Source: Opitutaceae bacterium (GTDB taxonomy: Bacteria; Verrucomicrobiota; Verrucomicrobiia; Opitutales; Opitutaceae). From it: a stretch of 44,660 bases of DNA. The first letter of the stretch is position 1. Each line of letters starts with the position of its first letter. The DNA lies in contig JAEUGY010000030.1 of NCBI GenBank assembly GCA_016794625.1, positions 1 to 44,660 of the forward strand, in the 5' to 3' direction. The notes beneath the pieces are model-generated. The model was not told the origin of the DNA, ran no database searches, and saw only the letters and a program-made list of their open reading frames with translations. Position numbers and translations under genes: made by a program. This document shows positions 1 to 44,660 of the stretch, in pieces.

Positions 1-2000
1 ATCTGCAGGCCTTCCACCGGGGAGACGGCGAACGAGGCATCCCAACCCTTGGACACCGTATCGCCGATCGGAATGTAGTAGTTCAATCCGGCGACGTTGA
101 CGGCCGGGAACGCAGCCAGAACCGTCTGGTTGGTCAGGTCCATCTTGTACGCAGCGAGCGAGAACGAATACTTGCCATCGCGGAAGCTGGTCTTGAAGCC
201 CACTTCCTGGCTCTTGCCCAGGACGGGAGGAAGCGGGTTGTTGTTGAAGTCGGTGCCGACGGCCGGGTTGAAGGTCGTGGATTCCGAGACGTAGACCGAG
301 AGGTCCTTGGTGATCTTGCCGACGATGGCGTACCGATGGAGCATCTCCGTTTCCGCCGAATTCGTGGAGACGAAGGGATTGCGGAGCGCCAGATTGGTGT
401 TGGTCGTCGTCTCGATGTAGGAGTACGTCGTACCGGCGGCCAGCGTCAGGCGGTCCTTGATGACATCCACCGTCTGCATGAAGTAGCCGTTGTTGACATG
501 CTGGCGGGTCCGGGTGCCGGGATTGGGACCGTCGATGTAGGCGTGGTACGGGGGAAGCACGATGCTATTGATCGCGTTCGCGTTGCCGATCGGAATCGTC
601 ACGGGCGTGAAGCCGGGGATGCTGGCCGCCGAGGCGATCAGGAACTTACTTTCACCCGTCTGGTCGTGCAGATTGAAGCCGAACGCGCTCGTCATGGGCA
701 GACCCGCGATCGTGTACTTGCCGGACACGTCGGTCTGCACATCGAACGCGTACTGGTCGCCGCTGTTACGACGCACCGTATAGGTCATCGTATTGTTGGC
801 CCAGTTGACCCCAGTCGGGAAGGCCGTCGAACCATGGCGACGCACCTTCATGTAGTAGATCTGCGACTTCGCCTGCCAGTTCTTCGAAAGGCGCTGCGTC
901 CAACTCAGGCGAATGTCGCCCATCTGGTTGCGGTCGTTATTGTTGGGGGGACTGTTCTGATTGCGATGGCCGAGACCAGTGTAGATGCCGCCGTCGGGGG
1001 TCAGGATGCCCGTGCCGCCCGGCAGGTATTTGTAGGTCAGGATGCCGTACTGCAGGGTGACGTTGGTATCCCGCCAGTCGAACGCGAGACTCGGATAGAT
1101 GCCGTTGCGGTCGTCCTTCGAGTTATAGAGAGGTCCCTGCCCGTTCTGGGCGATACCCACCAGGCGATAGGTGAACTTCGCTTCGCCAATGGTCGCCAGC
1201 GGCTGATTGGTGTCAAAGGTGAAGGTCGTCCGGCCCCATTGCTGCACTTTGAGGTCGAGGGACGTCTGGGAGCGGCCGGCCAGCGGCTTTTTGCTCGTCT
1301 GGAGCACCAGACCACCGAGGGAGGCCAGCGGGTAGAGCGCCTGCTGCGGCCCCTTGATCACCTGGTAGCTGTCGACGTTGGTATTGTCCGTCACGCCGAT
1401 GCCGACGGCCTGCGGGACTTCATCCATGTAGGGATTGCCGACGCGGGAGCCGCGCGACATGATCGCGGGTCCGCGGTAGAACGGCACGAGACCGGCGTAG
1501 GAAAGCACGTCGGAGGCATTGTTCGAGCCGATGTCCTTGATCATGTCGCTCGTCACAACGATGATCTGGGCCGGCAGGTTCATGAGCGATTCCGACGTCT
1601 TGAGCGCCGAAGCCGAGTTGCCGGGGCTGTAGCCCATGCCCTGGGTGGTGCGCACTTCGAACGCCGACATGCGCAACCCCAGATCGTCCTTGTCGTCGCC
1701 CGCTTCGGTGGTCGAAGCGGCGGTGGTGGTCGCAGCCGGTCGGGCGGCGGCGGCCGGCGGCGTCAGCGGCGCGGGGGCCGGAGCCTGATTCTGGCCGAGC
1801 GCCGACTTCAGGCGTTCGACTTCAGCGAGCAGGTTCGCGATCTGCGCGTCCTTCTCCTTCAGCCGGGCCGCCGCGTCGGACTGCGCCTGGGCAGGCTGCG
1901 TCGTCACGAACAGAGAAATACAAACGGACAAAATCCCTGGCCAGCAACGGGTGAGCGGGCGGGACGAACGGACCTTTAGCAGGGTAGCTTCATGGTTCAT
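1..2000 (-). CDS. TonB-dependent receptor, 3' end outside window
   Basis: Outer-membrane, TonB-energised uptake receptor; the substrate cannot be told. Reading down from the ATG at 2000 gives a signal peptide (about residues 1-42, with a run like LSVCISLFVTTQPAQAQ), then a short charged coiled coil (ARLKEKDAQIANLLAEVERL), an Ala/Pro/Thr linker, and a plug domain. The plug shows SAFEVRTTQGMGY, the LMNLPAQIIVVTSDMIKDIG segment, a VLSYAGLVPF-like stretch, and a VIKGPQQALYP segment typical of plug domains. The frame then stays open to base 1, about 666 codons, so part of the beta-barrel and the stop lie outside. No Shine-Dalgarno is visible. The coiled coil before the plug is unusual for classical proteobacterial receptors. 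The gene is last in a minus-strand run behind a dehydrogenase and a LysR regulator, so it may import the substrate of that pathway, which is inference. Confidence 0.88.
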   Translation of the reverse strand, partial: MNHEATLLKVRSSRPLTRCWPGILSVCISLFVTTQPAQAQSDAAARLKEKDAQIANLLAEVERLKSALGQNQAPAPAPLTPPAAAARPAATTTAASTTEAGDDKDDLGLRMSAFEVRTTQGMGYSPGNSASALKTSESLMNLPAQIIVVTSDMIKDIGSNNASDVLSYAGLVPFYRGPAIMSRGSRVGNPYMDEVPQAVGIGVTDNTNVDSYQVIKGPQQALYPLASLGGLVLQTSKKPLAGRSQTSLDLKVQQWGRTTFTFDTNQPLATIGEAKFTYRLVGIAQNGQGPLYNSKDDRNGIYPSLAFDWRDTNVTLQYGILTYKYLPGGTGILTPDGGIYTGLGHRNQNSPPNNNDRNQMGDIRLSWTQRLSKNWQAKSQIYYMKVRRHGSTAFPTGVNWANNTMTYTVRRNSGDQYAFDVQTDVSGKYTIAGLPMTSAFGFNLHDQTGESKFLIASAASIPGFTPVTIPIGNANAINSIVLPPYHAYIDGPNPGTRTRQHVNNGYFMQTVDVIKDRLTLAAGTTYSYIETTTNTNLALRNPFVSTNSAETEMLHRYAIVGKITKDLSVYVSESTTFNPAVGTDFNNNPLPPVLGKSQEVGFKTSFRDGKYSFSLAAYKMDLTNQTVLAAFPAVNVAGLNYYIPIGDTVSKGWDASFAVSPVEGLQ

Positions 2001-2118
2001 AGTGAGTGGATCGAGAGCAGGATGTTCGCCGCTTGCGGGCAAAAGAAGGACAGAGGAGGTGTTACTTAAAATGACAGGTGGGGATCGGGAAAACGGTTGC
2101 CAGAGAGGCGCGCCAGGG

Positions 2119-2160
2119 GCGCTTCGCGGCCTCGGCGAGGCCGCCTACTGCGGAGGCGGG
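2119..2160. repeat. Solitary degenerate copy of the palindromic repeat
   Basis: The 179-base gap between the receptor and the dehydrogenase holds one GGCCTCGGCGAGGCC hairpin followed by a GGAGGCGGG remnant. This matches one module of the larger repeat blocks elsewhere in the window. Nothing else is recognisable in the gap. Confidence 0.6.
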
Positions 2161-2179
2161 AGTCACGGGAGGGGGAGGG

Positions 2180-3196
2180 TCATCCCGATGCGGCTTCCGA
2201 CCAGGGCCGGAGCGGGAAGCGGGGGGTGGCCTTGGGATTGACGGGAAACGGGGGCCAGTGGCCCCGGGCGACAGCTTCGATGGAGGTGACGACGGTACGG
2301 CGTACGTGGCTCATCGAATCGATCGAGTCGGCCCCCGCATGAGGGGTGAGAATGACCTGGTCGAACCGGCGCAGGGCGCTGGTCGCGGGCAGCGGTTCCT
2401 CGGCCACCACATCGAGTGCGGCACCGGCGATCCACTTTTCTTCCAGAGCGCGCTCCAGGGCGGGCTGGTCGATGACCGGTCCGCGGCTGGTGTTCACAAT
2501 GACGGAGGTTGGCTTCATGGACCGAAACGCCGCTTCATTGATCAATCCGCGGGTCTCCGGTGTGAGCGGCACATGCACCGACACGAGGTCGGATTCGCGC
2601 AGCACCGTCTCCAGCGAGACGAGGTCGACCCCGGGTTCATTGGACGCGCCCGTCAGGTACGGGTCGGCGGCCAGCATGCGCATGCGGAAGCCGGCCATCT
2701 TGCGGGCGGTGGCCCGGGCGATCCGGCCGAGACCCACCAGACCGAGCGTGAGTTGGGACACGCGGCGCAGGGGATGGAGGCGCGTATAGCCCGCCCAATT
2801 CCCGGCGTGGACAAAACGGTCCATGGAGACGACCCGGCGCGCGCTCGCGAGCAGGAGGGCCACGGCATGGTCCGAAACCTCCTCCGTGCAATAGTCGGCG
2901 GCATTGGCGACCACGATTCCGGCCCGGGTCGCCGCGGCCACGTCGATATTGTCGACCCCCACCGCGTACTTGACGATCAGGCGGCAGCGGGGCAGCGCCT
3001 GGATCACGCGTTCGGTTATAGGCGTCCGGGCCCCTTCCACCACCACGACGTCGGCCCCGGTGCAGGCCGCGATGATGTCCTCCTCCGACACCGACTTTTG
3101 GGTCACGAGGGTGATGCCGGCGGCGGAGAGACGCTCCCGCTCGTAAGCATAATCGAAGTTACAGTCGACGTTGACGGCCTGAAAAGGCGGGTTCAT
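2180..3196 (-). CDS. D-isomer-specific 2-hydroxyacid dehydrogenase (C-terminal-binding-protein type)
   Basis: Cytosolic NAD(P)-dependent oxidoreductase of 338 aa that would interconvert a D-2-hydroxyacid and a 2-ketoacid. The Rossmann dinucleotide motif is GLVGLGRIARA (about residue 152). The catalytic Arg-Glu-His set is visible as NTSRGPVID, DVVAEEPLP and LTPHAGADS. The length is normal for the family. The N-terminal catalytic half has the KYAVGVDNID segment typical of phosphoglycerate-dehydrogenase-like enzymes, but no ACT or other regulatory domain follows. It lies 99 bases downstream of a LysR gene on the same strand and close to ilvD, which suggests a shared hydroxyacid or ketoacid pathway. 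The substrate is unknown. Glyoxylate/hydroxypyruvate reductase activity is an alternative. Confidence 0.9.
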   Translation of the reverse strand: MNPPFQAVNVDCNFDYAYERERLSAAGITLVTQKSVSEEDIIAACTGADVVVVEGARTPITERVIQALPRCRLIVKYAVGVDNIDVAAATRAGIVVANAADYCTEEVSDHAVALLLASARRVVSMDRFVHAGNWAGYTRLHPLRRVSQLTLGLVGLGRIARATARKMAGFRMRMLAADPYLTGASNEPGVDLVSLETVLRESDLVSVHVPLTPETRGLINEAAFRSMKPTSVIVNTSRGPVIDQPALERALEEKWIAGAALDVVAEEPLPATSALRRFDQVILTPHAGADSIDSMSHVRRTVVTSIEAVARGHWPPFPVNPKATPRFPLRPWSEAASG

Positions 3197-3295
3197 CGGA
3201 AAAATCCGTTCGGTACGGGGACGCAGGTGGGCGGCGCGCCGGAATCATGGCGGGCCCCAGGGCAAAAAGGAGGCCGAAGAACGTGTAATAAAAGG

Positions 3296-4222
3296 TCACA
3301 TCTTGGTCGGCTCTCCCGCTCCGGTCCTGCCCGCCGCGCGGGTCCCGGCCAGCAGTCGGAGAAACGCCCGCAGGGCCGGGCCCGGGGGGCCGGCGACGCG
3401 GGCAAAGACATGGGTGACGGACGACGGGGGAGTCAGGGGGATGACCAGGGCGGCGGGGCCCACGATGCGGGCGAGCGAGGTGGGGAGCACCGCCACCCCG
3501 GTGCCGGCGGCGACCATGACGGCCACCGCCTGGGCACGGTGGGACTCCATGACCACCCGGGGGCGGAAACCGGCGCGGGCGCACAGGTCGCGCACATGGG
3601 CGGCAAACACGGGCGCGGCGGCGCTGGACACCGCCACCCAGGGTTCACCGGCGAGTTCCGTCAGGCGGAGGGTGCGGTGCGCCGCCAGCCGGTGTCCAAA
3701 GGGCACAAATGCCGCCAGGAGTTCCTTGCGCCAGGGGGTGGTCTGCAGCCCCGGCAGCGGTTCCTGCGGAGCCAGGCCCACGAATCCGCCGTCGAGGTTC
3801 CCGGCGCGCAGGGCCTCCAGCTGCTCCGTCGGCGCCGAGTCCTGGACCGTGATCTGCACCGCAGGGTGCTGTTCGCGAAACGTGCGCACCAGGTCCATCC
3901 ACTCCGGACTGAGCACGGCACTGACAAACCCGAGCCGCAGGCGGTCCGTCTGGCCCGCCGCAAAACGCCGGGTGGCCTCCTCCGCCCGGACCAGCTGGGG
4001 TGGCACGGTGCGGGTCTGCTCGTAAAAATAGGTTCCGGCGGCGGTGAGGCTGACCCGCCGGGCTTCGCGCCGGAAGAGCGCGGTCCCGAGCTTGTCCTCC
4101 AGCGTCCGGATGTGCCGCGACAACGGGGGCTGGGCCAGGCGGAGCCGGCGCGCGGCCCGGGTGAAGGAGAGCTCCTCGGCGGCGGCGAGGAAGCACTCCA
4201 GTTCGCGCAGGGTGTAATTCAT
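3296..4222 (-). CDS. LysR-family transcriptional regulator
   Basis: DNA-binding regulator of 308 aa. The N-terminal winged helix-turn-helix is canonical (LECFLAAAEELSFTRAARRL, then LAQPPLSRHIRTLEDKLG, residues about 8-48). It is followed by a LysR substrate-binding domain (RLRLGFVSAVLSPEW onward) ending in a Gly/Arg-rich tail. The gene is divergent from ilvD with only 70 bases between start codons, the classic arrangement for a LysR protein controlling its divergent neighbour and itself. A T-N11-A dyad (4221-4235) overlaps its own start codon. Likely targets are ilvD and perhaps the dehydrogenase downstream. The co-inducer is unknown. Confidence 0.93.
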   Translation of the reverse strand: MNYTLRELECFLAAAEELSFTRAARRLRLAQPPLSRHIRTLEDKLGTALFRREARRVSLTAAGTYFYEQTRTVPPQLVRAEEATRRFAAGQTDRLRLGFVSAVLSPEWMDLVRTFREQHPAVQITVQDSAPTEQLEALRAGNLDGGFVGLAPQEPLPGLQTTPWRKELLAAFVPFGHRLAAHRTLRLTELAGEPWVAVSSAAAPVFAAHVRDLCARAGFRPRVVMESHRAQAVAVMVAAGTGVAVLPTSLARIVGPAALVIPLTPPSSVTHVFARVAGPPGPALRAFLRLLAGTRAAGRTGAGEPTKM

Positions 4223-4235
4223 ACCGATACGGTAT
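4221..4235. promoter_or_regulatory. LysR-type dyad between lysR and ilvD
   Basis: ATACCG-ATA-CGGTAT is a perfect inverted repeat containing a T-N11-A core, the general LysR box form. It overlaps the lysR start codon and lies about 60 bases upstream of ilvD. Binding there would fit autorepression and activation of the divergent gene. The assignment rests on form and position only. Confidence 0.45.
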
Positions 4236-4259
4236 CAGAACGCGGCGAAAACGGTAGTT

Positions 4260-4286
4260 TTGTCATGCACGATCGTACGCTAGACT
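4260..4286 (+). promoter_or_regulatory. Possible ilvD promoter
   Basis: TTGTCA (4260-4265) and TAGACT (4281-4286) are separated by 15 bases and face ilvD. If this is the promoter, transcription would start almost at the ilvD ATG (4293), leaving little or no leader. This is a weak call based on hexamer resemblance. Confidence 0.3.
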
Positions 4287-4292
4287 GTGTTC

Positions 4293-5981
4293 ATGGCGAT
4301 CAGCGACACCATCAAGCGCGGGGCCCTCCGCGCGCCTCACCGCAGTCTTCTCCGCGCCACCGGCGCGATCCAGTCCGAGAGCGACTGGGACAAGCCGTTC
4401 ATCGCGGTGGCGAATTCCTTTGTGCAGATCGTGCCGGGGCACGCGCATCTCGACGGCGTGGGACGCAAGGTGCGTGCGGCGATCCGCGCGGCCGGGGGCG
4501 TGCCGTTTGAATTCAACACGATCGGGGTCGACGACGGGATCGCCATGGGGCACGGGGGCATGAAGTACTCGCTCGCCTCGCGGGAGATCATCGCCGACTC
4601 CGTCGAGACCATGCTGCGGGCCCATTGCTTCGACGGCGTGGTCTGCATCCCCAACTGCGACAAAATTGTCCCGGGCATGATGATGGGCGCGGCGCGGGTG
4701 AACATCCCCGCGGTGTTCGTCTCCGGCGGGCCGATGCTGGCCGGACGTGATCCGGGCACGGGGCAGGCGCTTGACCTGGCCACCGTGTTTGAGGCGGTGG
4801 GCCAGCTTTCGCGGGCCGCCATCACGGAGCAGCGCCTGAGTGAGATCGAGCGCCACGCCTGTCCGAGTTGCGGTTCCTGCTCCGGCATGTTCACCGCCAA
4901 TTCCATGAACTGCCTGTGTGAGGCGCTCGGGTGGGCGCTGCCGGGCAATGGATCCATCCCGGCGACGGATCCGCGGCGGGACGCCTTGTTTCAAGCGGTG
5001 GGTGCCGTGATTGTCGATCTGGTCCGACGCCAGGTGCGTCCTTCCGACCTGCTGACCCGGGCGGCGTTTGAGAACGCCTTCACCCTCGACATGGCGATGG
5101 GCGGCTCGTCGAACACCATCCTGCACACCCTCGCGGTGGCGCGCGAGGCCGGGGTCGATTTCCGGCTCGACGAGATCAACGCGATCTCCGACCGCGTGCC
5201 GCACCTGTGCAAGGTGGCGCCCTCGGGGATCCATCACATGGAGGACATCGATCGCGCCGGCGGGGTCTCCGCCCTTCTCCAGACCCTCAGCCGTCGTCCC
5301 GGCCTGCTGCATCTCGACGCTGGCACCGTGACCGGCCGCACGCTGGGGGAGACCGTTGCGGAGGTGAACGTGGCCGACCCCGAAGTGGTGCGCCCGCTGG
5401 ACCGGGCGTATTCGCCGCGCGGCGGGCTGGCCGTGCTCTTTGGCAACCTCGCTCCCCGCGGCGCGGTGGTGAAAGTGGCCGGGGTGGCCCCCGGTATGAT
5501 GACGTTTGCCGGAACGGCGGTCATCTTTGAGTCGGAGGAGACGGCGCGCGTGGGCATCCTCGTCGGCCAGGTCAAGGCGGGCGACGTCGTGGTCATTCGT
5601 TATGAAGGTCCGCGAGGAGGCCCCGGCATGCAGGAAATGCTCGGACCGACCGCCGCGCTTGCTGGACGTGGCCTGGCGGATACCGTCGCCCTCATCACCG
5701 ACGGACGCTTCTCCGGGGCCACGCGCGGCGGGGCCATCGGCCACGTTTCACCCGAGGCCGCGGCCGGTGGCCCCATCGCCCTGATCGAGCCGGGAGACCG
5801 GATCAGCATCGACCTGCCCGGGCGGCGGCTGACGCTGGAGGTCGACGAAGCCGTGCTGGCCGAACGCCGCGCCCGCTGGACCCCGCGCCCGGGCCTGTCC
5901 GGACGCGGCTACCTCGCCCGTTACGCCAGCCAGGTCGGCAGCGCCGACGAAGGCGCCGTGCTGCGCAGCGTGAGTGGGTAG
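4293..5981 (+). CDS. ilvD: Dihydroxy-acid dehydratase
   Basis: Iron-sulfur dehydratase (562 aa) converting 2,3-dihydroxy-isovalerate or -methylvalerate to the 2-ketoacids of valine and isoleucine synthesis. The IlvD/Edd signatures are intact: [12 protein letters not shown] (Cys118, Cys122), [18 protein letters not shown] (about 190-207) and [12 protein letters not shown]. The N-terminal [14 protein letters not shown] and [17 protein letters not shown] resemble the E. coli-type [4Fe-4S] enzyme. The C-terminal [21 protein letters not shown] segment is also complete. I chose the ATG at 4293 over the GTG at 4287 because [10 protein letters not shown] is a family-like N terminus. No ilvB, ilvN or ilvC is adjacent. 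Because it sits beside LysR and a hydroxyacid dehydrogenase, a role on a related sugar-acid substrate is possible but less likely. Confidence 0.9.
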
Positions 5982-6413
5982 CAGATACATGTTGCAGAAA
6001 AGCGCGAGGACGCGGAGGCGCGTCCTCATACGGGGAGGAAACGCGTGCAACGGTGGGAGCCAAGGTCCTGTTTCGGTGGAGGGCGCCGCTCCGTCGGCGC
6101 CGGTTGCGCGTCGCGGACCGTGTCCGATGGAGGTGGGGTCGCGGACCCCGCGGAGATTGGCGTCGCGTGGAGCGTATGGACGACGGAGGCGGGACCGGTT
6201 GGTCCCGTCGCGGCCTCAGCGAGGCCACCTCCAACGGGCACCGGCCAGGTCTATCCTGGAGGGCGCCGCTCCGTCGGCGCCGGTTGCGCGTCGCGGAAAC
6301 CAAAACGGTCGGGCGTGGTGATTCGCTGATCGTCCCCCGGCGTCGACGGAGCGACGCCCTCCATCTGAACCAAAGTTCAATCAACCAGGTGCATCTGCGC
6401 CGCCTCCCGCGTC
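5982..6413. repeat. Palindromic repeat block 1
   Basis: This gene-free stretch is made of the repeat modules in reverse orientation. It holds two copies of GGAGGGCGCCGCTCCGTCGG-type elements (about 6073 and 6259), a GGGGTCGCGGACCCC hairpin, GGGACCGGTTGGTCCC, GGCCTCAGCGAGGCC, and a GGCGTCGACGGAGCGACGCC element at 6339-6358. It separates the convergent ilvD and VTT-protein genes, where it may act as a terminator-like buffer. No T-run follows the hairpins. Confidence 0.85.
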
Positions 6414-7292
6414 TCAGCCGGGGCTCGGACCTTCCGACAGGGGCGTCATCTCTTTGCGCAGGGCCTTCTCGGCTTCGAGCCAGAAATCGACGTCACGCCC
6501 GCCGGGCCGGCCGGCGCGTTGCCAGAACTCCTCGGCGCGGGACGCGATCTGCTCCGGATCGATCGGGACGAGGTCCTTGTTCTTTTCACTGAGGGTGCGC
6601 CGGAGGTGCAGCAGCGCCCAGGTGGAGACGCCGAAGAGCAGCACGTAGTAGATTATCAGTGACACGGTTCTCCCGGTGGTCAGTCCGGAAAGCGAGTCCC
6701 CGAGCAGGATGGTGACCACCGCGCGGACGGTGTGCAGCGGCACGCACAGGCCCAACAGCAGTTTCAACGGCACGCCCATGACCGGAAGCAGGTAGAGCTG
6801 CACGGAGTAGGGCATGCCCGGCAGCAGGCAGCACAGGATGCAGGCGTCGCGGTGCCCGGCCCCCTGCAGTTTCGCCCGCCAGGGGGTGAGCGACCGAAAG
6901 AACCGGCGTGGCAGCACCCGCACCAGCAGCCAGCCGAGGCCGTGGTGGACCATTCCGGTGAGCAGCACGACCACCATGCCGCCGACAAAATCGAAACGGA
7001 CCCCGGCCACGAGGTGGAGCAGGCTGACCGGAAATCCAACCAGCGGGCCGAGGGCGGCGGCGCTGATCACCGCCACGGCCGATTGCTCGCGGGCGAGCGC
7101 GGTGAGTCGTTCCGGATCGATGCGACTCCAGGCGAAGGCGACGGCGGCACCCAGGACGGCGACGAGCACCGCTTTGATCAAGCGGGCGCGCGTGACCTCG
7201 ATCGGCCCCAGGTGAAAGAGAACCCGTGTCCCGCCCGCGCCGGCGGGTCCCCGGGCACGGGGACGGGTGCGGCTGGGGGTGGTCTTAGGCAT
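6414..7292 (-). CDS. VTT/TVP38-like membrane protein with DUF2934 tail
   Basis: Predicted inner-membrane protein of 292 aa. Several hydrophobic segments run from about residue 28 to 220, including a VTT/DedA-like core (ALGPLVGFPVSLLHLVAGVR, then PGMPYSVQLYLLPVMGVPL and a VRAVVTILLGDSL segment). The C terminus (about 250-285, IASRAEEFWQRAGRPGGRD then FWLEAEKALRKE) matches the small DUF2934 motif. The ATG at 7292 is preferred over an upstream start because it overlaps the stop of the preceding gene by 8 bases, the usual form of translational coupling. VTT proteins are lipid scramblases or transporters where studied, and the two genes upstream look lipid-related, so a role in membrane lipid handling is a reasonable inference. 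Confidence 0.75.
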   Translation of the reverse strand: MPKTTPSRTRPRARGPAGAGGTRVLFHLGPIEVTRARLIKAVLVAVLGAAVAFAWSRIDPERLTALAREQSAVAVISAAALGPLVGFPVSLLHLVAGVRFDFVGGMVVVLLTGMVHHGLGWLLVRVLPRRFFRSLTPWRAKLQGAGHRDACILCCLLPGMPYSVQLYLLPVMGVPLKLLLGLCVPLHTVRAVVTILLGDSLSGLTTGRTVSLIIYYVLLFGVSTWALLHLRRTLSEKNKDLVPIDPEQIASRAEEFWQRAGRPGGRDVDFWLEAEKALRKEMTPLSEGPSPG

Positions 7293-9687
7293 GGGGAAGC
7301 TCGAGGTCGGCCACGAGGGGCAGGTGATCCGAAGCCCGGCGTGTGAGCAGGTTGGCCGGGCTGTGGACGGCGAGAATCTTGAACTGGCTGGAGACAAAGA
7401 TGTGGTCCAGCTGGCGGACCGGCAGGAAGGACGGAAATGTCTTCACGGCGGTGTGGCCCGGCGCATGCGCCTGGACGTCACGGAAAAGCGGATGCGCCGA
7501 TCCCCGGCTCCAGTCCGCGACCAGTTGCCGGTACAGACGGCCGCCGGGCGCGAAATTGAGATCGCCGAGGAAGAGCGCGGGCTGGCCGGGCGGGATCCCG
7601 CCGAGAAAGTCGTCGGCCAACAATCGGGCGACCTGTGCGGAACGTTCCGGATACGCCAGACCAAGGTGGGTGGTGATGACCGACACCGTCTGCCCGCCGA
7701 GGGTCATGGAGGCATGCAGCGCGTCGCGCGGCTCGATCACCCGGCTCCCGCCGGTGGGCAGGCGCACCTGGGTGACGAGCGAGAGCGGATGGGTGCTGAG
7801 CAGTCCGTGGCCGTAGCGCTCCTCGCCGTTGACCACGGACGGGGCGAAGAGGCAGTGCAGTCCGAGTTCGTGGGCCAGATACGTCAGCTGGTCGTCACCC
7901 CGCGACCGCGGCCGGCCGACATCGACTTCCTGCACCGCCACCAGATCCGGATCAAGGTCGCGCAGGATGCGGGCGATGCGATCGGGCGCGAAACGACCGT
8001 CGAGACCGCGGCAGTAGTGGATGTTGTAAGTCACCACCCGGAGCCGGCTCGGCGCCGTGGCGCGGTGCCGCACGTGGCGCGGCCGCCGGTCGCGGCCGAG
8101 GTGGATCCGGGCGGCGGTGCGCAGCGCGGCGGGACGGATGATGGCTCCGGGCAGGAGGTGACTGGAGGCGGGCGGGACGACGAGAAAACCCTGCACCTCC
8201 TCGGGCGAGGGTCCGCAGTGGGCCCCGTTTTCCTCGGCAAACGAGACCGATGCGCCTTCCGCCGACCAGCCGAGACAGACCAGGTTGCCCGAACACGGAT
8301 GCCCGACGAGTCGCACCAGATCCGCCGCCAGCATGGGCAGCAGCTCGGCGGGACCGCGCAAAAGCGAGGTGTCGCCCGGCAACAGCACCTCCCGCGTGCG
8401 GGTCAACCAGACCACCTGGCCGTTTACGCGCCGCAGTACACCCGGCACGCCCCCCGCGAGCAGGCGGTGGGCGAGGGCGAGCTCATCGGCCGGCGCCAGC
8501 GGTGTCTTGAAGTAGATGTGGCCCACGGGTCCCATGCACGCGACGACGTGCTCGGCGTCGGAGAACGGGCTGAGCCGGGAGCGGTCCGGGCCGGAGGGAT
8601 GTCCCTGGCGGAAGCGAGGGGCATGGCTGACCCAGTTTGGACGCGGCGCGGGAGGTGCGACCGGACGGTTCGCCGCGGCGTCACCGGGCCAGCTGCGCTG
8701 CACCAGGCCCTCAAGCCCGCCTTCGACGAGGCGGGAAAAGGGCTGGCAGGCGACCTGACCGTGATCGCTGAAGATCCAGACCTCGTAGTCGCGGCCGTCC
8801 GAGCGCCGCGCGGCGCGGTGCAGGTGGCGGATCGCCCGGTCGATGCCCAGCAGCGTCCAGTGCGCAAAGTGCGAACCCGGCCCCCGACGGTGCGATTGTT
8901 CGTCGTAGCCGAGGAAGTTGACGTGGATGACCGGCAGCCCGCGCGCGAGGTCGATCTTGGCGCCGAGCGTGATCAGCTCGCGCAGGCCGACGCAGACAAA
9001 GACACGGCCGATGATGAAGAAGAGTTCCTGCTTGAGTCGGTGGCCGTCCATCACGCCGCGCAGCGCGTCCCACAGCGCGAGGGCGCCCTCGATCGGAAGC
9101 AGCGCGAGCAGACGCAGGCACGAACCGAAGTGAAGGAAGACGAAAAGCAGCAGATTGCGGATCTTGCCCGTGCGCCAGAGATCGCCGAGGCCGAGGGAGG
9201 CCCCGCAGAAATGGCTCTCCTCCTGGGTGGCACCTCCGGTGTAGATATTCGACCACGAACTGCCTTCCTTCAACAGGCCCTCGTGCTCCTTCGCCAGGCC
9301 GGCTTCGATGCGCTTCGCCCATTCCGAGTCGTACATCACGCCGACGCTGTCGGCCGCCGGATCGAGAAAACTGAACGCCGGCACCGCGGTCTTTACGCCG
9401 TAGTGGATTTCCCCTTGCACCGCCGGGGTGGTTGCGGGCTGGCCGCTGTAGAACGTGTGCAGCCGGCAGCCCTCGCGGTTGAGCAGCCGGGCAATGAACG
9501 GCAGCCGGCGCGTGGCGATGGCCCGCTCAAACTGGGTGCGTGAGAGTCCGTCGATCTGCACGAGCAGCAGGCCAGGGGCATGGCTGGGCGCGGTGCTGCG
9601 CGACAGACGCAGCCGGTCGGTCTCCCATTCGGCGCGGCTGAAGCGGCGACGCCAGCGCCGCAGGCGGGCACCGAGGTTGGTGAGCAT
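7285..9687 (-). CDS. Fusion: alkaline-phosphatase-fold phosphodiesterase plus EEP-family phosphatase
   Basis: An 800-aa protein with two hydrolase domains. Residues about 38-470 are type I phosphodiesterase/nucleotide pyrophosphatase-like: LLLVQIDGLS with metal-binding Asp46, QPATTPAVQGE with the likely Thr nucleophile at 86-87, then LGYDEQSHRRG and IFSDHGQV carrying the remaining Asp/His ligands. Residues about 550-800 are an endonuclease/exonuclease/phosphatase (EEP) domain: VTYNIHYCRG, LVAVQEVD, TTHLGL, FLGDLNFAPG, LDHIFVS and RASDHLPLVADL cover the whole Mg-dependent motif set. Both halves look catalytically intact. No clear signal peptide is visible. It lies between a GT4 gene (22-base gap) and a VTT gene (8-base overlap). 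EEP domains occur beside or fused to VTT proteins in other bacteria, where a phospholipase D domain is the usual partner. The substrate is inferred to be a lipid or phosphodiester. Confidence 0.85.
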   Translation of the reverse strand: MLTNLGARLRRWRRRFSRAEWETDRLRLSRSTAPSHAPGLLLVQIDGLSRTQFERAIATRRLPFIARLLNREGCRLHTFYSGQPATTPAVQGEIHYGVKTAVPAFSFLDPAADSVGVMYDSEWAKRIEAGLAKEHEGLLKEGSSWSNIYTGGATQEESHFCGASLGLGDLWRTGKIRNLLLFVFLHFGSCLRLLALLPIEGALALWDALRGVMDGHRLKQELFFIIGRVFVCVGLRELITLGAKIDLARGLPVIHVNFLGYDEQSHRRGPGSHFAHWTLLGIDRAIRHLHRAARRSDGRDYEVWIFSDHGQVACQPFSRLVEGGLEGLVQRSWPGDAAANRPVAPPAPRPNWVSHAPRFRQGHPSGPDRSRLSPFSDAEHVVACMGPVGHIYFKTPLAPADELALAHRLLAGGVPGVLRRVNGQVVWLTRTREVLLPGDTSLLRGPAELLPMLAADLVRLVGHPCSGNLVCLGWSAEGASVSFAEENGAHCGPSPEEVQGFLVVPPASSHLLPGAIIRPAALRTAARIHLGRDRRPRHVRHRATAPSRLRVVTYNIHYCRGLDGRFAPDRIARILRDLDPDLVAVQEVDVGRPRSRGDDQLTYLAHELGLHCLFAPSVVNGEERYGHGLLSTHPLSLVTQVRLPTGGSRVIEPRDALHASMTLGGQTVSVITTHLGLAYPERSAQVARLLADDFLGGIPPGQPALFLGDLNFAPGGRLYRQLVADWSRGSAHPLFRDVQAHAPGHTAVKTFPSFLPVRQLDHIFVSSQFKILAVHSPANLLTRRASDHLPLVADLELPHA

Positions 9688-9709
9688 GGCGGTGAGGTCC
9701 GGGCCGGAC

Positions 9710-11041
9710 TCAGGCTTCGGACGCCGCCGGGGGTGAGACCCGGGCCGGATCGTCGGTGGCGTCCGAGGTGAGTGCGTCGACGAGGGCTCCGGTTTTGTCG
9801 GCGATCAGGTGACCCTCGGTCGCGATGCGGTCCAGCATCGGCTTGATCGCCTGTTCGAGGGGCGATTGCTGCGCGGCCTGCTCCCGGCGTTCGGCGATCA
9901 GCCGGCTGTACAGGTCGAGCATCCGGGCCGAGGTGCGGGACCGGTCGAACCCGGCGGCCGTAGCGAGGGCCGCCGTGCGGAAACGCCCCAGGCTTTCGCG
10001 GCGACCGAGCAAATCGGTCAGGGTTTGGGCGAAGCGCGCCGCCGGCGTGTCGGCTGGCAGCAGGTGGCCGTTGGTCCCGTCGACCACCACCTCGCGCACG
10101 CCGGAGGCGTCGAGGGCGACGACCGGCGCGCCGGCGGCCATCGCCTCGGCCAGGACCAGGCCCTGGGTCTCGGAGGTGGAGGAAAACGCGAACACCGTCA
10201 TCGCCGCGCACGCATCCCGCAGGGCGGCGCCGCCAAGTTTGCCGGTGAACACGACGCGGGAGGCGACGCCGCCCTCCTTAAAGATGCGTTCGAGGTCGGC
10301 GCGCACCGGGCCATCTCCGATCAGGAGTGCGCGGGCGAGCGGGAGCTGTTTCAGGGCGAGCGTGATCGCCTCGGCGAGGTACGGCAGGTTCTTTTCCGCG
10401 GCAAACCGGCCGAGGTGGCCGATGACCGGTGCGCGCGCCGGCAGGTCCCACCGGTCCCGGGCCTGGATGCTCCGGCCCGTGGCGATCTTCTGCGTGTCGA
10501 TCCCGGTGGGGATGACGTGCACCGGCACGGTGACGCCCCGCGAGCGGATGAGGTCGCTCACGCTCTGGCTGGGGGCGATGACGGCGGTGCAGCGGTTGGC
10601 GAAGCGCGTGGCGACATCGGCGGCAAACTCGGCCATGGCTTCGCCGTCGACCGGCAGGTAGTGAACGTAGTTCTCATACAGCGTGTGATGCGTGAACACG
10701 ATCGGAACCTGGCGCGTGGAGGCCTCGCGCAGGGCGGTGTCGCCGAGCAGGAACGGGTGGTGCGTGTGGATCAGGTCGGTCCGGAAGTCCGCCAGCCGCT
10801 CGGACAGCAAGGTGGCGAACGGGAGACTGACGGAGAAGTCGCTGTCATTGAAATGCGTGAAGGCCGGAATGCGCACCACCGAGGATTCGATCCGCGCCGG
10901 AGCGGGGCCTTCGTCGAACTCGGGGGCAACCACGAGCACGCGGTGGCGGGCGCGGCGCTGGTCCTCCAGGAGGGTCTGCACCGCGCGGGCCACACCGCCG
11001 ACATGAGGGAGAAACGTGTTGGTAAAGTGCGCGATCTTCAT
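9710..11041 (-). CDS. GT4 glycosyltransferase, glycolipid-synthase-like
   Basis: Retaining glycosyltransferase of 443 aa with the GT-B fold. The N-terminal acceptor domain starts MKIAHFTNTFLPHVGGVARA and contains THHTLYENYVHYLP. The donor domain has GHLGRFAAEKNL, LLIGDGPVRADLE and the E-x7-E motif TSETQGLVLAEAMAAG. These features resemble diacylglycerol alpha-glucosyltransferases and GDP-mannose-dependent lipid mannosyltransferases, so synthesis of a membrane glycolipid is the best guess. A C-terminal extension of about 70 residues beyond the GT domain (LIAERREQAAQQSPLEQAIK onward) is not recognised. It is first in the operon with the phosphodiesterase fusion and the VTT protein. The donor sugar cannot be determined. 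Confidence 0.85.
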   Translation of the reverse strand: MKIAHFTNTFLPHVGGVARAVQTLLEDQRRARHRVLVVAPEFDEGPAPARIESSVVRIPAFTHFNDSDFSVSLPFATLLSERLADFRTDLIHTHHPFLLGDTALREASTRQVPIVFTHHTLYENYVHYLPVDGEAMAEFAADVATRFANRCTAVIAPSQSVSDLIRSRGVTVPVHVIPTGIDTQKIATGRSIQARDRWDLPARAPVIGHLGRFAAEKNLPYLAEAITLALKQLPLARALLIGDGPVRADLERIFKEGGVASRVVFTGKLGGAALRDACAAMTVFAFSSTSETQGLVLAEAMAAGAPVVALDASGVREVVVDGTNGHLLPADTPAARFAQTLTDLLGRRESLGRFRTAALATAAGFDRSRTSARMLDLYSRLIAERREQAAQQSPLEQAIKPMLDRIATEGHLIADKTGALVDALTSDATDDPARVSPPAASEA

Positions 11042-11400
11042 GGGAGTCGGTGAGTTGGCATCTGGGGCGTTCGAAGCGTGCGCGCGGGTTCAAATCCGTC
11101 GGGTGACGGACCGTCCGGGGACTGATCGAGGACCGGACGCCGACCTGCCCCAGCCTCATAGACCGCGAAATCGGCGTCGGTTCCCGGATCATTGCCGCCG
11201 CCGGGGCGAAATTTGTCTTAAATGATTGATGGTAAGTCGCTACCAGGGGTGTTTCGCGGGATGGGAGGGCGCGTGCGGGGCCCGGACCCGGACAAGACGT
11301 GCGGAGGTTTGGGCAAACGACAGGGAGCGACCGGGGGAGGAATCAGGCATAGTGTAACCGGTGGGTTCCACAGGGTCCCCCTGTCGGTCCCCCCTCACCG
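11042..11400. other. Divergent intergenic region without recognised content
   Basis: These 359 bases separate the divergent glycosyltransferase and GltD-like genes and must hold both promoters. I see no repeat module, no ECF-type or FNR-type motif and no convincing small gene. Confidence 0.5.
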
Positions 11401-12834
11401 ATGCCTCCCCCCACTCCGCCCTTCGATAAGTTCACGTGGGCACGCGTTGACCGCGCGACCCCTCCCAAACGTGCGGCCGGCGACCGGCTGCAGGACTTCA
11501 GCGAAATTTACAGCGACTTTGACGAGGCCACGGTGCAGGCGCAGGCCGCACGTTGTATCCAATGTCCGGAACCTCTGTGCCGTCAGTCGTGCCCGCTTTC
11601 GAACCGCATACCCGAGTGGCTGGAGCTGGCGGCGCAGGGCCGCTTCATGGAGGCGGCGGAGGTGTCGCGCTCCACCAGCAACATGCCGGAGCTGTGCTCG
11701 CGCGTGTGTCCGCAGGAAAAACTGTGCGAAGGCTCGTGCATCCTCAACAGCCGGAGCGATCCGGTGTCGATCGGGGCCGTCGAACGCTTCATCAACGAGT
11801 ATGCCTTCCTTCACGGCGGATTCGACGTCGAAGTGGAGCCGTCCAACGGCCGCCGCGTGGCGGTGATCGGCTCGGGTCCGGGCGGGCTGGCCTGCGCAGA
11901 CGAGTTGAACCGGCTCGGTTATGCCGTGACCGTGTTTGAGGCGCAGATGATCCCGGGCGGACTGCTCGTCAATGGCATCCCGGCCTTCAAACTCGACAAA
12001 TCACTCGTCCAGCGCCGGATCGATCTGCTGGTGCGGCGCGGGGTGGAATTCAAGCTTGGGGTGCGCGTGGGCTGGGACCTGTCCCTGGATGACGTGCGCC
12101 GAAACCACGAGGCCGTGTTTGTCGGGGTCGGCGCCCAGCGGCCCAAGCCGCTCGACGTGCCGGGGGCGGGACTCCGGGGTGTGCACGAGGCCTTGTCGTT
12201 TCTGGTGCAGAAGAATGTGAAATCGCCCCTGATCGAGGGCGATCCGATCGAGGTGGAGGGTCGCCGCGTGGTGGTACTGGGCGGAGGCGACACGGCGATG
12301 GACTGCCTGCGCACGGCGCTGCGCGGCGGGGCCGAGGATGTCGTCTGCCTTTATCGCCGCGATCTCGCGAACATGCCCGGCAGCCGCAAGGAGTACGCGA
12401 ACGCGCTGGAGGAAGGCGCGCGGTTCCAGTTTCTGACCAATCCGACCGAGGTGGTGGGTGACGCAAATGGACGCGTGGTCGGCGTGCGTTGCGTGCGCAT
12501 GGAGCTGGGTGAGCCCGACGGCACCGGCCGGCGCAAACCGCGACCCGTGGTGGGGTCCGAATGCCTGGAGCCCGCGGATCTGGTCCTCGTGGCGTACGGG
12601 TTTGACCCGGTGCCCTTCCCCGAGGGCAGCGAGTTCGCGCGGATCGCGCTCGACGCCTGGGGTGGGCTCAAGACGGATCGCAACCAGATGACCAGCCTGG
12701 CGGGGGTCTTTGCCGGTGGCGACTCCGTGCGCGGTCCCAGCCTCGTGGTGCACGCGGTGCGCGACGGACGGCTGGCAGCAGCCGGTATCCACCGGTACCT
12801 CACGGAAACCAAGGCCGCCGCAGTGCTCGGCTGA
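11401..12834 (+). CDS. gltD: GltD-like NAD(P)H oxidoreductase (glutamate synthase small-subunit family)
   Basis: Cytosolic FAD/iron-sulfur oxidoreductase of 477 aa that feeds electrons from NAD(P)H to a partner. The N-terminal Fe-S region has Cys clusters ARCIQCPEPLCRQSCP and ELCSRVCPQEKLCEGSC. The FAD site is VAVIGSGPGGLACADELNRL (about 156) with EAQMIPGGLLVNGIP after it. The NAD(P) site is VVVLGGGDTAMDCLRTAL, and the C-terminal FAGGDSVRGPSLVVHAVRDG closes the FAD fold. All landmarks of GltD are present at the usual length. No gltB large subunit is in the window, so it may serve a distant GltB or another acceptor. The gene stands alone and runs into a repeat block. Confidence 0.88.
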   Translation: MPPPTPPFDKFTWARVDRATPPKRAAGDRLQDFSEIYSDFDEATVQAQAARCIQCPEPLCRQSCPLSNRIPEWLELAAQGRFMEAAEVSRSTSNMPELCSRVCPQEKLCEGSCILNSRSDPVSIGAVERFINEYAFLHGGFDVEVEPSNGRRVAVIGSGPGGLACADELNRLGYAVTVFEAQMIPGGLLVNGIPAFKLDKSLVQRRIDLLVRRGVEFKLGVRVGWDLSLDDVRRNHEAVFVGVGAQRPKPLDVPGAGLRGVHEALSFLVQKNVKSPLIEGDPIEVEGRRVVVLGGGDTAMDCLRTALRGGAEDVVCLYRRDLANMPGSRKEYANALEEGARFQFLTNPTEVVGDANGRVVGVRCVRMELGEPDGTGRRKPRPVVGSECLEPADLVLVAYGFDPVPFPEGSEFARIALDAWGGLKTDRNQMTSLAGVFAGGDSVRGPSLVVHAVRDGRLAAAGIHRYLTETKAAAVLG

Positions 12835-13139
12835 CCCTGCGGGTGCCCGTTGTAGGCGGCCTCGCCGAGGCCGCGACGGGACCTTCGGTCCCGCCCCGAC
12901 GGCGCCGACGGAGCGGCGCCCTCCACGAGTGAACCCGGCGGGTGCCCGTTGGAGGCGGCCTCGCTGAGGCCGCGACGGGACCTTCGGTCCCGCCTCCGCC
13001 TCCCGAATGGTTCACGCGACACGAATCTCCGCGGGGTCGGCGACCCCACCTCCATCGGACCACGACACGGTCCGACCTTGCCGAACACTTCAGCGTTAAA
13101 AATTAAGCGTTCGGCGTTCAGCGTCCCCCCCCCCCGCGT
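12835..13139. repeat. Palindromic repeat block 2
   Basis: Tandem modules lie between the convergent gltD-like and crp/fnr genes: GGCCTCGCCGAGGCC (12858-12872), CGGGACCTTCGGTCCCG (12877-12893), GGCGCCGACGGAGCGGCGCC (12901-12920), then a second GGCCTC/GGGACC pair, a GGGGTCGGCGACCCC hairpin, a CGGACCACGACACGGTCCG hairpin, and the AT-richer GCGTTAAAAATTAAGCGTTC module near 13090-13130. A C-run follows. Confidence 0.9.
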
Positions 13140-13856
13140 TCACCGTTCGCCGAGATTGTGCCGCAGGACCGCTTCGAGCGCTCCGGGGTTGAGTACCGTG
13201 ATGGACTTTCCGGCGACGCGGATCAGTCCCTGATCGCGCAGCTTCGCGAGGGTGCGGGAGAGCGTTTCGCTGCTCGTGCCGAGCTCCGCCGCCAGCACCC
13301 GTTTGGTGCCGGGCAGGGCGACCGCACCGGTGCGTCCGCCGTGGTGCTTCACCAGCCAGTTGACCAGCCGTGTTTCCACATCCTTGAGGGTCAGGTCGTC
13401 GAGCATGCCGACCAGCACCCGGAGGTGGGCGCTCATCGAGCCCAGCATGCGCATGGCCAGGTCGGGCCGGCGGCCGAGAAAGGCGAGGATGGGGGCCTTG
13501 GGGATGACGAGCACGGTGCTCGGTTCCACGGCCCGGGCGTCCGCGGGATAGCCGGTGGGTGAGGCCAGCGCGGCCTCGGCAAAGGTTTCGCCGGTGCGGA
13601 AGACGTGGATGACCTGCTCTTTGCCCTCGGCGCTGACGCGGTGGACGTTGATCGCGCCCCGGACCATGACGTAAAAACCCTCGGAGACCGCGCCCTGGCG
13701 GAAGAGGTAGTCGTCCTTGGCCACCACGCGTTGGAGACTGAACGACGCGATCGCGGCCAGATCTTCGGACGGAAGTCCGGTGAAGAGCTGACAGCAGCGC
13801 AGCGAACTGATCAGCCCGGTGATCTTGAGGTCGGCGGAGCGGGGGAGCGTCGACAT
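13140..13856 (-). CDS. Crp/Fnr-family regulator, Dnr-like
   Basis: Transcription factor of 238 aa. A cyclic-nucleotide-binding-fold sensor occupies about residues 25-140 (DDYLFRQGAVSEGFYVMVRG, FRTGETFAEAALASPTGYPA). A dimerisation helix follows, then a winged HTH (GTKRVLAAELGTSSETLSRT, about 188-207). The FAEA...YPA segment and the overall plan resemble the NO-responsive Dnr group more than Crp. It lacks the N-terminal Cys cluster of true Fnr. It is 727 bases downstream of the nirK operon, and two FNR/DNR-type palindromes (18346-18359 and 22028-22041) precede the nirK and nrf operons. I infer that it senses NO or low oxygen and activates both. The gene ends right at a repeat block. Confidence 0.85.
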   Translation of the reverse strand: MSTLPRSADLKITGLISSLRCCQLFTGLPSEDLAAIASFSLQRVVAKDDYLFRQGAVSEGFYVMVRGAINVHRVSAEGKEQVIHVFRTGETFAEAALASPTGYPADARAVEPSTVLVIPKAPILAFLGRRPDLAMRMLGSMSAHLRVLVGMLDDLTLKDVETRLVNWLVKHHGGRTGAVALPGTKRVLAAELGTSSETLSRTLAKLRDQGLIRVAGKSITVLNPGALEAVLRHNLGER

Positions 13857-14583
13857 GGCCGCCAGTTTAGGGGAGCGCTGCAGCGAGAGTCGCGCCTATT
13901 CTTAGGGCGGGCGGAGGGTCGACTGCGCCTGCGCATCAACGCACGGAGAGGGACAAAGAGCGAGCGAGTCGTCCAGCGGCGGAGACCACTGCGGTGAACC
14001 TAGGATCGATGGAGGGCGTCGCTTCGTCGACGCCGGTTGCGCCTTGCGTTCACTAGGAGCGTACGGACGCAGGGTTGCGGCGTTCGTCCCCCGGCGTCGA
14101 CGGAGCGACGCCCTCCACTCTAGCCGCATTCCCCACGTAGAGGAACGCGGAACGCGTTTCTTCATCCGATCGCACGCGCACGCACGGGTCCAGAGATCAG
14201 AAATCAGCGGTCAGTTCTCTGAATTCCGAACACTTCAGCGTTAAAAATTAAGCGTTCGGCGTTCAACGTTCCCCCCGTTGGAGGTGGCCTCGCTGAGGCC
14301 GCGACGGGACCTTCGGTCCCGCCTCCGCCGTCCATAGGGTTCACGCGACGCCCATCCGCGCGGGGTGAGCGACCCCACCTCCATCGGACCAGGACACGGT
14401 CCGACCTTGCCGAACACTTCAGCGTTAAAAATTGAGCGTTCGGCGTTCAGCGTTCCCCCCCCGTTGTAGGCGGCCTCGCTGAGGCCGCGACGGGACGGTC
14501 GGTCCCGCCTCCGTCTTCCGATTTCTGCGCGCGACGCCGATCCCCGCGGCCTCAGCGAGGCCGCCTACAGCTGAGGGGGGAAG
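13857..14583. repeat. Palindromic repeat block 3
   Basis: A 727-base gene-free region packed with modules. The GGCGTCGACGGAGCGACGCC element is at about 14093-14112. The GGAACGCGGAACGCGTTTC element is near 14141-14160. The GCGTTAAAAATTAAGCGTTC module occurs twice (about 14230 and 14414), GGCCTC/GGGACC pairs occur at about 14287 and 14468, and a GGGGTGAGCGACCCC hairpin lies in between. The two long units at 14220-14460 are near-duplicates. No gene or T-run terminator is seen. Confidence 0.9.
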
Positions 14584-14931
14584 TCAGGCGCTGGCGTTCG
14601 ACGCCTGGGTCAGGAGCATCGTGAGCTCCTCGGTCGCCTTCACCGAGTGGACGACGCCGGGGGGCAGGTGGAGCAGGTGTCCCGCGCGCAGCGCGTGGGT
14701 GTGTCCGGCGGCCACGAAGTCGCAGCCTCCGGACAGGACCTGAACCAAAACGCGGGCGGTGCTGGTGTGTTCCGACAGTTCCTGGCCGGCGGCAAAACGA
14801 AACAGCGTGACGCGAAGTCCGGGCGCGGTCAGCACGGCCTGGCTGACAATGCCATGGGCGACGTTGGCCGCGGGGGGAGCAAGCAGGCAGACGTCGGGGC
14901 GATCAGCGGGCAGGAGGGCGGACGGTTTCAT
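14584..14931 (-). CDS. Small cupin-domain protein
   Basis: Single-domain cupin of 115 aa from the ATG at 14931. The beta-barrel is seen as LRVTLFRFAAGQELSEHTS, ARVLVQVLSGGCDFVAAGH and LRAGHLLHLPPGVVHSVKAT. The metal-binding His residues of cupin motifs 1 and 2 are largely present (SEHTS, PPGVVHS). It is the last gene behind nirK, SUMF1-like, SCO and DUF2249 genes on the same strand, 57 bases after DUF2249. Small cupins of this kind recur near denitrification genes, and a sensor or metal-binding role is possible. No enzymatic function can be assigned. Confidence 0.8.
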   Translation of the reverse strand: MKPSALLPADRPDVCLLAPPAANVAHGIVSQAVLTAPGLRVTLFRFAAGQELSEHTSTARVLVQVLSGGCDFVAAGHTHALRAGHLLHLPPGVVHSVKATEELTMLLTQASNASA

Positions 14932-14988
14932 CGGTTGAGCGGATCGGAGCAAATGGCTGAAAGGGAAGGAACGTATCCGACGGGCCAG

Positions 14989-15222
14989 TCAGTCCCGCCA
15001 AAAGTTGACGGCCCAGGCACCGTCGTGACGGCGCTCGAGCGTGGAGTGGAAGCCTTCGCTGCGGAGGAGTTCAATCAGCGGCGCGGGCATGAACGGTGCG
15101 AGGATGGTCACACCCTGGCCGGAGGCGAGGGCATCCACGCGGGCGCGGATGAGCGGAAACGGTTCCTCGCCCCGCGCAAGGTGGGGACGGACATCGAAGG
15201 TTCTAAACGTGGGGTTGCTCAT
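14989..15222 (-). CDS. DUF2249 protein
   Basis: A 77-aa protein matching DUF2249: FDVRPHLARGEEPFPLIRAR, a DALASGQGVTILAPFMPAPL segment, then LLRSEGFHSTLERRHDG. DUF2249 domains have a TusA/SirA-like fold and are common around nitrite- and NO-reducing genes, but their biochemical role is not settled. The start codon overlaps the stop of the SCO gene by 4 bases, so translation is probably coupled. It is the fourth gene of the nirK operon. Confidence 0.85.
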   Translation of the reverse strand: MSNPTFRTFDVRPHLARGEEPFPLIRARVDALASGQGVTILAPFMPAPLIELLRSEGFHSTLERRHDGAWAVNFWRD

Positions 15223-15908
15223 GGCGTGGCCTCGGTCTGGGACGCCAGCATGACCGCGGCGGCCGCCTCGGCGAGTCCATCCCGCAAGCCGAGGCGCTGG
15301 TGGACGATTTCGCCAGCGGGGTTCAGCACGGTGATCACATTGGAGTGCGCAAAACTGCCGTCCGCCTCCTCCTTGTACTTCACCCCGAGCAGCGCTGCGA
15401 GTTCACTCACCCCGGCTGCTTCGGCGTGGAGCAGCAGGTATCCCGCGTCGAGCTGGCGCTGCTGGCGAAACGCGGCGAGCTTCTCCGGCGTGTCGCGGCG
15501 CACGTCGAACGAAACCAGCACGAGGCGGGCGCGTTCCCGCACCTCCGGGGTCAGGCCGGCCCTGATCCGCATCATGTCACCGAGCAGCAGGGGGCAGGCA
15601 TACCCGCAGGAGGAAAAGAACAGGGTCAGAATCACGGGCCGTCCGCGCAGATCGCCGAGCGAAACCGGTCGGCCGGCATCGTCCACAAAGGTCGCGTCGA
15701 GCTGGTAGAGCGAATCGCGGCTGAAGGGAGCGGACTTGACCTCCGCGCAGCAGGGAGGCGTTTTCACCACGGGCTTTTCCGCACAGCAGGGCGCGGGAGC
15801 GGCGGGTTTTTCGACACAACAGGGCGCGGACTTCGGCGGAGCGTCGGCCGCGCGGGCCAGCGCGGCAGCACTCAACACAACAACCAAGAGGGAACGGGAA
15901 AGGTTCAT
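15219..15908 (-). CDS. SCO1/SenC-family copper chaperone with Cys-Cys repeats
   Basis: Exported thioredoxin-fold protein of 229 aa. A signal peptide (about 1-20) is followed by three CC-containing repeats (SAPCCVEKP, PAPCCAEKP, TPPCCAEVK, about 28-57). The SCO domain has GRPVILTLFFSSCGYACPLL, giving the copper-binding CxxxC pair, and FAHSNVITVLNP with the copper-ligand His. It probably delivers copper or redox equivalents to the copper nitrite reductase NirK encoded first in the operon. The CC repeats are extra to the family and could be an added metal-binding arm. Start and stop codons overlap both neighbours by 4 bases. Confidence 0.88.
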   Translation of the reverse strand: MNLSRSLLVVVLSAAALARAADAPPKSAPCCVEKPAAPAPCCAEKPVVKTPPCCAEVKSAPFSRDSLYQLDATFVDDAGRPVSLGDLRGRPVILTLFFSSCGYACPLLLGDMMRIRAGLTPEVRERARLVLVSFDVRRDTPEKLAAFRQQRQLDAGYLLLHAEAAGVSELAALLGVKYKEEADGSFAHSNVITVLNPAGEIVHQRLGLRDGLAEAAAAVMLASQTEATP

Positions 15909-16744
15909 GGTGAAACGGGGGCGGAGAGGGTGAGACCGGCTGCGACGCCGACATCGCGGGCGCAGCGGAAGCCGAGGGAGGAGGTGGAGTGGCTGGCCTT
16001 GAGCGACGAGCGCAGGGCCTGCCGCATGAAGGCTGCGTAGTCGGACGTGTCTTTCGCGCCGAGCGCGCCGGAACCGCAGAAGAGATCGCGTTCGAGTCCG
16101 CTGTCACCCCGCGATTCTCCGGTCACGAGGGCCGTGCTGAAGTCCTCGACCCATTCCCAGACGAGCCCGTGCAGGCCGCGCACACCGAAGTGGTTGACCT
16201 TGCCGGTGGCGATGTCCGGCAGCGGGGAGGGAACCGGCCGGGCGAGCCAGGCGTAGAGATCGCGCTGCAGCGCCACCTCGTTGCGACCGTCGGGGCTGGT
16301 GTATCCAGCCGAGGCGGCGAACTCCCACTCGGCGGTCGAGGGAAGCCGCTTGCCCTGGGCGGCGGCGTAGGCGCGGGCGGCAAACCAGGAGACCCGCACG
16401 ACGGGTGCGTCCGGTGGGGCGAGCGGACCGAGTTCGAGATCGCCGGCCCAGTGCGCCAGGTAGGAGGCGTCGGCGAAAAGCCGGCTGACCTGCCCGCGTC
16501 GCCACTTGGGATGCGCGGTGACGAAGGCGAGAAAGTCGGCGTTGGAGACCGGAGCCACATCGAGCTGAAACGCGGATACACGAACCTCCGCCGGATCCCG
16601 GGCCATTCGGAACAGCGGCCGATGGAGGCCGGCCGGCACGGTGACCATCGCGGACCCGGCAGCCGCGGCCCTCCCGGTGAACGGAGTCGCGGCTACGACT
16701 CCGAACAGGAGGACAAGGGCGGTGGCGGCCAGGGGCGCGTTCAT
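15905..16744 (-). CDS. SUMF1/FGE-fold protein of the nirK operon
   Basis: Exported protein of 279 aa from the ATG at 16744. A signal peptide is followed by the C-type-lectin-like FGE-sulfatase fold: FQLDVAPVSNADFLAFVTAH, VVRVSWFAARAYAAAQGKRL then PSTAEWEFAASA, GLHGLVWEWVEDFS, and the terminal SLGFRCARD. True formylglycine-generating enzymes use two Cys in the C-terminal part. Here only one Cys precedes the GFRC terminus (DLFCGSGA), so sulfatase activation is unlikely. FGE-fold genes beside nirK occur in other lineages, where a NirK maturation or assembly role has been supposed. It starts 29 bases after nirK and overlaps SCO by 4 bases. An upstream extension of the frame into nirK is not credible. 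Confidence 0.8.
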   Translation of the reverse strand: MNAPLAATALVLLFGVVAATPFTGRAAAAGSAMVTVPAGLHRPLFRMARDPAEVRVSAFQLDVAPVSNADFLAFVTAHPKWRRGQVSRLFADASYLAHWAGDLELGPLAPPDAPVVRVSWFAARAYAAAQGKRLPSTAEWEFAASAGYTSPDGRNEVALQRDLYAWLARPVPSPLPDIATGKVNHFGVRGLHGLVWEWVEDFSTALVTGESRGDSGLERDLFCGSGALGAKDTSDYAAFMRQALRSSLKASHSTSSLGFRCARDVGVAAGLTLSAPVSP

Positions 16745-16773
16745 GGGGAGGGATCGCCGCGGCGAGGCGGGTG

Positions 16774-18276
16774 TCAGCGGGTTTCGTTGCGGATGGCTTT
16801 GACCTGGGCCGCGCTGAAGGCGTCGCCCTTGTTGCCCCAGGCGTTGAAGACATAGGTCAGCACGTCGGCGACCTGTGCGTCGGTGAGCACGGCTTCCTGC
16901 GGCGGCATGACGCTGTTGATGGTGACTCCGTTGACCGTGATGGGACCGGAGAGGCCCTTCAGGACGACCCGGACCGAGCGGTCGCGGTCGGCCAGCATGT
17001 AGTCGGCCGCGGCGAGCGGAGGGAATGCACCGGGCAGACCCTTGCCGTCCGCCTGGTGGCAGGCGAAGCACAGGCCCATGTAGACCTGCTTGCCCTTTTC
17101 GAACTGGATTTCCTTGGTCAGACCGGCGATGACTGGGTTGGCCTTGGTTTCGGCGGCGATCCGACCGCGCAGTTCCGCCTCGCGCTTGGCGGAGTCGGAG
17201 CCGGCCTCGGCCTGGGCACCCAGGTAAACAGCGTCGATTTCCTTGCCCGAGTAGATGACGCGGTTGGCCGGGCCGTCGACCTTGAGCATGCCGAGGGCGC
17301 CTTTGTTGAAGGCCCGGGTCAAAGAGTGATCCACGAGGATGTAGGTGCCGGGCACGTCCATCTTCATCTCGACGATGGTGGCGCCGCCCGAGGGCACGAG
17401 CGTGGTCTGCACATGGGAGTTGGGCGGGCCCATGCCGGCCTCGGTGTAAACGCGGTCGAAGATCTCGCCGATGACATGGAACGAGGAGACGACGTTCGGT
17501 CCGCCGACACCAAAGTAGATCCGCACGGTCTCGCCGACCTTGGCCGTCAGGGCGCGATCGCCGACCAGCGCACCCACCGCGCCGTTGAAGACGATGTAGG
17601 GCGGACGCTCATCGATGGCCTTGGCCATGTCGAACGACTGCAGTCCCTCCTCGCCAAAGCGTCCGGTCGTGTAGAATTCCCCCTGCATCACGTAGTATTC
17701 CCGGTCGACCGGCGGCAGACCGTTCTTGGGTTCGACCAGGATCAGTCCGTACATGCCATTGCCGATGTGCATGGGCACCGGCGCGGTGGCGCAGTGGTAG
17801 ACGTAGAGTCCCGGATTGAGCGCCTGGAACGTGAACTGGGAGCTGTGGCCCGGTGCGGTGAAGGTTGAGGCGGCGCCACCTCCGGCGCCCGTCACGGCGT
17901 GCAGGTCGATGTTGTGCGGCACTTTCGAGGACGGGTGATTATTGAGATGGAATTCCACCACGTCGCCCTCGCGAATCCGGATGAAGGAACCGGGCACGCT
18001 GCCGCCGTAGGTCCAGAAGGTGTATTCGACACCGTCGGACAAGGTGCCGACCGTTTCCCGCACCTCGAGATTGATGACCACCCGGGCGGCGGATTTGCGC
18101 GTGATCGGCGGAGGCACGTGGGGTGGCGCGGTGAGCGTGGCGACTTCGATCGGAAGGGCGGCGATTTCCGGCGGCAGCACGACCGGGCCGGTGATGACGG
18201 AGGGGCCCTCGGCGGCGAAGACCGGGCCGGCGAGCAGAAGAAGGCCGAGGAGCAGGGAGGCGGGGGTGGATTTCAT
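16774..18276 (-). CDS. nirK: Copper nitrite reductase with fused C-terminal cytochrome c
   Basis: Periplasmic enzyme (500 aa from the ATG at 18276) reducing nitrite to NO. After the signal peptide (about 1-22) come two cupredoxin domains. Ligands are visible: type 1 Cu His121, Cys162, His170 and Met175; type 2 Cu His126, His161 and His317; catalytic Asp124 and His267. The segment [16 protein letters not shown] is typical of the longer NirK class. A class I cytochrome c domain follows (about 390-500) with CFACH at 403-407 and a likely distal Met457 (NSVMPPQ), so an electron entry module is fused on, as in three-domain NirKs. It heads a five-gene operon. An FNR/DNR-type box lies 70 bases upstream of the ATG. 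Confidence 0.96.
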
Positions 18277-18345
18277 GAGAGCAGGGAGGGGGGGGAGATG
18301 GGTGGGAGACGGGGAAGAACGTACCACGCCCGGCCTCGGCCCGCC

Positions 18346-18359
18346 TTGAGGCAGGTCAA
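18346..18359. promoter_or_regulatory. FNR/DNR-type box upstream of nirK
   Basis: TTGAG-GCAG-GTCAA is an inverted repeat with the TTGA-N6-TCAA core of FNR/DNR sites. Its near edge is 70 bases from the nirK ATG, giving room for a -41.5 activator position. The Dnr-like regulator gene is in the same island. Confidence 0.65.
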
Positions 18360-18360
18360 G

Positions 18361-18715
18361 CTTTGCCGAGATGACGGGAGCGCCATGACCACCCTGTCGT
18401 TGGAGGTGGCCTCACCGAGGCCGCAGAGATCGTTGTAGGCGGGGTCGATGACCCCGCGAAGATGGGCGTCGCGTGAACATTACGGAATACGGAGGCGGGA
18501 CCGGTGGGTCCCGTCGCGGCCTCGGCGAGGCCACCTCCAACGGGCACCCGAAGGTTCCTCACCTGGAGGGCGCCGCTCCGTCGGCGCCGGTTCCGCGCCG
18601 CGGAAACCCAACCGGTCGGGCGTCGTGATGCGTGAACCGTTCCCCGGCGTCGATCTTCGCATCCATTCGTCATTCGCCATTCGTCATTCGTCATTCCAGC
18701 CCCGCGGGGCTGGCC
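18361..18715. repeat. Palindromic repeat block 4
   Basis: This block lies between the nirK promoter and the end of nrfA. It has a GGGGTCGATGACCCC hairpin (about 18439), GGGACCGGTGGGTCCC, GGCCTCGGCGAGGCC, and a GGCGCCGCTCCGTCGGCGCC element (about 18569). It ends with short direct repeats of CATTCGTCATTCG type (about 18663-18697) and a CCAGCCCCGCGGGGCTGG hairpin near 18697-18714. Confidence 0.85.
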
Positions 18716-20161
18716 TCACCGCTTCGCGGTGCTAGGCACGTCGCGGGCGACCTGCAGTTCGCCCTGGCGGGCGTAGTCGATGGCCTCGGCGAGGATGCGG
18801 GCGGCCTCCTGCGGGGCGTGAAACCCCATGGAGTTCTCCGCCGACACGAAATCGAGCCGCCACTGGGCCTTGCGCTGCAGCGCGCGCGCCGCCTGCAACT
18901 GGGCATCGGTTGCGCCGCCCTTCTGGGCCTGCTGCAACGCGTCGAGCAGCCCGATCACCGCCTTTTCCCCGCGGTTCAGCAGGGCGACGTTGCGGTCCTG
19001 CACCTGCAGCGCCCGGGCCTTGATCTCCTGCTCCGGGATCCGGTGACACGACTGGCAGGCCTGGGCGACGTTGAGCAGCGGCGAGCGCACGTGGTGATTG
19101 CTGATCTTGATCGCGCCTTCCCGCACGTAGGGCATGTGACAGTCCGCGCAGGACACACCGCTGCGGGCGTGAATGCCCTGGCTCCACATTTCGAACTCCG
19201 GGTGCTGGGCCTTGAGCACCTGGGCGCCGGTTTCCTTGTGGGTCCAGTCCTTGAAGCCGGCCTCATCGTAGTAGGCTTCGATCTGCTCCACCTTCAGGCC
19301 CTTGTCCCAGGGATAGGTGACCAGCTTGCCCTCGCCCTTGAAATAGTATTCAACATGGCACTGCGCGCAGACCATCGAGCGCATTTCCTGGCGGGTCGCG
19401 TCGATGTTGGGCTGATACTCGCCCTTGCGTCCGTCGCGACGCCAACGCTCGATGCTCGGCAGGTGCGGCGTCGGATAATCCGACTTGGCCAGCGAGCGGA
19501 TGCCGTTGAGAAAACCGGGCCGGTTGACGCGCAGGCTCATGGTCTCGGCGTCGTGGCAGTCGATGCAGGAAACCGGGTGTTTCACCAGCTGGGTCGCCTC
19601 GGCGTAGGGCATCTTGCAGACCTCCTCGAACCCCTTCTGGATCTGGGCCTCCCAGTGTTCCTTGCCGGCGGGCACGCCCGCCTTGATCCCCTGGTCGATA
19701 TAGGCGTTGAGCGTGGAGGCATGGCAGTGCAGGCAGGCGCCCGGCTGCTTCAGTTTAGTCACGCGCTCCGTCTCCCGCTGGTCGATCAGCATGTAGGCGT
19801 GACCCCGTTCCTCGCGGTAATCGAGGGCGAAACCGTAGCCGGAAAAGATGCGGCGCCAGGCCGGATCCTCGTCGAGATGCTGGAACGCTTCGCTGCCGCC
19901 ATGGTTGGTCCGCTCCGTGTCCACCGTCCGCTTGTAGCTGTCGTAGTGACGCGGATAGTTCTTGCCCCAGATGGCCGGGTCATCCGTGCGCTCGCTGACC
20001 TCGACGACCCGGAACACGTCCTTGGTCGCCTCCGCCTTGCGGGCGACGATGTTGCCGTAGAGCATCAGGACCAGGTAGGCGGCGCCGGCGGTGCCGAGGA
20101 GGATGAGCAGATAGACCCAGGTGGCGAGACCGCGACGGTCGGTAGACGGGGAGGAGTGCAT
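18716..20161 (-). CDS. nrfA: Ammonia-forming pentahaem cytochrome c nitrite reductase
   Basis: Periplasmic catalytic subunit (481 aa from the ATG at 20161) reducing nitrite to ammonium with six electrons. There is one N-terminal hydrophobic anchor or signal (about 13-35). Five haem motifs are seen: CLHCH (143-147), CIDCH (199-203), CAQCH (265-269), CADCH (338-342), CQSCH (369-373). The first motif, which carries the active-site haem, has His where the best-studied NrfA enzymes have Lys (CXXCK), so this belongs to the CXXCH-type branch. AQCHVEYYF, HPEFEMWSQGIHARSG and SCADCHMPY are typical NrfA segments. It follows nrfH by 47 bases in the operon porin-nrfH-nrfA. The upstream in-frame extension to 20254 is rejected because it overlaps toward nrfH and lacks signal features. 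Confidence 0.95.
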   Translation of the reverse strand: MHSSPSTDRRGLATWVYLLILLGTAGAAYLVLMLYGNIVARKAEATKDVFRVVEVSERTDDPAIWGKNYPRHYDSYKRTVDTERTNHGGSEAFQHLDEDPAWRRIFSGYGFALDYREERGHAYMLIDQRETERVTKLKQPGACLHCHASTLNAYIDQGIKAGVPAGKEHWEAQIQKGFEEVCKMPYAEATQLVKHPVSCIDCHDAETMSLRVNRPGFLNGIRSLAKSDYPTPHLPSIERWRRDGRKGEYQPNIDATRQEMRSMVCAQCHVEYYFKGEGKLVTYPWDKGLKVEQIEAYYDEAGFKDWTHKETGAQVLKAQHPEFEMWSQGIHARSGVSCADCHMPYVREGAIKISNHHVRSPLLNVAQACQSCHRIPEQEIKARALQVQDRNVALLNRGEKAVIGLLDALQQAQKGGATDAQLQAARALQRKAQWRLDFVSAENSMGFHAPQEAARILAEAIDYARQGELQVARDVPSTAKR

Positions 20162-20208
20162 GCGAAAAAGGGAGCGGAGAAGGAGGACTAGAGCGGACGG
20201 AGGGGAGA

Positions 20209-20685
20209 CTAGCGCAACGGGCCGTGGCCGACCTCGCGGTGACAGTGCAGGCAATCGAGCATCTTCTGCGGGTTGCCCGGATGCGTGTTGATGCCGTCGA
20301 CGATCTGCTGGTGGCAGCCCACGCAGTTTTGCTGGAGCACCGCGACGTTCTTGGGGCGGATCATGATCGGCTCGTGGAAGTCCTGCAGCGTGAAACCCTT
20401 GGAGTGCCAGAAGCCATTCTCCGCCTTGCTCAGGTACTTCGCGAAGAACGTGTGCGGGGTGTGGCAGTCGTTGCAGGAGGCGACCGCGTGGTGCGGCGAT
20501 TTCTGCCAGCCGTCGAACTGCTCGCGCATGATGTGACAGTTCATGCAGGCGCGCGGATCGTTCGAAAAGTACGAGAGCCCGTGGGCGTAGGTGAACGTAT
20601 AGGTGCCGAGGCCCGCGATCAGACCCAGCGTGGCCCAGATGCCGAGCAGGAGGAGCAGACGAAAAGGCAGGGACGCCGGAGTCAT
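20209..20685 (-). CDS. nrfH: NrfH, tetrahaem quinol dehydrogenase for NrfA
   Basis: Membrane-anchored NapC/NirT-type cytochrome (158 aa) that oxidises menaquinol and passes electrons to NrfA. A single N-terminal transmembrane helix (about 8-30) is followed by four haem motifs: CMNCH (47-51), CNDCH (71-75), CVGCH (121-125) and CLHCH (145-149). [20 protein letters not shown] is characteristic of NrfH. Length is normal. It lies directly upstream of nrfA and 51 bases after the porin gene. Confidence 0.95.
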
Positions 20686-20736
20686 GAGCGGTGGCGCGTT
20701 CTTGGGGCGGAGAGGTGTAAAGGGCGGAGGAACGGG

Positions 20737-21969
20737 CTAATGGACGAACTCCACCTGTAACCAGAGCTTGCGGACGTCGGGGTAGACCGGGCTCGAGGAA
20801 GAGAACGTGGCGAACTTTGCCGTCAGGGTCACGAGTTTATTCAGGCTCCGGGCGACCATGACATCGGTTTCTTTCCCAAGTCGTGCGCGCTGATCTGTTT
20901 CGAACCGATGAAAAAATGCGGTCGCGGTCAAAGCGCCGGGCAGCCGTCCCACCACCTTAAAATAGGTGTCGCGCAGACCGGCACCCGGTGTGGTGAGAAA
21001 TAGATCCGCCCAGCCGTTGAACGCGTGCAACGTGGCCAGCGGGGTCTTGAATCCGATCTGACGGTCGCTCCCCAACCACTCGGCGCCCAGGCTGAGCGTG
21101 CCGGCGGAACCACCGACGCCGGCTTCGGCGGCCAGGTAGTCGGTCGTGTAGTGGAGCGGGCTGGACCCGTAGTCCGACTGCCGGGCGGCCTCGAGACGGA
21201 ACGGAACCTTCAGCCGATTCGATGGAGAGAAGCTCCCGGTGTAGTTCAGCCCGTAGGTTGCGCACGCGTTGGCGGCGGCGTTGTCAAAGTCCAGCAGATA
21301 CGCATAGGCGGCGACGATGCCGCCGGCCGGCAGCCCGGAGCGGACGCCGTGCACGACGTGCGACGCCGATGTCCAGTTGCCCTGCGGGTGACGGTCGCCG
21401 AACACGCGATGGATCCGGTGCAGGTAGGCATAGGTGAGCGTCGTTTTTGACAGCGCCTGGGATTGGAGTGTGAAGGCGTCGAAGGTCTGTTGATTCTGCC
21501 GCCAGCCGACGTCGCCGATGAACCGGGCGTTGTCCAGCACCAGACGCTGACGTCCGAGCGTGGCGACCGTGGCTGCGGGGAAGGCCCCACGGAGGAAGGC
21601 CTGGTTGATTTCAGTGGACGTGGGGTCCGCCACCACGGCCCGTCCGGCGCCGCCCGGGTTGAGACCGGCCTGACTGTAGCGATCGCCGTCCAGAGCCGCG
21701 ATCGATTCCGCCTCGACCGAGCCGGACCAGCCGGACCACGGCGCGGAGGTGAAACCCAGCCGCGTGCGCAGCGTCAGCGCGTCCGCGTCGCGCAGACCCG
21801 TTTGGTCGACGCCCTCAAAGCGGGCCCGGAGTTGCAGCGAGACCTTCCCCTGGGCGAGTGCCTCCGCCAGCGAATGCGGCGGTTCCCCAGCGGCGCGCGC
21901 CAGGCTGGAGCCGCTGAGCGCGGCGCAGAGAAGAAGGGACAGACCGAAAAAGCGGCGGAACCGATGCAT
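20737..21969 (-). CDS. Outer-membrane beta-barrel protein (alginate-export-like), first gene of the nrf operon
   Basis: A 410-aa exported protein from the ATG at 21969. A signal peptide (RFFGLSLLLCAALSGSSLARA) is followed by a long run of alternating amphipathic strands: VSLQLRARFEGVDQTGLRDA, LTLRTRLGFTSAPWSGWSGS, EINQAFLRGAF and TVATLGRQRLVLDNARFIGD. The first part resembles the alginate-export/porin family, and the C terminus (KLWLQVEFVH) ends in an aromatic-rich strand as outer-membrane proteins do. It is transcribed ahead of nrfHA with an FNR/DNR box 65 bases upstream of the start, so it is presumably made under nitrite-reducing conditions and may let nitrite, nitrate or another anion in. 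The substrate is inference. Confidence 0.8.
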   Translation of the reverse strand: MHRFRRFFGLSLLLCAALSGSSLARAAGEPPHSLAEALAQGKVSLQLRARFEGVDQTGLRDADALTLRTRLGFTSAPWSGWSGSVEAESIAALDGDRYSQAGLNPGGAGRAVVADPTSTEINQAFLRGAFPAATVATLGRQRLVLDNARFIGDVGWRQNQQTFDAFTLQSQALSKTTLTYAYLHRIHRVFGDRHPQGNWTSASHVVHGVRSGLPAGGIVAAYAYLLDFDNAAANACATYGLNYTGSFSPSNRLKVPFRLEAARQSDYGSSPLHYTTDYLAAEAGVGGSAGTLSLGAEWLGSDRQIGFKTPLATLHAFNGWADLFLTTPGAGLRDTYFKVVGRLPGALTATAFFHRFETDQRARLGKETDVMVARSLNKLVTLTAKFATFSSSSPVYPDVRKLWLQVEFVH

Positions 21970-22027
21970 GGTGCGGAGAAACGTGAACGTGCGTCCGGGA
22001 GTATGCCGCAAGCCGGCCGATCAAACC

Positions 22028-22041
22028 TTGATCTGGATCAA
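22028..22041. promoter_or_regulatory. FNR/DNR-type box upstream of porin-nrfHA
   Basis: TTGAT-CTGG-ATCAA is a perfect match to the FNR consensus TTGAT-N4-ATCAA, extended to CCTTGATCTGGATCAAGG. It lies 58 bases upstream of the porin start, leaving a centre at about -41 of a plausible transcript. Confidence 0.78.
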
Positions 22042-22042
22042 G

Positions 22043-22580
22043 GACTGGTCACTTCACCCCGGCGCCGACAGAGCGGCGCCCGCCAGGAGTGAACCCTGCG
22101 GGTGCCCCGTTGGAGGTGGCCTCGCTGAGGCCGCGACGGGACCTCCGGTCCCGCCTCCGTCGTCCGAATGGTTCACGCGACATCCATCCCCGCGGGGTCC
22201 GCGACCCCACCTCCATCGGACCACGACACGGTCCGACCTTGCCGAACCCTTCAACGTTAAAAATTAAGCGTTCGGCGTTCAGCGTTCCCCCCCCCGTTGG
22301 AGGTGGCCTCGCTGAGGCCGCGGCGGGACCTCCGGTTCCGCCTCCGTCGTCCACAGCGTTCACGCGACGCCCATCTCCGCGGGGTCAGCGACCCCACCTC
22401 CAACGGACAGGATCCGCGACGCGGAACCGGCGTCGACGGAGCGACGCCCTCCATGAGTGAAGCCTGCGGGTGCGATGGGGGCGGTGGCCGTCGGTCGCCG
22501 GGGGTTTCCCCTGAGGCACATCCGCAGGTCACACCCCTGGAGGGCGTGGCTCGGTCGACGCCGGGTCGGCGTCTGTGACC
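22043..22580. repeat. Palindromic repeat block 5
   Basis: This block lies between the nrf promoter and the end of the response regulator gene. It carries GGCGCCGACAGAGCGGCGCC (about 22060), two GGCCTCGCTGAGGCC plus GGGACC/GGTCCC pairs (about 22116 and 22305), GGGGTC/GACCCC hairpins, CGGACCACGACACGGTCCG, a GCGTTAAAAATTAAGCGTTC module (about 22254), and GGCGTCGACGGAGCGACGCC at 22429-22448. Confidence 0.9.
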
Positions 22581-23258
22581 CTAAGTGATCGTCTTCTGAA
22601 TACTGCTTTCGATCACGCCGGTGGCGATGGCGTGGCGGGTCAGGCCGGCGGTGTCATGGATGTCGAGTTTCTCCATGAGGTGCTGGCGGTGCTTTTCCAC
22701 GGTCTTGATGCTGATGCCGAGGGTCACGGCGACCTGCTTGTTCGGCGCGCCTTCGGCGACCAGCTGCAGCACCTCCGCCTCGCGGGGGGTCAGCCGGCGT
22801 TTCGGGTGCTCCGCGGGCACGCCGGCCTCGCGGGCCTTGCGGGACGCATCCTTCAGACGCTTGAGGATGGTGGGACTGAAGTAGGGACGCCCGGCTGCGA
22901 TCTCCCGCAAGGCGTGGACCAGGGCCTGCCCGGTGTTCTGCTTGATCACGTAACCGAAGGCTCCGGCGGTGGCCATCTTCGCGACGTATTCGTCGTCGCT
23001 GTGCGCCGAGAGCACCAGAATGCGGGCGGTGGGGCAGTCGGCGAGGATCTGGCGGGTGGCCTCGAAGCCGTTGAGCAGCGGCATGGCGATGTCCATCACC
23101 ACCACATCTGGCTTCAAACTGCGACAGAGCGCCACCGCTTCGCGGCCGCTCGCTGCTTCGCCAATCACCCGGAACTCGGAGGTGAGTTCCAGGAGGGTCT
23201 TCAATCCCTCGCGCACGATGGTGTGGTCTTCCGCCAACAGGATGGTGGTGGTTGTCAT
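22581..23258 (-). CDS. NarL/FixJ-type response regulator
   Basis: A 225-aa regulator from the ATG at 23258. The receiver domain (about 1-120) has LLAEDHTIVREGL with the acidic pair, VVMDIAMPLLNG with the phospho-accepting Asp, LVLSAHSDDEY and the Lys of YVIKQNTG. The C-terminal LuxR HTH is RLTPREAEVLQLVAEGAPNK then GISIKTVEKHRQHLMEKLDI. The start overlaps the stop of the kinase gene upstream by 4 bases, so the two are a cognate pair. The open frame extends much farther upstream but that stretch is antisense-like sequence inside the kinase and is not used. Confidence 0.93.
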   Translation of the reverse strand: MTTTTILLAEDHTIVREGLKTLLELTSEFRVIGEAASGREAVALCRSLKPDVVVMDIAMPLLNGFEATRQILADCPTARILVLSAHSDDEYVAKMATAGAFGYVIKQNTGQALVHALREIAAGRPYFSPTILKRLKDASRKAREAGVPAEHPKRRLTPREAEVLQLVAEGAPNKQVAVTLGISIKTVEKHRQHLMEKLDIHDTAGLTRHAIATGVIESSIQKTIT

Positions 23259-24415
23259 GAAAGAAGTTCCGTTGAGCGGCCCCGGAAGGGCATGTCGGCG
23301 GTGACCCGGGTTCCCTGGCCGCGGGTGGAAACCACCGCGAGCGTGCCGCCGACCATTTCCATGCGCTCCCGCATGCCGATCAACCCCAGCCGTTTGTTGC
23401 TTGGGGAGCTCAGCGTCCGTTCGACGGAGAACGAGCGTCCATCGTCGTTCACCTCGAGCCGCACGAGATCGTTCTGCTTCTGAATACGGATGCGGACGTG
23501 TTGGGCCTGGGCATGCCGGGTGACGTTGGTCAGCGCCTCCTGGGCCACCCGGAAGAGCACGGTGCGCCGGGCGTTGTCGAGGGATTCCACCTTGGGTGAT
23601 GCGGTCAGGTGAATACGCAGTCCGGAGCGGCCCGGCAAGTCGCGCACAAAGGCGCGCAGCGCGGGAATCAACCCCAGGTCGTCCAGCATCGCTGGGCGCA
23701 GCTTGCGGGCATACCGGTGCACGATCCGCACGGAGCGTTCGACCAGCCGCTGGGTCTTGCCGATCCGGGTGCGCAGGCTGCGGCTGTTGATGGCGGAGGC
23801 CTCTTTGAGGGTGGCCAGCTGCACATTGATCCCGGCGAGGATCTGGACGACCTCGTCGTGTAGGTCCCGGCTGATTTCCCGGCGCTCGGCCTCCTGGGCG
23901 AGCAACACCTGGTGGGCCACACGCCGCGACTGGGATTGGAGGCGCCGGGCCTCCTGCAGGAGCTCGTTGTAGCGCTGCGCACCTTTCAACAGCTTCTTTT
24001 CGCCTGAGCGGCGCAACTTGATCTCCAGGCGGAGCTTGCTCTGCAGCCCCTCCAGGGCCGCCGTGCGCCGCAACAACACGGCGCCAAGGTGACGGACCTT
24101 GGCGGCACGGATCGGGGCGGCGCGATGGTCGGCCTCGATCGGACCCAGAACGTCGAGCAAGAACTGATTTGCCGGCGGCAGCAGGGTGGTTCCGAGCGTG
24201 TCTGGCGAGGGGCGTGTCTGGACGAGGTAGGCATCGAACACCCGGCCATGGAGCCGGGTCAGGTCGACCAGTCCCCACTGGAGGGCGACCGCGGTTTCAC
24301 CCAACGTCCGGGCCCGGGCGGGCGCCGTGCGGACCTCCTCCGGCTTGCAGCTCAGGCGCAGCCCCAGGGCTCTCTGGTAGCGTTTGCAGAACAGGGACTT
24401 TTGCTTGGATGTCAC
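23255..24415 (-). CDS. Cytosolic NarL-type sensor histidine kinase
   Basis: A 386-aa kinase without transmembrane segments. The first 140 residues match no sensor domain I recognise and run into a long coiled coil (about 130-185). The HisKA_3 dimerisation helix holds RREISRDLHDEVVQILAG, with the phospho-His and the DxxxQ phosphatase motif. The ATPase part shows FRVAQEALTNVTRHAQA (N box), VNDDGRSFSVE and LGLIGMRERMEMVGG. The G1 box lacks the usual second Gly (DDGRSF). It overlaps its response regulator by 4 bases. It is clearly related to the kinase at 26791-28818, sharing LRPAMLDDLGLIPA. Confidence 0.9.
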   Translation of the reverse strand: MTSKQKSLFCKRYQRALGLRLSCKPEEVRTAPARARTLGETAVALQWGLVDLTRLHGRVFDAYLVQTRPSPDTLGTTLLPPANQFLLDVLGPIEADHRAAPIRAAKVRHLGAVLLRRTAALEGLQSKLRLEIKLRRSGEKKLLKGAQRYNELLQEARRLQSQSRRVAHQVLLAQEAERREISRDLHDEVVQILAGINVQLATLKEASAINSRSLRTRIGKTQRLVERSVRIVHRYARKLRPAMLDDLGLIPALRAFVRDLPGRSGLRIHLTASPKVESLDNARRTVLFRVAQEALTNVTRHAQAQHVRIRIQKQNDLVRLEVNDDGRSFSVERTLSSPSNKRLGLIGMRERMEMVGGTLAVVSTRGQGTRVTADMPFRGRSTELLS

Positions 24416-24582
24416 AGTGGGGGAGACTCCTCGACGAAAGCCGTTGGCCGTCAGTCGCAGGGAGCCTCACGAAGGTGAAGCGGACGTTTGTAATCGTGAG
24501 ACCCGCCGGAGGCGAGCGTTTGTTGATGGGGTGAAGCCCTACCCTGCGTTGTCTCCCCACCAAGCGGGCCGATGTTGGGTGG

Positions 24583-24616
24583 AGACCCCATTTCGCGGGC
24601 GGAGGGGACCCGCTAG
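24583..24616 (+). promoter_or_regulatory. Candidate ECF-type promoter P1
   Basis: AGACCCCAT (24583-24591), then 21 bases, then CTAG (24613-24616). It follows the consensus ASACCCCAT-N21-STA shared by several stress genes in the window. It faces the response regulator at 24754 and a 44-codon open frame beginning at 24630. Confidence 0.6.
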
Positions 24617-24629
24617 TCTCTTCGATGTC

Positions 24630-24764
24630 ATGAAGAAGCAGATACTCTCCTGTCCCTTTCCGTGCGGAATCCTCCGCGGGACGGTCGATTCTCCACGCTC
24701 CGTTGGCCACGTCGAGAGTGCCGAACGATCGGAGCTTCAACCCGCTTCCCGCCATGGTTCTTGA
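24630..24764 (+). CDS. Possible 44-aa small protein or leader peptide
   Basis: The ATG at 24630 lies 17 bases after the first base of the P1 STA element, close to the expected transcription start. The frame encodes MKKQILSCPFPCGILRGTVD and then a polar tail, and its stop overlaps the next gene's start by 11 bases. No family is recognised. Support is only the position behind P1, so it may be a leader peptide or chance. Confidence 0.3.
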   Translation: MKKQILSCPFPCGILRGTVDSPRSVGHVESAERSELQPASRHGS

Positions 24765-25215
24765 CGTGACGACCTCCGGTCCGTCCAAACTGTCCTTCTG
24801 GATGGCAGATCGGGGTCAGTCGAATCCGGTGAACGGGTCGCCGCAGCCTTTGCCACGGGTCCGGACCATCCTGGTCCTCGACGATGACGCATCGGTGCGA
24901 CACGCCCTGGTGGAATTTATGCGTCGCGCCGGGTACGATGTCGCGAGCGGCTCCGACGGCGAGGAGGGCTGGAATGCGCTGCGCGCGGGACGCCACGACT
25001 TGCTCATCACCGACCACGACATGCCGCGCTTGAAGGGCCTGGATCTGCTGCGCCGGATGAGATCCTGCCGGATGGACATGCCGACGATCCTGGTGTCGGG
25101 CGCCATGCCCTGGGACGAGCCCGACATGGCGCGCGTGCTGCATCCCGGCACGGCGATGGAGAAACCCTTCCGCTTGCAGGAGCTGCTGGCCAATGTGCGC
25201 GCGCTTCTCCGGTAG
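24754..25215 (+). CDS. Stand-alone receiver-domain protein
   Basis: A 153-aa single-domain response regulator with no output domain. After about 35 leading residues, TILVLDDDASVRHALVEFMR gives the acidic pair, LLITDHDMPRLKGLDLL the phospho-Asp, TILVSGAM the Ser, and MEKPFRLQELL the conserved Lys. The start is uncertain: ATG at 24754, or ATG at 24802 nearer the domain. It faces away from the kinase/regulator pair at 22581-24415 and lies behind promoter P1. It may take phosphate from one of the three kinases in the region. Confidence 0.85.
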   Translation: MVLDVTTSGPSKLSFWMADRGQSNPVNGSPQPLPRVRTILVLDDDASVRHALVEFMRRAGYDVASGSDGEEGWNALRAGRHDLLITDHDMPRLKGLDLLRRMRSCRMDMPTILVSGAMPWDEPDMARVLHPGTAMEKPFRLQELLANVRALLR

Positions 25216-25259
25216 GGGGCGAGCCTGATCCGAAACAAGTCGGAGCAGGTCATAGCACA

Positions 25260-25293
25260 AGACCCCATAGCTCGGCGGATCGGTGTCAGGTAG
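25260..25293 (+). promoter_or_regulatory. Candidate ECF-type promoter P2
   Basis: AGACCCCAT (25260-25268), 21 bases, then GTAG (25290-25293). It lies 70 bases before the general stress protein gene at 25363. Confidence 0.65.
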
Positions 25294-25362
25294 TGTGCCG
25301 GCCGTCACCCGCCGCACCCGTGGCGTTTTGTTTGAGTCGTTCTGCCGCCCTTTTGTCCTGTC

Positions 25363-25875
25363 ATGAAACTCCGCTCTGTCTTCTCAGTCCTGCCGACGCG
25401 GGTCGTTGCTGCACAGGCAATCCGCGATCTGATCGCAGCAGGCTTTGGACTGGCCGAGATTTCGCTGCTCAGTCTGGCCTCCGGAGAAGCGCCCGCCCTG
25501 CTGGATCCGGCTCCTCCGGAGGAAACCAGCGCCGTCACGGTGCCGCTCGATGTGCCTGGCATGGGTCCCCTGGTGGTGACGGGATTGATCGCTGCGGCCC
25601 TGAAGGGCACAAGTGTGGTCAGTCTGGCCGACGGACTGCTCGACTTTGGGGTGCCTGGCACTGAGGCCGGGCAGTATGAGGAGGCGATTCGCGGAGGCGG
25701 CACGCTGGTCGCGGTGCACAGTCCGAATGGCGACAAGACCGATCGGGCGCGCGCCCTCTTTCTCGCGGCCGGAGCGATCCTGGTGCGTACCCTCTCCACC
25801 GTCACCACTCCGCGGACCCGCACCTTGACGCCGCCCCCGCGGCGCATGCCCACACGACCGGAGAAGCCGGTGTGA
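25363..25875 (+). CDS. General-stress-protein-17M-like protein
   Basis: A 170-aa protein with the pattern of the YflT/general stress 17M group. An N-terminal segment AAQAIRDLIAAGFGLAEISL and a Gly/Val-rich hydrophobic middle (MGPLVVTGLIAAALKGT) are followed by the typical FGVPGTEAGQYEEAIRGGGT then LVAVHS. The tail is Pro/Arg/Thr-rich and probably disordered. The family is stress-induced where known, but its biochemistry is unclear. Promoter P2 precedes it, and a lipoprotein gene follows 46 bases later, probably in the same transcript. Confidence 0.7.
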   Translation: MKLRSVFSVLPTRVVAAQAIRDLIAAGFGLAEISLLSLASGEAPALLDPAPPEETSAVTVPLDVPGMGPLVVTGLIAAALKGTSVVSLADGLLDFGVPGTEAGQYEEAIRGGGTLVAVHSPNGDKTDRARALFLAAGAILVRTLSTVTTPRTRTLTPPPRRMPTRPEKPV

Positions 25876-25921
25876 GGCCAGACCGCGTCGTCGTCCCCGG
25901 TGTCTCTCTTCCCTTTCTACC

Positions 25922-26392
25922 ATGAAAAAACAACTGTTAGTGATTTCCCTCCTCTGCGTCGCTGTCGCCACGGCCTGCAAACCTGTTGATGACAAGATGA
26001 GCAGCAACTCCGGATCCGTTCCGGCCACCACCGCGATGCAGCCGAAATCCATGAGTGCCGACGGCACCCAGGCCGGTCGCGTCTATGCCTATGAACAGAA
26101 GAGCGAGTTTGTCTCCTCGATGAAGTCCCAGCTGGCCGAGCTGAGCCGGTCCGTCGACGAACTCTCGGCGCGGGTCGACAAGTCCACGGACTCGGTCAAG
26201 ACCGAGGCCACGCCGAAGGTCACCGCGCTTCGCGCCCAGGTGGCGACCATGACCCAGCAGCTGGTCAAGGTGGATGATGCCACCGCGTCCAACTGGGTGG
26301 CGGTCCGTTCGGGGGCTGAATCCGCTCATGTGGCGCTCAGGGACAGCCTGATGCAGTCGCGCGACTGGATGACCACGAAAGCGGTGCTCTGA
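25922..26392 (+). CDS. Small coiled-coil lipoprotein
   Basis: A 156-aa exported lipoprotein. The signal peptide MKKQLLVISLLCVAVATAC ends in a lipobox with Cys19. A low-complexity Ser/Ala stretch follows, then YAYEQKSEFVSSMKSQLAEL and a heptad-patterned helical region (about 60-110). No enzymatic motif is present. Related coiled-coil lipoproteins occur beside stress genes, but the function is unknown. It probably shares a transcript with the gene upstream. Confidence 0.75.
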   Translation: MKKQLLVISLLCVAVATACKPVDDKMSSNSGSVPATTAMQPKSMSADGTQAGRVYAYEQKSEFVSSMKSQLAELSRSVDELSARVDKSTDSVKTEATPKVTALRAQVATMTQQLVKVDDATASNWVAVRSGAESAHVALRDSLMQSRDWMTTKAVL

Positions 26393-26512
26393 GTTTCGGA
26401 TACATTGCCCGCGGCCGGTCGGGCGCGTGGTTCGCGGGTAGACCCCGTCGAGCCGCGTGTCCGGGCCCCGGGCATTTCCCTTTTCCATTTCCACACCTCG
26501 ACCCTTTCCTCC

Positions 26513-26710
26513 ATGCCTCTCGTCACCGTTGTCGTCACCCTCATCGTCGTTGGAGTCATCCTCTGGGCGATCAACTCGTTCATTCCCATGCAGGGAACGA
26601 TCAAGACGATCCTGAATGCGGTCGTCGTTATCTCGGTCATCATCTGGCTGCTCTATGGCACCGGGGTGATCGGCGGCTCAGGAGACATTCAACTTCCGAA
26701 GATCAAGTGA
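26513..26710 (+). CDS. Two-helix small membrane protein (Thivi_2564-like)
   Basis: A 65-aa protein from the ATG at 26513. Two hydrophobic helices, MPLVTVVVTLIVVGVILWAI and ILNAVVVISVIIWLLYGTG, flank the short loop NSFIPMQGTIK, the arrangement of a small inner-membrane family often found beside stress genes. Its function is unknown. Frame extension upstream to 26405 is possible, but that part looks like untranslated sequence. Confidence 0.75.
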   Translation: MPLVTVVVTLIVVGVILWAINSFIPMQGTIKTILNAVVVISVIIWLLYGTGVIGGSGDIQLPKIK

Positions 26711-26790
26711 TCGGGTGAACCGGCGGAGGTCACGTCCCGGCGCGTCTTGGGCGCGCCGCGTGGTTCCACGATGAGAAGCACCCCGCGCCC

Positions 26791-28818
26791 ATGAGACCTC
26801 CCGTCGCCGTCCCTGGACTCATTCCGGGAACGGCGCGCGCCGGACCCTCCGCGTCGGTCCGCGATCCTGCTGAACCAGGGGCCGATCTCTTCGAGTTCGC
26901 ACCGGTCAGTTACGTGACCCTCTCCTTTTCCGGGCAGGTCCGTCGTGCCAATCTCGCGAGTGAGGCCTTGGTGGGCGCGGCCCGGGCCGAATGGGTGTCG
27001 CAGCAGTTTGTCAATCTGCTGGCTCCGGCCTCCCGTCTTCCGTTCCTGGCTTTTCTAGAAGGGGCTGTGGCCGGGGGCATCCTCGTCACGGACCAGTTTG
27101 AACTGAGGGCCTTTGGCCGTCCGGCCCGCATCATCCGCTGCAAGGTGCAATCCAGCCCGGCGGACCTGGAGTGCCGGATGGTGATGGTGGACCGGACGGA
27201 TGAGGCGCAGGCGGAAGAGGCGCTGCGCGTATCGGAGGTCCGTTACCGCCGGCTCTTTGAGGCCGCACACGACGGTGTCCTGCTCATGGATCCCGCCACG
27301 CGGAAGATCACGGATGCCAATCCGTTCATGACGCGGCTTCTGGGCTACGGATTCGACGAGCTGCTGGGCAAGGAGCTGTTCGAAATTGGCCTGCTCAAGG
27401 ATGAGGCGGCGAGCCAGGAGATGTTTCGCAAACTCAAGCGCACCCGACAGGTGCGCTATGAAAATCTTCCGTTGGAGAGTCGGGGTGGGCGGCATCAGGA
27501 GGTCGAGGTGGTGGCCAACCTCTACATCGAAGGCGGCGTTCCCGTCATTCAGTGCAACATCCGGGACATCACGGCCCGGAAGGAGGCGGAGCGGGCTCTC
27601 CAGCGCAACGAAGTGCTCTTCCGCACGCTGGTCGCACAGGCGCCGGTCGGCATGTATGTGCTGAACTCGGCCTTCCGTCTGCAGCAGATCAATCCGCTTG
27701 CGCAGAAAGTCTTCGGTTCGATCCATCCGCTGATCGGACGGGACTTCGATGAGATCGTGCACGTGCTCTGGCCGGATAAGATCGCGAAGCGCCTCGCCGC
27801 CATTTTTCGTCACACGCTGGCCACGGGCGAGCCGTACAAATCGCTTTCGTTCGCCGGGCGCCGGCGGGACCTGGGCGTGAGGCAGGACTACGAGTGGCAG
27901 CTGCAGCGGGTGACAATGCCGGCGGGCGAATTCGGTGTCGTCTGCTACTTCAATGACGTCACGGAACGCAACGAGGCGGATCGCGCCCAGCGCCGGCTGG
28001 ACCTGATGACGGTCTGCAACCAGAAGTTGAAACGGGAGATCGCAAAGCGTCTGGTCGTCGAGTTGTCCCTGCGGTCGAGCGAGCGAACGGCGCAGCGGTT
28101 GCTGGCCAAGGCCCAGCGCCTGCAGACCTCGTTGCGGGAGATCTCTCATCGGATGGTTATGTCCGAAGAACACCTTCGCCTCGCGATCAGCCGCGAGCTG
28201 CATGAAGAGATCAGCCAGCTCCTGATCGGCATTCTGGTGCAGCTCTCCATCTTCACGCGGGCGGCCACCGTGAATCCCTCGGGCATCCGGGCCGCGGTGG
28301 CGCCGCTTCGTCGGCAGGTCGCGCGGTCGGTGCGGGTGGTGCACCGCTTCGTGCGCGAATTGCGTCCCGCGATGCTGGACGATCTCGGTTTGATCCCGGC
28401 GATCCGGGCCTACATCGACAAGATGCCCAAGCGAAAGGGCCGGGTGATCGCTTTCACGGCGCAAGCGTCGGTCGAGGCGCTGGACGGCGAGCGCAAGATG
28501 GTGCTGTTCCGTGTCGTCAAGGAGGCGCTCATGAACATGTCGAAACATTCCCGCGCACGGACGACGAACGTCGCGCTCTCCAAAGTGCGCTCCGGCATCC
28601 GGCTGGAGGTGGTGGACGATGGCAGGGCGTTTGACGTCGCCCGTCTCTCCTCGCCGCAATGGAAGCAGCGCCTGGGCCTCATCGGCCTGCGGGAGCGCGT
28701 GGAGATGGTGGGCGGCCGTTTTGCGGTCGTGTCATCCCCCGGCCACGGCACCACGGTGCGGGCGGACTTGCCCTTTCTTCACCCTGTCTCGCGTCTCCTC
28801 CGTCCCAAACACTCATGA
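26791..28818 (+). CDS. Multi-PAS NarL-type sensor histidine kinase
   Basis: A 675-aa cytosolic kinase with three PAS domains (about 33-145, 147-270 and 275-405). The clearest are RYRRLFEAAHDGVLLMDPAT and LFRTLVAQAPVGMYVLNSAF. A coiled coil (about 410-465) leads to HisKA_3 with AISRELHEEISQLLIGILVQ, where the motif after His is ExxxQ instead of DxxxQ. The ATPase has FRVVKEALMNMSKHSRA, VVDDGRAFDVA (second Gly of G1 missing) and LGLIGLRERVEMVGG. It is a paralogue of the kinase at 23255-24415. No receiver gene follows; dodecin overlaps its stop by 4 bases. It may pair with the orphan receiver at 24754 or the NarL regulator. Confidence 0.9.
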   Translation: MRPPVAVPGLIPGTARAGPSASVRDPAEPGADLFEFAPVSYVTLSFSGQVRRANLASEALVGAARAEWVSQQFVNLLAPASRLPFLAFLEGAVAGGILVTDQFELRAFGRPARIIRCKVQSSPADLECRMVMVDRTDEAQAEEALRVSEVRYRRLFEAAHDGVLLMDPATRKITDANPFMTRLLGYGFDELLGKELFEIGLLKDEAASQEMFRKLKRTRQVRYENLPLESRGGRHQEVEVVANLYIEGGVPVIQCNIRDITARKEAERALQRNEVLFRTLVAQAPVGMYVLNSAFRLQQINPLAQKVFGSIHPLIGRDFDEIVHVLWPDKIAKRLAAIFRHTLATGEPYKSLSFAGRRRDLGVRQDYEWQLQRVTMPAGEFGVVCYFNDVTERNEADRAQRRLDLMTVCNQKLKREIAKRLVVELSLRSSERTAQRLLAKAQRLQTSLREISHRMVMSEEHLRLAISRELHEEISQLLIGILVQLSIFTRAATVNPSGIRAAVAPLRRQVARSVRVVHRFVRELRPAMLDDLGLIPAIRAYIDKMPKRKGRVIAFTAQASVEALDGERKMVLFRVVKEALMNMSKHSRARTTNVALSKVRSGIRLEVVDDGRAFDVARLSSPQWKQRLGLIGLRERVEMVGGRFAVVSSPGHGTTVRADLPFLHPVSRLLRPKHS

Positions 28819-29024
28819 AAGACACCGTTTATCAACTCGTCAACTACACCGGCGTCTCTGCCACGAGCATCGAGGATGCCGTGGGTGAGGCCATCAAACG
28901 CGCCCACCGGAGCTACAAACGCATCCACTGGTTTGAAGTGACGGAGACCCGGGGCAGCCTCGACAAGGGCCGGATCAACCTCTGGCAGGTGACGGTGCGG
29001 GTCGGCGTCACGCCCCGCCTCTAG
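28815..29024 (+). CDS. Dodecin
   Basis: A 69-aa small flavin-binding storage protein that assembles as a dodecamer. The fold signature is clear: VYQLVNYTGVSATSIEDAVG, AIKRAHRSYKRIHWFEVTET with the flavin-stacking Trp, RGSLDKGRI and WQVTVRVGVTP. The ATG overlaps the kinase stop as ATGA, so it is translationally coupled. Dodecins buffer flavins during stress and fit the surrounding gene set. Confidence 0.93.
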   Translation: MKDTVYQLVNYTGVSATSIEDAVGEAIKRAHRSYKRIHWFEVTETRGSLDKGRINLWQVTVRVGVTPRL

Positions 29025-29067
29025 TCTCCGTTCGAATGACGGCCGTGGCTCCACGGATTTACCTAGT

Positions 29068-29101
29068 ACACCCCACAGCGGAAGCGGGGGAATCCGCGTA
29101 G
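29068..29101 (+). promoter_or_regulatory. Candidate ECF-type promoter P3
   Basis: ACACCCCAC (29068-29076, last base differs), 21 bases, then GTAG (29098-29101). The next gene's ATG is only 13 bases from the first base of the STA element, so the transcript would be nearly leaderless. Confidence 0.55.
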
Positions 29102-29110
29102 GATCTGTTC

Positions 29111-29617
29111 ATGGAAACCCAGTTACAGAGTCCCACGTCCCCCGCGACGAATTCCGCGGCGCGCACCCGCGCGCTGCCCTTACTGCTTTGCCTTGGATCC
29201 CTCGGCCTGCTCGCCGGCTGCGCCACCGAACCGATTTCGCATGTGGTCTCGGCCCCGCCGCCGCCGCCTCCGACCAAGACCATGACGACGACCACGACCA
29301 CGACGACGCCGAACGCGGTGGTGACGCCGGTCATGATCAACGGGCAGCCTGGTTATGCGACGACCGCGGGAGTGCCGGGAGTGAGCACCACCGTGGTCAC
29401 CCAGGCCCCTCCGGAAATGCCGCCCGAGGTGGTCGTGGCGCAACCCAGCCCGCAACATGCATGGCTCGCCGGGTACTGGACCTGGCGGAACGACCGTTAT
29501 GAGTGGATGGCGGGACACTGGGAGCTGCCCCCCACCTCCGGCGCGCAGTGGGTGAAACCCCGCTGGGAGTCGAGCGGCACCGGTGCGTATCGCTTCTATG
29601 AAGGCTACTGGCGCTGA
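29111..29617 (+). CDS. YXWGXW-repeat lipoprotein
   Basis: A 168-aa exported lipoprotein. The signal segment LPLLLCLGSLGLLAGC ends in a lipobox, then comes a Pro/Thr-rich spacer (PPPPPPTKTMTTTTTTTT). The C-terminal half has tandem aromatic repeats of the YXWGXW class: HAWLAGYWTWRNDRYEWMAG, HWELPPTSGAQWVKPRW and YRFYEGYWR. The family sits in cell envelopes and is linked to stress and biofilm loci, without a known activity. A strong terminator follows at 29654. Confidence 0.8.
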   Translation: METQLQSPTSPATNSAARTRALPLLLCLGSLGLLAGCATEPISHVVSAPPPPPPTKTMTTTTTTTTPNAVVTPVMINGQPGYATTAGVPGVSTTVVTQAPPEMPPEVVVAQPSPQHAWLAGYWTWRNDRYEWMAGHWELPPTSGAQWVKPRWESSGTGAYRFYEGYWR

Positions 29618-29653
29618 GTGCGGTCTCAACCGCGTTGCTTGAAGTAAGAGACA

Positions 29654-29686
29654 GGCGGGGTCGCTGGCGGCGACCCCGCCCTTTTT
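29654..29686 (+). terminator. Rho-independent terminator
   Basis: GGCGGGGTCGC (29654-29664) pairs with GCGACCCCGCC (29670-29680) around a five-base loop and is followed by CTTTTT. It ends the plus-strand stress run after the YXWGXW gene and before the convergent hybrid kinase. Confidence 0.85.
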
Positions 29687-29757
29687 GTGTCCGCCAGGCT
29701 CGGAGCGAACCACGCGCGTGGCTCGTCCCCGACTCTCGTCCTGCCGGCGGCCCGGGA

Positions 29758-32204
29758 TTAGGACCGGGCCGGTCCGGTTGCCCCGGTCGCAGGCGCACGT
29801 TGCAGCAGTCGATGAATCCGATTCAACAATACGACGCCGGAGTACGGTTTCTCCAAATGCTCGAGGAGCGGCGCGGGAGCAGAGGGTGGGTCTGTCTCCG
29901 GATGCGCCTGTCCGCTGGTCGAGATGATGCGGAGGTCCGGATTGAGGTGCCGCAGGGCGGCGATCGTGGCGGCGCCGTCCATCACGGGCATGGAGGTGTC
30001 CGTCAGCACCAGCGCGACGGAGCTCGCGTGGTGTGAGTAGAGTGCGAGCGCCTCGGCTCCGTTCGCAGCGGTGAGAACCTGATAGCCGAAGGTCTCCAGG
30101 GTCTGCCGCGTGATCAGCCGGATGGCGGGCTCGTCGTCCACCACCAGGATCAGCTCGCCTTTTCCGCGGGGAGGAGGCGGCTGCGGCTCCCTCGTCTCGA
30201 GGTCGGACACGGGCTGTGCTTCCACGGGCAGATAGACATGGAGCGTGGTTCCAATCCCGGGCTCGCTGTCAACCGTGATGAATCCCCCTGGCGCTTGACG
30301 ATGGTGTGGACGGTGGCGAGTCCCAGCCCCGTGCCCACTCCCGGCGGCTTGGTCGTGAAGAACGGCTCGAAGATGTGTTCGAGGATCTCCGGGGCGATGC
30401 CCGTGCCCGTGTCGCTCACGTTGATCAGCACGTAGCGCCGCGGCTCCGCGGAGCCGGCGCCGACGGAGCCGGCTTCCGGCAGCACGACATTCTCGACGGA
30501 GAGCGCCAGGGTGCCTCCGGCGGGCATCGCGTCGCGGGCGTTCACGGCAAGGTTCAGCAACACCTGGTGGATCTGGGTGGGATCGGCGATGACCGCCCAC
30601 GGCTCCCGGGCGAGACGGGTGACGATCGAGATCGATCGCGGGAACGTGTCGCGGATCATTCCGCCCAATTCCTCCACCAGCGGCGAAATCAACACCCGGA
30701 CCCGCTCCCCGTCGCTTCCCCGCGCGAAGGAGAGCACCTGACGGACGAGATTGGCGCCGCGACGACTGCTCAGCTGAATCGTGTCGAGAATCTTCTCATA
30801 CTCGGGATCCGTGCCCGCCTGCAGCTTCAGGAGGTCGATGGAGAGCAGGATCGGAGCGAGGACATTGTTCAGATCATGGGCGATGCCGCCCGCCAGGCTC
30901 CCGATGCCCTCCATGCGCTGGGCCCGCAGGTAGCGCGCCTCCAGCGAGCGCTGCTCGGTCATGTCGCGCATGCCGCCGACCATGCGGATGCCCTTGCCCC
31001 GGTGATCCCGGACAATGTAGCCGCGGTCCTGCACCTGGGCGTGCGAGCCGTTGTGACACCGGTAGCGGTAGTCGGCCTGCCAGTACTCGCTGGTCGAGTC
31101 GATGGCATGATGCAGACTGTCCATGACCCGTGCGTGGTCGGCGGGGTGGATGCAGGCCGCCCAACCCTCGATGCCCCGGTTCGGCGCATCCTGCAGCTGG
31201 CCCGTGCTGCCGAGGAATCCCTTGCTTGACCAATACGCGTTGGTCACGAGGTCCCAATCCCAGAGCACATCGCTGACCGCGCGGGCGACGAGGCTGAATC
31301 GTTCCTCGCCGAGGCGCAGGGCCTCGTGGGCCGCACGACGTTCGGTGACATCCTGCAAGGTGCCGGACTCCCGCAGGGCGACGCCCTTGTGGTCAAAGGT
31401 GGTTTCGGCGATCTGATGGATGGTCCGGATCAGCCCGTCGGGCCGGATGATGCGATGATCGAAGTCAACCCGCCGGAGACCGGCCGCGGCGGCGGCCTTC
31501 TCCCGGGTGACGAATGCGAGGTCGTCCGGGTGGACCCGTTGGTAGAAGGCGTCCGAGGTGGGCGGTTGCCCGGTAGGCACCAGTCCCAGGATGCGATAGA
31601 TGCCCTCTGACCAGAAGAGCGCGTGTTTGGAGTCGTCGGCCTCCCAGTCGCCGAGTCCGGCGATGCGCTGGGCGTTCGTCAGGCGGGCGTGGTCGATGCC
31701 TGCCTCGTGGATCCGGCGACGCAGATTGAGCTGGGCCATGACCTGCCGGCCAAGGGCGTGCAGAGCGCTCTGCTGCGGTTCCGTCAGCACACGCGGCTGA
31801 AGATCGGTGACGCACAGCGTGCCGAGCGCATGGCGCTCGGGCGTGCGCAGGACCACACCCGCGTAGAACCGGATCCCCGGTCCCGCGACCACCCAGGGAT
31901 GGTGGGCGAAACGAGGGTCGAGCGTGGTGTCGGGTATGATCAACACGTCGCTCGGCTCGAGAAACGCATGGGTGCAGAAGGCCAGCTCGCGCTTCATCTC
32001 GGCGGCCGCGATTCCGTAGGAGGCCTTGAACCACTGCCGATTGCGATCGATCAGGGTGACGAACGCCATGGGCGTCCCGCAGAGCGTGGCGGCGAGGGCG
32101 GCGAGGTCGTCGAAGGCCTCCTCCGGAGGTGTATCGAGAATGTCGTAGCTGTGCAGGGCGCGCAGCCGCTCGAGTTCAGCGTGATCGATGAGCGGTGCGG
32201 GCAT
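29758..32204 (-). CDS. Hybrid sensor histidine kinase/response regulator, apparent frameshift
   Basis: One gene split over two frames. From the ATG at 32204 (AGGAAAGG lies 8 bases upstream, a rare good ribosome site here) come a GAF domain (about 1-165, ERLRALHSYDILDTPPEEAF), two PAS/PAC domains, HisKA with GSLAGGIAHDLNNVLAPILL, and an ATPase reaching GVGTGLGLATVHTIVKRQG. At the C-run 30284-30288 one base is missing: adding one restores GGFITVDSEPGIGTTLHVYL, then a C-terminal receiver (LILVVDDEPAIRLI, LVLTDTSMPVMDG, EKPYSG) to the stop at 29758. As read, the kinase loses its receiver. The break is either a sequencing error in a homopolymer, a real mutation, or a switch. It is third in a minus-strand run behind two small genes and promoter P8. 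Confidence 0.85.
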
Positions 32205-32226
32205 GACGGGAACCTTTCCTTGGTTG

Positions 32227-32661
32227 TCAGGGGCGGGCGGGTGGAGGGTTCGGGGCGGGAAGGGGAGGGAAGGAGGCGGGCCCGGAGTCGTCGCGGGGCT
32301 TCGAAGGCGGTGCGCCATCCGGTTCGAGCAGGAGTTGCTCGATCTCCGACCGTTCCCGGACGCTCTCCGGCTCCAGGACGTAGGTGCGGGCGGGTTTTTC
32401 CGGATGCGCCCCCGTCTGGGGCTGGGCCCGGCCGGGAGGAACCTCGTCGAGCAGAGCGGCTTGTTTCTCCCGATCCGGTTCCCCCGTCAGCTCGAGCTTG
32501 GCCTGCTCGTAGTCGCGTTGGGTGACGTGCGGCGCGGGGTGTCCGGCGCGCAAGGCGAGATCACGGGTGCGTGCCAGAACCTGCTCCCGCGTAGGCGTGG
32601 CGGAGGAGGAGCCCGGGTGACGGGCGGTGGAGGAGCGGGGAGTGGACGAAGGCTTTTTCAT
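32227..32661 (-). CDS. Uncharacterised small polar protein
   Basis: A 144-aa protein with a conserved-looking core ARTRDLALRAGHPAPHVTQR then DYEQAKLELTGE (about 30-62) and a long Pro-rich C terminus. I do not recognise a characterised family. The codon pattern and its tight place between 32718 and the kinase start (22 bases) support a real gene. Possibly a stress-associated protein, given promoter P8 two genes upstream. Confidence 0.6.
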   Translation of the reverse strand: MKKPSSTPRSSTARHPGSSSATPTREQVLARTRDLALRAGHPAPHVTQRDYEQAKLELTGEPDREKQAALLDEVPPGRAQPQTGAHPEKPARTYVLEPESVRERSEIEQLLLEPDGAPPSKPRDDSGPASFPPLPAPNPPPARP

Positions 32662-32717
32662 GGAGAGGCGAGGGGAGGAGTCTGGGCGAGGACGACCGGG
32701 CGAGCATCAGCGGCCTC

Positions 32718-32999
32718 TCACGCCAGCTCGAAAAGCACGCGGTCCCGGTTGGGTGCGGGTCGGTCTGGGCGGAGGGTGTCGGTGCGTGTGTCCACGGGCA
32801 GGGACCGAAGCAGGGAACAGGACGAGAACCAGTGATCCTGCGCGCTCGTCTGTTCGGCGCCCGCTTGCTGCGAAAGATGGTACGCGTAGCTGCGAATGTC
32901 GTCTTCGCTGGGTTCAAAACGCTCCGGAATGACCTTGAGCCGGTCCACGATGGCAAACGCGTGGGCGGGTGGACGAAACGCGAAGAGACGTGTGTTCAC
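32718..32999 (-). CDS. Small protein with faint DUF2934 likeness
   Basis: A 93-aa protein starting at GTG 32999. The middle part, EDDIRSYAYHLSQQAGAEQT then AQDHW, is reminiscent of DUF2934 (IRxxAYxLxxxxG...HW) but the match is partial. No other domain is seen. The GTG lies 12 bases after the first base of the P8 element, which decided the start and predicts a nearly leaderless transcript. Confidence 0.6.
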   Translation of the reverse strand: MNTRLFAFRPPAHAFAIVDRLKVIPERFEPSEDDIRSYAYHLSQQAGAEQTSAQDHWFSSCSLLRSLPVDTRTDTLRPDRPAPNRDRVLFELA

Positions 33000-33007
33000 G
33001 CATCACC

Positions 33008-33041
33008 ATAGCAAGGAAGCCCCGCCCGGCCCATGGAGTGA
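33008..33041 (-). promoter_or_regulatory. Candidate ECF-type promoter P8
   Basis: On the minus strand TCACTCCAT (33041-33033, two departures from ASACCCCAT), 21 bases, then CTAT (33011-33008). It faces the two small genes and the hybrid kinase. Spacing is exact but the upstream element is degenerate. Confidence 0.4.
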
Positions 33042-33431
33042 AACCCGCCCGCGGGGCGGGAATGACGAATGTCGAATGACGAATGACGAATGGATGGACG
33101 CTGAAGGGACGGATGGACGGACCGAAAACGTGGCTGCGGCTTTAGCCGCACTCCCCGTAGAGGAACGCGGAACGCGTTTCTTCATCCGGCGCTTCCATGA
33201 GCACACCCTGCAGGTGCCCGTTGGAGGTGGCCTCGCTGAGGCCGCGACGGGACCTCCGGTCCCGCCTCCGTCTTCCGATTGGTTTACGCGATGCGCAACC
33301 CCGCGGGGTCGGCGACCCCACCTCCAACGGAAAGGACAAGGTTGCGCGATGCGCAACCGGCGCCGACGGAGCGGCGTCCTCCAGGCGTGCACCCTGCGGG
33401 CTGGCTCTGCCCGCCATCCGCCGCCGTATCC
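33042..33431. repeat. Palindromic repeat block 6
   Basis: It begins with GACGAATG direct repeats (about 33062-33097, the reverse complement of those in block 4). Then come a GGAACGCGGAACGCGTTTC element (about 33163-33181), GGCCTCGCTGAGGCC, GGGACCTCCGGTCCC, GGGGTCGGCGACCCC and a GGCGCCGACGGAGCGGCGTC element (33359-33378) with one G-T wobble in its stem. Confidence 0.88.
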
Positions 33432-34124
33432 TCAGACGATCGGCTCCGGATGGTAGTTGAACAGGGCGCGCGCCTCCGCGAGCAGCTCGCCCTCGCTGAC
33501 GTGATGTTCGTCGACGACCCGCGACGCGATGATGCGGGTGGCGATGGCGGGATGGTGGACTCTCAGCCACCCGGCGAACTGGTCCTTCTCGCTCGCCATG
33601 CCCGTGCCCGAGCCCAGGAGCACAATCGGCCCGTGGGAGCCAAGGGCGGCGGCGACCGGTTCGAAGAACGTGTTGGGGTCGGGTTTCTCCTGTCCCCGCG
33701 AGAAGTACTGGGAGTTGTGGGCGTGACGGAAATAGTCCTCCGCTTCCGGCGCCTGAACCGTCTCCCGCTGAGTCGACTCAGCCTGCAGCCGGAAGACGCG
33801 CGCCTCGCGATGATCGATCAGCAGCACCCATCGCTGATCCTCGCCGGTCGTCTCGAAGGGCATGCCGCCACCCTCGTCGAGGAAAAGACGCAGGGAGGTC
33901 AGGGCCTCCCGGTCGTCGACGCGCGCGGTCCGCGGCGGGTGGAGGAGCACGCGCCGGCCGGGCCGGGTGGCGGTGAGGTCGCCGTTCGGCGCTTCGGTGA
34001 CCTCGCCGACGGACTCAAGCAGCGCACGAACTGAGCGCCAGTCGAGGGCTGTGGTCGCGGGCTGCGCGAAGACGGCGTTGTAGGTGAGGAGCAGCGGGCC
34101 GGAAAGACGGGCGGGAGCATTCAT
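33432..34124 (-). CDS. Conserved protein of unknown function, eRF1/host-attachment-like C-terminal half
   Basis: A 230-aa protein from the ATG at 34124. The N-terminal part (about 1-70) is LLTYNAVFAQPATTALDWRS and RALLESVGEVTEAPNGDLTA. The middle has RWVLLIDHREARVFRLQAES, and the C-terminal third has GPIVLLGSGTGMASEKDQFA and HVSEGELLAEARALFNYHP. The last two blocks resemble eRF1-domain-like hypothetical proteins seen in Planctomycetes and relatives. I cannot assign a reaction. It starts 110 bases before the end of the ECF sigma gene on the same strand, so the two are very likely co-transcribed. Confidence 0.65.
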   Translation of the reverse strand: MNAPARLSGPLLLTYNAVFAQPATTALDWRSVRALLESVGEVTEAPNGDLTATRPGRRVLLHPPRTARVDDREALTSLRLFLDEGGGMPFETTGEDQRWVLLIDHREARVFRLQAESTQRETVQAPEAEDYFRHAHNSQYFSRGQEKPDPNTFFEPVAAALGSHGPIVLLGSGTGMASEKDQFAGWLRVHHPAIATRIIASRVVDEHHVSEGELLAEARALFNYHPEPIV

Positions 34125-35001
34125 GGTGGGAACGGGCGGGGTTGAGGGTGGAGACGAGAACGGTTGGGAGGTCAGGATCGGCGGAAGCGTCGCGGGACGA
34201 CGTGTTCGCCGTGTCCTGTTCAATCAAAATGCGCAGGCAGGTGCGGGCGCGGGCGATCCGGCTCTTGACCGTGCCCAGGCGCAGACCGAGCGTGGCGGCG
34301 ATCTGCTCGTACGAGTTTTCGAGGACGGTGCGCAGTCTCAGGATCTCCCGTTGATCGTCGCGCAGCAACGCCATGCACCGGTCGACGCTGGCGGAGAGTT
34401 CACGCAACTCCGAGTCGAGCGCGGGATCGGGCGCGGGGCAGACGCAGAGGTCGCCGAGCGTGAGCGACGACTCTGGGTGCACCCGCGAGTCGAACGAGTC
34501 CGTCGTGTGACGGAAGCGCCGGTGCTCGTAGCCGTAGCGGTTGATCGCCAGATTGACCGTGATGCGACGCAGCCAGGTGCCGAGGGACGACTCTCCCCGA
34601 AAGGTGCCGAGCGCCCGGTAGGCGCGGACCAGGGCATCCTGCGCGATCTCCTCGGCGTCGGCGGGATTCTTGAGGAAATTCAAGGCGAGCGCGACCAGCC
34701 GCCGGCGGTGCCGCGCGACCATTTCATTGAAAACGTCCAGATCGCCCAGGTTGAACCGGCGCACCAACTCTGCGTCGTAGAGACGCGCGGCCGATCCGTG
34801 AGGATGGGCGTCAACCTCGTCCTGCGCGGCGGCGTTCGAGCCGTGCGCGAGCGGCAGGTGGGCGGAGCCGGTCCGGGACCGGTCGATGGAGCCGCTCGTT
34901 CCGGGTCGGTTCGGAGGAGGCGGGAGGACGGGTGGAGTTTCCCCCTGGACGGGGGCTTCACCCGGAAGGGAAAGGGGGGCGAAGCATTCAATCGTATCCA
35001 T
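34015..35001 (-). CDS. ECF-type RNA polymerase sigma factor
   Basis: A 328-aa sigma-70 family factor. A Pro-rich N-terminal extension (about 1-75) precedes region 2 (FNLGDLDVFNEMVARHRRRL, NPADAEEIAQDALVRAYRAL, FRGESSLGTWLRRITVNLAI) and region 4 (RDDQREILRLRTVLENSYEQ, IAATLGLRLGTVKSRIARAR). Unlike most ECFs, it carries a roughly 65-residue tail after region 4, the end of which overlaps the next gene by 110 bases. No anti-sigma gene is recognisable next to it. Promoter P4, matching the motif before the stress genes, precedes it by a few bases, so it probably controls itself and that regulon. Confidence 0.9.
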   Translation of the reverse strand: MDTIECFAPLSLPGEAPVQGETPPVLPPPPNRPGTSGSIDRSRTGSAHLPLAHGSNAAAQDEVDAHPHGSAARLYDAELVRRFNLGDLDVFNEMVARHRRRLVALALNFLKNPADAEEIAQDALVRAYRALGTFRGESSLGTWLRRITVNLAINRYGYEHRRFRHTTDSFDSRVHPESSLTLGDLCVCPAPDPALDSELRELSASVDRCMALLRDDQREILRLRTVLENSYEQIAATLGLRLGTVKSRIARARTCLRILIEQDTANTSSRDASADPDLPTVLVSTLNPARSHHECSRPSFRPAAPHLQRRLRAARDHSPRLALSSCAA

Positions 35002-35010
35002 GCCACCAAG

Positions 35011-35044
35011 CTAGTCGATCCGTCCTTCGCACTGAATGGGGTGT
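35011..35044 (-). promoter_or_regulatory. Candidate ECF-type promoter P4, autoregulatory
   Basis: On the minus strand ACACCCCAT (35044-35036) inside GGAAACACCCCAT, 21 bases, then CTAG (35014-35011). The sigma factor ATG at 35001 is 13 bases from the first base of CTAG, the same distance as at P3. Confidence 0.65.
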
Positions 35045-35115
35045 TTCCGGTACGGTCTGGCGGCCACCGGTTTCAGAGGTTCGTCGCAGGGTGGGCGGAC
35101 GGGTTCGACCCGGCG

Positions 35116-35153
35116 GGAAACACCCCATGGGCCGGGGGGTTGGGCGGAGCCAT
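35116..35153 (+). promoter_or_regulatory. Candidate ECF-type promoter P5, weak second element
   Basis: GGAAACACCCCAT (35116-35128) is the same 13-mer as at P4 but points the other way, to the PRC-barrel gene. At the 21-base spacing the sequence is CCAT, with CATAAT close by, so the downstream element is poor. Confidence 0.45.
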
Positions 35154-35221
35154 AATGGAGGGTGTCGGACCGGTTCTTTTCCCGTTTTTCACTCGTCCCC
35201 GCCTTCGTCCCCTCCATCGCC

Positions 35222-35941
35222 ATGCTCCAGAACATCACTTATCTTTACGGCAAAAAACTCGGGGCCACCGATGGCGACATCGGTCATGTCAAGGACGTCT
35301 ATTTTGACGACAAGACTTGGGCCATACGTTACATCGTGGCCGACACCGGCAGCTGGCTGACCGGCCGAAAGGTGCTGCTCGCGCCCGCGGCGTTTGGCCT
35401 GTTCACGTTTGGGGAAGGCGATTCCGAAAATCACCTGCTGCGCGTCAATCTGACCCGCAAGCAGATCGAGGAAAGTCCAGCCATGGAGTCACACCTGCCC
35501 GTCTCGCGGCAGTTTGAGGAGGAGTATCATCGCTACTACGGCTGGCCTTCCTACTGGCAGGACACGGCCTCCTGGAGCGGCGCGCAGCTGCCTGCGTTTA
35601 TTCCACCGGTCATGGAGGCGGCGGTTGAGCGCGAGGCCTTGGTCCCGCGGGCTGACCTGCACCTGCGCAGCACGCGCGAGCTCACGGGTTACCGGGTCAT
35701 GGCCTCGGATGGTCCGGCCGGCACCGTTCGTAGTTTTGTCGCGCATCAACGCACCTGGATGATCCGGGAGATGGTGGTCGAGGCGGGCCATTGGTATGCC
35801 GGCAAGGAGGTGCTCGTCCTTCCGGAGTACGTGAAGGACATCAACGCGGAAGAGGCCACCGTGACCATCACGCTCAGTCGCCAGGATGTGAAGGACACGC
35901 GCCGCAATGATGTCGCCCAAGTGGGGGCGGGCTCGGCCTGA
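35222..35941 (+). CDS. Tandem PRC-barrel protein
   Basis: A 239-aa cytosolic protein from the ATG at 35222 with two PRC-barrel domains. The first (about 1-70) has YLYGKKLGATDGDIGHVKDV then WAIRYIVADTGSWLTGRKVL. The second (about 140-220) has ELTGYRVMASDGPAGTVRSF then WMIREMVVEAGHWYAGKEVL. PRC barrels bind proteins or RNA and are frequent in stress gene sets. The gene diverges from the ECF sigma gene, and a 94-aa gene follows 56 bases later. An upstream in-frame start at 35162 is less likely because it adds residues outside the domain. Confidence 0.85.
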   Translation: MLQNITYLYGKKLGATDGDIGHVKDVYFDDKTWAIRYIVADTGSWLTGRKVLLAPAAFGLFTFGEGDSENHLLRVNLTRKQIEESPAMESHLPVSRQFEEEYHRYYGWPSYWQDTASWSGAQLPAFIPPVMEAAVEREALVPRADLHLRSTRELTGYRVMASDGPAGTVRSFVAHQRTWMIREMVVEAGHWYAGKEVLVLPEYVKDINAEEATVTITLSRQDVKDTRRNDVAQVGAGSA

Positions 35942-35997
35942 GCCTCGTTCACCGTTTTTCGTCCCGTCGTTCCATTCACCCTGATCACCTTTTTTCC

Positions 35998-36282
35998 ATG
36001 CTCTCCAAATTCGCCATCGACTATCTCTCGTTCTCTCACCACGGCAACCGCACGTTCACCCATCTGACGGATGATCCGATCGAGGCGGAGGATTTTCTCA
36101 TGCAACTGCTGGCGGCCCGGGCCCGGATCACGGCGATCCGACACGACGGCGCGGCGATGACCGCGAAGCAATTTGACCGCATGCTCAAAGTCGCCTCCGA
36201 GCGAATTTCGTCCGAGTTGTTGCGCGTGTCTCTGGGATTGGACCCTTCCGAAATCAAGGACCGCTTCGGCTTCGCCGCCTGA
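35998..36282 (+). CDS. Uncharacterised 94-aa protein
   Basis: A soluble protein with FAIDYLSFSHHGNRTFTHLT at the N terminus, an acidic PIEAEDFLMQLLAARARITA segment and RMLKVASERISSELLRVSLG at the C terminus. It looks alpha/beta and compact. I recognise no family. It lies 56 bases after the PRC-barrel gene on the same strand and is probably in its transcript. A repeat block follows. Confidence 0.6.
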   Translation: MLSKFAIDYLSFSHHGNRTFTHLTDDPIEAEDFLMQLLAARARITAIRHDGAAMTAKQFDRMLKVASERISSELLRVSLGLDPSEIKDRFGFAA

Positions 36283-36796
36283 TCCGCCCCGGCCTTTCGC
36301 CCTCCAGGAGTGTTCCCTACGGGTACCCGTTGTAGGCGGCCTCGCTGAGGCCGCGACGGGACCAACCGGTCCCGCCTCCGTGTGCCGAATTGTTCACGCG
36401 ACGCCTATCCTCGCGGGGTCGGCGACCCCACCTCCAACGGAAAGGACAAGGTTGCGCGACGCCCAACCGGCGCCGACGGAGCGGCGCCCTCCAGGAGTGA
36501 ACCCTGCAGGTGCCCGTTGTTGTAGGCGGCCCGTTGGAGGTGGCCTCGCTGAGGCCGCGACGGGACCTGCGGTCCCGCCTCCGTCTTCCGATTGGTTTAC
36601 GCGATGCGCAACCTCGCGGGGTCAGCGACCCCACCTCCAACGGAAAGGACAAGGTTGCGCGACGCGCAACCGGCGCCGACGGAGCGGCGCCCTCCAGGAG
36701 TGAACCCTGCAGGTGGTCGTTGTTGTAGTCGGCCTCAGCGAGGCCGCCTACAATAGAGAGGCTCAACCGAGGCGCTCTCATGGAGCGCTCGTTCGA
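36283..36796. repeat. Palindromic repeat block 7
   Basis: Two near-identical composite units (about 36330-36500 and 36535-36700) lie in tandem. Each has GGCCTCGCTGAGGCC, a GGGACC/GGTCCC hairpin (loops AACC and TGC differ), a GGGGTCGGCGACCCC or GGGGTCAGCGACCCC hairpin and a GGCGCCGACGGAGCGGCGCC element (about 36468 and 36674). An extra inverted GGCCTCAGCGAGGCC lies near 36732. It separates convergent genes. Confidence 0.9.
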
Positions 36797-37174
36797 TCAG
36801 ACGGGTTTGATCACGTCGCTTGGGGGCGGGGTGGCGGGCGGGACGGCCGCGGGGGCCGGGGTGGTCTTCCATGCCCGGGGCACGGACCAGGCGCGGTCGC
36901 CGAGATCCATGGGCAGGGGATCGAATCCCAGGCCCAGCACCTGGGAACTGACGATCTGATCGGGTTTCAAGCCGATCAGGTGTTTGCCGGGCGTCGCGTT
37001 GTAATCCCACACCCAGTACAGATTGAGCGCGTCGACCGAACCCGCCTCCGGACCGTAGTCGAGCGGGGCGCATTCATGGTCGACCGTGCCGGCGTCCGGC
37101 AGGGAATAGAAGGCAAGACGGATCCGTTCCCGCGCCCGGATGGCGTCGATGAATTGGGAGTGACTTGAGATCAT
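36797..37174 (-). CDS. Uncharacterised protein, faint WYL-like strands
   Basis: A 125-aa protein. The core reads FIDAIRARERIRLAFYSLPD, LNLYWVWDYNATPGKHLIGL and KPDQIVSSQVLGLGFDP, a strand order vaguely like a WYL domain but without the WYL motif. The C terminus is Ala/Pro-rich and ends DVIKPV. It begins 22 bases after the DUF883 gene and so is probably co-transcribed under P6. Function unknown. Confidence 0.55.
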   Translation of the reverse strand: MISSHSQFIDAIRARERIRLAFYSLPDAGTVDHECAPLDYGPEAGSVDALNLYWVWDYNATPGKHLIGLKPDQIVSSQVLGLGFDPLPMDLGDRAWSVPRAWKTTPAPAAVPPATPPPSDVIKPV

Positions 37175-37196
37175 GGTGAAACGCGCGTGCGCGGGT

Positions 37197-37511
37197 TCAG
37201 GAATTGCGGCGCCGGACCAGCACGCCGATGATCAGCCCCACGCCGAGTGCGATGGCGAGCGACTGGTAGGGATGATCCCGGATGGCGGTGTCGGTGCAGG
37301 CCGCGCCGGCGACCACGCGTTTGCGGGCCCGGGCATAGACGTGGGCCAGGCGCTCCTGCGCGATCGAGAAGCGTTCGCGGATGGCCTCGAACGCCTCGGC
37401 GGACTGTTCCGAGACCGTGGAGGAGAGCATGGCTTCGGCGTCGCGGACCAGCGTCTTGAGGTCGGCGAGGAGCTCCGTGGGAGTCTGGGCGGAATTAGTT
37501 TCGTTTTTCAT
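37197..37511 (-). CDS. DUF883 (ElaB/YqjD-like) membrane-anchored protein
   Basis: A 104-aa protein from the ATG at 37511. A long amphipathic helix (ELLADLKTLVRDAEAMLSST, SAEAFEAIRERFSIAQERLA) leads to DTAIRDHPYQSLAIALGVGL and one C-terminal transmembrane segment ending RRRNS. This is the ElaB/YqjD plan: proteins that anchor to the inner membrane and in E. coli bind ribosomes in stationary phase. Promoter P6 is 77-108 bases upstream. Confidence 0.9.
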   Translation of the reverse strand: MKNETNSAQTPTELLADLKTLVRDAEAMLSSTVSEQSAEAFEAIRERFSIAQERLAHVYARARKRVVAGAACTDTAIRDHPYQSLAIALGVGLIIGVLVRRRNS

Positions 37512-37587
37512 GAGTGAAAGGGAGGGTTGAACGGGGCTGTACTCGCGTGGGGGTAGGCGCCACACCGCGAGAGCCATCCGGGGCAGC

Positions 37588-37621
37588 GTACGCCCGTGGG
37601 GGACGAGGCGCCATGGGGAGT
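37588..37621 (-). promoter_or_regulatory. Candidate ECF-type promoter P6
   Basis: On the minus strand ACTCCCCAT (37621-37613, third base differs), 21 bases, then GTAC (37591-37588). It faces the DUF883 gene, whose start is at 37511. Confidence 0.55.
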
Positions 37622-37706
37622 TGACCTACCCTGGCGCAGCGCCTGGCCGGCGCCTGGCTTCAGGCCAGGAGGAAGCGCGGGCGCGGCGCGCCTCCGGGAC
37701 CGAGGC

Positions 37707-37865
37707 TCAGGTAGCCCGGCGGCGAAAGAGCGAAGCGACGAACAGGATGAGGAAGATCACAAAGAGGACCTTCGCGATGATGGCGGCGGTGCCGGCGACG
37801 ACACCGAAGCCAAGGGCGGCGGCGACGAGAGCGATGACGAGAAAAAGGATACTATTGCGGAGCAT
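37707..37865 (-). CDS. DUF1328 (YtjA-like) small membrane protein
   Basis: A 52-aa protein with start ATG 37865 and stop at 37707. The sequence [20 protein letters not shown] continues through [20 protein letters not shown] to [12 protein letters not shown], two transmembrane helices as in DUF1328. It is a stress-associated inner-membrane protein of unknown activity. It lies 15 bases after DUF3185 in a minus-strand run. Confidence 0.9.
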
Positions 37866-37880
37866 GGGAGGAGAGAGATT

Positions 37881-38099
37881 TCAGACTGGGTTGGGATTGC
37901 GGGTGAGACCGACGAGGCCGAGTGTCACCCCCATCGCGCCGGCGAGCAGCCACCCGATCGGTGGAAGACGGGCGGAGGGGACGACACGGGTGGAAGCGGA
38001 CGTGGATGCGGACGGTGTCGGGTCGGGCCGGCGGTTGACGCCGAAGAGTACGAGCACGATGCCGCACAGGAAGAGCACGAGTGACAGGAATTTGCCCAT
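37881..38099 (-). CDS. DUF3185-like small membrane protein
   Basis: A 72-aa protein from the ATG at 38099. The first helix LSLVLFLCGIVLVLFGVNRR and the second IGWLLAGAMGVTLGLVGLTR are separated by a Ser/Thr/Pro loop (DPTPSASTSASTRVV). This is the DUF3185 arrangement. It fits between a 72-aa gene and DUF1328 on the same strand. Function unknown. Confidence 0.75.
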   Translation of the reverse strand: MGKFLSLVLFLCGIVLVLFGVNRRPDPTPSASTSASTRVVPSARLPPIGWLLAGAMGVTLGLVGLTRNPNPV

Positions 38100-38127
38100 G
38101 ACGAGGAGGTAGGTGTCCAGCGACTCC

Positions 38128-38346
38128 TCAGGCGGTGGCGGGAACCGGGGCGGTATCCGGTGCGGGCGTTGAGGTGGCGATGCGCAGCGCCGGCACCAGT
38201 GCCGTCGGGGCGGCCAGACTGCCACCTTCATTCTCCCAGGCGGCCTCCACCGGTTTGGGTGGCAGAGGAGGCGAGACCACCAGACGATTGCGGAGCGTGC
38301 TCAGAAAGCGACGGCGACGGGCATCGAGGGCGAGATTGCGCAGCAT
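38128..38346 (-). CDS. Uncharacterised basic 72-aa protein
   Basis: The N terminus MLRNLALDARRRRFLSTLRN is strongly basic and is followed by a Pro-rich, low-complexity remainder (VVSPPLPPKPVEA, STPAPDTAPVPATA). I recognise no family. The tight spacing to DUF3185 (28 bases) argues for a real gene in the same run, but it could be spurious. Confidence 0.45.
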   Translation of the reverse strand: MLRNLALDARRRRFLSTLRNRLVVSPPLPPKPVEAAWENEGGSLAAPTALVPALRIATSTPAPDTAPVPATA

Positions 38347-38473
38347 GGGCCAGGAGGGGGTTGAGGACGGATTGGACGCGGAGGGGAAAAGCAGTTCCGC
38401 TTCGCCGAGGACCTCAACGTCCAGGCGAAGCGGAGTGCACGAGCAGGGAATGAAAGCGAACGCGACGGAGCCT

Positions 38474-39217
38474 TTAGCTCTTCACGCGCATTTCATTGTT
38501 CACCGACTTCACGCCCCGGACATCCTGGGCGAGCTTCGTGACGAGGGACTTTTCCGCGTCGGATTCAGATTCACCCGTGACCCGTACGACGCCGTCATTC
38601 GTGGTGATCTTGGTCTTGATCGCGCTCGTCGACTTGTGCGTCAGCAGCGCGTACTTGACCTGAGTCGTGATGGACGCGTCGTCCATCTTTTCGCCCATCG
38701 TATCATCGGTGCCGACACGTTCCTTGATGACCATGTCGTTTTTGACCGACTTCACACCATCGATGTCCTTGGCGTAGGCCGTGGTCAGTTCCTTCTGGGC
38801 GACATTGTCTGCCTCGCCGCCGAGCGTCACGACCCCGTCCTGCACGGCGACCGTCGTCGACGTGGCGCTGACGTTGGCCTTGACCAGGAGACGGCTGCGG
38901 ATTTTGAGCGCCATCCAGCCGTCGGATTTCTCCGGGTGGGTGGACTTGATCTTGAGTTCGTTGCGCACCGCCATCACGCCGGGCAGATCGGATACCGTGT
39001 CGCCGGCGAGGGCCTTCTCGTCTGCGTCCTGGACCGTGCCGGTCAGGGTGACGATGCCGTCGTTAGCTTTGATGTTCACATGATTGTCGAGCACCGTGCG
39101 ATAGTTGTAGGATGACTTGGCGGCGTCCTCGATCTTGCGATCCGTGGCGGAGTTGGCGAATAGCGCAAAGGGCGCGGCGGCGAGCAGTGCGGTGAGGAGC
39201 AGGGATTGTGTTTTCAT
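38474..39217 (-). CDS. Periplasmic triple-BON-domain protein (OsmY-like)
   Basis: A 247-aa exported protein. A signal peptide (LLLTALLAAAPFALFA) is followed by three BON domains of about 65 residues: KIEDAAKSSYNYRTVLDNHV with DGIVTLTGTVQDADEKALAG, then ALKIRSRLLVKANVSATSTT with DGVVTLGGEADNVAQKELTT, then ITTQVKYALLTHKSTSAIKT with DGVVRVTGESESDAEKSLVT. BON proteins bind phospholipid and protect the envelope in osmotic stress. It heads the minus-strand run to DUF1328 and carries promoter P7. Confidence 0.93.
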   Translation of the reverse strand: MKTQSLLLTALLAAAPFALFANSATDRKIEDAAKSSYNYRTVLDNHVNIKANDGIVTLTGTVQDADEKALAGDTVSDLPGVMAVRNELKIKSTHPEKSDGWMALKIRSRLLVKANVSATSTTVAVQDGVVTLGGEADNVAQKELTTAYAKDIDGVKSVKNDMVIKERVGTDDTMGEKMDDASITTQVKYALLTHKSTSAIKTKITTNDGVVRVTGESESDAEKSLVTKLAQDVRGVKSVNNEMRVKS

Positions 39218-39354
39218 AGGCTAAAGGAAGAGACGAGGGATGAGAAGCGACACCTCCCGCTACGCGGGGCGATGGGCGGGAAGGCCGGGGGACCCGATGC
39301 GGGCGGGCCGCGGCGGGCTCGTCGAACAGGTCGTGATCAAGAACAGGCCGCACG

Positions 39355-39388
39355 GTACACCCGTTCCGAAAGAGACAGCATGGGGTCT
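39355..39388 (-). promoter_or_regulatory. Candidate ECF-type promoter P7
   Basis: On the minus strand AGACCCCAT (39388-39380), 21 bases, then GTAC (39358-39355). It faces the BON gene 138 bases downstream. Confidence 0.6.
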
Positions 39389-39394
39389 AACCCG

Positions 39395-39960
39395 ATTTGG
39401 CGGGAGATGGTTGGGCGACCCGTTGGAGGCGGCCCGTTGGAGGTGGCCTCGCTGAGGCCGCGACGGGACCTCCGGTCCCGCCTCCGTCTTCCGATTGGTT
39501 TACGCGACGCGCAACCTCGCGGGGTCAGCGACCCCACCTCCAACGGAAAGGAAAAGGTTGCGCGAAGCGCAACCGGCGCCGACGGAGCGGCGCCCTCCAG
39601 GAGAGAACCCTGCGGGTGGCCGTTGTTGTAGGCGGCCTCGCCGAGGCCGCGTGTTTCGCATCAGCACACCCTGCAGGTGCCCGTTGGAGGTGGCCTCGCT
39701 GAGGCCGCGTGATGCGAGGAGGCCGCAGATGCACCCTGTTGATGGAATTTTGGTGGAGGGCGTCGCTCCGTCGACGCCGGGGGACGGTCCGCGAATCACA
39801 GCGTCCGACCGATTTGGTATCCGCGACGCCCAACCGGCGCCGACGGAGCGGCGCCCTCCAGGAGTGAACCCTGCGGGTGGCCTGTAGGAGGTGGCCTCGC
39901 TGATGCCGCGCCGGCGCTTCCGCGCGCTTATCCAAAAAGCGGAGACACGGCGGGCTCCGA
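39395..39960. repeat. Palindromic repeat block 8
   Basis: It runs from the P7 promoter to the end of the HDOD gene. It contains GGCCTCGCTGAGGCC (about 39443), GGGACCTCCGGTCCC, GGGGTCAGCGACCCC, GGCGCCGACGGAGCGGCGCC (about 39577 and 39836), GGCCTCGCCGAGGCC (about 39636), an inverted GGCGTCGCTCCGTCGACGCC (39759-39778) and a broken GGCCTCGCTGATGCC (about 39893). No gene is seen. Confidence 0.88.
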
Positions 39961-40818
39961 TCAGGCGGCCTTGAGCAGGCCTTGCAGGCGCTCGGAGATG
40001 CGCTTGGTGCGATCGACGAATTTCTCGGCTTCCTTGGCGGAGAGGCCGGCCTGAAGCAGCACATCGTCGGACAACGCCCAGGCGTGCTGTTCAACGACCA
40101 GGCCCTTGCCCAGTTCGTCGGTGATCCAGCAGGCGACGTGGAGCAGGGCGGTGAGACGCGAGCGGGCTGGGTCGCCGGCGGGTGCAAAATGGTACCGGAT
40201 GGGTTCGGTCAAGCTGGGCGCGAAGCCCCACATGTGAAACAGGCGGTCCACCGCCTCGGTGCTGGTCGTGCCCAATGTGTTGAATTCCCAGGCGGCAACC
40301 AAAGCCGCAGTCGGGTGGCGTCCGCTCAACGGCCGGCACGCGTAGTCCGAAGCCACCCCCTGCAACAGCAGCCGGCCCACCGGCCGGAGCAGCCCGAGCG
40401 TGTACCCGGTGCTGGCGTCTTCTCCCAACGCTTGCGCCATGCCTTCGAGGGCGACGGCGGTCGTGATGGAGTTTTCCCACAGTTCATCGCCGCTGACGCC
40501 GTAAATTGACAGACCCACGCAATAGAGTTGCGACGCCACCGCGCCGCCGACCAGGCGGTACACCTCGTACAGGCCGATGCGGTCGATGGCCTCATCCAGT
40601 CCCGTGATGTGGTTGCCTCGCGAAAACTGCGCCGAGTTGCTGATCCGCAAGACCCGGGCCGTCAGGACGGCGTCCAGGCGGACCACGGCGACAATGTCTT
40701 CGACGCTGACATCAGGGTCCCGCATCGCAGCGCTGAGCTGCTGAAATATCCGCGGCGCGGCTGACAGCTTGCTGGCTGCAGCGGCGAGACGAGCATCGGA
40801 AACAGGACCGGCTGACAT
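39961..40818 (-). CDS. HDOD-domain protein
   Basis: A 285-aa signalling protein with one HDOD domain (about 15-215): SAAPRIFQQLSAAMRDPDVS, VEDIVAVVRLDAVLTARVLR, LRISNSAQFSRGNHITGLDE and AIDRIGLYEVYRLVGGAVAS. The later His/Asp positions of a true HD phosphodiesterase are not evident (SITTAVALEGMAQAL), as expected of HDOD. Such proteins act in stress and motility signalling without known catalysis. A perfect 16-base palindrome lies 45 bases upstream of its start. Confidence 0.88.
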   Translation of the reverse strand: MSAGPVSDARLAAAASKLSAAPRIFQQLSAAMRDPDVSVEDIVAVVRLDAVLTARVLRISNSAQFSRGNHITGLDEAIDRIGLYEVYRLVGGAVASQLYCVGLSIYGVSGDELWENSITTAVALEGMAQALGEDASTGYTLGLLRPVGRLLLQGVASDYACRPLSGRHPTAALVAAWEFNTLGTTSTEAVDRLFHMWGFAPSLTEPIRYHFAPAGDPARSRLTALLHVACWITDELGKGLVVEQHAWALSDDVLLQAGLSAKEAEKFVDRTKRISERLQGLLKAA

Positions 40819-40862
40819 AGGATCAGGTAGAGGCCCGCATCGTCACGGCCCGGGGGCACTTT

Positions 40863-40878
40863 AACGTAAATTTACGTT
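40863..40878. promoter_or_regulatory. 16-base perfect palindrome upstream of the HDOD gene
   Basis: AACGTAAATTTACGTT is a perfect inverted repeat, AT-rich in a GC-rich setting, in the 132-base gap ahead of the HDOD gene. It has the look of an operator for a dimeric regulator. No family is assigned. Confidence 0.5.
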
Positions 40879-40950
40879 TGGAGACCCGTGGGCCTGACGC
40901 GCAGCGAGCGCGACGGACAGACCACAGAACGACAGACGAACGCCGCGCTG

Positions 40951-42282
40951 TCAGCTGCGAAGTCCGGATCCAACCCGGGCTTCCGTCGTGGACGCGACCT
41001 GGTGGCGGACCAATTCCCGGCGCAGCCAGTCGAGGGCGGCATTGACGGCGCGCACCTTTACAGTCGGGCGGGGACCCGGGTAAGCCAATTTCTTAGACCA
41101 GACCCCTTGGGGCGAATAAAGCGCCACGTAAATCGTCCCGACCGGATTGGCCTCGTTGCCGCCCGTCGGCCCGGCGAAACCCGTAATGGCGATCGCATAA
41201 TCCGCGCTCAGCCGCTCGGCCGCACCCGTGGCCATGGCCACCGCGTTTTCGGCGGACACCGCACCATGTTGCGAAAGAATGTCTTCCGGCACATCGAGCA
41301 GCTGCATCTTCGATTCGTTGGAGTAGCAGACACAGCCACCCGCAAAGAACTTGGAGGCGCCGCAAATGTCGGTGAACGCATTGGCCAGCAGTCCCCCGGT
41401 CGCCGTTTCCGCGACCGCCAGGGTATATTCCTGGGCCCGCAACAGATCGGCGCAGACCCGGGGCAGGGAATCGTGGCCGAAACACACAAAATCCTCTCCC
41501 AACAACGAGGCGCATTCGGAGGCGATCTCCTGCAGCTGCGCGTCGCTCAACCGCAGGCTCGGTGAACTCAACCGACAGTCCACCTGACCTTGGTGGGCGC
41601 AAAACGCCACACTCAGGGCGTCACCATGCCGGTCAAAGAGCGGTTGCAGCTTCGTTTCCAGCGCGCTCTCACCGATCCCGGCGGTGCGCAGCTGCACATA
41701 CGCCTCGCGCGCACGGACATAGCCACGTTCGGCCAGGCGCGGCAGCACTTGCTCGATGAACATGGGCTGCAGCTCGTTCGGCGGCCCCGGCAGCATGCAC
41801 AGCACCTTGCCGTCCTGTTCCACCCACAACCCCGGGGCGGTGCCATTGGCGTTGGGAAGAACCTCGCCACGGGCGAACCGGTAGGCCTGTTTCAGATTGT
41901 TCGGCGTCATCTTCCGCCCCAGCCGGGCGAAACGGTCGACGATCGTCTTCTCAATGCCGGTATCAAAGACCAACTCCTGCCCCAGCACCGCGGCTATCGC
42001 CTCGCGCGTCCGATCATCGCAGGTCGGTCCGAGACCACCCGTGGTGATGACCACATCGGAACAGGCCCAGCTCTCGCGGAACTGTTTCACAATGTCGTCG
42101 GCATCATCGGTGATCGTGACATTTCGGTTCAGCATCACCCCCCGCCGACCCAGCTGGGAGCCAATGAATGTGAGGTGGCCGTTGGCGGTCAACCCGAGGA
42201 GCAACTCATCGCCGAGCGTGAGCAGCTCGAAGCGACGGGCGGGAACGGAGGACGAAGGGCAGCCGGTTGAAGTGGAAACCAT
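40951..42282 (-). CDS. cinA: CinA-family protein (nicotinamide-nucleotide amidohydrolase)
   Basis: A 443-aa two-domain protein from the ATG at 42282. The N-terminal MoaB/Mog-like COG1058 domain has LLTLGDELLLGLTANGHLTF, DVVITTGGLGPTCDDRTREA and LCMLPGPPNELQPMF. The C-terminal amidohydrolase domain has YTLAVAETATGGLLANAFTD and YAIAITGFAGPTGGNEANPV. It deamidates NMN in NAD recycling and is linked to competence and DNA damage. It diverges from uvrC with only 36 bases between starts. The open frame continues far upstream into uvrC, but that part is uvrC antisense. Confidence 0.92.
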   Translation of the reverse strand: MVSTSTGCPSSSVPARRFELLTLGDELLLGLTANGHLTFIGSQLGRRGVMLNRNVTITDDADDIVKQFRESWACSDVVITTGGLGPTCDDRTREAIAAVLGQELVFDTGIEKTIVDRFARLGRKMTPNNLKQAYRFARGEVLPNANGTAPGLWVEQDGKVLCMLPGPPNELQPMFIEQVLPRLAERGYVRAREAYVQLRTAGIGESALETKLQPLFDRHGDALSVAFCAHQGQVDCRLSSPSLRLSDAQLQEIASECASLLGEDFVCFGHDSLPRVCADLLRAQEYTLAVAETATGGLLANAFTDICGASKFFAGGCVCYSNESKMQLLDVPEDILSQHGAVSAENAVAMATGAAERLSADYAIAITGFAGPTGGNEANPVGTIYVALYSPQGVWSKKLAYPGPRPTVKVRAVNAALDWLRRELVRHQVASTTEARVGSGLRS

Positions 42283-42318
42283 ACTTGCGAGTAGGGAAAT
42301 TAGACTAAACTCGGGAAA
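42283..42318. promoter_or_regulatory. 36-base divergent promoter gap between cinA and uvrC
   Basis: Both start codons lie within 36 bases, so promoters must overlap each other or the genes. TAGACT (42301-42306) facing uvrC is the same hexamer as the candidate ilvD -10. No LexA-type box is evident. Confidence 0.35.
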
Positions 42319-43851
42319 ATGCCAGCCACCGCTATGGATAGCAGCGAATCGCCGTCCTCGCTGAAAGAAAAAGTCCGCCGTCTGCCGGACAAACCAGGCG
42401 TGTACCTGATGAAGGACCGGCTGGGTCGCATCATTTATGTCGGCAAAGCCAAGAGTCTGAAAAAGCGCGTTTCGTCCTACTTCACGCCCTCCCGGGCCAT
42501 GACCTGGCACCCCAAAATCCGCGCCCTGATCGAGATGATCGCGGATTTCGACACCATGGAGGTCCGCTCCGAGCCCGAGGCGCTCCTGCTCGAAGGCAAG
42601 CTGATCAAGCAGTGGAAGCCCCGGTACAACACGGACTTCACCGACGACAAGCGCTTCCTGCTCGTGCGCGTCGATCTGACCGAGGAGCTCCCGCGCATCC
42701 GCCTGACCCGCATCAAGAAAGACGACCGCTCCCGCTATTTCGGCCCGTTCGCCCACTCCGGGCTCCTGCGCAAGACCCTTGGGCAAATGCGACGCCAGTT
42801 TGGCATCCTCCTCGGCGATGCCAACCCCCGGAAGCTGCCCGACGGCACCTGGCAGCTTTACGATGATGTTCGCGAGGAACTCTATGGTTTTCAGAACATT
42901 ACAACGCCGGAGCTCTACCGTCAGCGCGTGGAGGACGCCTGCCAGTTCCTCGAGGGCAAATCCCGGGAGTGGCTGGAGACCCTGCGCGAGGAGATGATGG
43001 CGTCGGCCGGCCGGCAGGAGTTCGAGAAGGCGGCGGAGCTTCGCGATGTGGTGTTCGCCCTGGAAAAGACGCTGGCCAAGACCCGGAAGTTTGAGCGCGA
43101 CCACCCCGTGACCACCCCGGATGACGCCGCCGTGGGGGAGTTGGGCACGGTGCTGGGACTGCCGGCCCCTCCGCGTATCGTGGAGTGTTTCGACATCTCG
43201 CACATTTCCGGCACGTTTGTGGTGGCTTCGATGGTGCGGTTCACCGACGGCCGCCCGGACAAGAACCAGTACCGCCGGTTTCAGATCAAGAGCTTCGTCG
43301 GCAACGACGATTTTCGCGCGATGGAGGAGGTGGTCGGCCGACGGTACCGTCGCCTCAAGCAGGAAGGCATGCCCTTTCCCGACCTCGTGGTGATCGACGG
43401 CGGCCGCGGCCAGATCGGGGCGGCGTTGAAGTCGTTTCTCGCCATCGAGGTCACCCCGCCCGCGCTGATCGGACTGGCGAAGAAACACGAGACCATCCTC
43501 TTCCCCGACGAACGCGCGCCGCTCAATCTCCCGCTCAATTCCCCCGCGCTCAACCTCCTCCAGCGCCTCCGGGATGAAGCCCACCGCTTCGCCAACACCT
43601 ACAATGCCGACCTCCGCTCGAAGAAGATCCGCGAGAGCGTGCTCGACGATTTCGCCGGCCTCGGCGACGTCCGCCGCGCCGCGCTGATGGAGCACTTCGG
43701 CGACATCGACCGCCTCAAATCCGCCTCCGCAGCGGAGATCCGCGACGTCGACGGTTTCGGCCCCAAACTCGCAATCGAACTCTACGAGTACCTCCACCGG
43801 CTGCCAGCCCCTCCGGGGCTGGAAGTGCGAAGTTCGAAGAGTGAAGAGTGA
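42319..43851 (+). CDS. uvrC: UvrABC excinuclease subunit C
   Basis: DNA repair endonuclease of 510 aa that makes both incisions around a UvrAB-marked lesion. The GIY-YIG domain (about 18-105) has GVYLMKDRLGRIIYVGKAKS and SEPEALLLEGKLIKQWKPRY. A UVR motif follows (GRQEFEKAAELRDVVFALEK). The RNase-H-like 5' nuclease shows ECFDISHISG, LVVIDGGRGQIGAAL and LRDEAHRFANTYN, and the helix-hairpin-helix end has LDDFAGLGDVRRAALMEHFG and SAAEIRDVDGFGPKLA. It is about 90 residues shorter than the common 600-aa form. The last residues (GLEVRSSKSEE) come from repeat-derived sequence. The ATG at 42334 is an alternative start. Confidence 0.95.
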   Translation: MPATAMDSSESPSSLKEKVRRLPDKPGVYLMKDRLGRIIYVGKAKSLKKRVSSYFTPSRAMTWHPKIRALIEMIADFDTMEVRSEPEALLLEGKLIKQWKPRYNTDFTDDKRFLLVRVDLTEELPRIRLTRIKKDDRSRYFGPFAHSGLLRKTLGQMRRQFGILLGDANPRKLPDGTWQLYDDVREELYGFQNITTPELYRQRVEDACQFLEGKSREWLETLREEMMASAGRQEFEKAAELRDVVFALEKTLAKTRKFERDHPVTTPDDAAVGELGTVLGLPAPPRIVECFDISHISGTFVVASMVRFTDGRPDKNQYRRFQIKSFVGNDDFRAMEEVVGRRYRRLKQEGMPFPDLVVIDGGRGQIGAALKSFLAIEVTPPALIGLAKKHETILFPDERAPLNLPLNSPALNLLQRLRDEAHRFANTYNADLRSKKIRESVLDDFAGLGDVRRAALMEHFGDIDRLKSASAAEIRDVDGFGPKLAIELYEYLHRLPAPPGLEVRSSKSEE

Positions 43852-44185
43852 AATTAATGCCCCCCGTAGAGGAACGCGGAACGCGTTTCTTCCTCCGAAG
43901 CCTCCGCGACGCGCAACCGGCGCCGACGGAGCGGCGCCCTCCATGAGAGCCCCCTTCGGGTGCCTGTTGTAGGCGGCCTCGCCGAGGCCGCGACGGGACC
44001 TCCGGTCCCGCCCTCCGTCATCCGAATGGTTCACGCGACGCAAATTCCTGCGGGGTCGGCGACCCCACCTCCAACGGACGAGGACACACCATCCCGCCGA
44101 ACACTTCAGCGTTAAAAATTCAGCGTTCAGCGTTCCCCCTCCTCCGCCTCCGTCCTCCGCTCCGCGCCCTCTCCGCTTCGCCCGC
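43852..44185. repeat. Palindromic repeat block 9
   Basis: It carries the GGAACGCGGAACGCGTTTC element (about 43870-43888), GGCGCCGACGGAGCGGCGCC (43919-43938), GGCCTCGCCGAGGCC, GGGACCTCCGGTCCC, GGGGTCGGCGACCCC and a shortened GCGTTAAAAATTCAGCGTTC module (about 44110-44130), between convergent uvrC and the dehydrogenase gene. Confidence 0.9.
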
Positions 44186-44660
44186 CTACCCTTTCCTCAC
44201 CTTAAGCCGCAAAACAAAATCCAGCACGCGGCGCGGCAGCAGCCAGCGCGCAAACAAAAACAGGCGCGCGTGCATGGGCACCGCATAATGCGCACCGGGC
44301 CGGCGCGCGAGCAGCGCCTTTTCGACTACGCGCGCGACGTTGTCCGGCGTGCCCGCCCAGCTGCGCAGCTTCGTCTGATCGTTCTGCGCGTTTTCCACGT
44401 ACGGCGCATACGGACCAAAATCAGCGACCGTCTCGGCGGCATTGGCCTGGGCGGCGTCGGCAAACTCCGTGGAAATGAACCCGGGCCGGATCATGACCAC
44501 CTGCACGCCAAACGGCGCGAGCTCGGCCCGGAGGCCGTCCGTGATGCCTTCGAGCGCGAGTTTCGTGGACTCATACACGGCGGTCAGCGGACGGGCTATC
44601 CGACCCGCAACCGAACAAATGTTGATTATCCGTCCGTGACCCTGCGAACGCAGGTGGGGA
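44186..44660 (-). CDS. Short-chain dehydrogenase/reductase, 5' end outside window
   Basis: The C-terminal part (about 158 codons) of a classical SDR oxidoreductase. It enters at the right edge with GRIINICSVAGRIARPL, carrying the catalytic Ser, then TAVYESTKLALEGITDGLRA with the YxxxK pair, and VVMIRPGFISTEF. The remaining C terminus is basic (ARWLLPRRVLDFVLRLKVRKG). The GTG at 44578 is an internal codon, not the start. The Rossmann half and true start lie outside. Substrate unknown. Confidence 0.92.
   Translation of the reverse strand, partial: PHLRSQGHGRIINICSVAGRIARPLTAVYESTKLALEGITDGLRAELAPFGVQVVMIRPGFISTEFADAAQANAAETVADFGPYAPYVENAQNDQTKLRSWAGTPDNVARVVEKALLARRPGAHYAVPMHARLFLFARWLLPRRVLDFVLRLKVRKG

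Follow-up and report, generated by a model that had tools for sequence, protein, structure and literature searches.

Eight promoter-like sites in a 44,660-nucleotide contig of an Opitutaceae bacterium (referred to here as the window) share an upstream dyad and, at a fixed distance, a -10 element. Judging from sequence, and with a probability of roughly three in four, we propose that they are class II activator promoters whose operator, GTMGGGTTACACCCCAT, is read by the NarL/FixJ-type response regulator (RR) encoded at 22584-23258 on the minus strand. The operator, the fixed spacing, the -10 element, a start-codon peak, the distribution of the motif and its linkage to a two-component operon are sequence statistics. 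From these we infer binding, phosphorylation, the direction of control, a stress signal and the choice of a sigma-70-family factor.

In the proposed mechanism, RR would be phosphorylated by the histidine kinase HK1, with HK2 or further HisKA_3 kinases perhaps contributing. The dyad operator (GGGT-N3-ACCC followed by CAT) would fill about -51 to -35 in place of a -35 hexamer, and bound RR would position the RpoD-type polymerase at promoters that have no -35. The set switched on would be one of general stress, comprising BON/OsmY, DUF883, PRC-barrel, CsbD, OsmC-like, dodecin and YXWGXW lipoprotein genes. RR would also activate its own HK1-RR operon and the gene of an ECF sigma factor, which would make the latter a second tier.

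Sites in the window and promoter architecture

A sequence-only reading of the window had described seven sites as a bipartite promoter, ASACCCCAT-N21-STA, in front of stress genes. All seven are present where it placed them, and a shared promoter element preceding stress genes is upheld. The consensus itself is exact at four of the seven (0 in 100 shuffles), and the sites at 29068, 37621 and 33041 differ in the upstream element. The fixed gap of 21 was confirmed, with STAS at that gap after six of the eight window cores A[CG][AT]CCCCA[TC] and at none of the other gaps from 0 to 44; the window count of ACCCCAT, seven, is near the chance estimate of about five. The downstream element had been placed correctly, but its conserved form is not STA; it is TAnnnT, with T last in 7/7. 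A matrix built from the sites of relatives recovered all seven and added an eighth at 35122 (plus strand), and found none in the reversed window. A scan of the whole genome, proposed by the same reading, gave 12 matches of the relaxed pattern SACCCCAT-N22-TANNNT against 1 of the backwards pattern; four lie in the window and seven of the other eight exceed 20 bits, so the sites are not limited to this contig.

Four sites lie on the plus strand. The first (24575-24619; operator 24575-24591, -10 TAGTCT at 24614-24619; 22.2 bits) precedes a receiver gene (ORF 24703-25215), and the second (25252-25296; operator 25252-25268, -10 TAGTGT at 25291-25296; 25.5 bits) precedes ORF 25363-25875, which had been called a general stress protein and for which no Pfam or NCBIfam match was obtained. 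The third (29060-29104; 17.6 bits) has a weaker operator (29060-29076, ACCCCAC) and the -10 TAGGAT at 29099-29104, and the ATG of a YXWGXW lipoprotein gene follows at 29111, 6 nt past the -10. The added site (35112-35156; operator 35112-35128, -10 CATAAT at 35151-35156) has the lowest score of the eight (16.6 bits) and stands before a PRC-barrel gene (ORF 35162-35941; PRC E 1.5e-8).

The remaining four are on the minus strand. The degenerate operator at 33049-33033 and the -10 TATGGT at 33010-33005 (site 33005-33049; 21.1 bits) are followed by a small ORF (32718-32999) whose GTG lies 5 nt past the -10. The site at 35008-35052 (operator 35052-35036, -10 TAGCTT at 35013-35008; 23.4 bits) precedes the ECF sigma gene (34015-35001; ATG 35001, 6 nt past the -10); numbered from this ATG, which the promoter position implies, the Sigma70_r2 match of the protein begins at residue 94. 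At 37585-37629 (operator 37629-37613 with TCCCCAT, -10 TACGCT at 37590-37585; 25.1 bits) the target is a DUF883 gene (37197-37577; ElaB-like, below cut-off) with its ATG at 37577, 7 nt past the -10. The highest-scoring of these (39352-39396; operator 39396-39380, -10 TACCGT at 39357-39352; 27.6 bits) precedes a triple-BON, OsmY-like gene (38474-39217). The latter represents the commonest target cluster in relatives and is the first gene after the site in 17 of 26 members, a count that is approximate because genes were called by a crude longest-ORF rule and targets without a family call were named by eye.

The architecture was defined on 40 stretches from relatives, namely 39 around ECF homologues (part of all ECF matches) and the adjoining L071, included because sites had already been seen there. 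TAnnnT stands at exactly +29 in 42 of the 99 ACCCCAT occurrences of these loci, compared with 0-2 at shifts of 1 to 15 bp; T is at +34 in all 42 sites with TA at +29, and the base before TA is A or T in 14 of them. By its sequence the downstream element is thus a sigma-70-type -10, and it follows CCCCAT at a distance of 22 bp. Upstream lies a dyad, GGGT-N3-ACCCCAT, with its centre near -43. In the 42 PVC sites that remained once those with the left half used in the scan were removed, its left half has G at -7 in 42/42, G at -6 in 40/42, G at -5 in 33/42 and T at -4 in 32/42. A centre near -43 is the binding position of class II activators, and a dyad of this type, replacing the -35, predicts binding by a dimer.

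Start codons serve as an independent, indirect check that the -10 lies at the proper distance from the predicted transcription start. There is an ATG peak 5-7 nt past the -10 (24/99 at offsets 5-7, background about 1 per position), and a second set gave 31/167 at offsets 6-7 (background about 4 per position). Roughly a fifth of the promoters have ATG at the expected transcription start, hence leaderless mRNAs are predicted. Taken together, the shared sequence looks like an activator landing site in front of an ordinary promoter.

The HK1-RR operon and the distribution of the motif

Domains, linkage and co-occurrence make RR (22584-23258), a NarL-type response regulator, together with its kinase HK1 the most likely reader. 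RR carries receiver and HTH domains (Response_reg 4.3e-27, GerE 5.6e-18), and its best NCBIfam model, MctR, scores 184.9 bits, far below the cut-off of 300. HK1 (23255-24415, minus strand) overlaps the RR start and is a HisKA_3/HATPase_c histidine kinase whose N-terminal region has no Pfam match. HK2 (26791-28818, plus strand), a PAS-HisKA_3 kinase, groups with HK1 orthologues; by the same crude gene calls, 20 loci have a member of this kinase group no more than 3 kb from a site.

Upstream of the HK1-RR operon, at 24526-24542 on the minus strand, lies the operator GTAGGGCTTCACCCCAT, which lacks a -10 at the distance seen elsewhere (20.5 bits for the operator, 0.2 for the full model) and has the second-highest operator score in the window. 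A counterpart was found at the same place in relatives: a same-strand operator lies 119-163 bp upstream of the HK1-domain start in 16 of 38 matches (one gene counted twice), in loci from several PVC groups; the operator at 24532 in the window is one of the 16. The other 22 have no operator, in some cases because the match is partial or is the second of two tandem kinases. Twenty loci picked by RR homology, mostly the best-scoring matches, contain 30 operators over 68 kb, against none in a control with reversed sequence. The background, 4 operators in 385 kb, comes from the 22 of the 40 relatives' stretches without a full site, a choice that inflates the contrast with it and leaves the reversed control unaffected.

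The motif gave 542 matches against 11 control matches in 250 genomes of the family. It is phylum-wide: 46 of 263 phylum genomes outside the family have it, 15 of them with at least three sites (134 matches against 9 control). It also reaches other PVC groups, with sites in genomes of Verrucomicrobiota, Lentisphaerae and Kiritimatiellae. Co-occurrence counts and control sums were compiled by hand from per-genome listings, and the searches for RR and ECF scored, in each genome, no more than the 10 or 11 best candidates. Within the family, 74 of the 88 genomes with RR have the motif, as do 30 of the 162 without RR (p 1e-24), and the association holds within genera (p<=5e-5, 20,000 label permutations). 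Outside the family, RR is present in all 15 genomes with at least three sites (p 5.5e-15). Of 21 non-family genomes compared, 13 have RR no more than 10 kb from a site, with 0.43 expected; these 21, with one RR copy each, come from 25 that have both, the other four being three without listed site positions and G534, which counts as a miss because its sites and RR copies are on different contigs.

The correspondence has exceptions on both sides. RR (E<=1e-50) is absent from 20 of 82 family genomes with at least two sites. In 14 of these 20 every candidate was scored, and the best matches reach 38-43% identity; one in G142, confined to the receiver, reaches 45%. The HK1 N-domain was found in full in 0/20, with partial C-terminal matches in 6/20. 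Among non-family genomes with at least two sites, 6 of 25 have no RR, and all six have exactly two sites. Conversely, RR occurs without a strict site in 14 genomes of the family and 11 outside it, and near-operators stand beside RR in two of three such loci inspected. The motif genomes without RR imply either another reader there or a different factor of which the HK1-RR operon is merely a target.

Possible other readers of the operator

The first of these possibilities is that the operator is common to two or more regulators, and that some Opitutaceae lineages swapped readers but kept the operator. We regard it as a minority prospect, at about one chance in four; it does not conflict with RR as the reader in the window. 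Genomes sampled from genus g2 point to it, with sites in 6/6 and RR in 0/6 (three rechecked; full HK1 absent in the four checked). So does the presence, in 14 of 17 genomes checked, of a related RR whose HTH is similar. The loci of that related RR (L131-L147), however, contain no operator above 13 bits, one of them (L146) belongs to a motif-free genome (G158), and no substitute reader was found in the loci examined. Nothing convincing emerged from other LuxR-type RR loci of G010, G058, G032, G239 and G025, or from around the sites of G010, G058 and G032 (L282-L283 covered in part). The related RR itself, which is widespread, LuxR-type and about 39% identical, was rejected as a reader on the evidence of its loci.

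The second, which we hold to be unlikely, is that an unlinked transcription factor reads the operator everywhere and has both the ECF gene and the HK1-RR operon among its targets. It would account for motif-rich genomes without RR or HK1 (G010 with 7 sites, G032 with 11, G058 with 11, G239 with 10), and the operator before HK1 suits target status as well as autoregulation. Against it, no genome outside the family with at least three sites is without RR (0/15), RR and motif co-occur within genera, and the only regulators recognised on inspection among the listed recurrent gene clusters near sites are kinases, receivers, RR and ECF.

The sequence-only reading had instead assigned the motif to the ECF sigma factor encoded nearby; in this view that factor, or its subfamily, would recognise ASACCCCAT as the -35 and STA as the -10. 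In its favour, a site lies at most 400 bp upstream in 13 of 44 ECF matches in the relatives' loci, and among 73 family genomes ECF is present in 22 of 30 with the motif against 14 of 43 (p 8e-4). In those same 73, six genomes with 3 to 11 sites have no ECF of the subfamily and 14 have the ECF and no site. Across 288 genomes of the phylum, with at most the 11 best candidates scored in each, members of the ECF subfamily seen in the window (E<=1e-44) turned up in 13, every one of them from the family to which the window belongs; none was found outside that family, though 15 of 263 such genomes have at least three sites. At ECF promoters the -10 lies about 16-17 bp after the -35, and the dyad near -43 is too far upstream for such a -35. 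Given also the TAnnnT at 42/42 sites with TA in the fixed place and the lack of the AAC in -35 and CGT in -10 described as typical of ECF promoters (PMC3426412), we consider this reading very improbable. The sigma gene does have the motif in its own promoter, which also counts for this reading; we explain that match by the ECF gene being itself a target.

Relation to known systems and biological meaning

The proposed system resembles the NarL/FixJ class II activators NreC, NarL and LuxR in having receiver and GerE HTH domains, a HisKA_3 kinase in the operon and an inverted-repeat operator that overlaps the -35 of a sigma-70 promoter. The boxes of NreC (TAGGG-N4-CCCTA) and NarL (TACYYMT) differ from the oddly spaced GGGT-N3-ACCCCAT dyad, which to our knowledge is not among NarL-type boxes, a point against RR as the reader. 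In mycobacteria, the NarL-type two-component system DosR directly controls stress genes through a GC-rich palindrome; the present case would be alike in NarL-type control of a stress gene set and differs in operator, phylum and gene content, and we do not claim orthology. General stress responses of the ECF-sigma or PhyR-EcfG kind resemble this case in gene content and in having an ECF gene within the cluster, whereas here the -10 is TAnnnT with an activator site and the ECF gene would be a target. Searches of an open-access library, including one by the operator letters, showed no description of this operator or regulon.

A broader interpretation, which we advance tentatively, is that this may be an ancestral PVC general-stress regulon with leaderless promoters, governed by a NarL-type two-component system and not by a stress sigma factor, in which some Opitutaceae lineages would have lost and replaced the regulator and kept operator and regulon. 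For a putative stress regulon with sites in genomes of Verrucomicrobiota, Lentisphaerae and Kiritimatiellae, the analysis offers a concrete operator, a promoter geometry and a candidate regulator. The organisation of the general stress response in these bacteria thereby becomes directly testable, and candidate stress-gene sets can be read, via the operator, from the genomes of their uncultured members.

The two elements of the shared site

The seven sites that the sequence-only reading had described were all recovered where it had placed them; four match the strict form exactly, as against none in 100 shuffles, and STAS follows six of the eight core sequences of the window at gap 21 and is absent at all other gaps from 0 to 44. 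A weight matrix trained on 91 sites from the loci of relatives returned these seven and one extra site at 35122 (plus strand), which precedes a PRC-barrel gene, with scores of 16.6-27.6 bits. Nothing else in the window exceeded 9 bits, and the reversed window gave none. A dispersed repeat is also present in the window (22040-22515, 33153-33434, 36298-36758, 39386-39922 and 43862-44079), comprising seven copies of a 117-nt unit and related families of 229, 89 and 73 nt.

The spacing was examined in 40 stretches from relatives (714 kb; 39 around homologues of the local ECF sigma factor and one adjoining), which contain 99 copies of ACCCCAT. Of these copies, 28 are followed by STA at gap 21, as against 0-3 at any other gap between 0 and 49. 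Since T is found at +34 in 42/42 of the relatives' sites having TA at +29, and TAnnnT shifted by 1-15 bp occurs only 0-2 times, we infer that the downstream element is the sigma-70 -10 hexamer TAnnnT, with no C or G required ahead of it; the fixed gap of 21 proposed earlier holds; STA as the conserved form does not. The upstream element in full is GTMGGGTTACACCCCAT. Its GGGT half stays evident across 42 sites from the Verrucomicrobia and related (PVC) groups, those carrying the scanned left half having been removed beforehand (G -7, 42/42; G -6, 40/42; G -5, 33/42; T -4, 32/42), and the dyad centre lies near -43, taking the -10 as -12 to -7.

Start codons cluster directly past the -10. In 99 sites, a count that takes in the window and the motif-chosen loci, ATG stands at offsets 5, 6 and 7 in 7, 14 and 3 cases (background about 1 per position), and at offsets 6 and 7 in 14 and 17 of 167 PVC sites (background about 4 per position). 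These peaks support the -10 assignment and lead us to predict leaderless mRNAs. In the window, a start codon lies 5-7 nt past the -10 at four of the eight sites (three ATG, one GTG), including that of the ECF gene. If the ECF message starts at the ATG next to the -10, the protein would carry about 90 residues, rich in proline and alanine, ahead of region 2 (window 34722-35001); the related ECF loci L085, L087, L094 and L105 likewise have an ATG 5-6 nt past the -10 of the site.

Distribution and target genes

The shared motif put forward earlier is real and extends beyond the window. The window's own genome holds 12 matches to SACCCCAT-N22-TANNNT as against 1 in the control; eight of them lie beyond the window, scoring >20 bits in seven cases and 1.9 bits in one, and the genes behind these eight, named by eye, include those of an OsmC-like and a KaiC-like protein. 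In 250 sampled genomes of the same family, GNNNWWSACCCCAT-N22-TANNNT gave 542 matches in 104 genomes compared to 11 when read backwards. Outside the family, 46 of 263 genomes have at least one site and 15 at least three, and as the total of 134 matches stands against 9 in the control (counted by hand), single sites there can be chance. When 84,980 species genomes were scanned with TMGGGTWACACCCCAT-N22-TANNNT, at least 115 stretches were returned, where about 4 to 7 matches would be expected by chance (hand estimate). Among 80 of these listed by title, 73 are named as Verrucomicrobia, Lentisphaerae, Kiritimatiellae, Phycisphaerae or 'PVC group'; of the other seven, Omnitrophota, Acidobacteria and Acetobacteraceae account for one each, and four have uninformative names.

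In the BON/OsmY target cluster, 17 of 26 members are the first gene. Other recurrent targets, named largely by eye, are PRC-barrel, CsbD, OsmC-like and YciF-like proteins, kinases, the ECF gene and Thivi_2564-like small membrane proteins; for dodecin, three of five matches have a site within 400 bp. No description of the motif or regulon was found in the open-access literature, to which the search was confined, and ACCCC does not occur in the text of PMC4989314, on regulators of PVC bacteria.

Candidate readers of the operator

The window encodes a NarL-type response regulator, RR (22584-23258, minus strand), and, in an overlapping gene, a HisKA_3 kinase, HK1 (23255-24415, minus strand). RR (E<=1e-50) is present in 88 of the 250 family genomes, and sites occur in 74/88 genomes with it as against 30/162 without (p 1e-24); shuffling of RR labels inside genera gave p<=5e-5, hence the link is more than genus-level kinship. 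Beyond the family, RR is found in 15/15 genomes having at least three sites (p 5.5e-15) and 19/25 having at least two, and lies within 10 kb of a site in 13 of the 21 genomes compared (from 25 with both), where 0.43 would be expected. Across twenty loci picked by RR homology (68 kb), 30 operators were counted, as against 0 once the sequence was reversed.

An operator at 24532 (minus strand) lies 138 bp ahead of the HK1 domain start, and one is found 119-163 bp before 16 of 38 HK1-domain matches (one gene counted twice), Limisphaerales and Phycisphaerales loci included. Among the 115 motif-chosen loci listed, nine of 20 HK1 genes (12 loci) have an operator ahead, distinct from the match that recruited the locus in seven of the nine (positions listed for seven); several of the operator-less genes come second in a tandem kinase pair. 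Several Opitutaceae loci lack a -10 at the standard distance from their HK1 or RR operator, and on inspection no clear one was seen at the window's HK1 operator either. Because a similar AT-rich block instead stands 33-35 bp on from the operator in L296, L297, L298 and L121 (by eye), an activator would suit these promoters better than a fixed-spacer sigma factor.

HK1/RR promoters of several Opitutaceae (these four loci and others) also share, by eye, a CACCCCAT[AC]AACAA[TA]CGCTCGCC-like sequence and an AT-rich TAnwTnAT about one helical turn beyond the usual place. Directly 3' of the RR gene, five genomes carry a variant site, GTAGGGCAAGGCCCCAT, followed by a TAnnnT in its normal position (L305:262, L306:245, L309:258, L310:3355 and L311:309; the L305 version is GTAGGGCAACGCCCCAT).

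RR is absent from 20 of the 82 family genomes having at least two sites. In 14 of the 20, where all candidates were scored, the best are 38-43% identical, and for the HK1 N-domain, which all 20 lack, six of them gave short partial matches. One of the 20, G142, has a receiver of the RR kind (45% identical) adjoining sites; this response regulator (L291:9447-9914), next to two sites, keeps its receiver and has no HTH in frame. In genus g2, all six sampled genomes have sites and none has RR. Conversely, 14 family and 11 other genomes have RR and no strict site, with near-operators in two of three such loci examined. On these results, another reader may serve some lineages, which we consider unlikely; the other option, that a separate factor often controls RR, seems slightly less probable still.

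ECF factors of a more distant group (about 45% identical) occur widely, including where the motif is absent, and are ruled out as readers by the -10, their distribution alone being insufficient; the usual ECF promoter signature is given in PMC3426412. The local ECF factor (34015-35001, minus strand), named as the probable reader by the sequence-only reading, is contradicted by the TAnnnT -10 and by its distribution: its subfamily (E<=1e-44) was found in 13 of 288 sampled phylum genomes, all within the family, when 46/263 genomes beyond it have the motif, and of 73 family genomes, six (G010, G016, G022, G032, G050 and G058) have 3-11 sites yet lack it, and 14 have it without a site. In at least four genomes (G033:C113, G068:C3, G025:C27 and G010:C8), another LuxR-type response regulator is encoded no more than about 2 kb from a member of a second ECF group, with no operator near that regulator.

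Judged from sequence, the sites are probably activator operators ahead of a sigma-70 promoter, a mechanism unlike that proposed earlier, and their putative reader is most likely the local two-component regulator.
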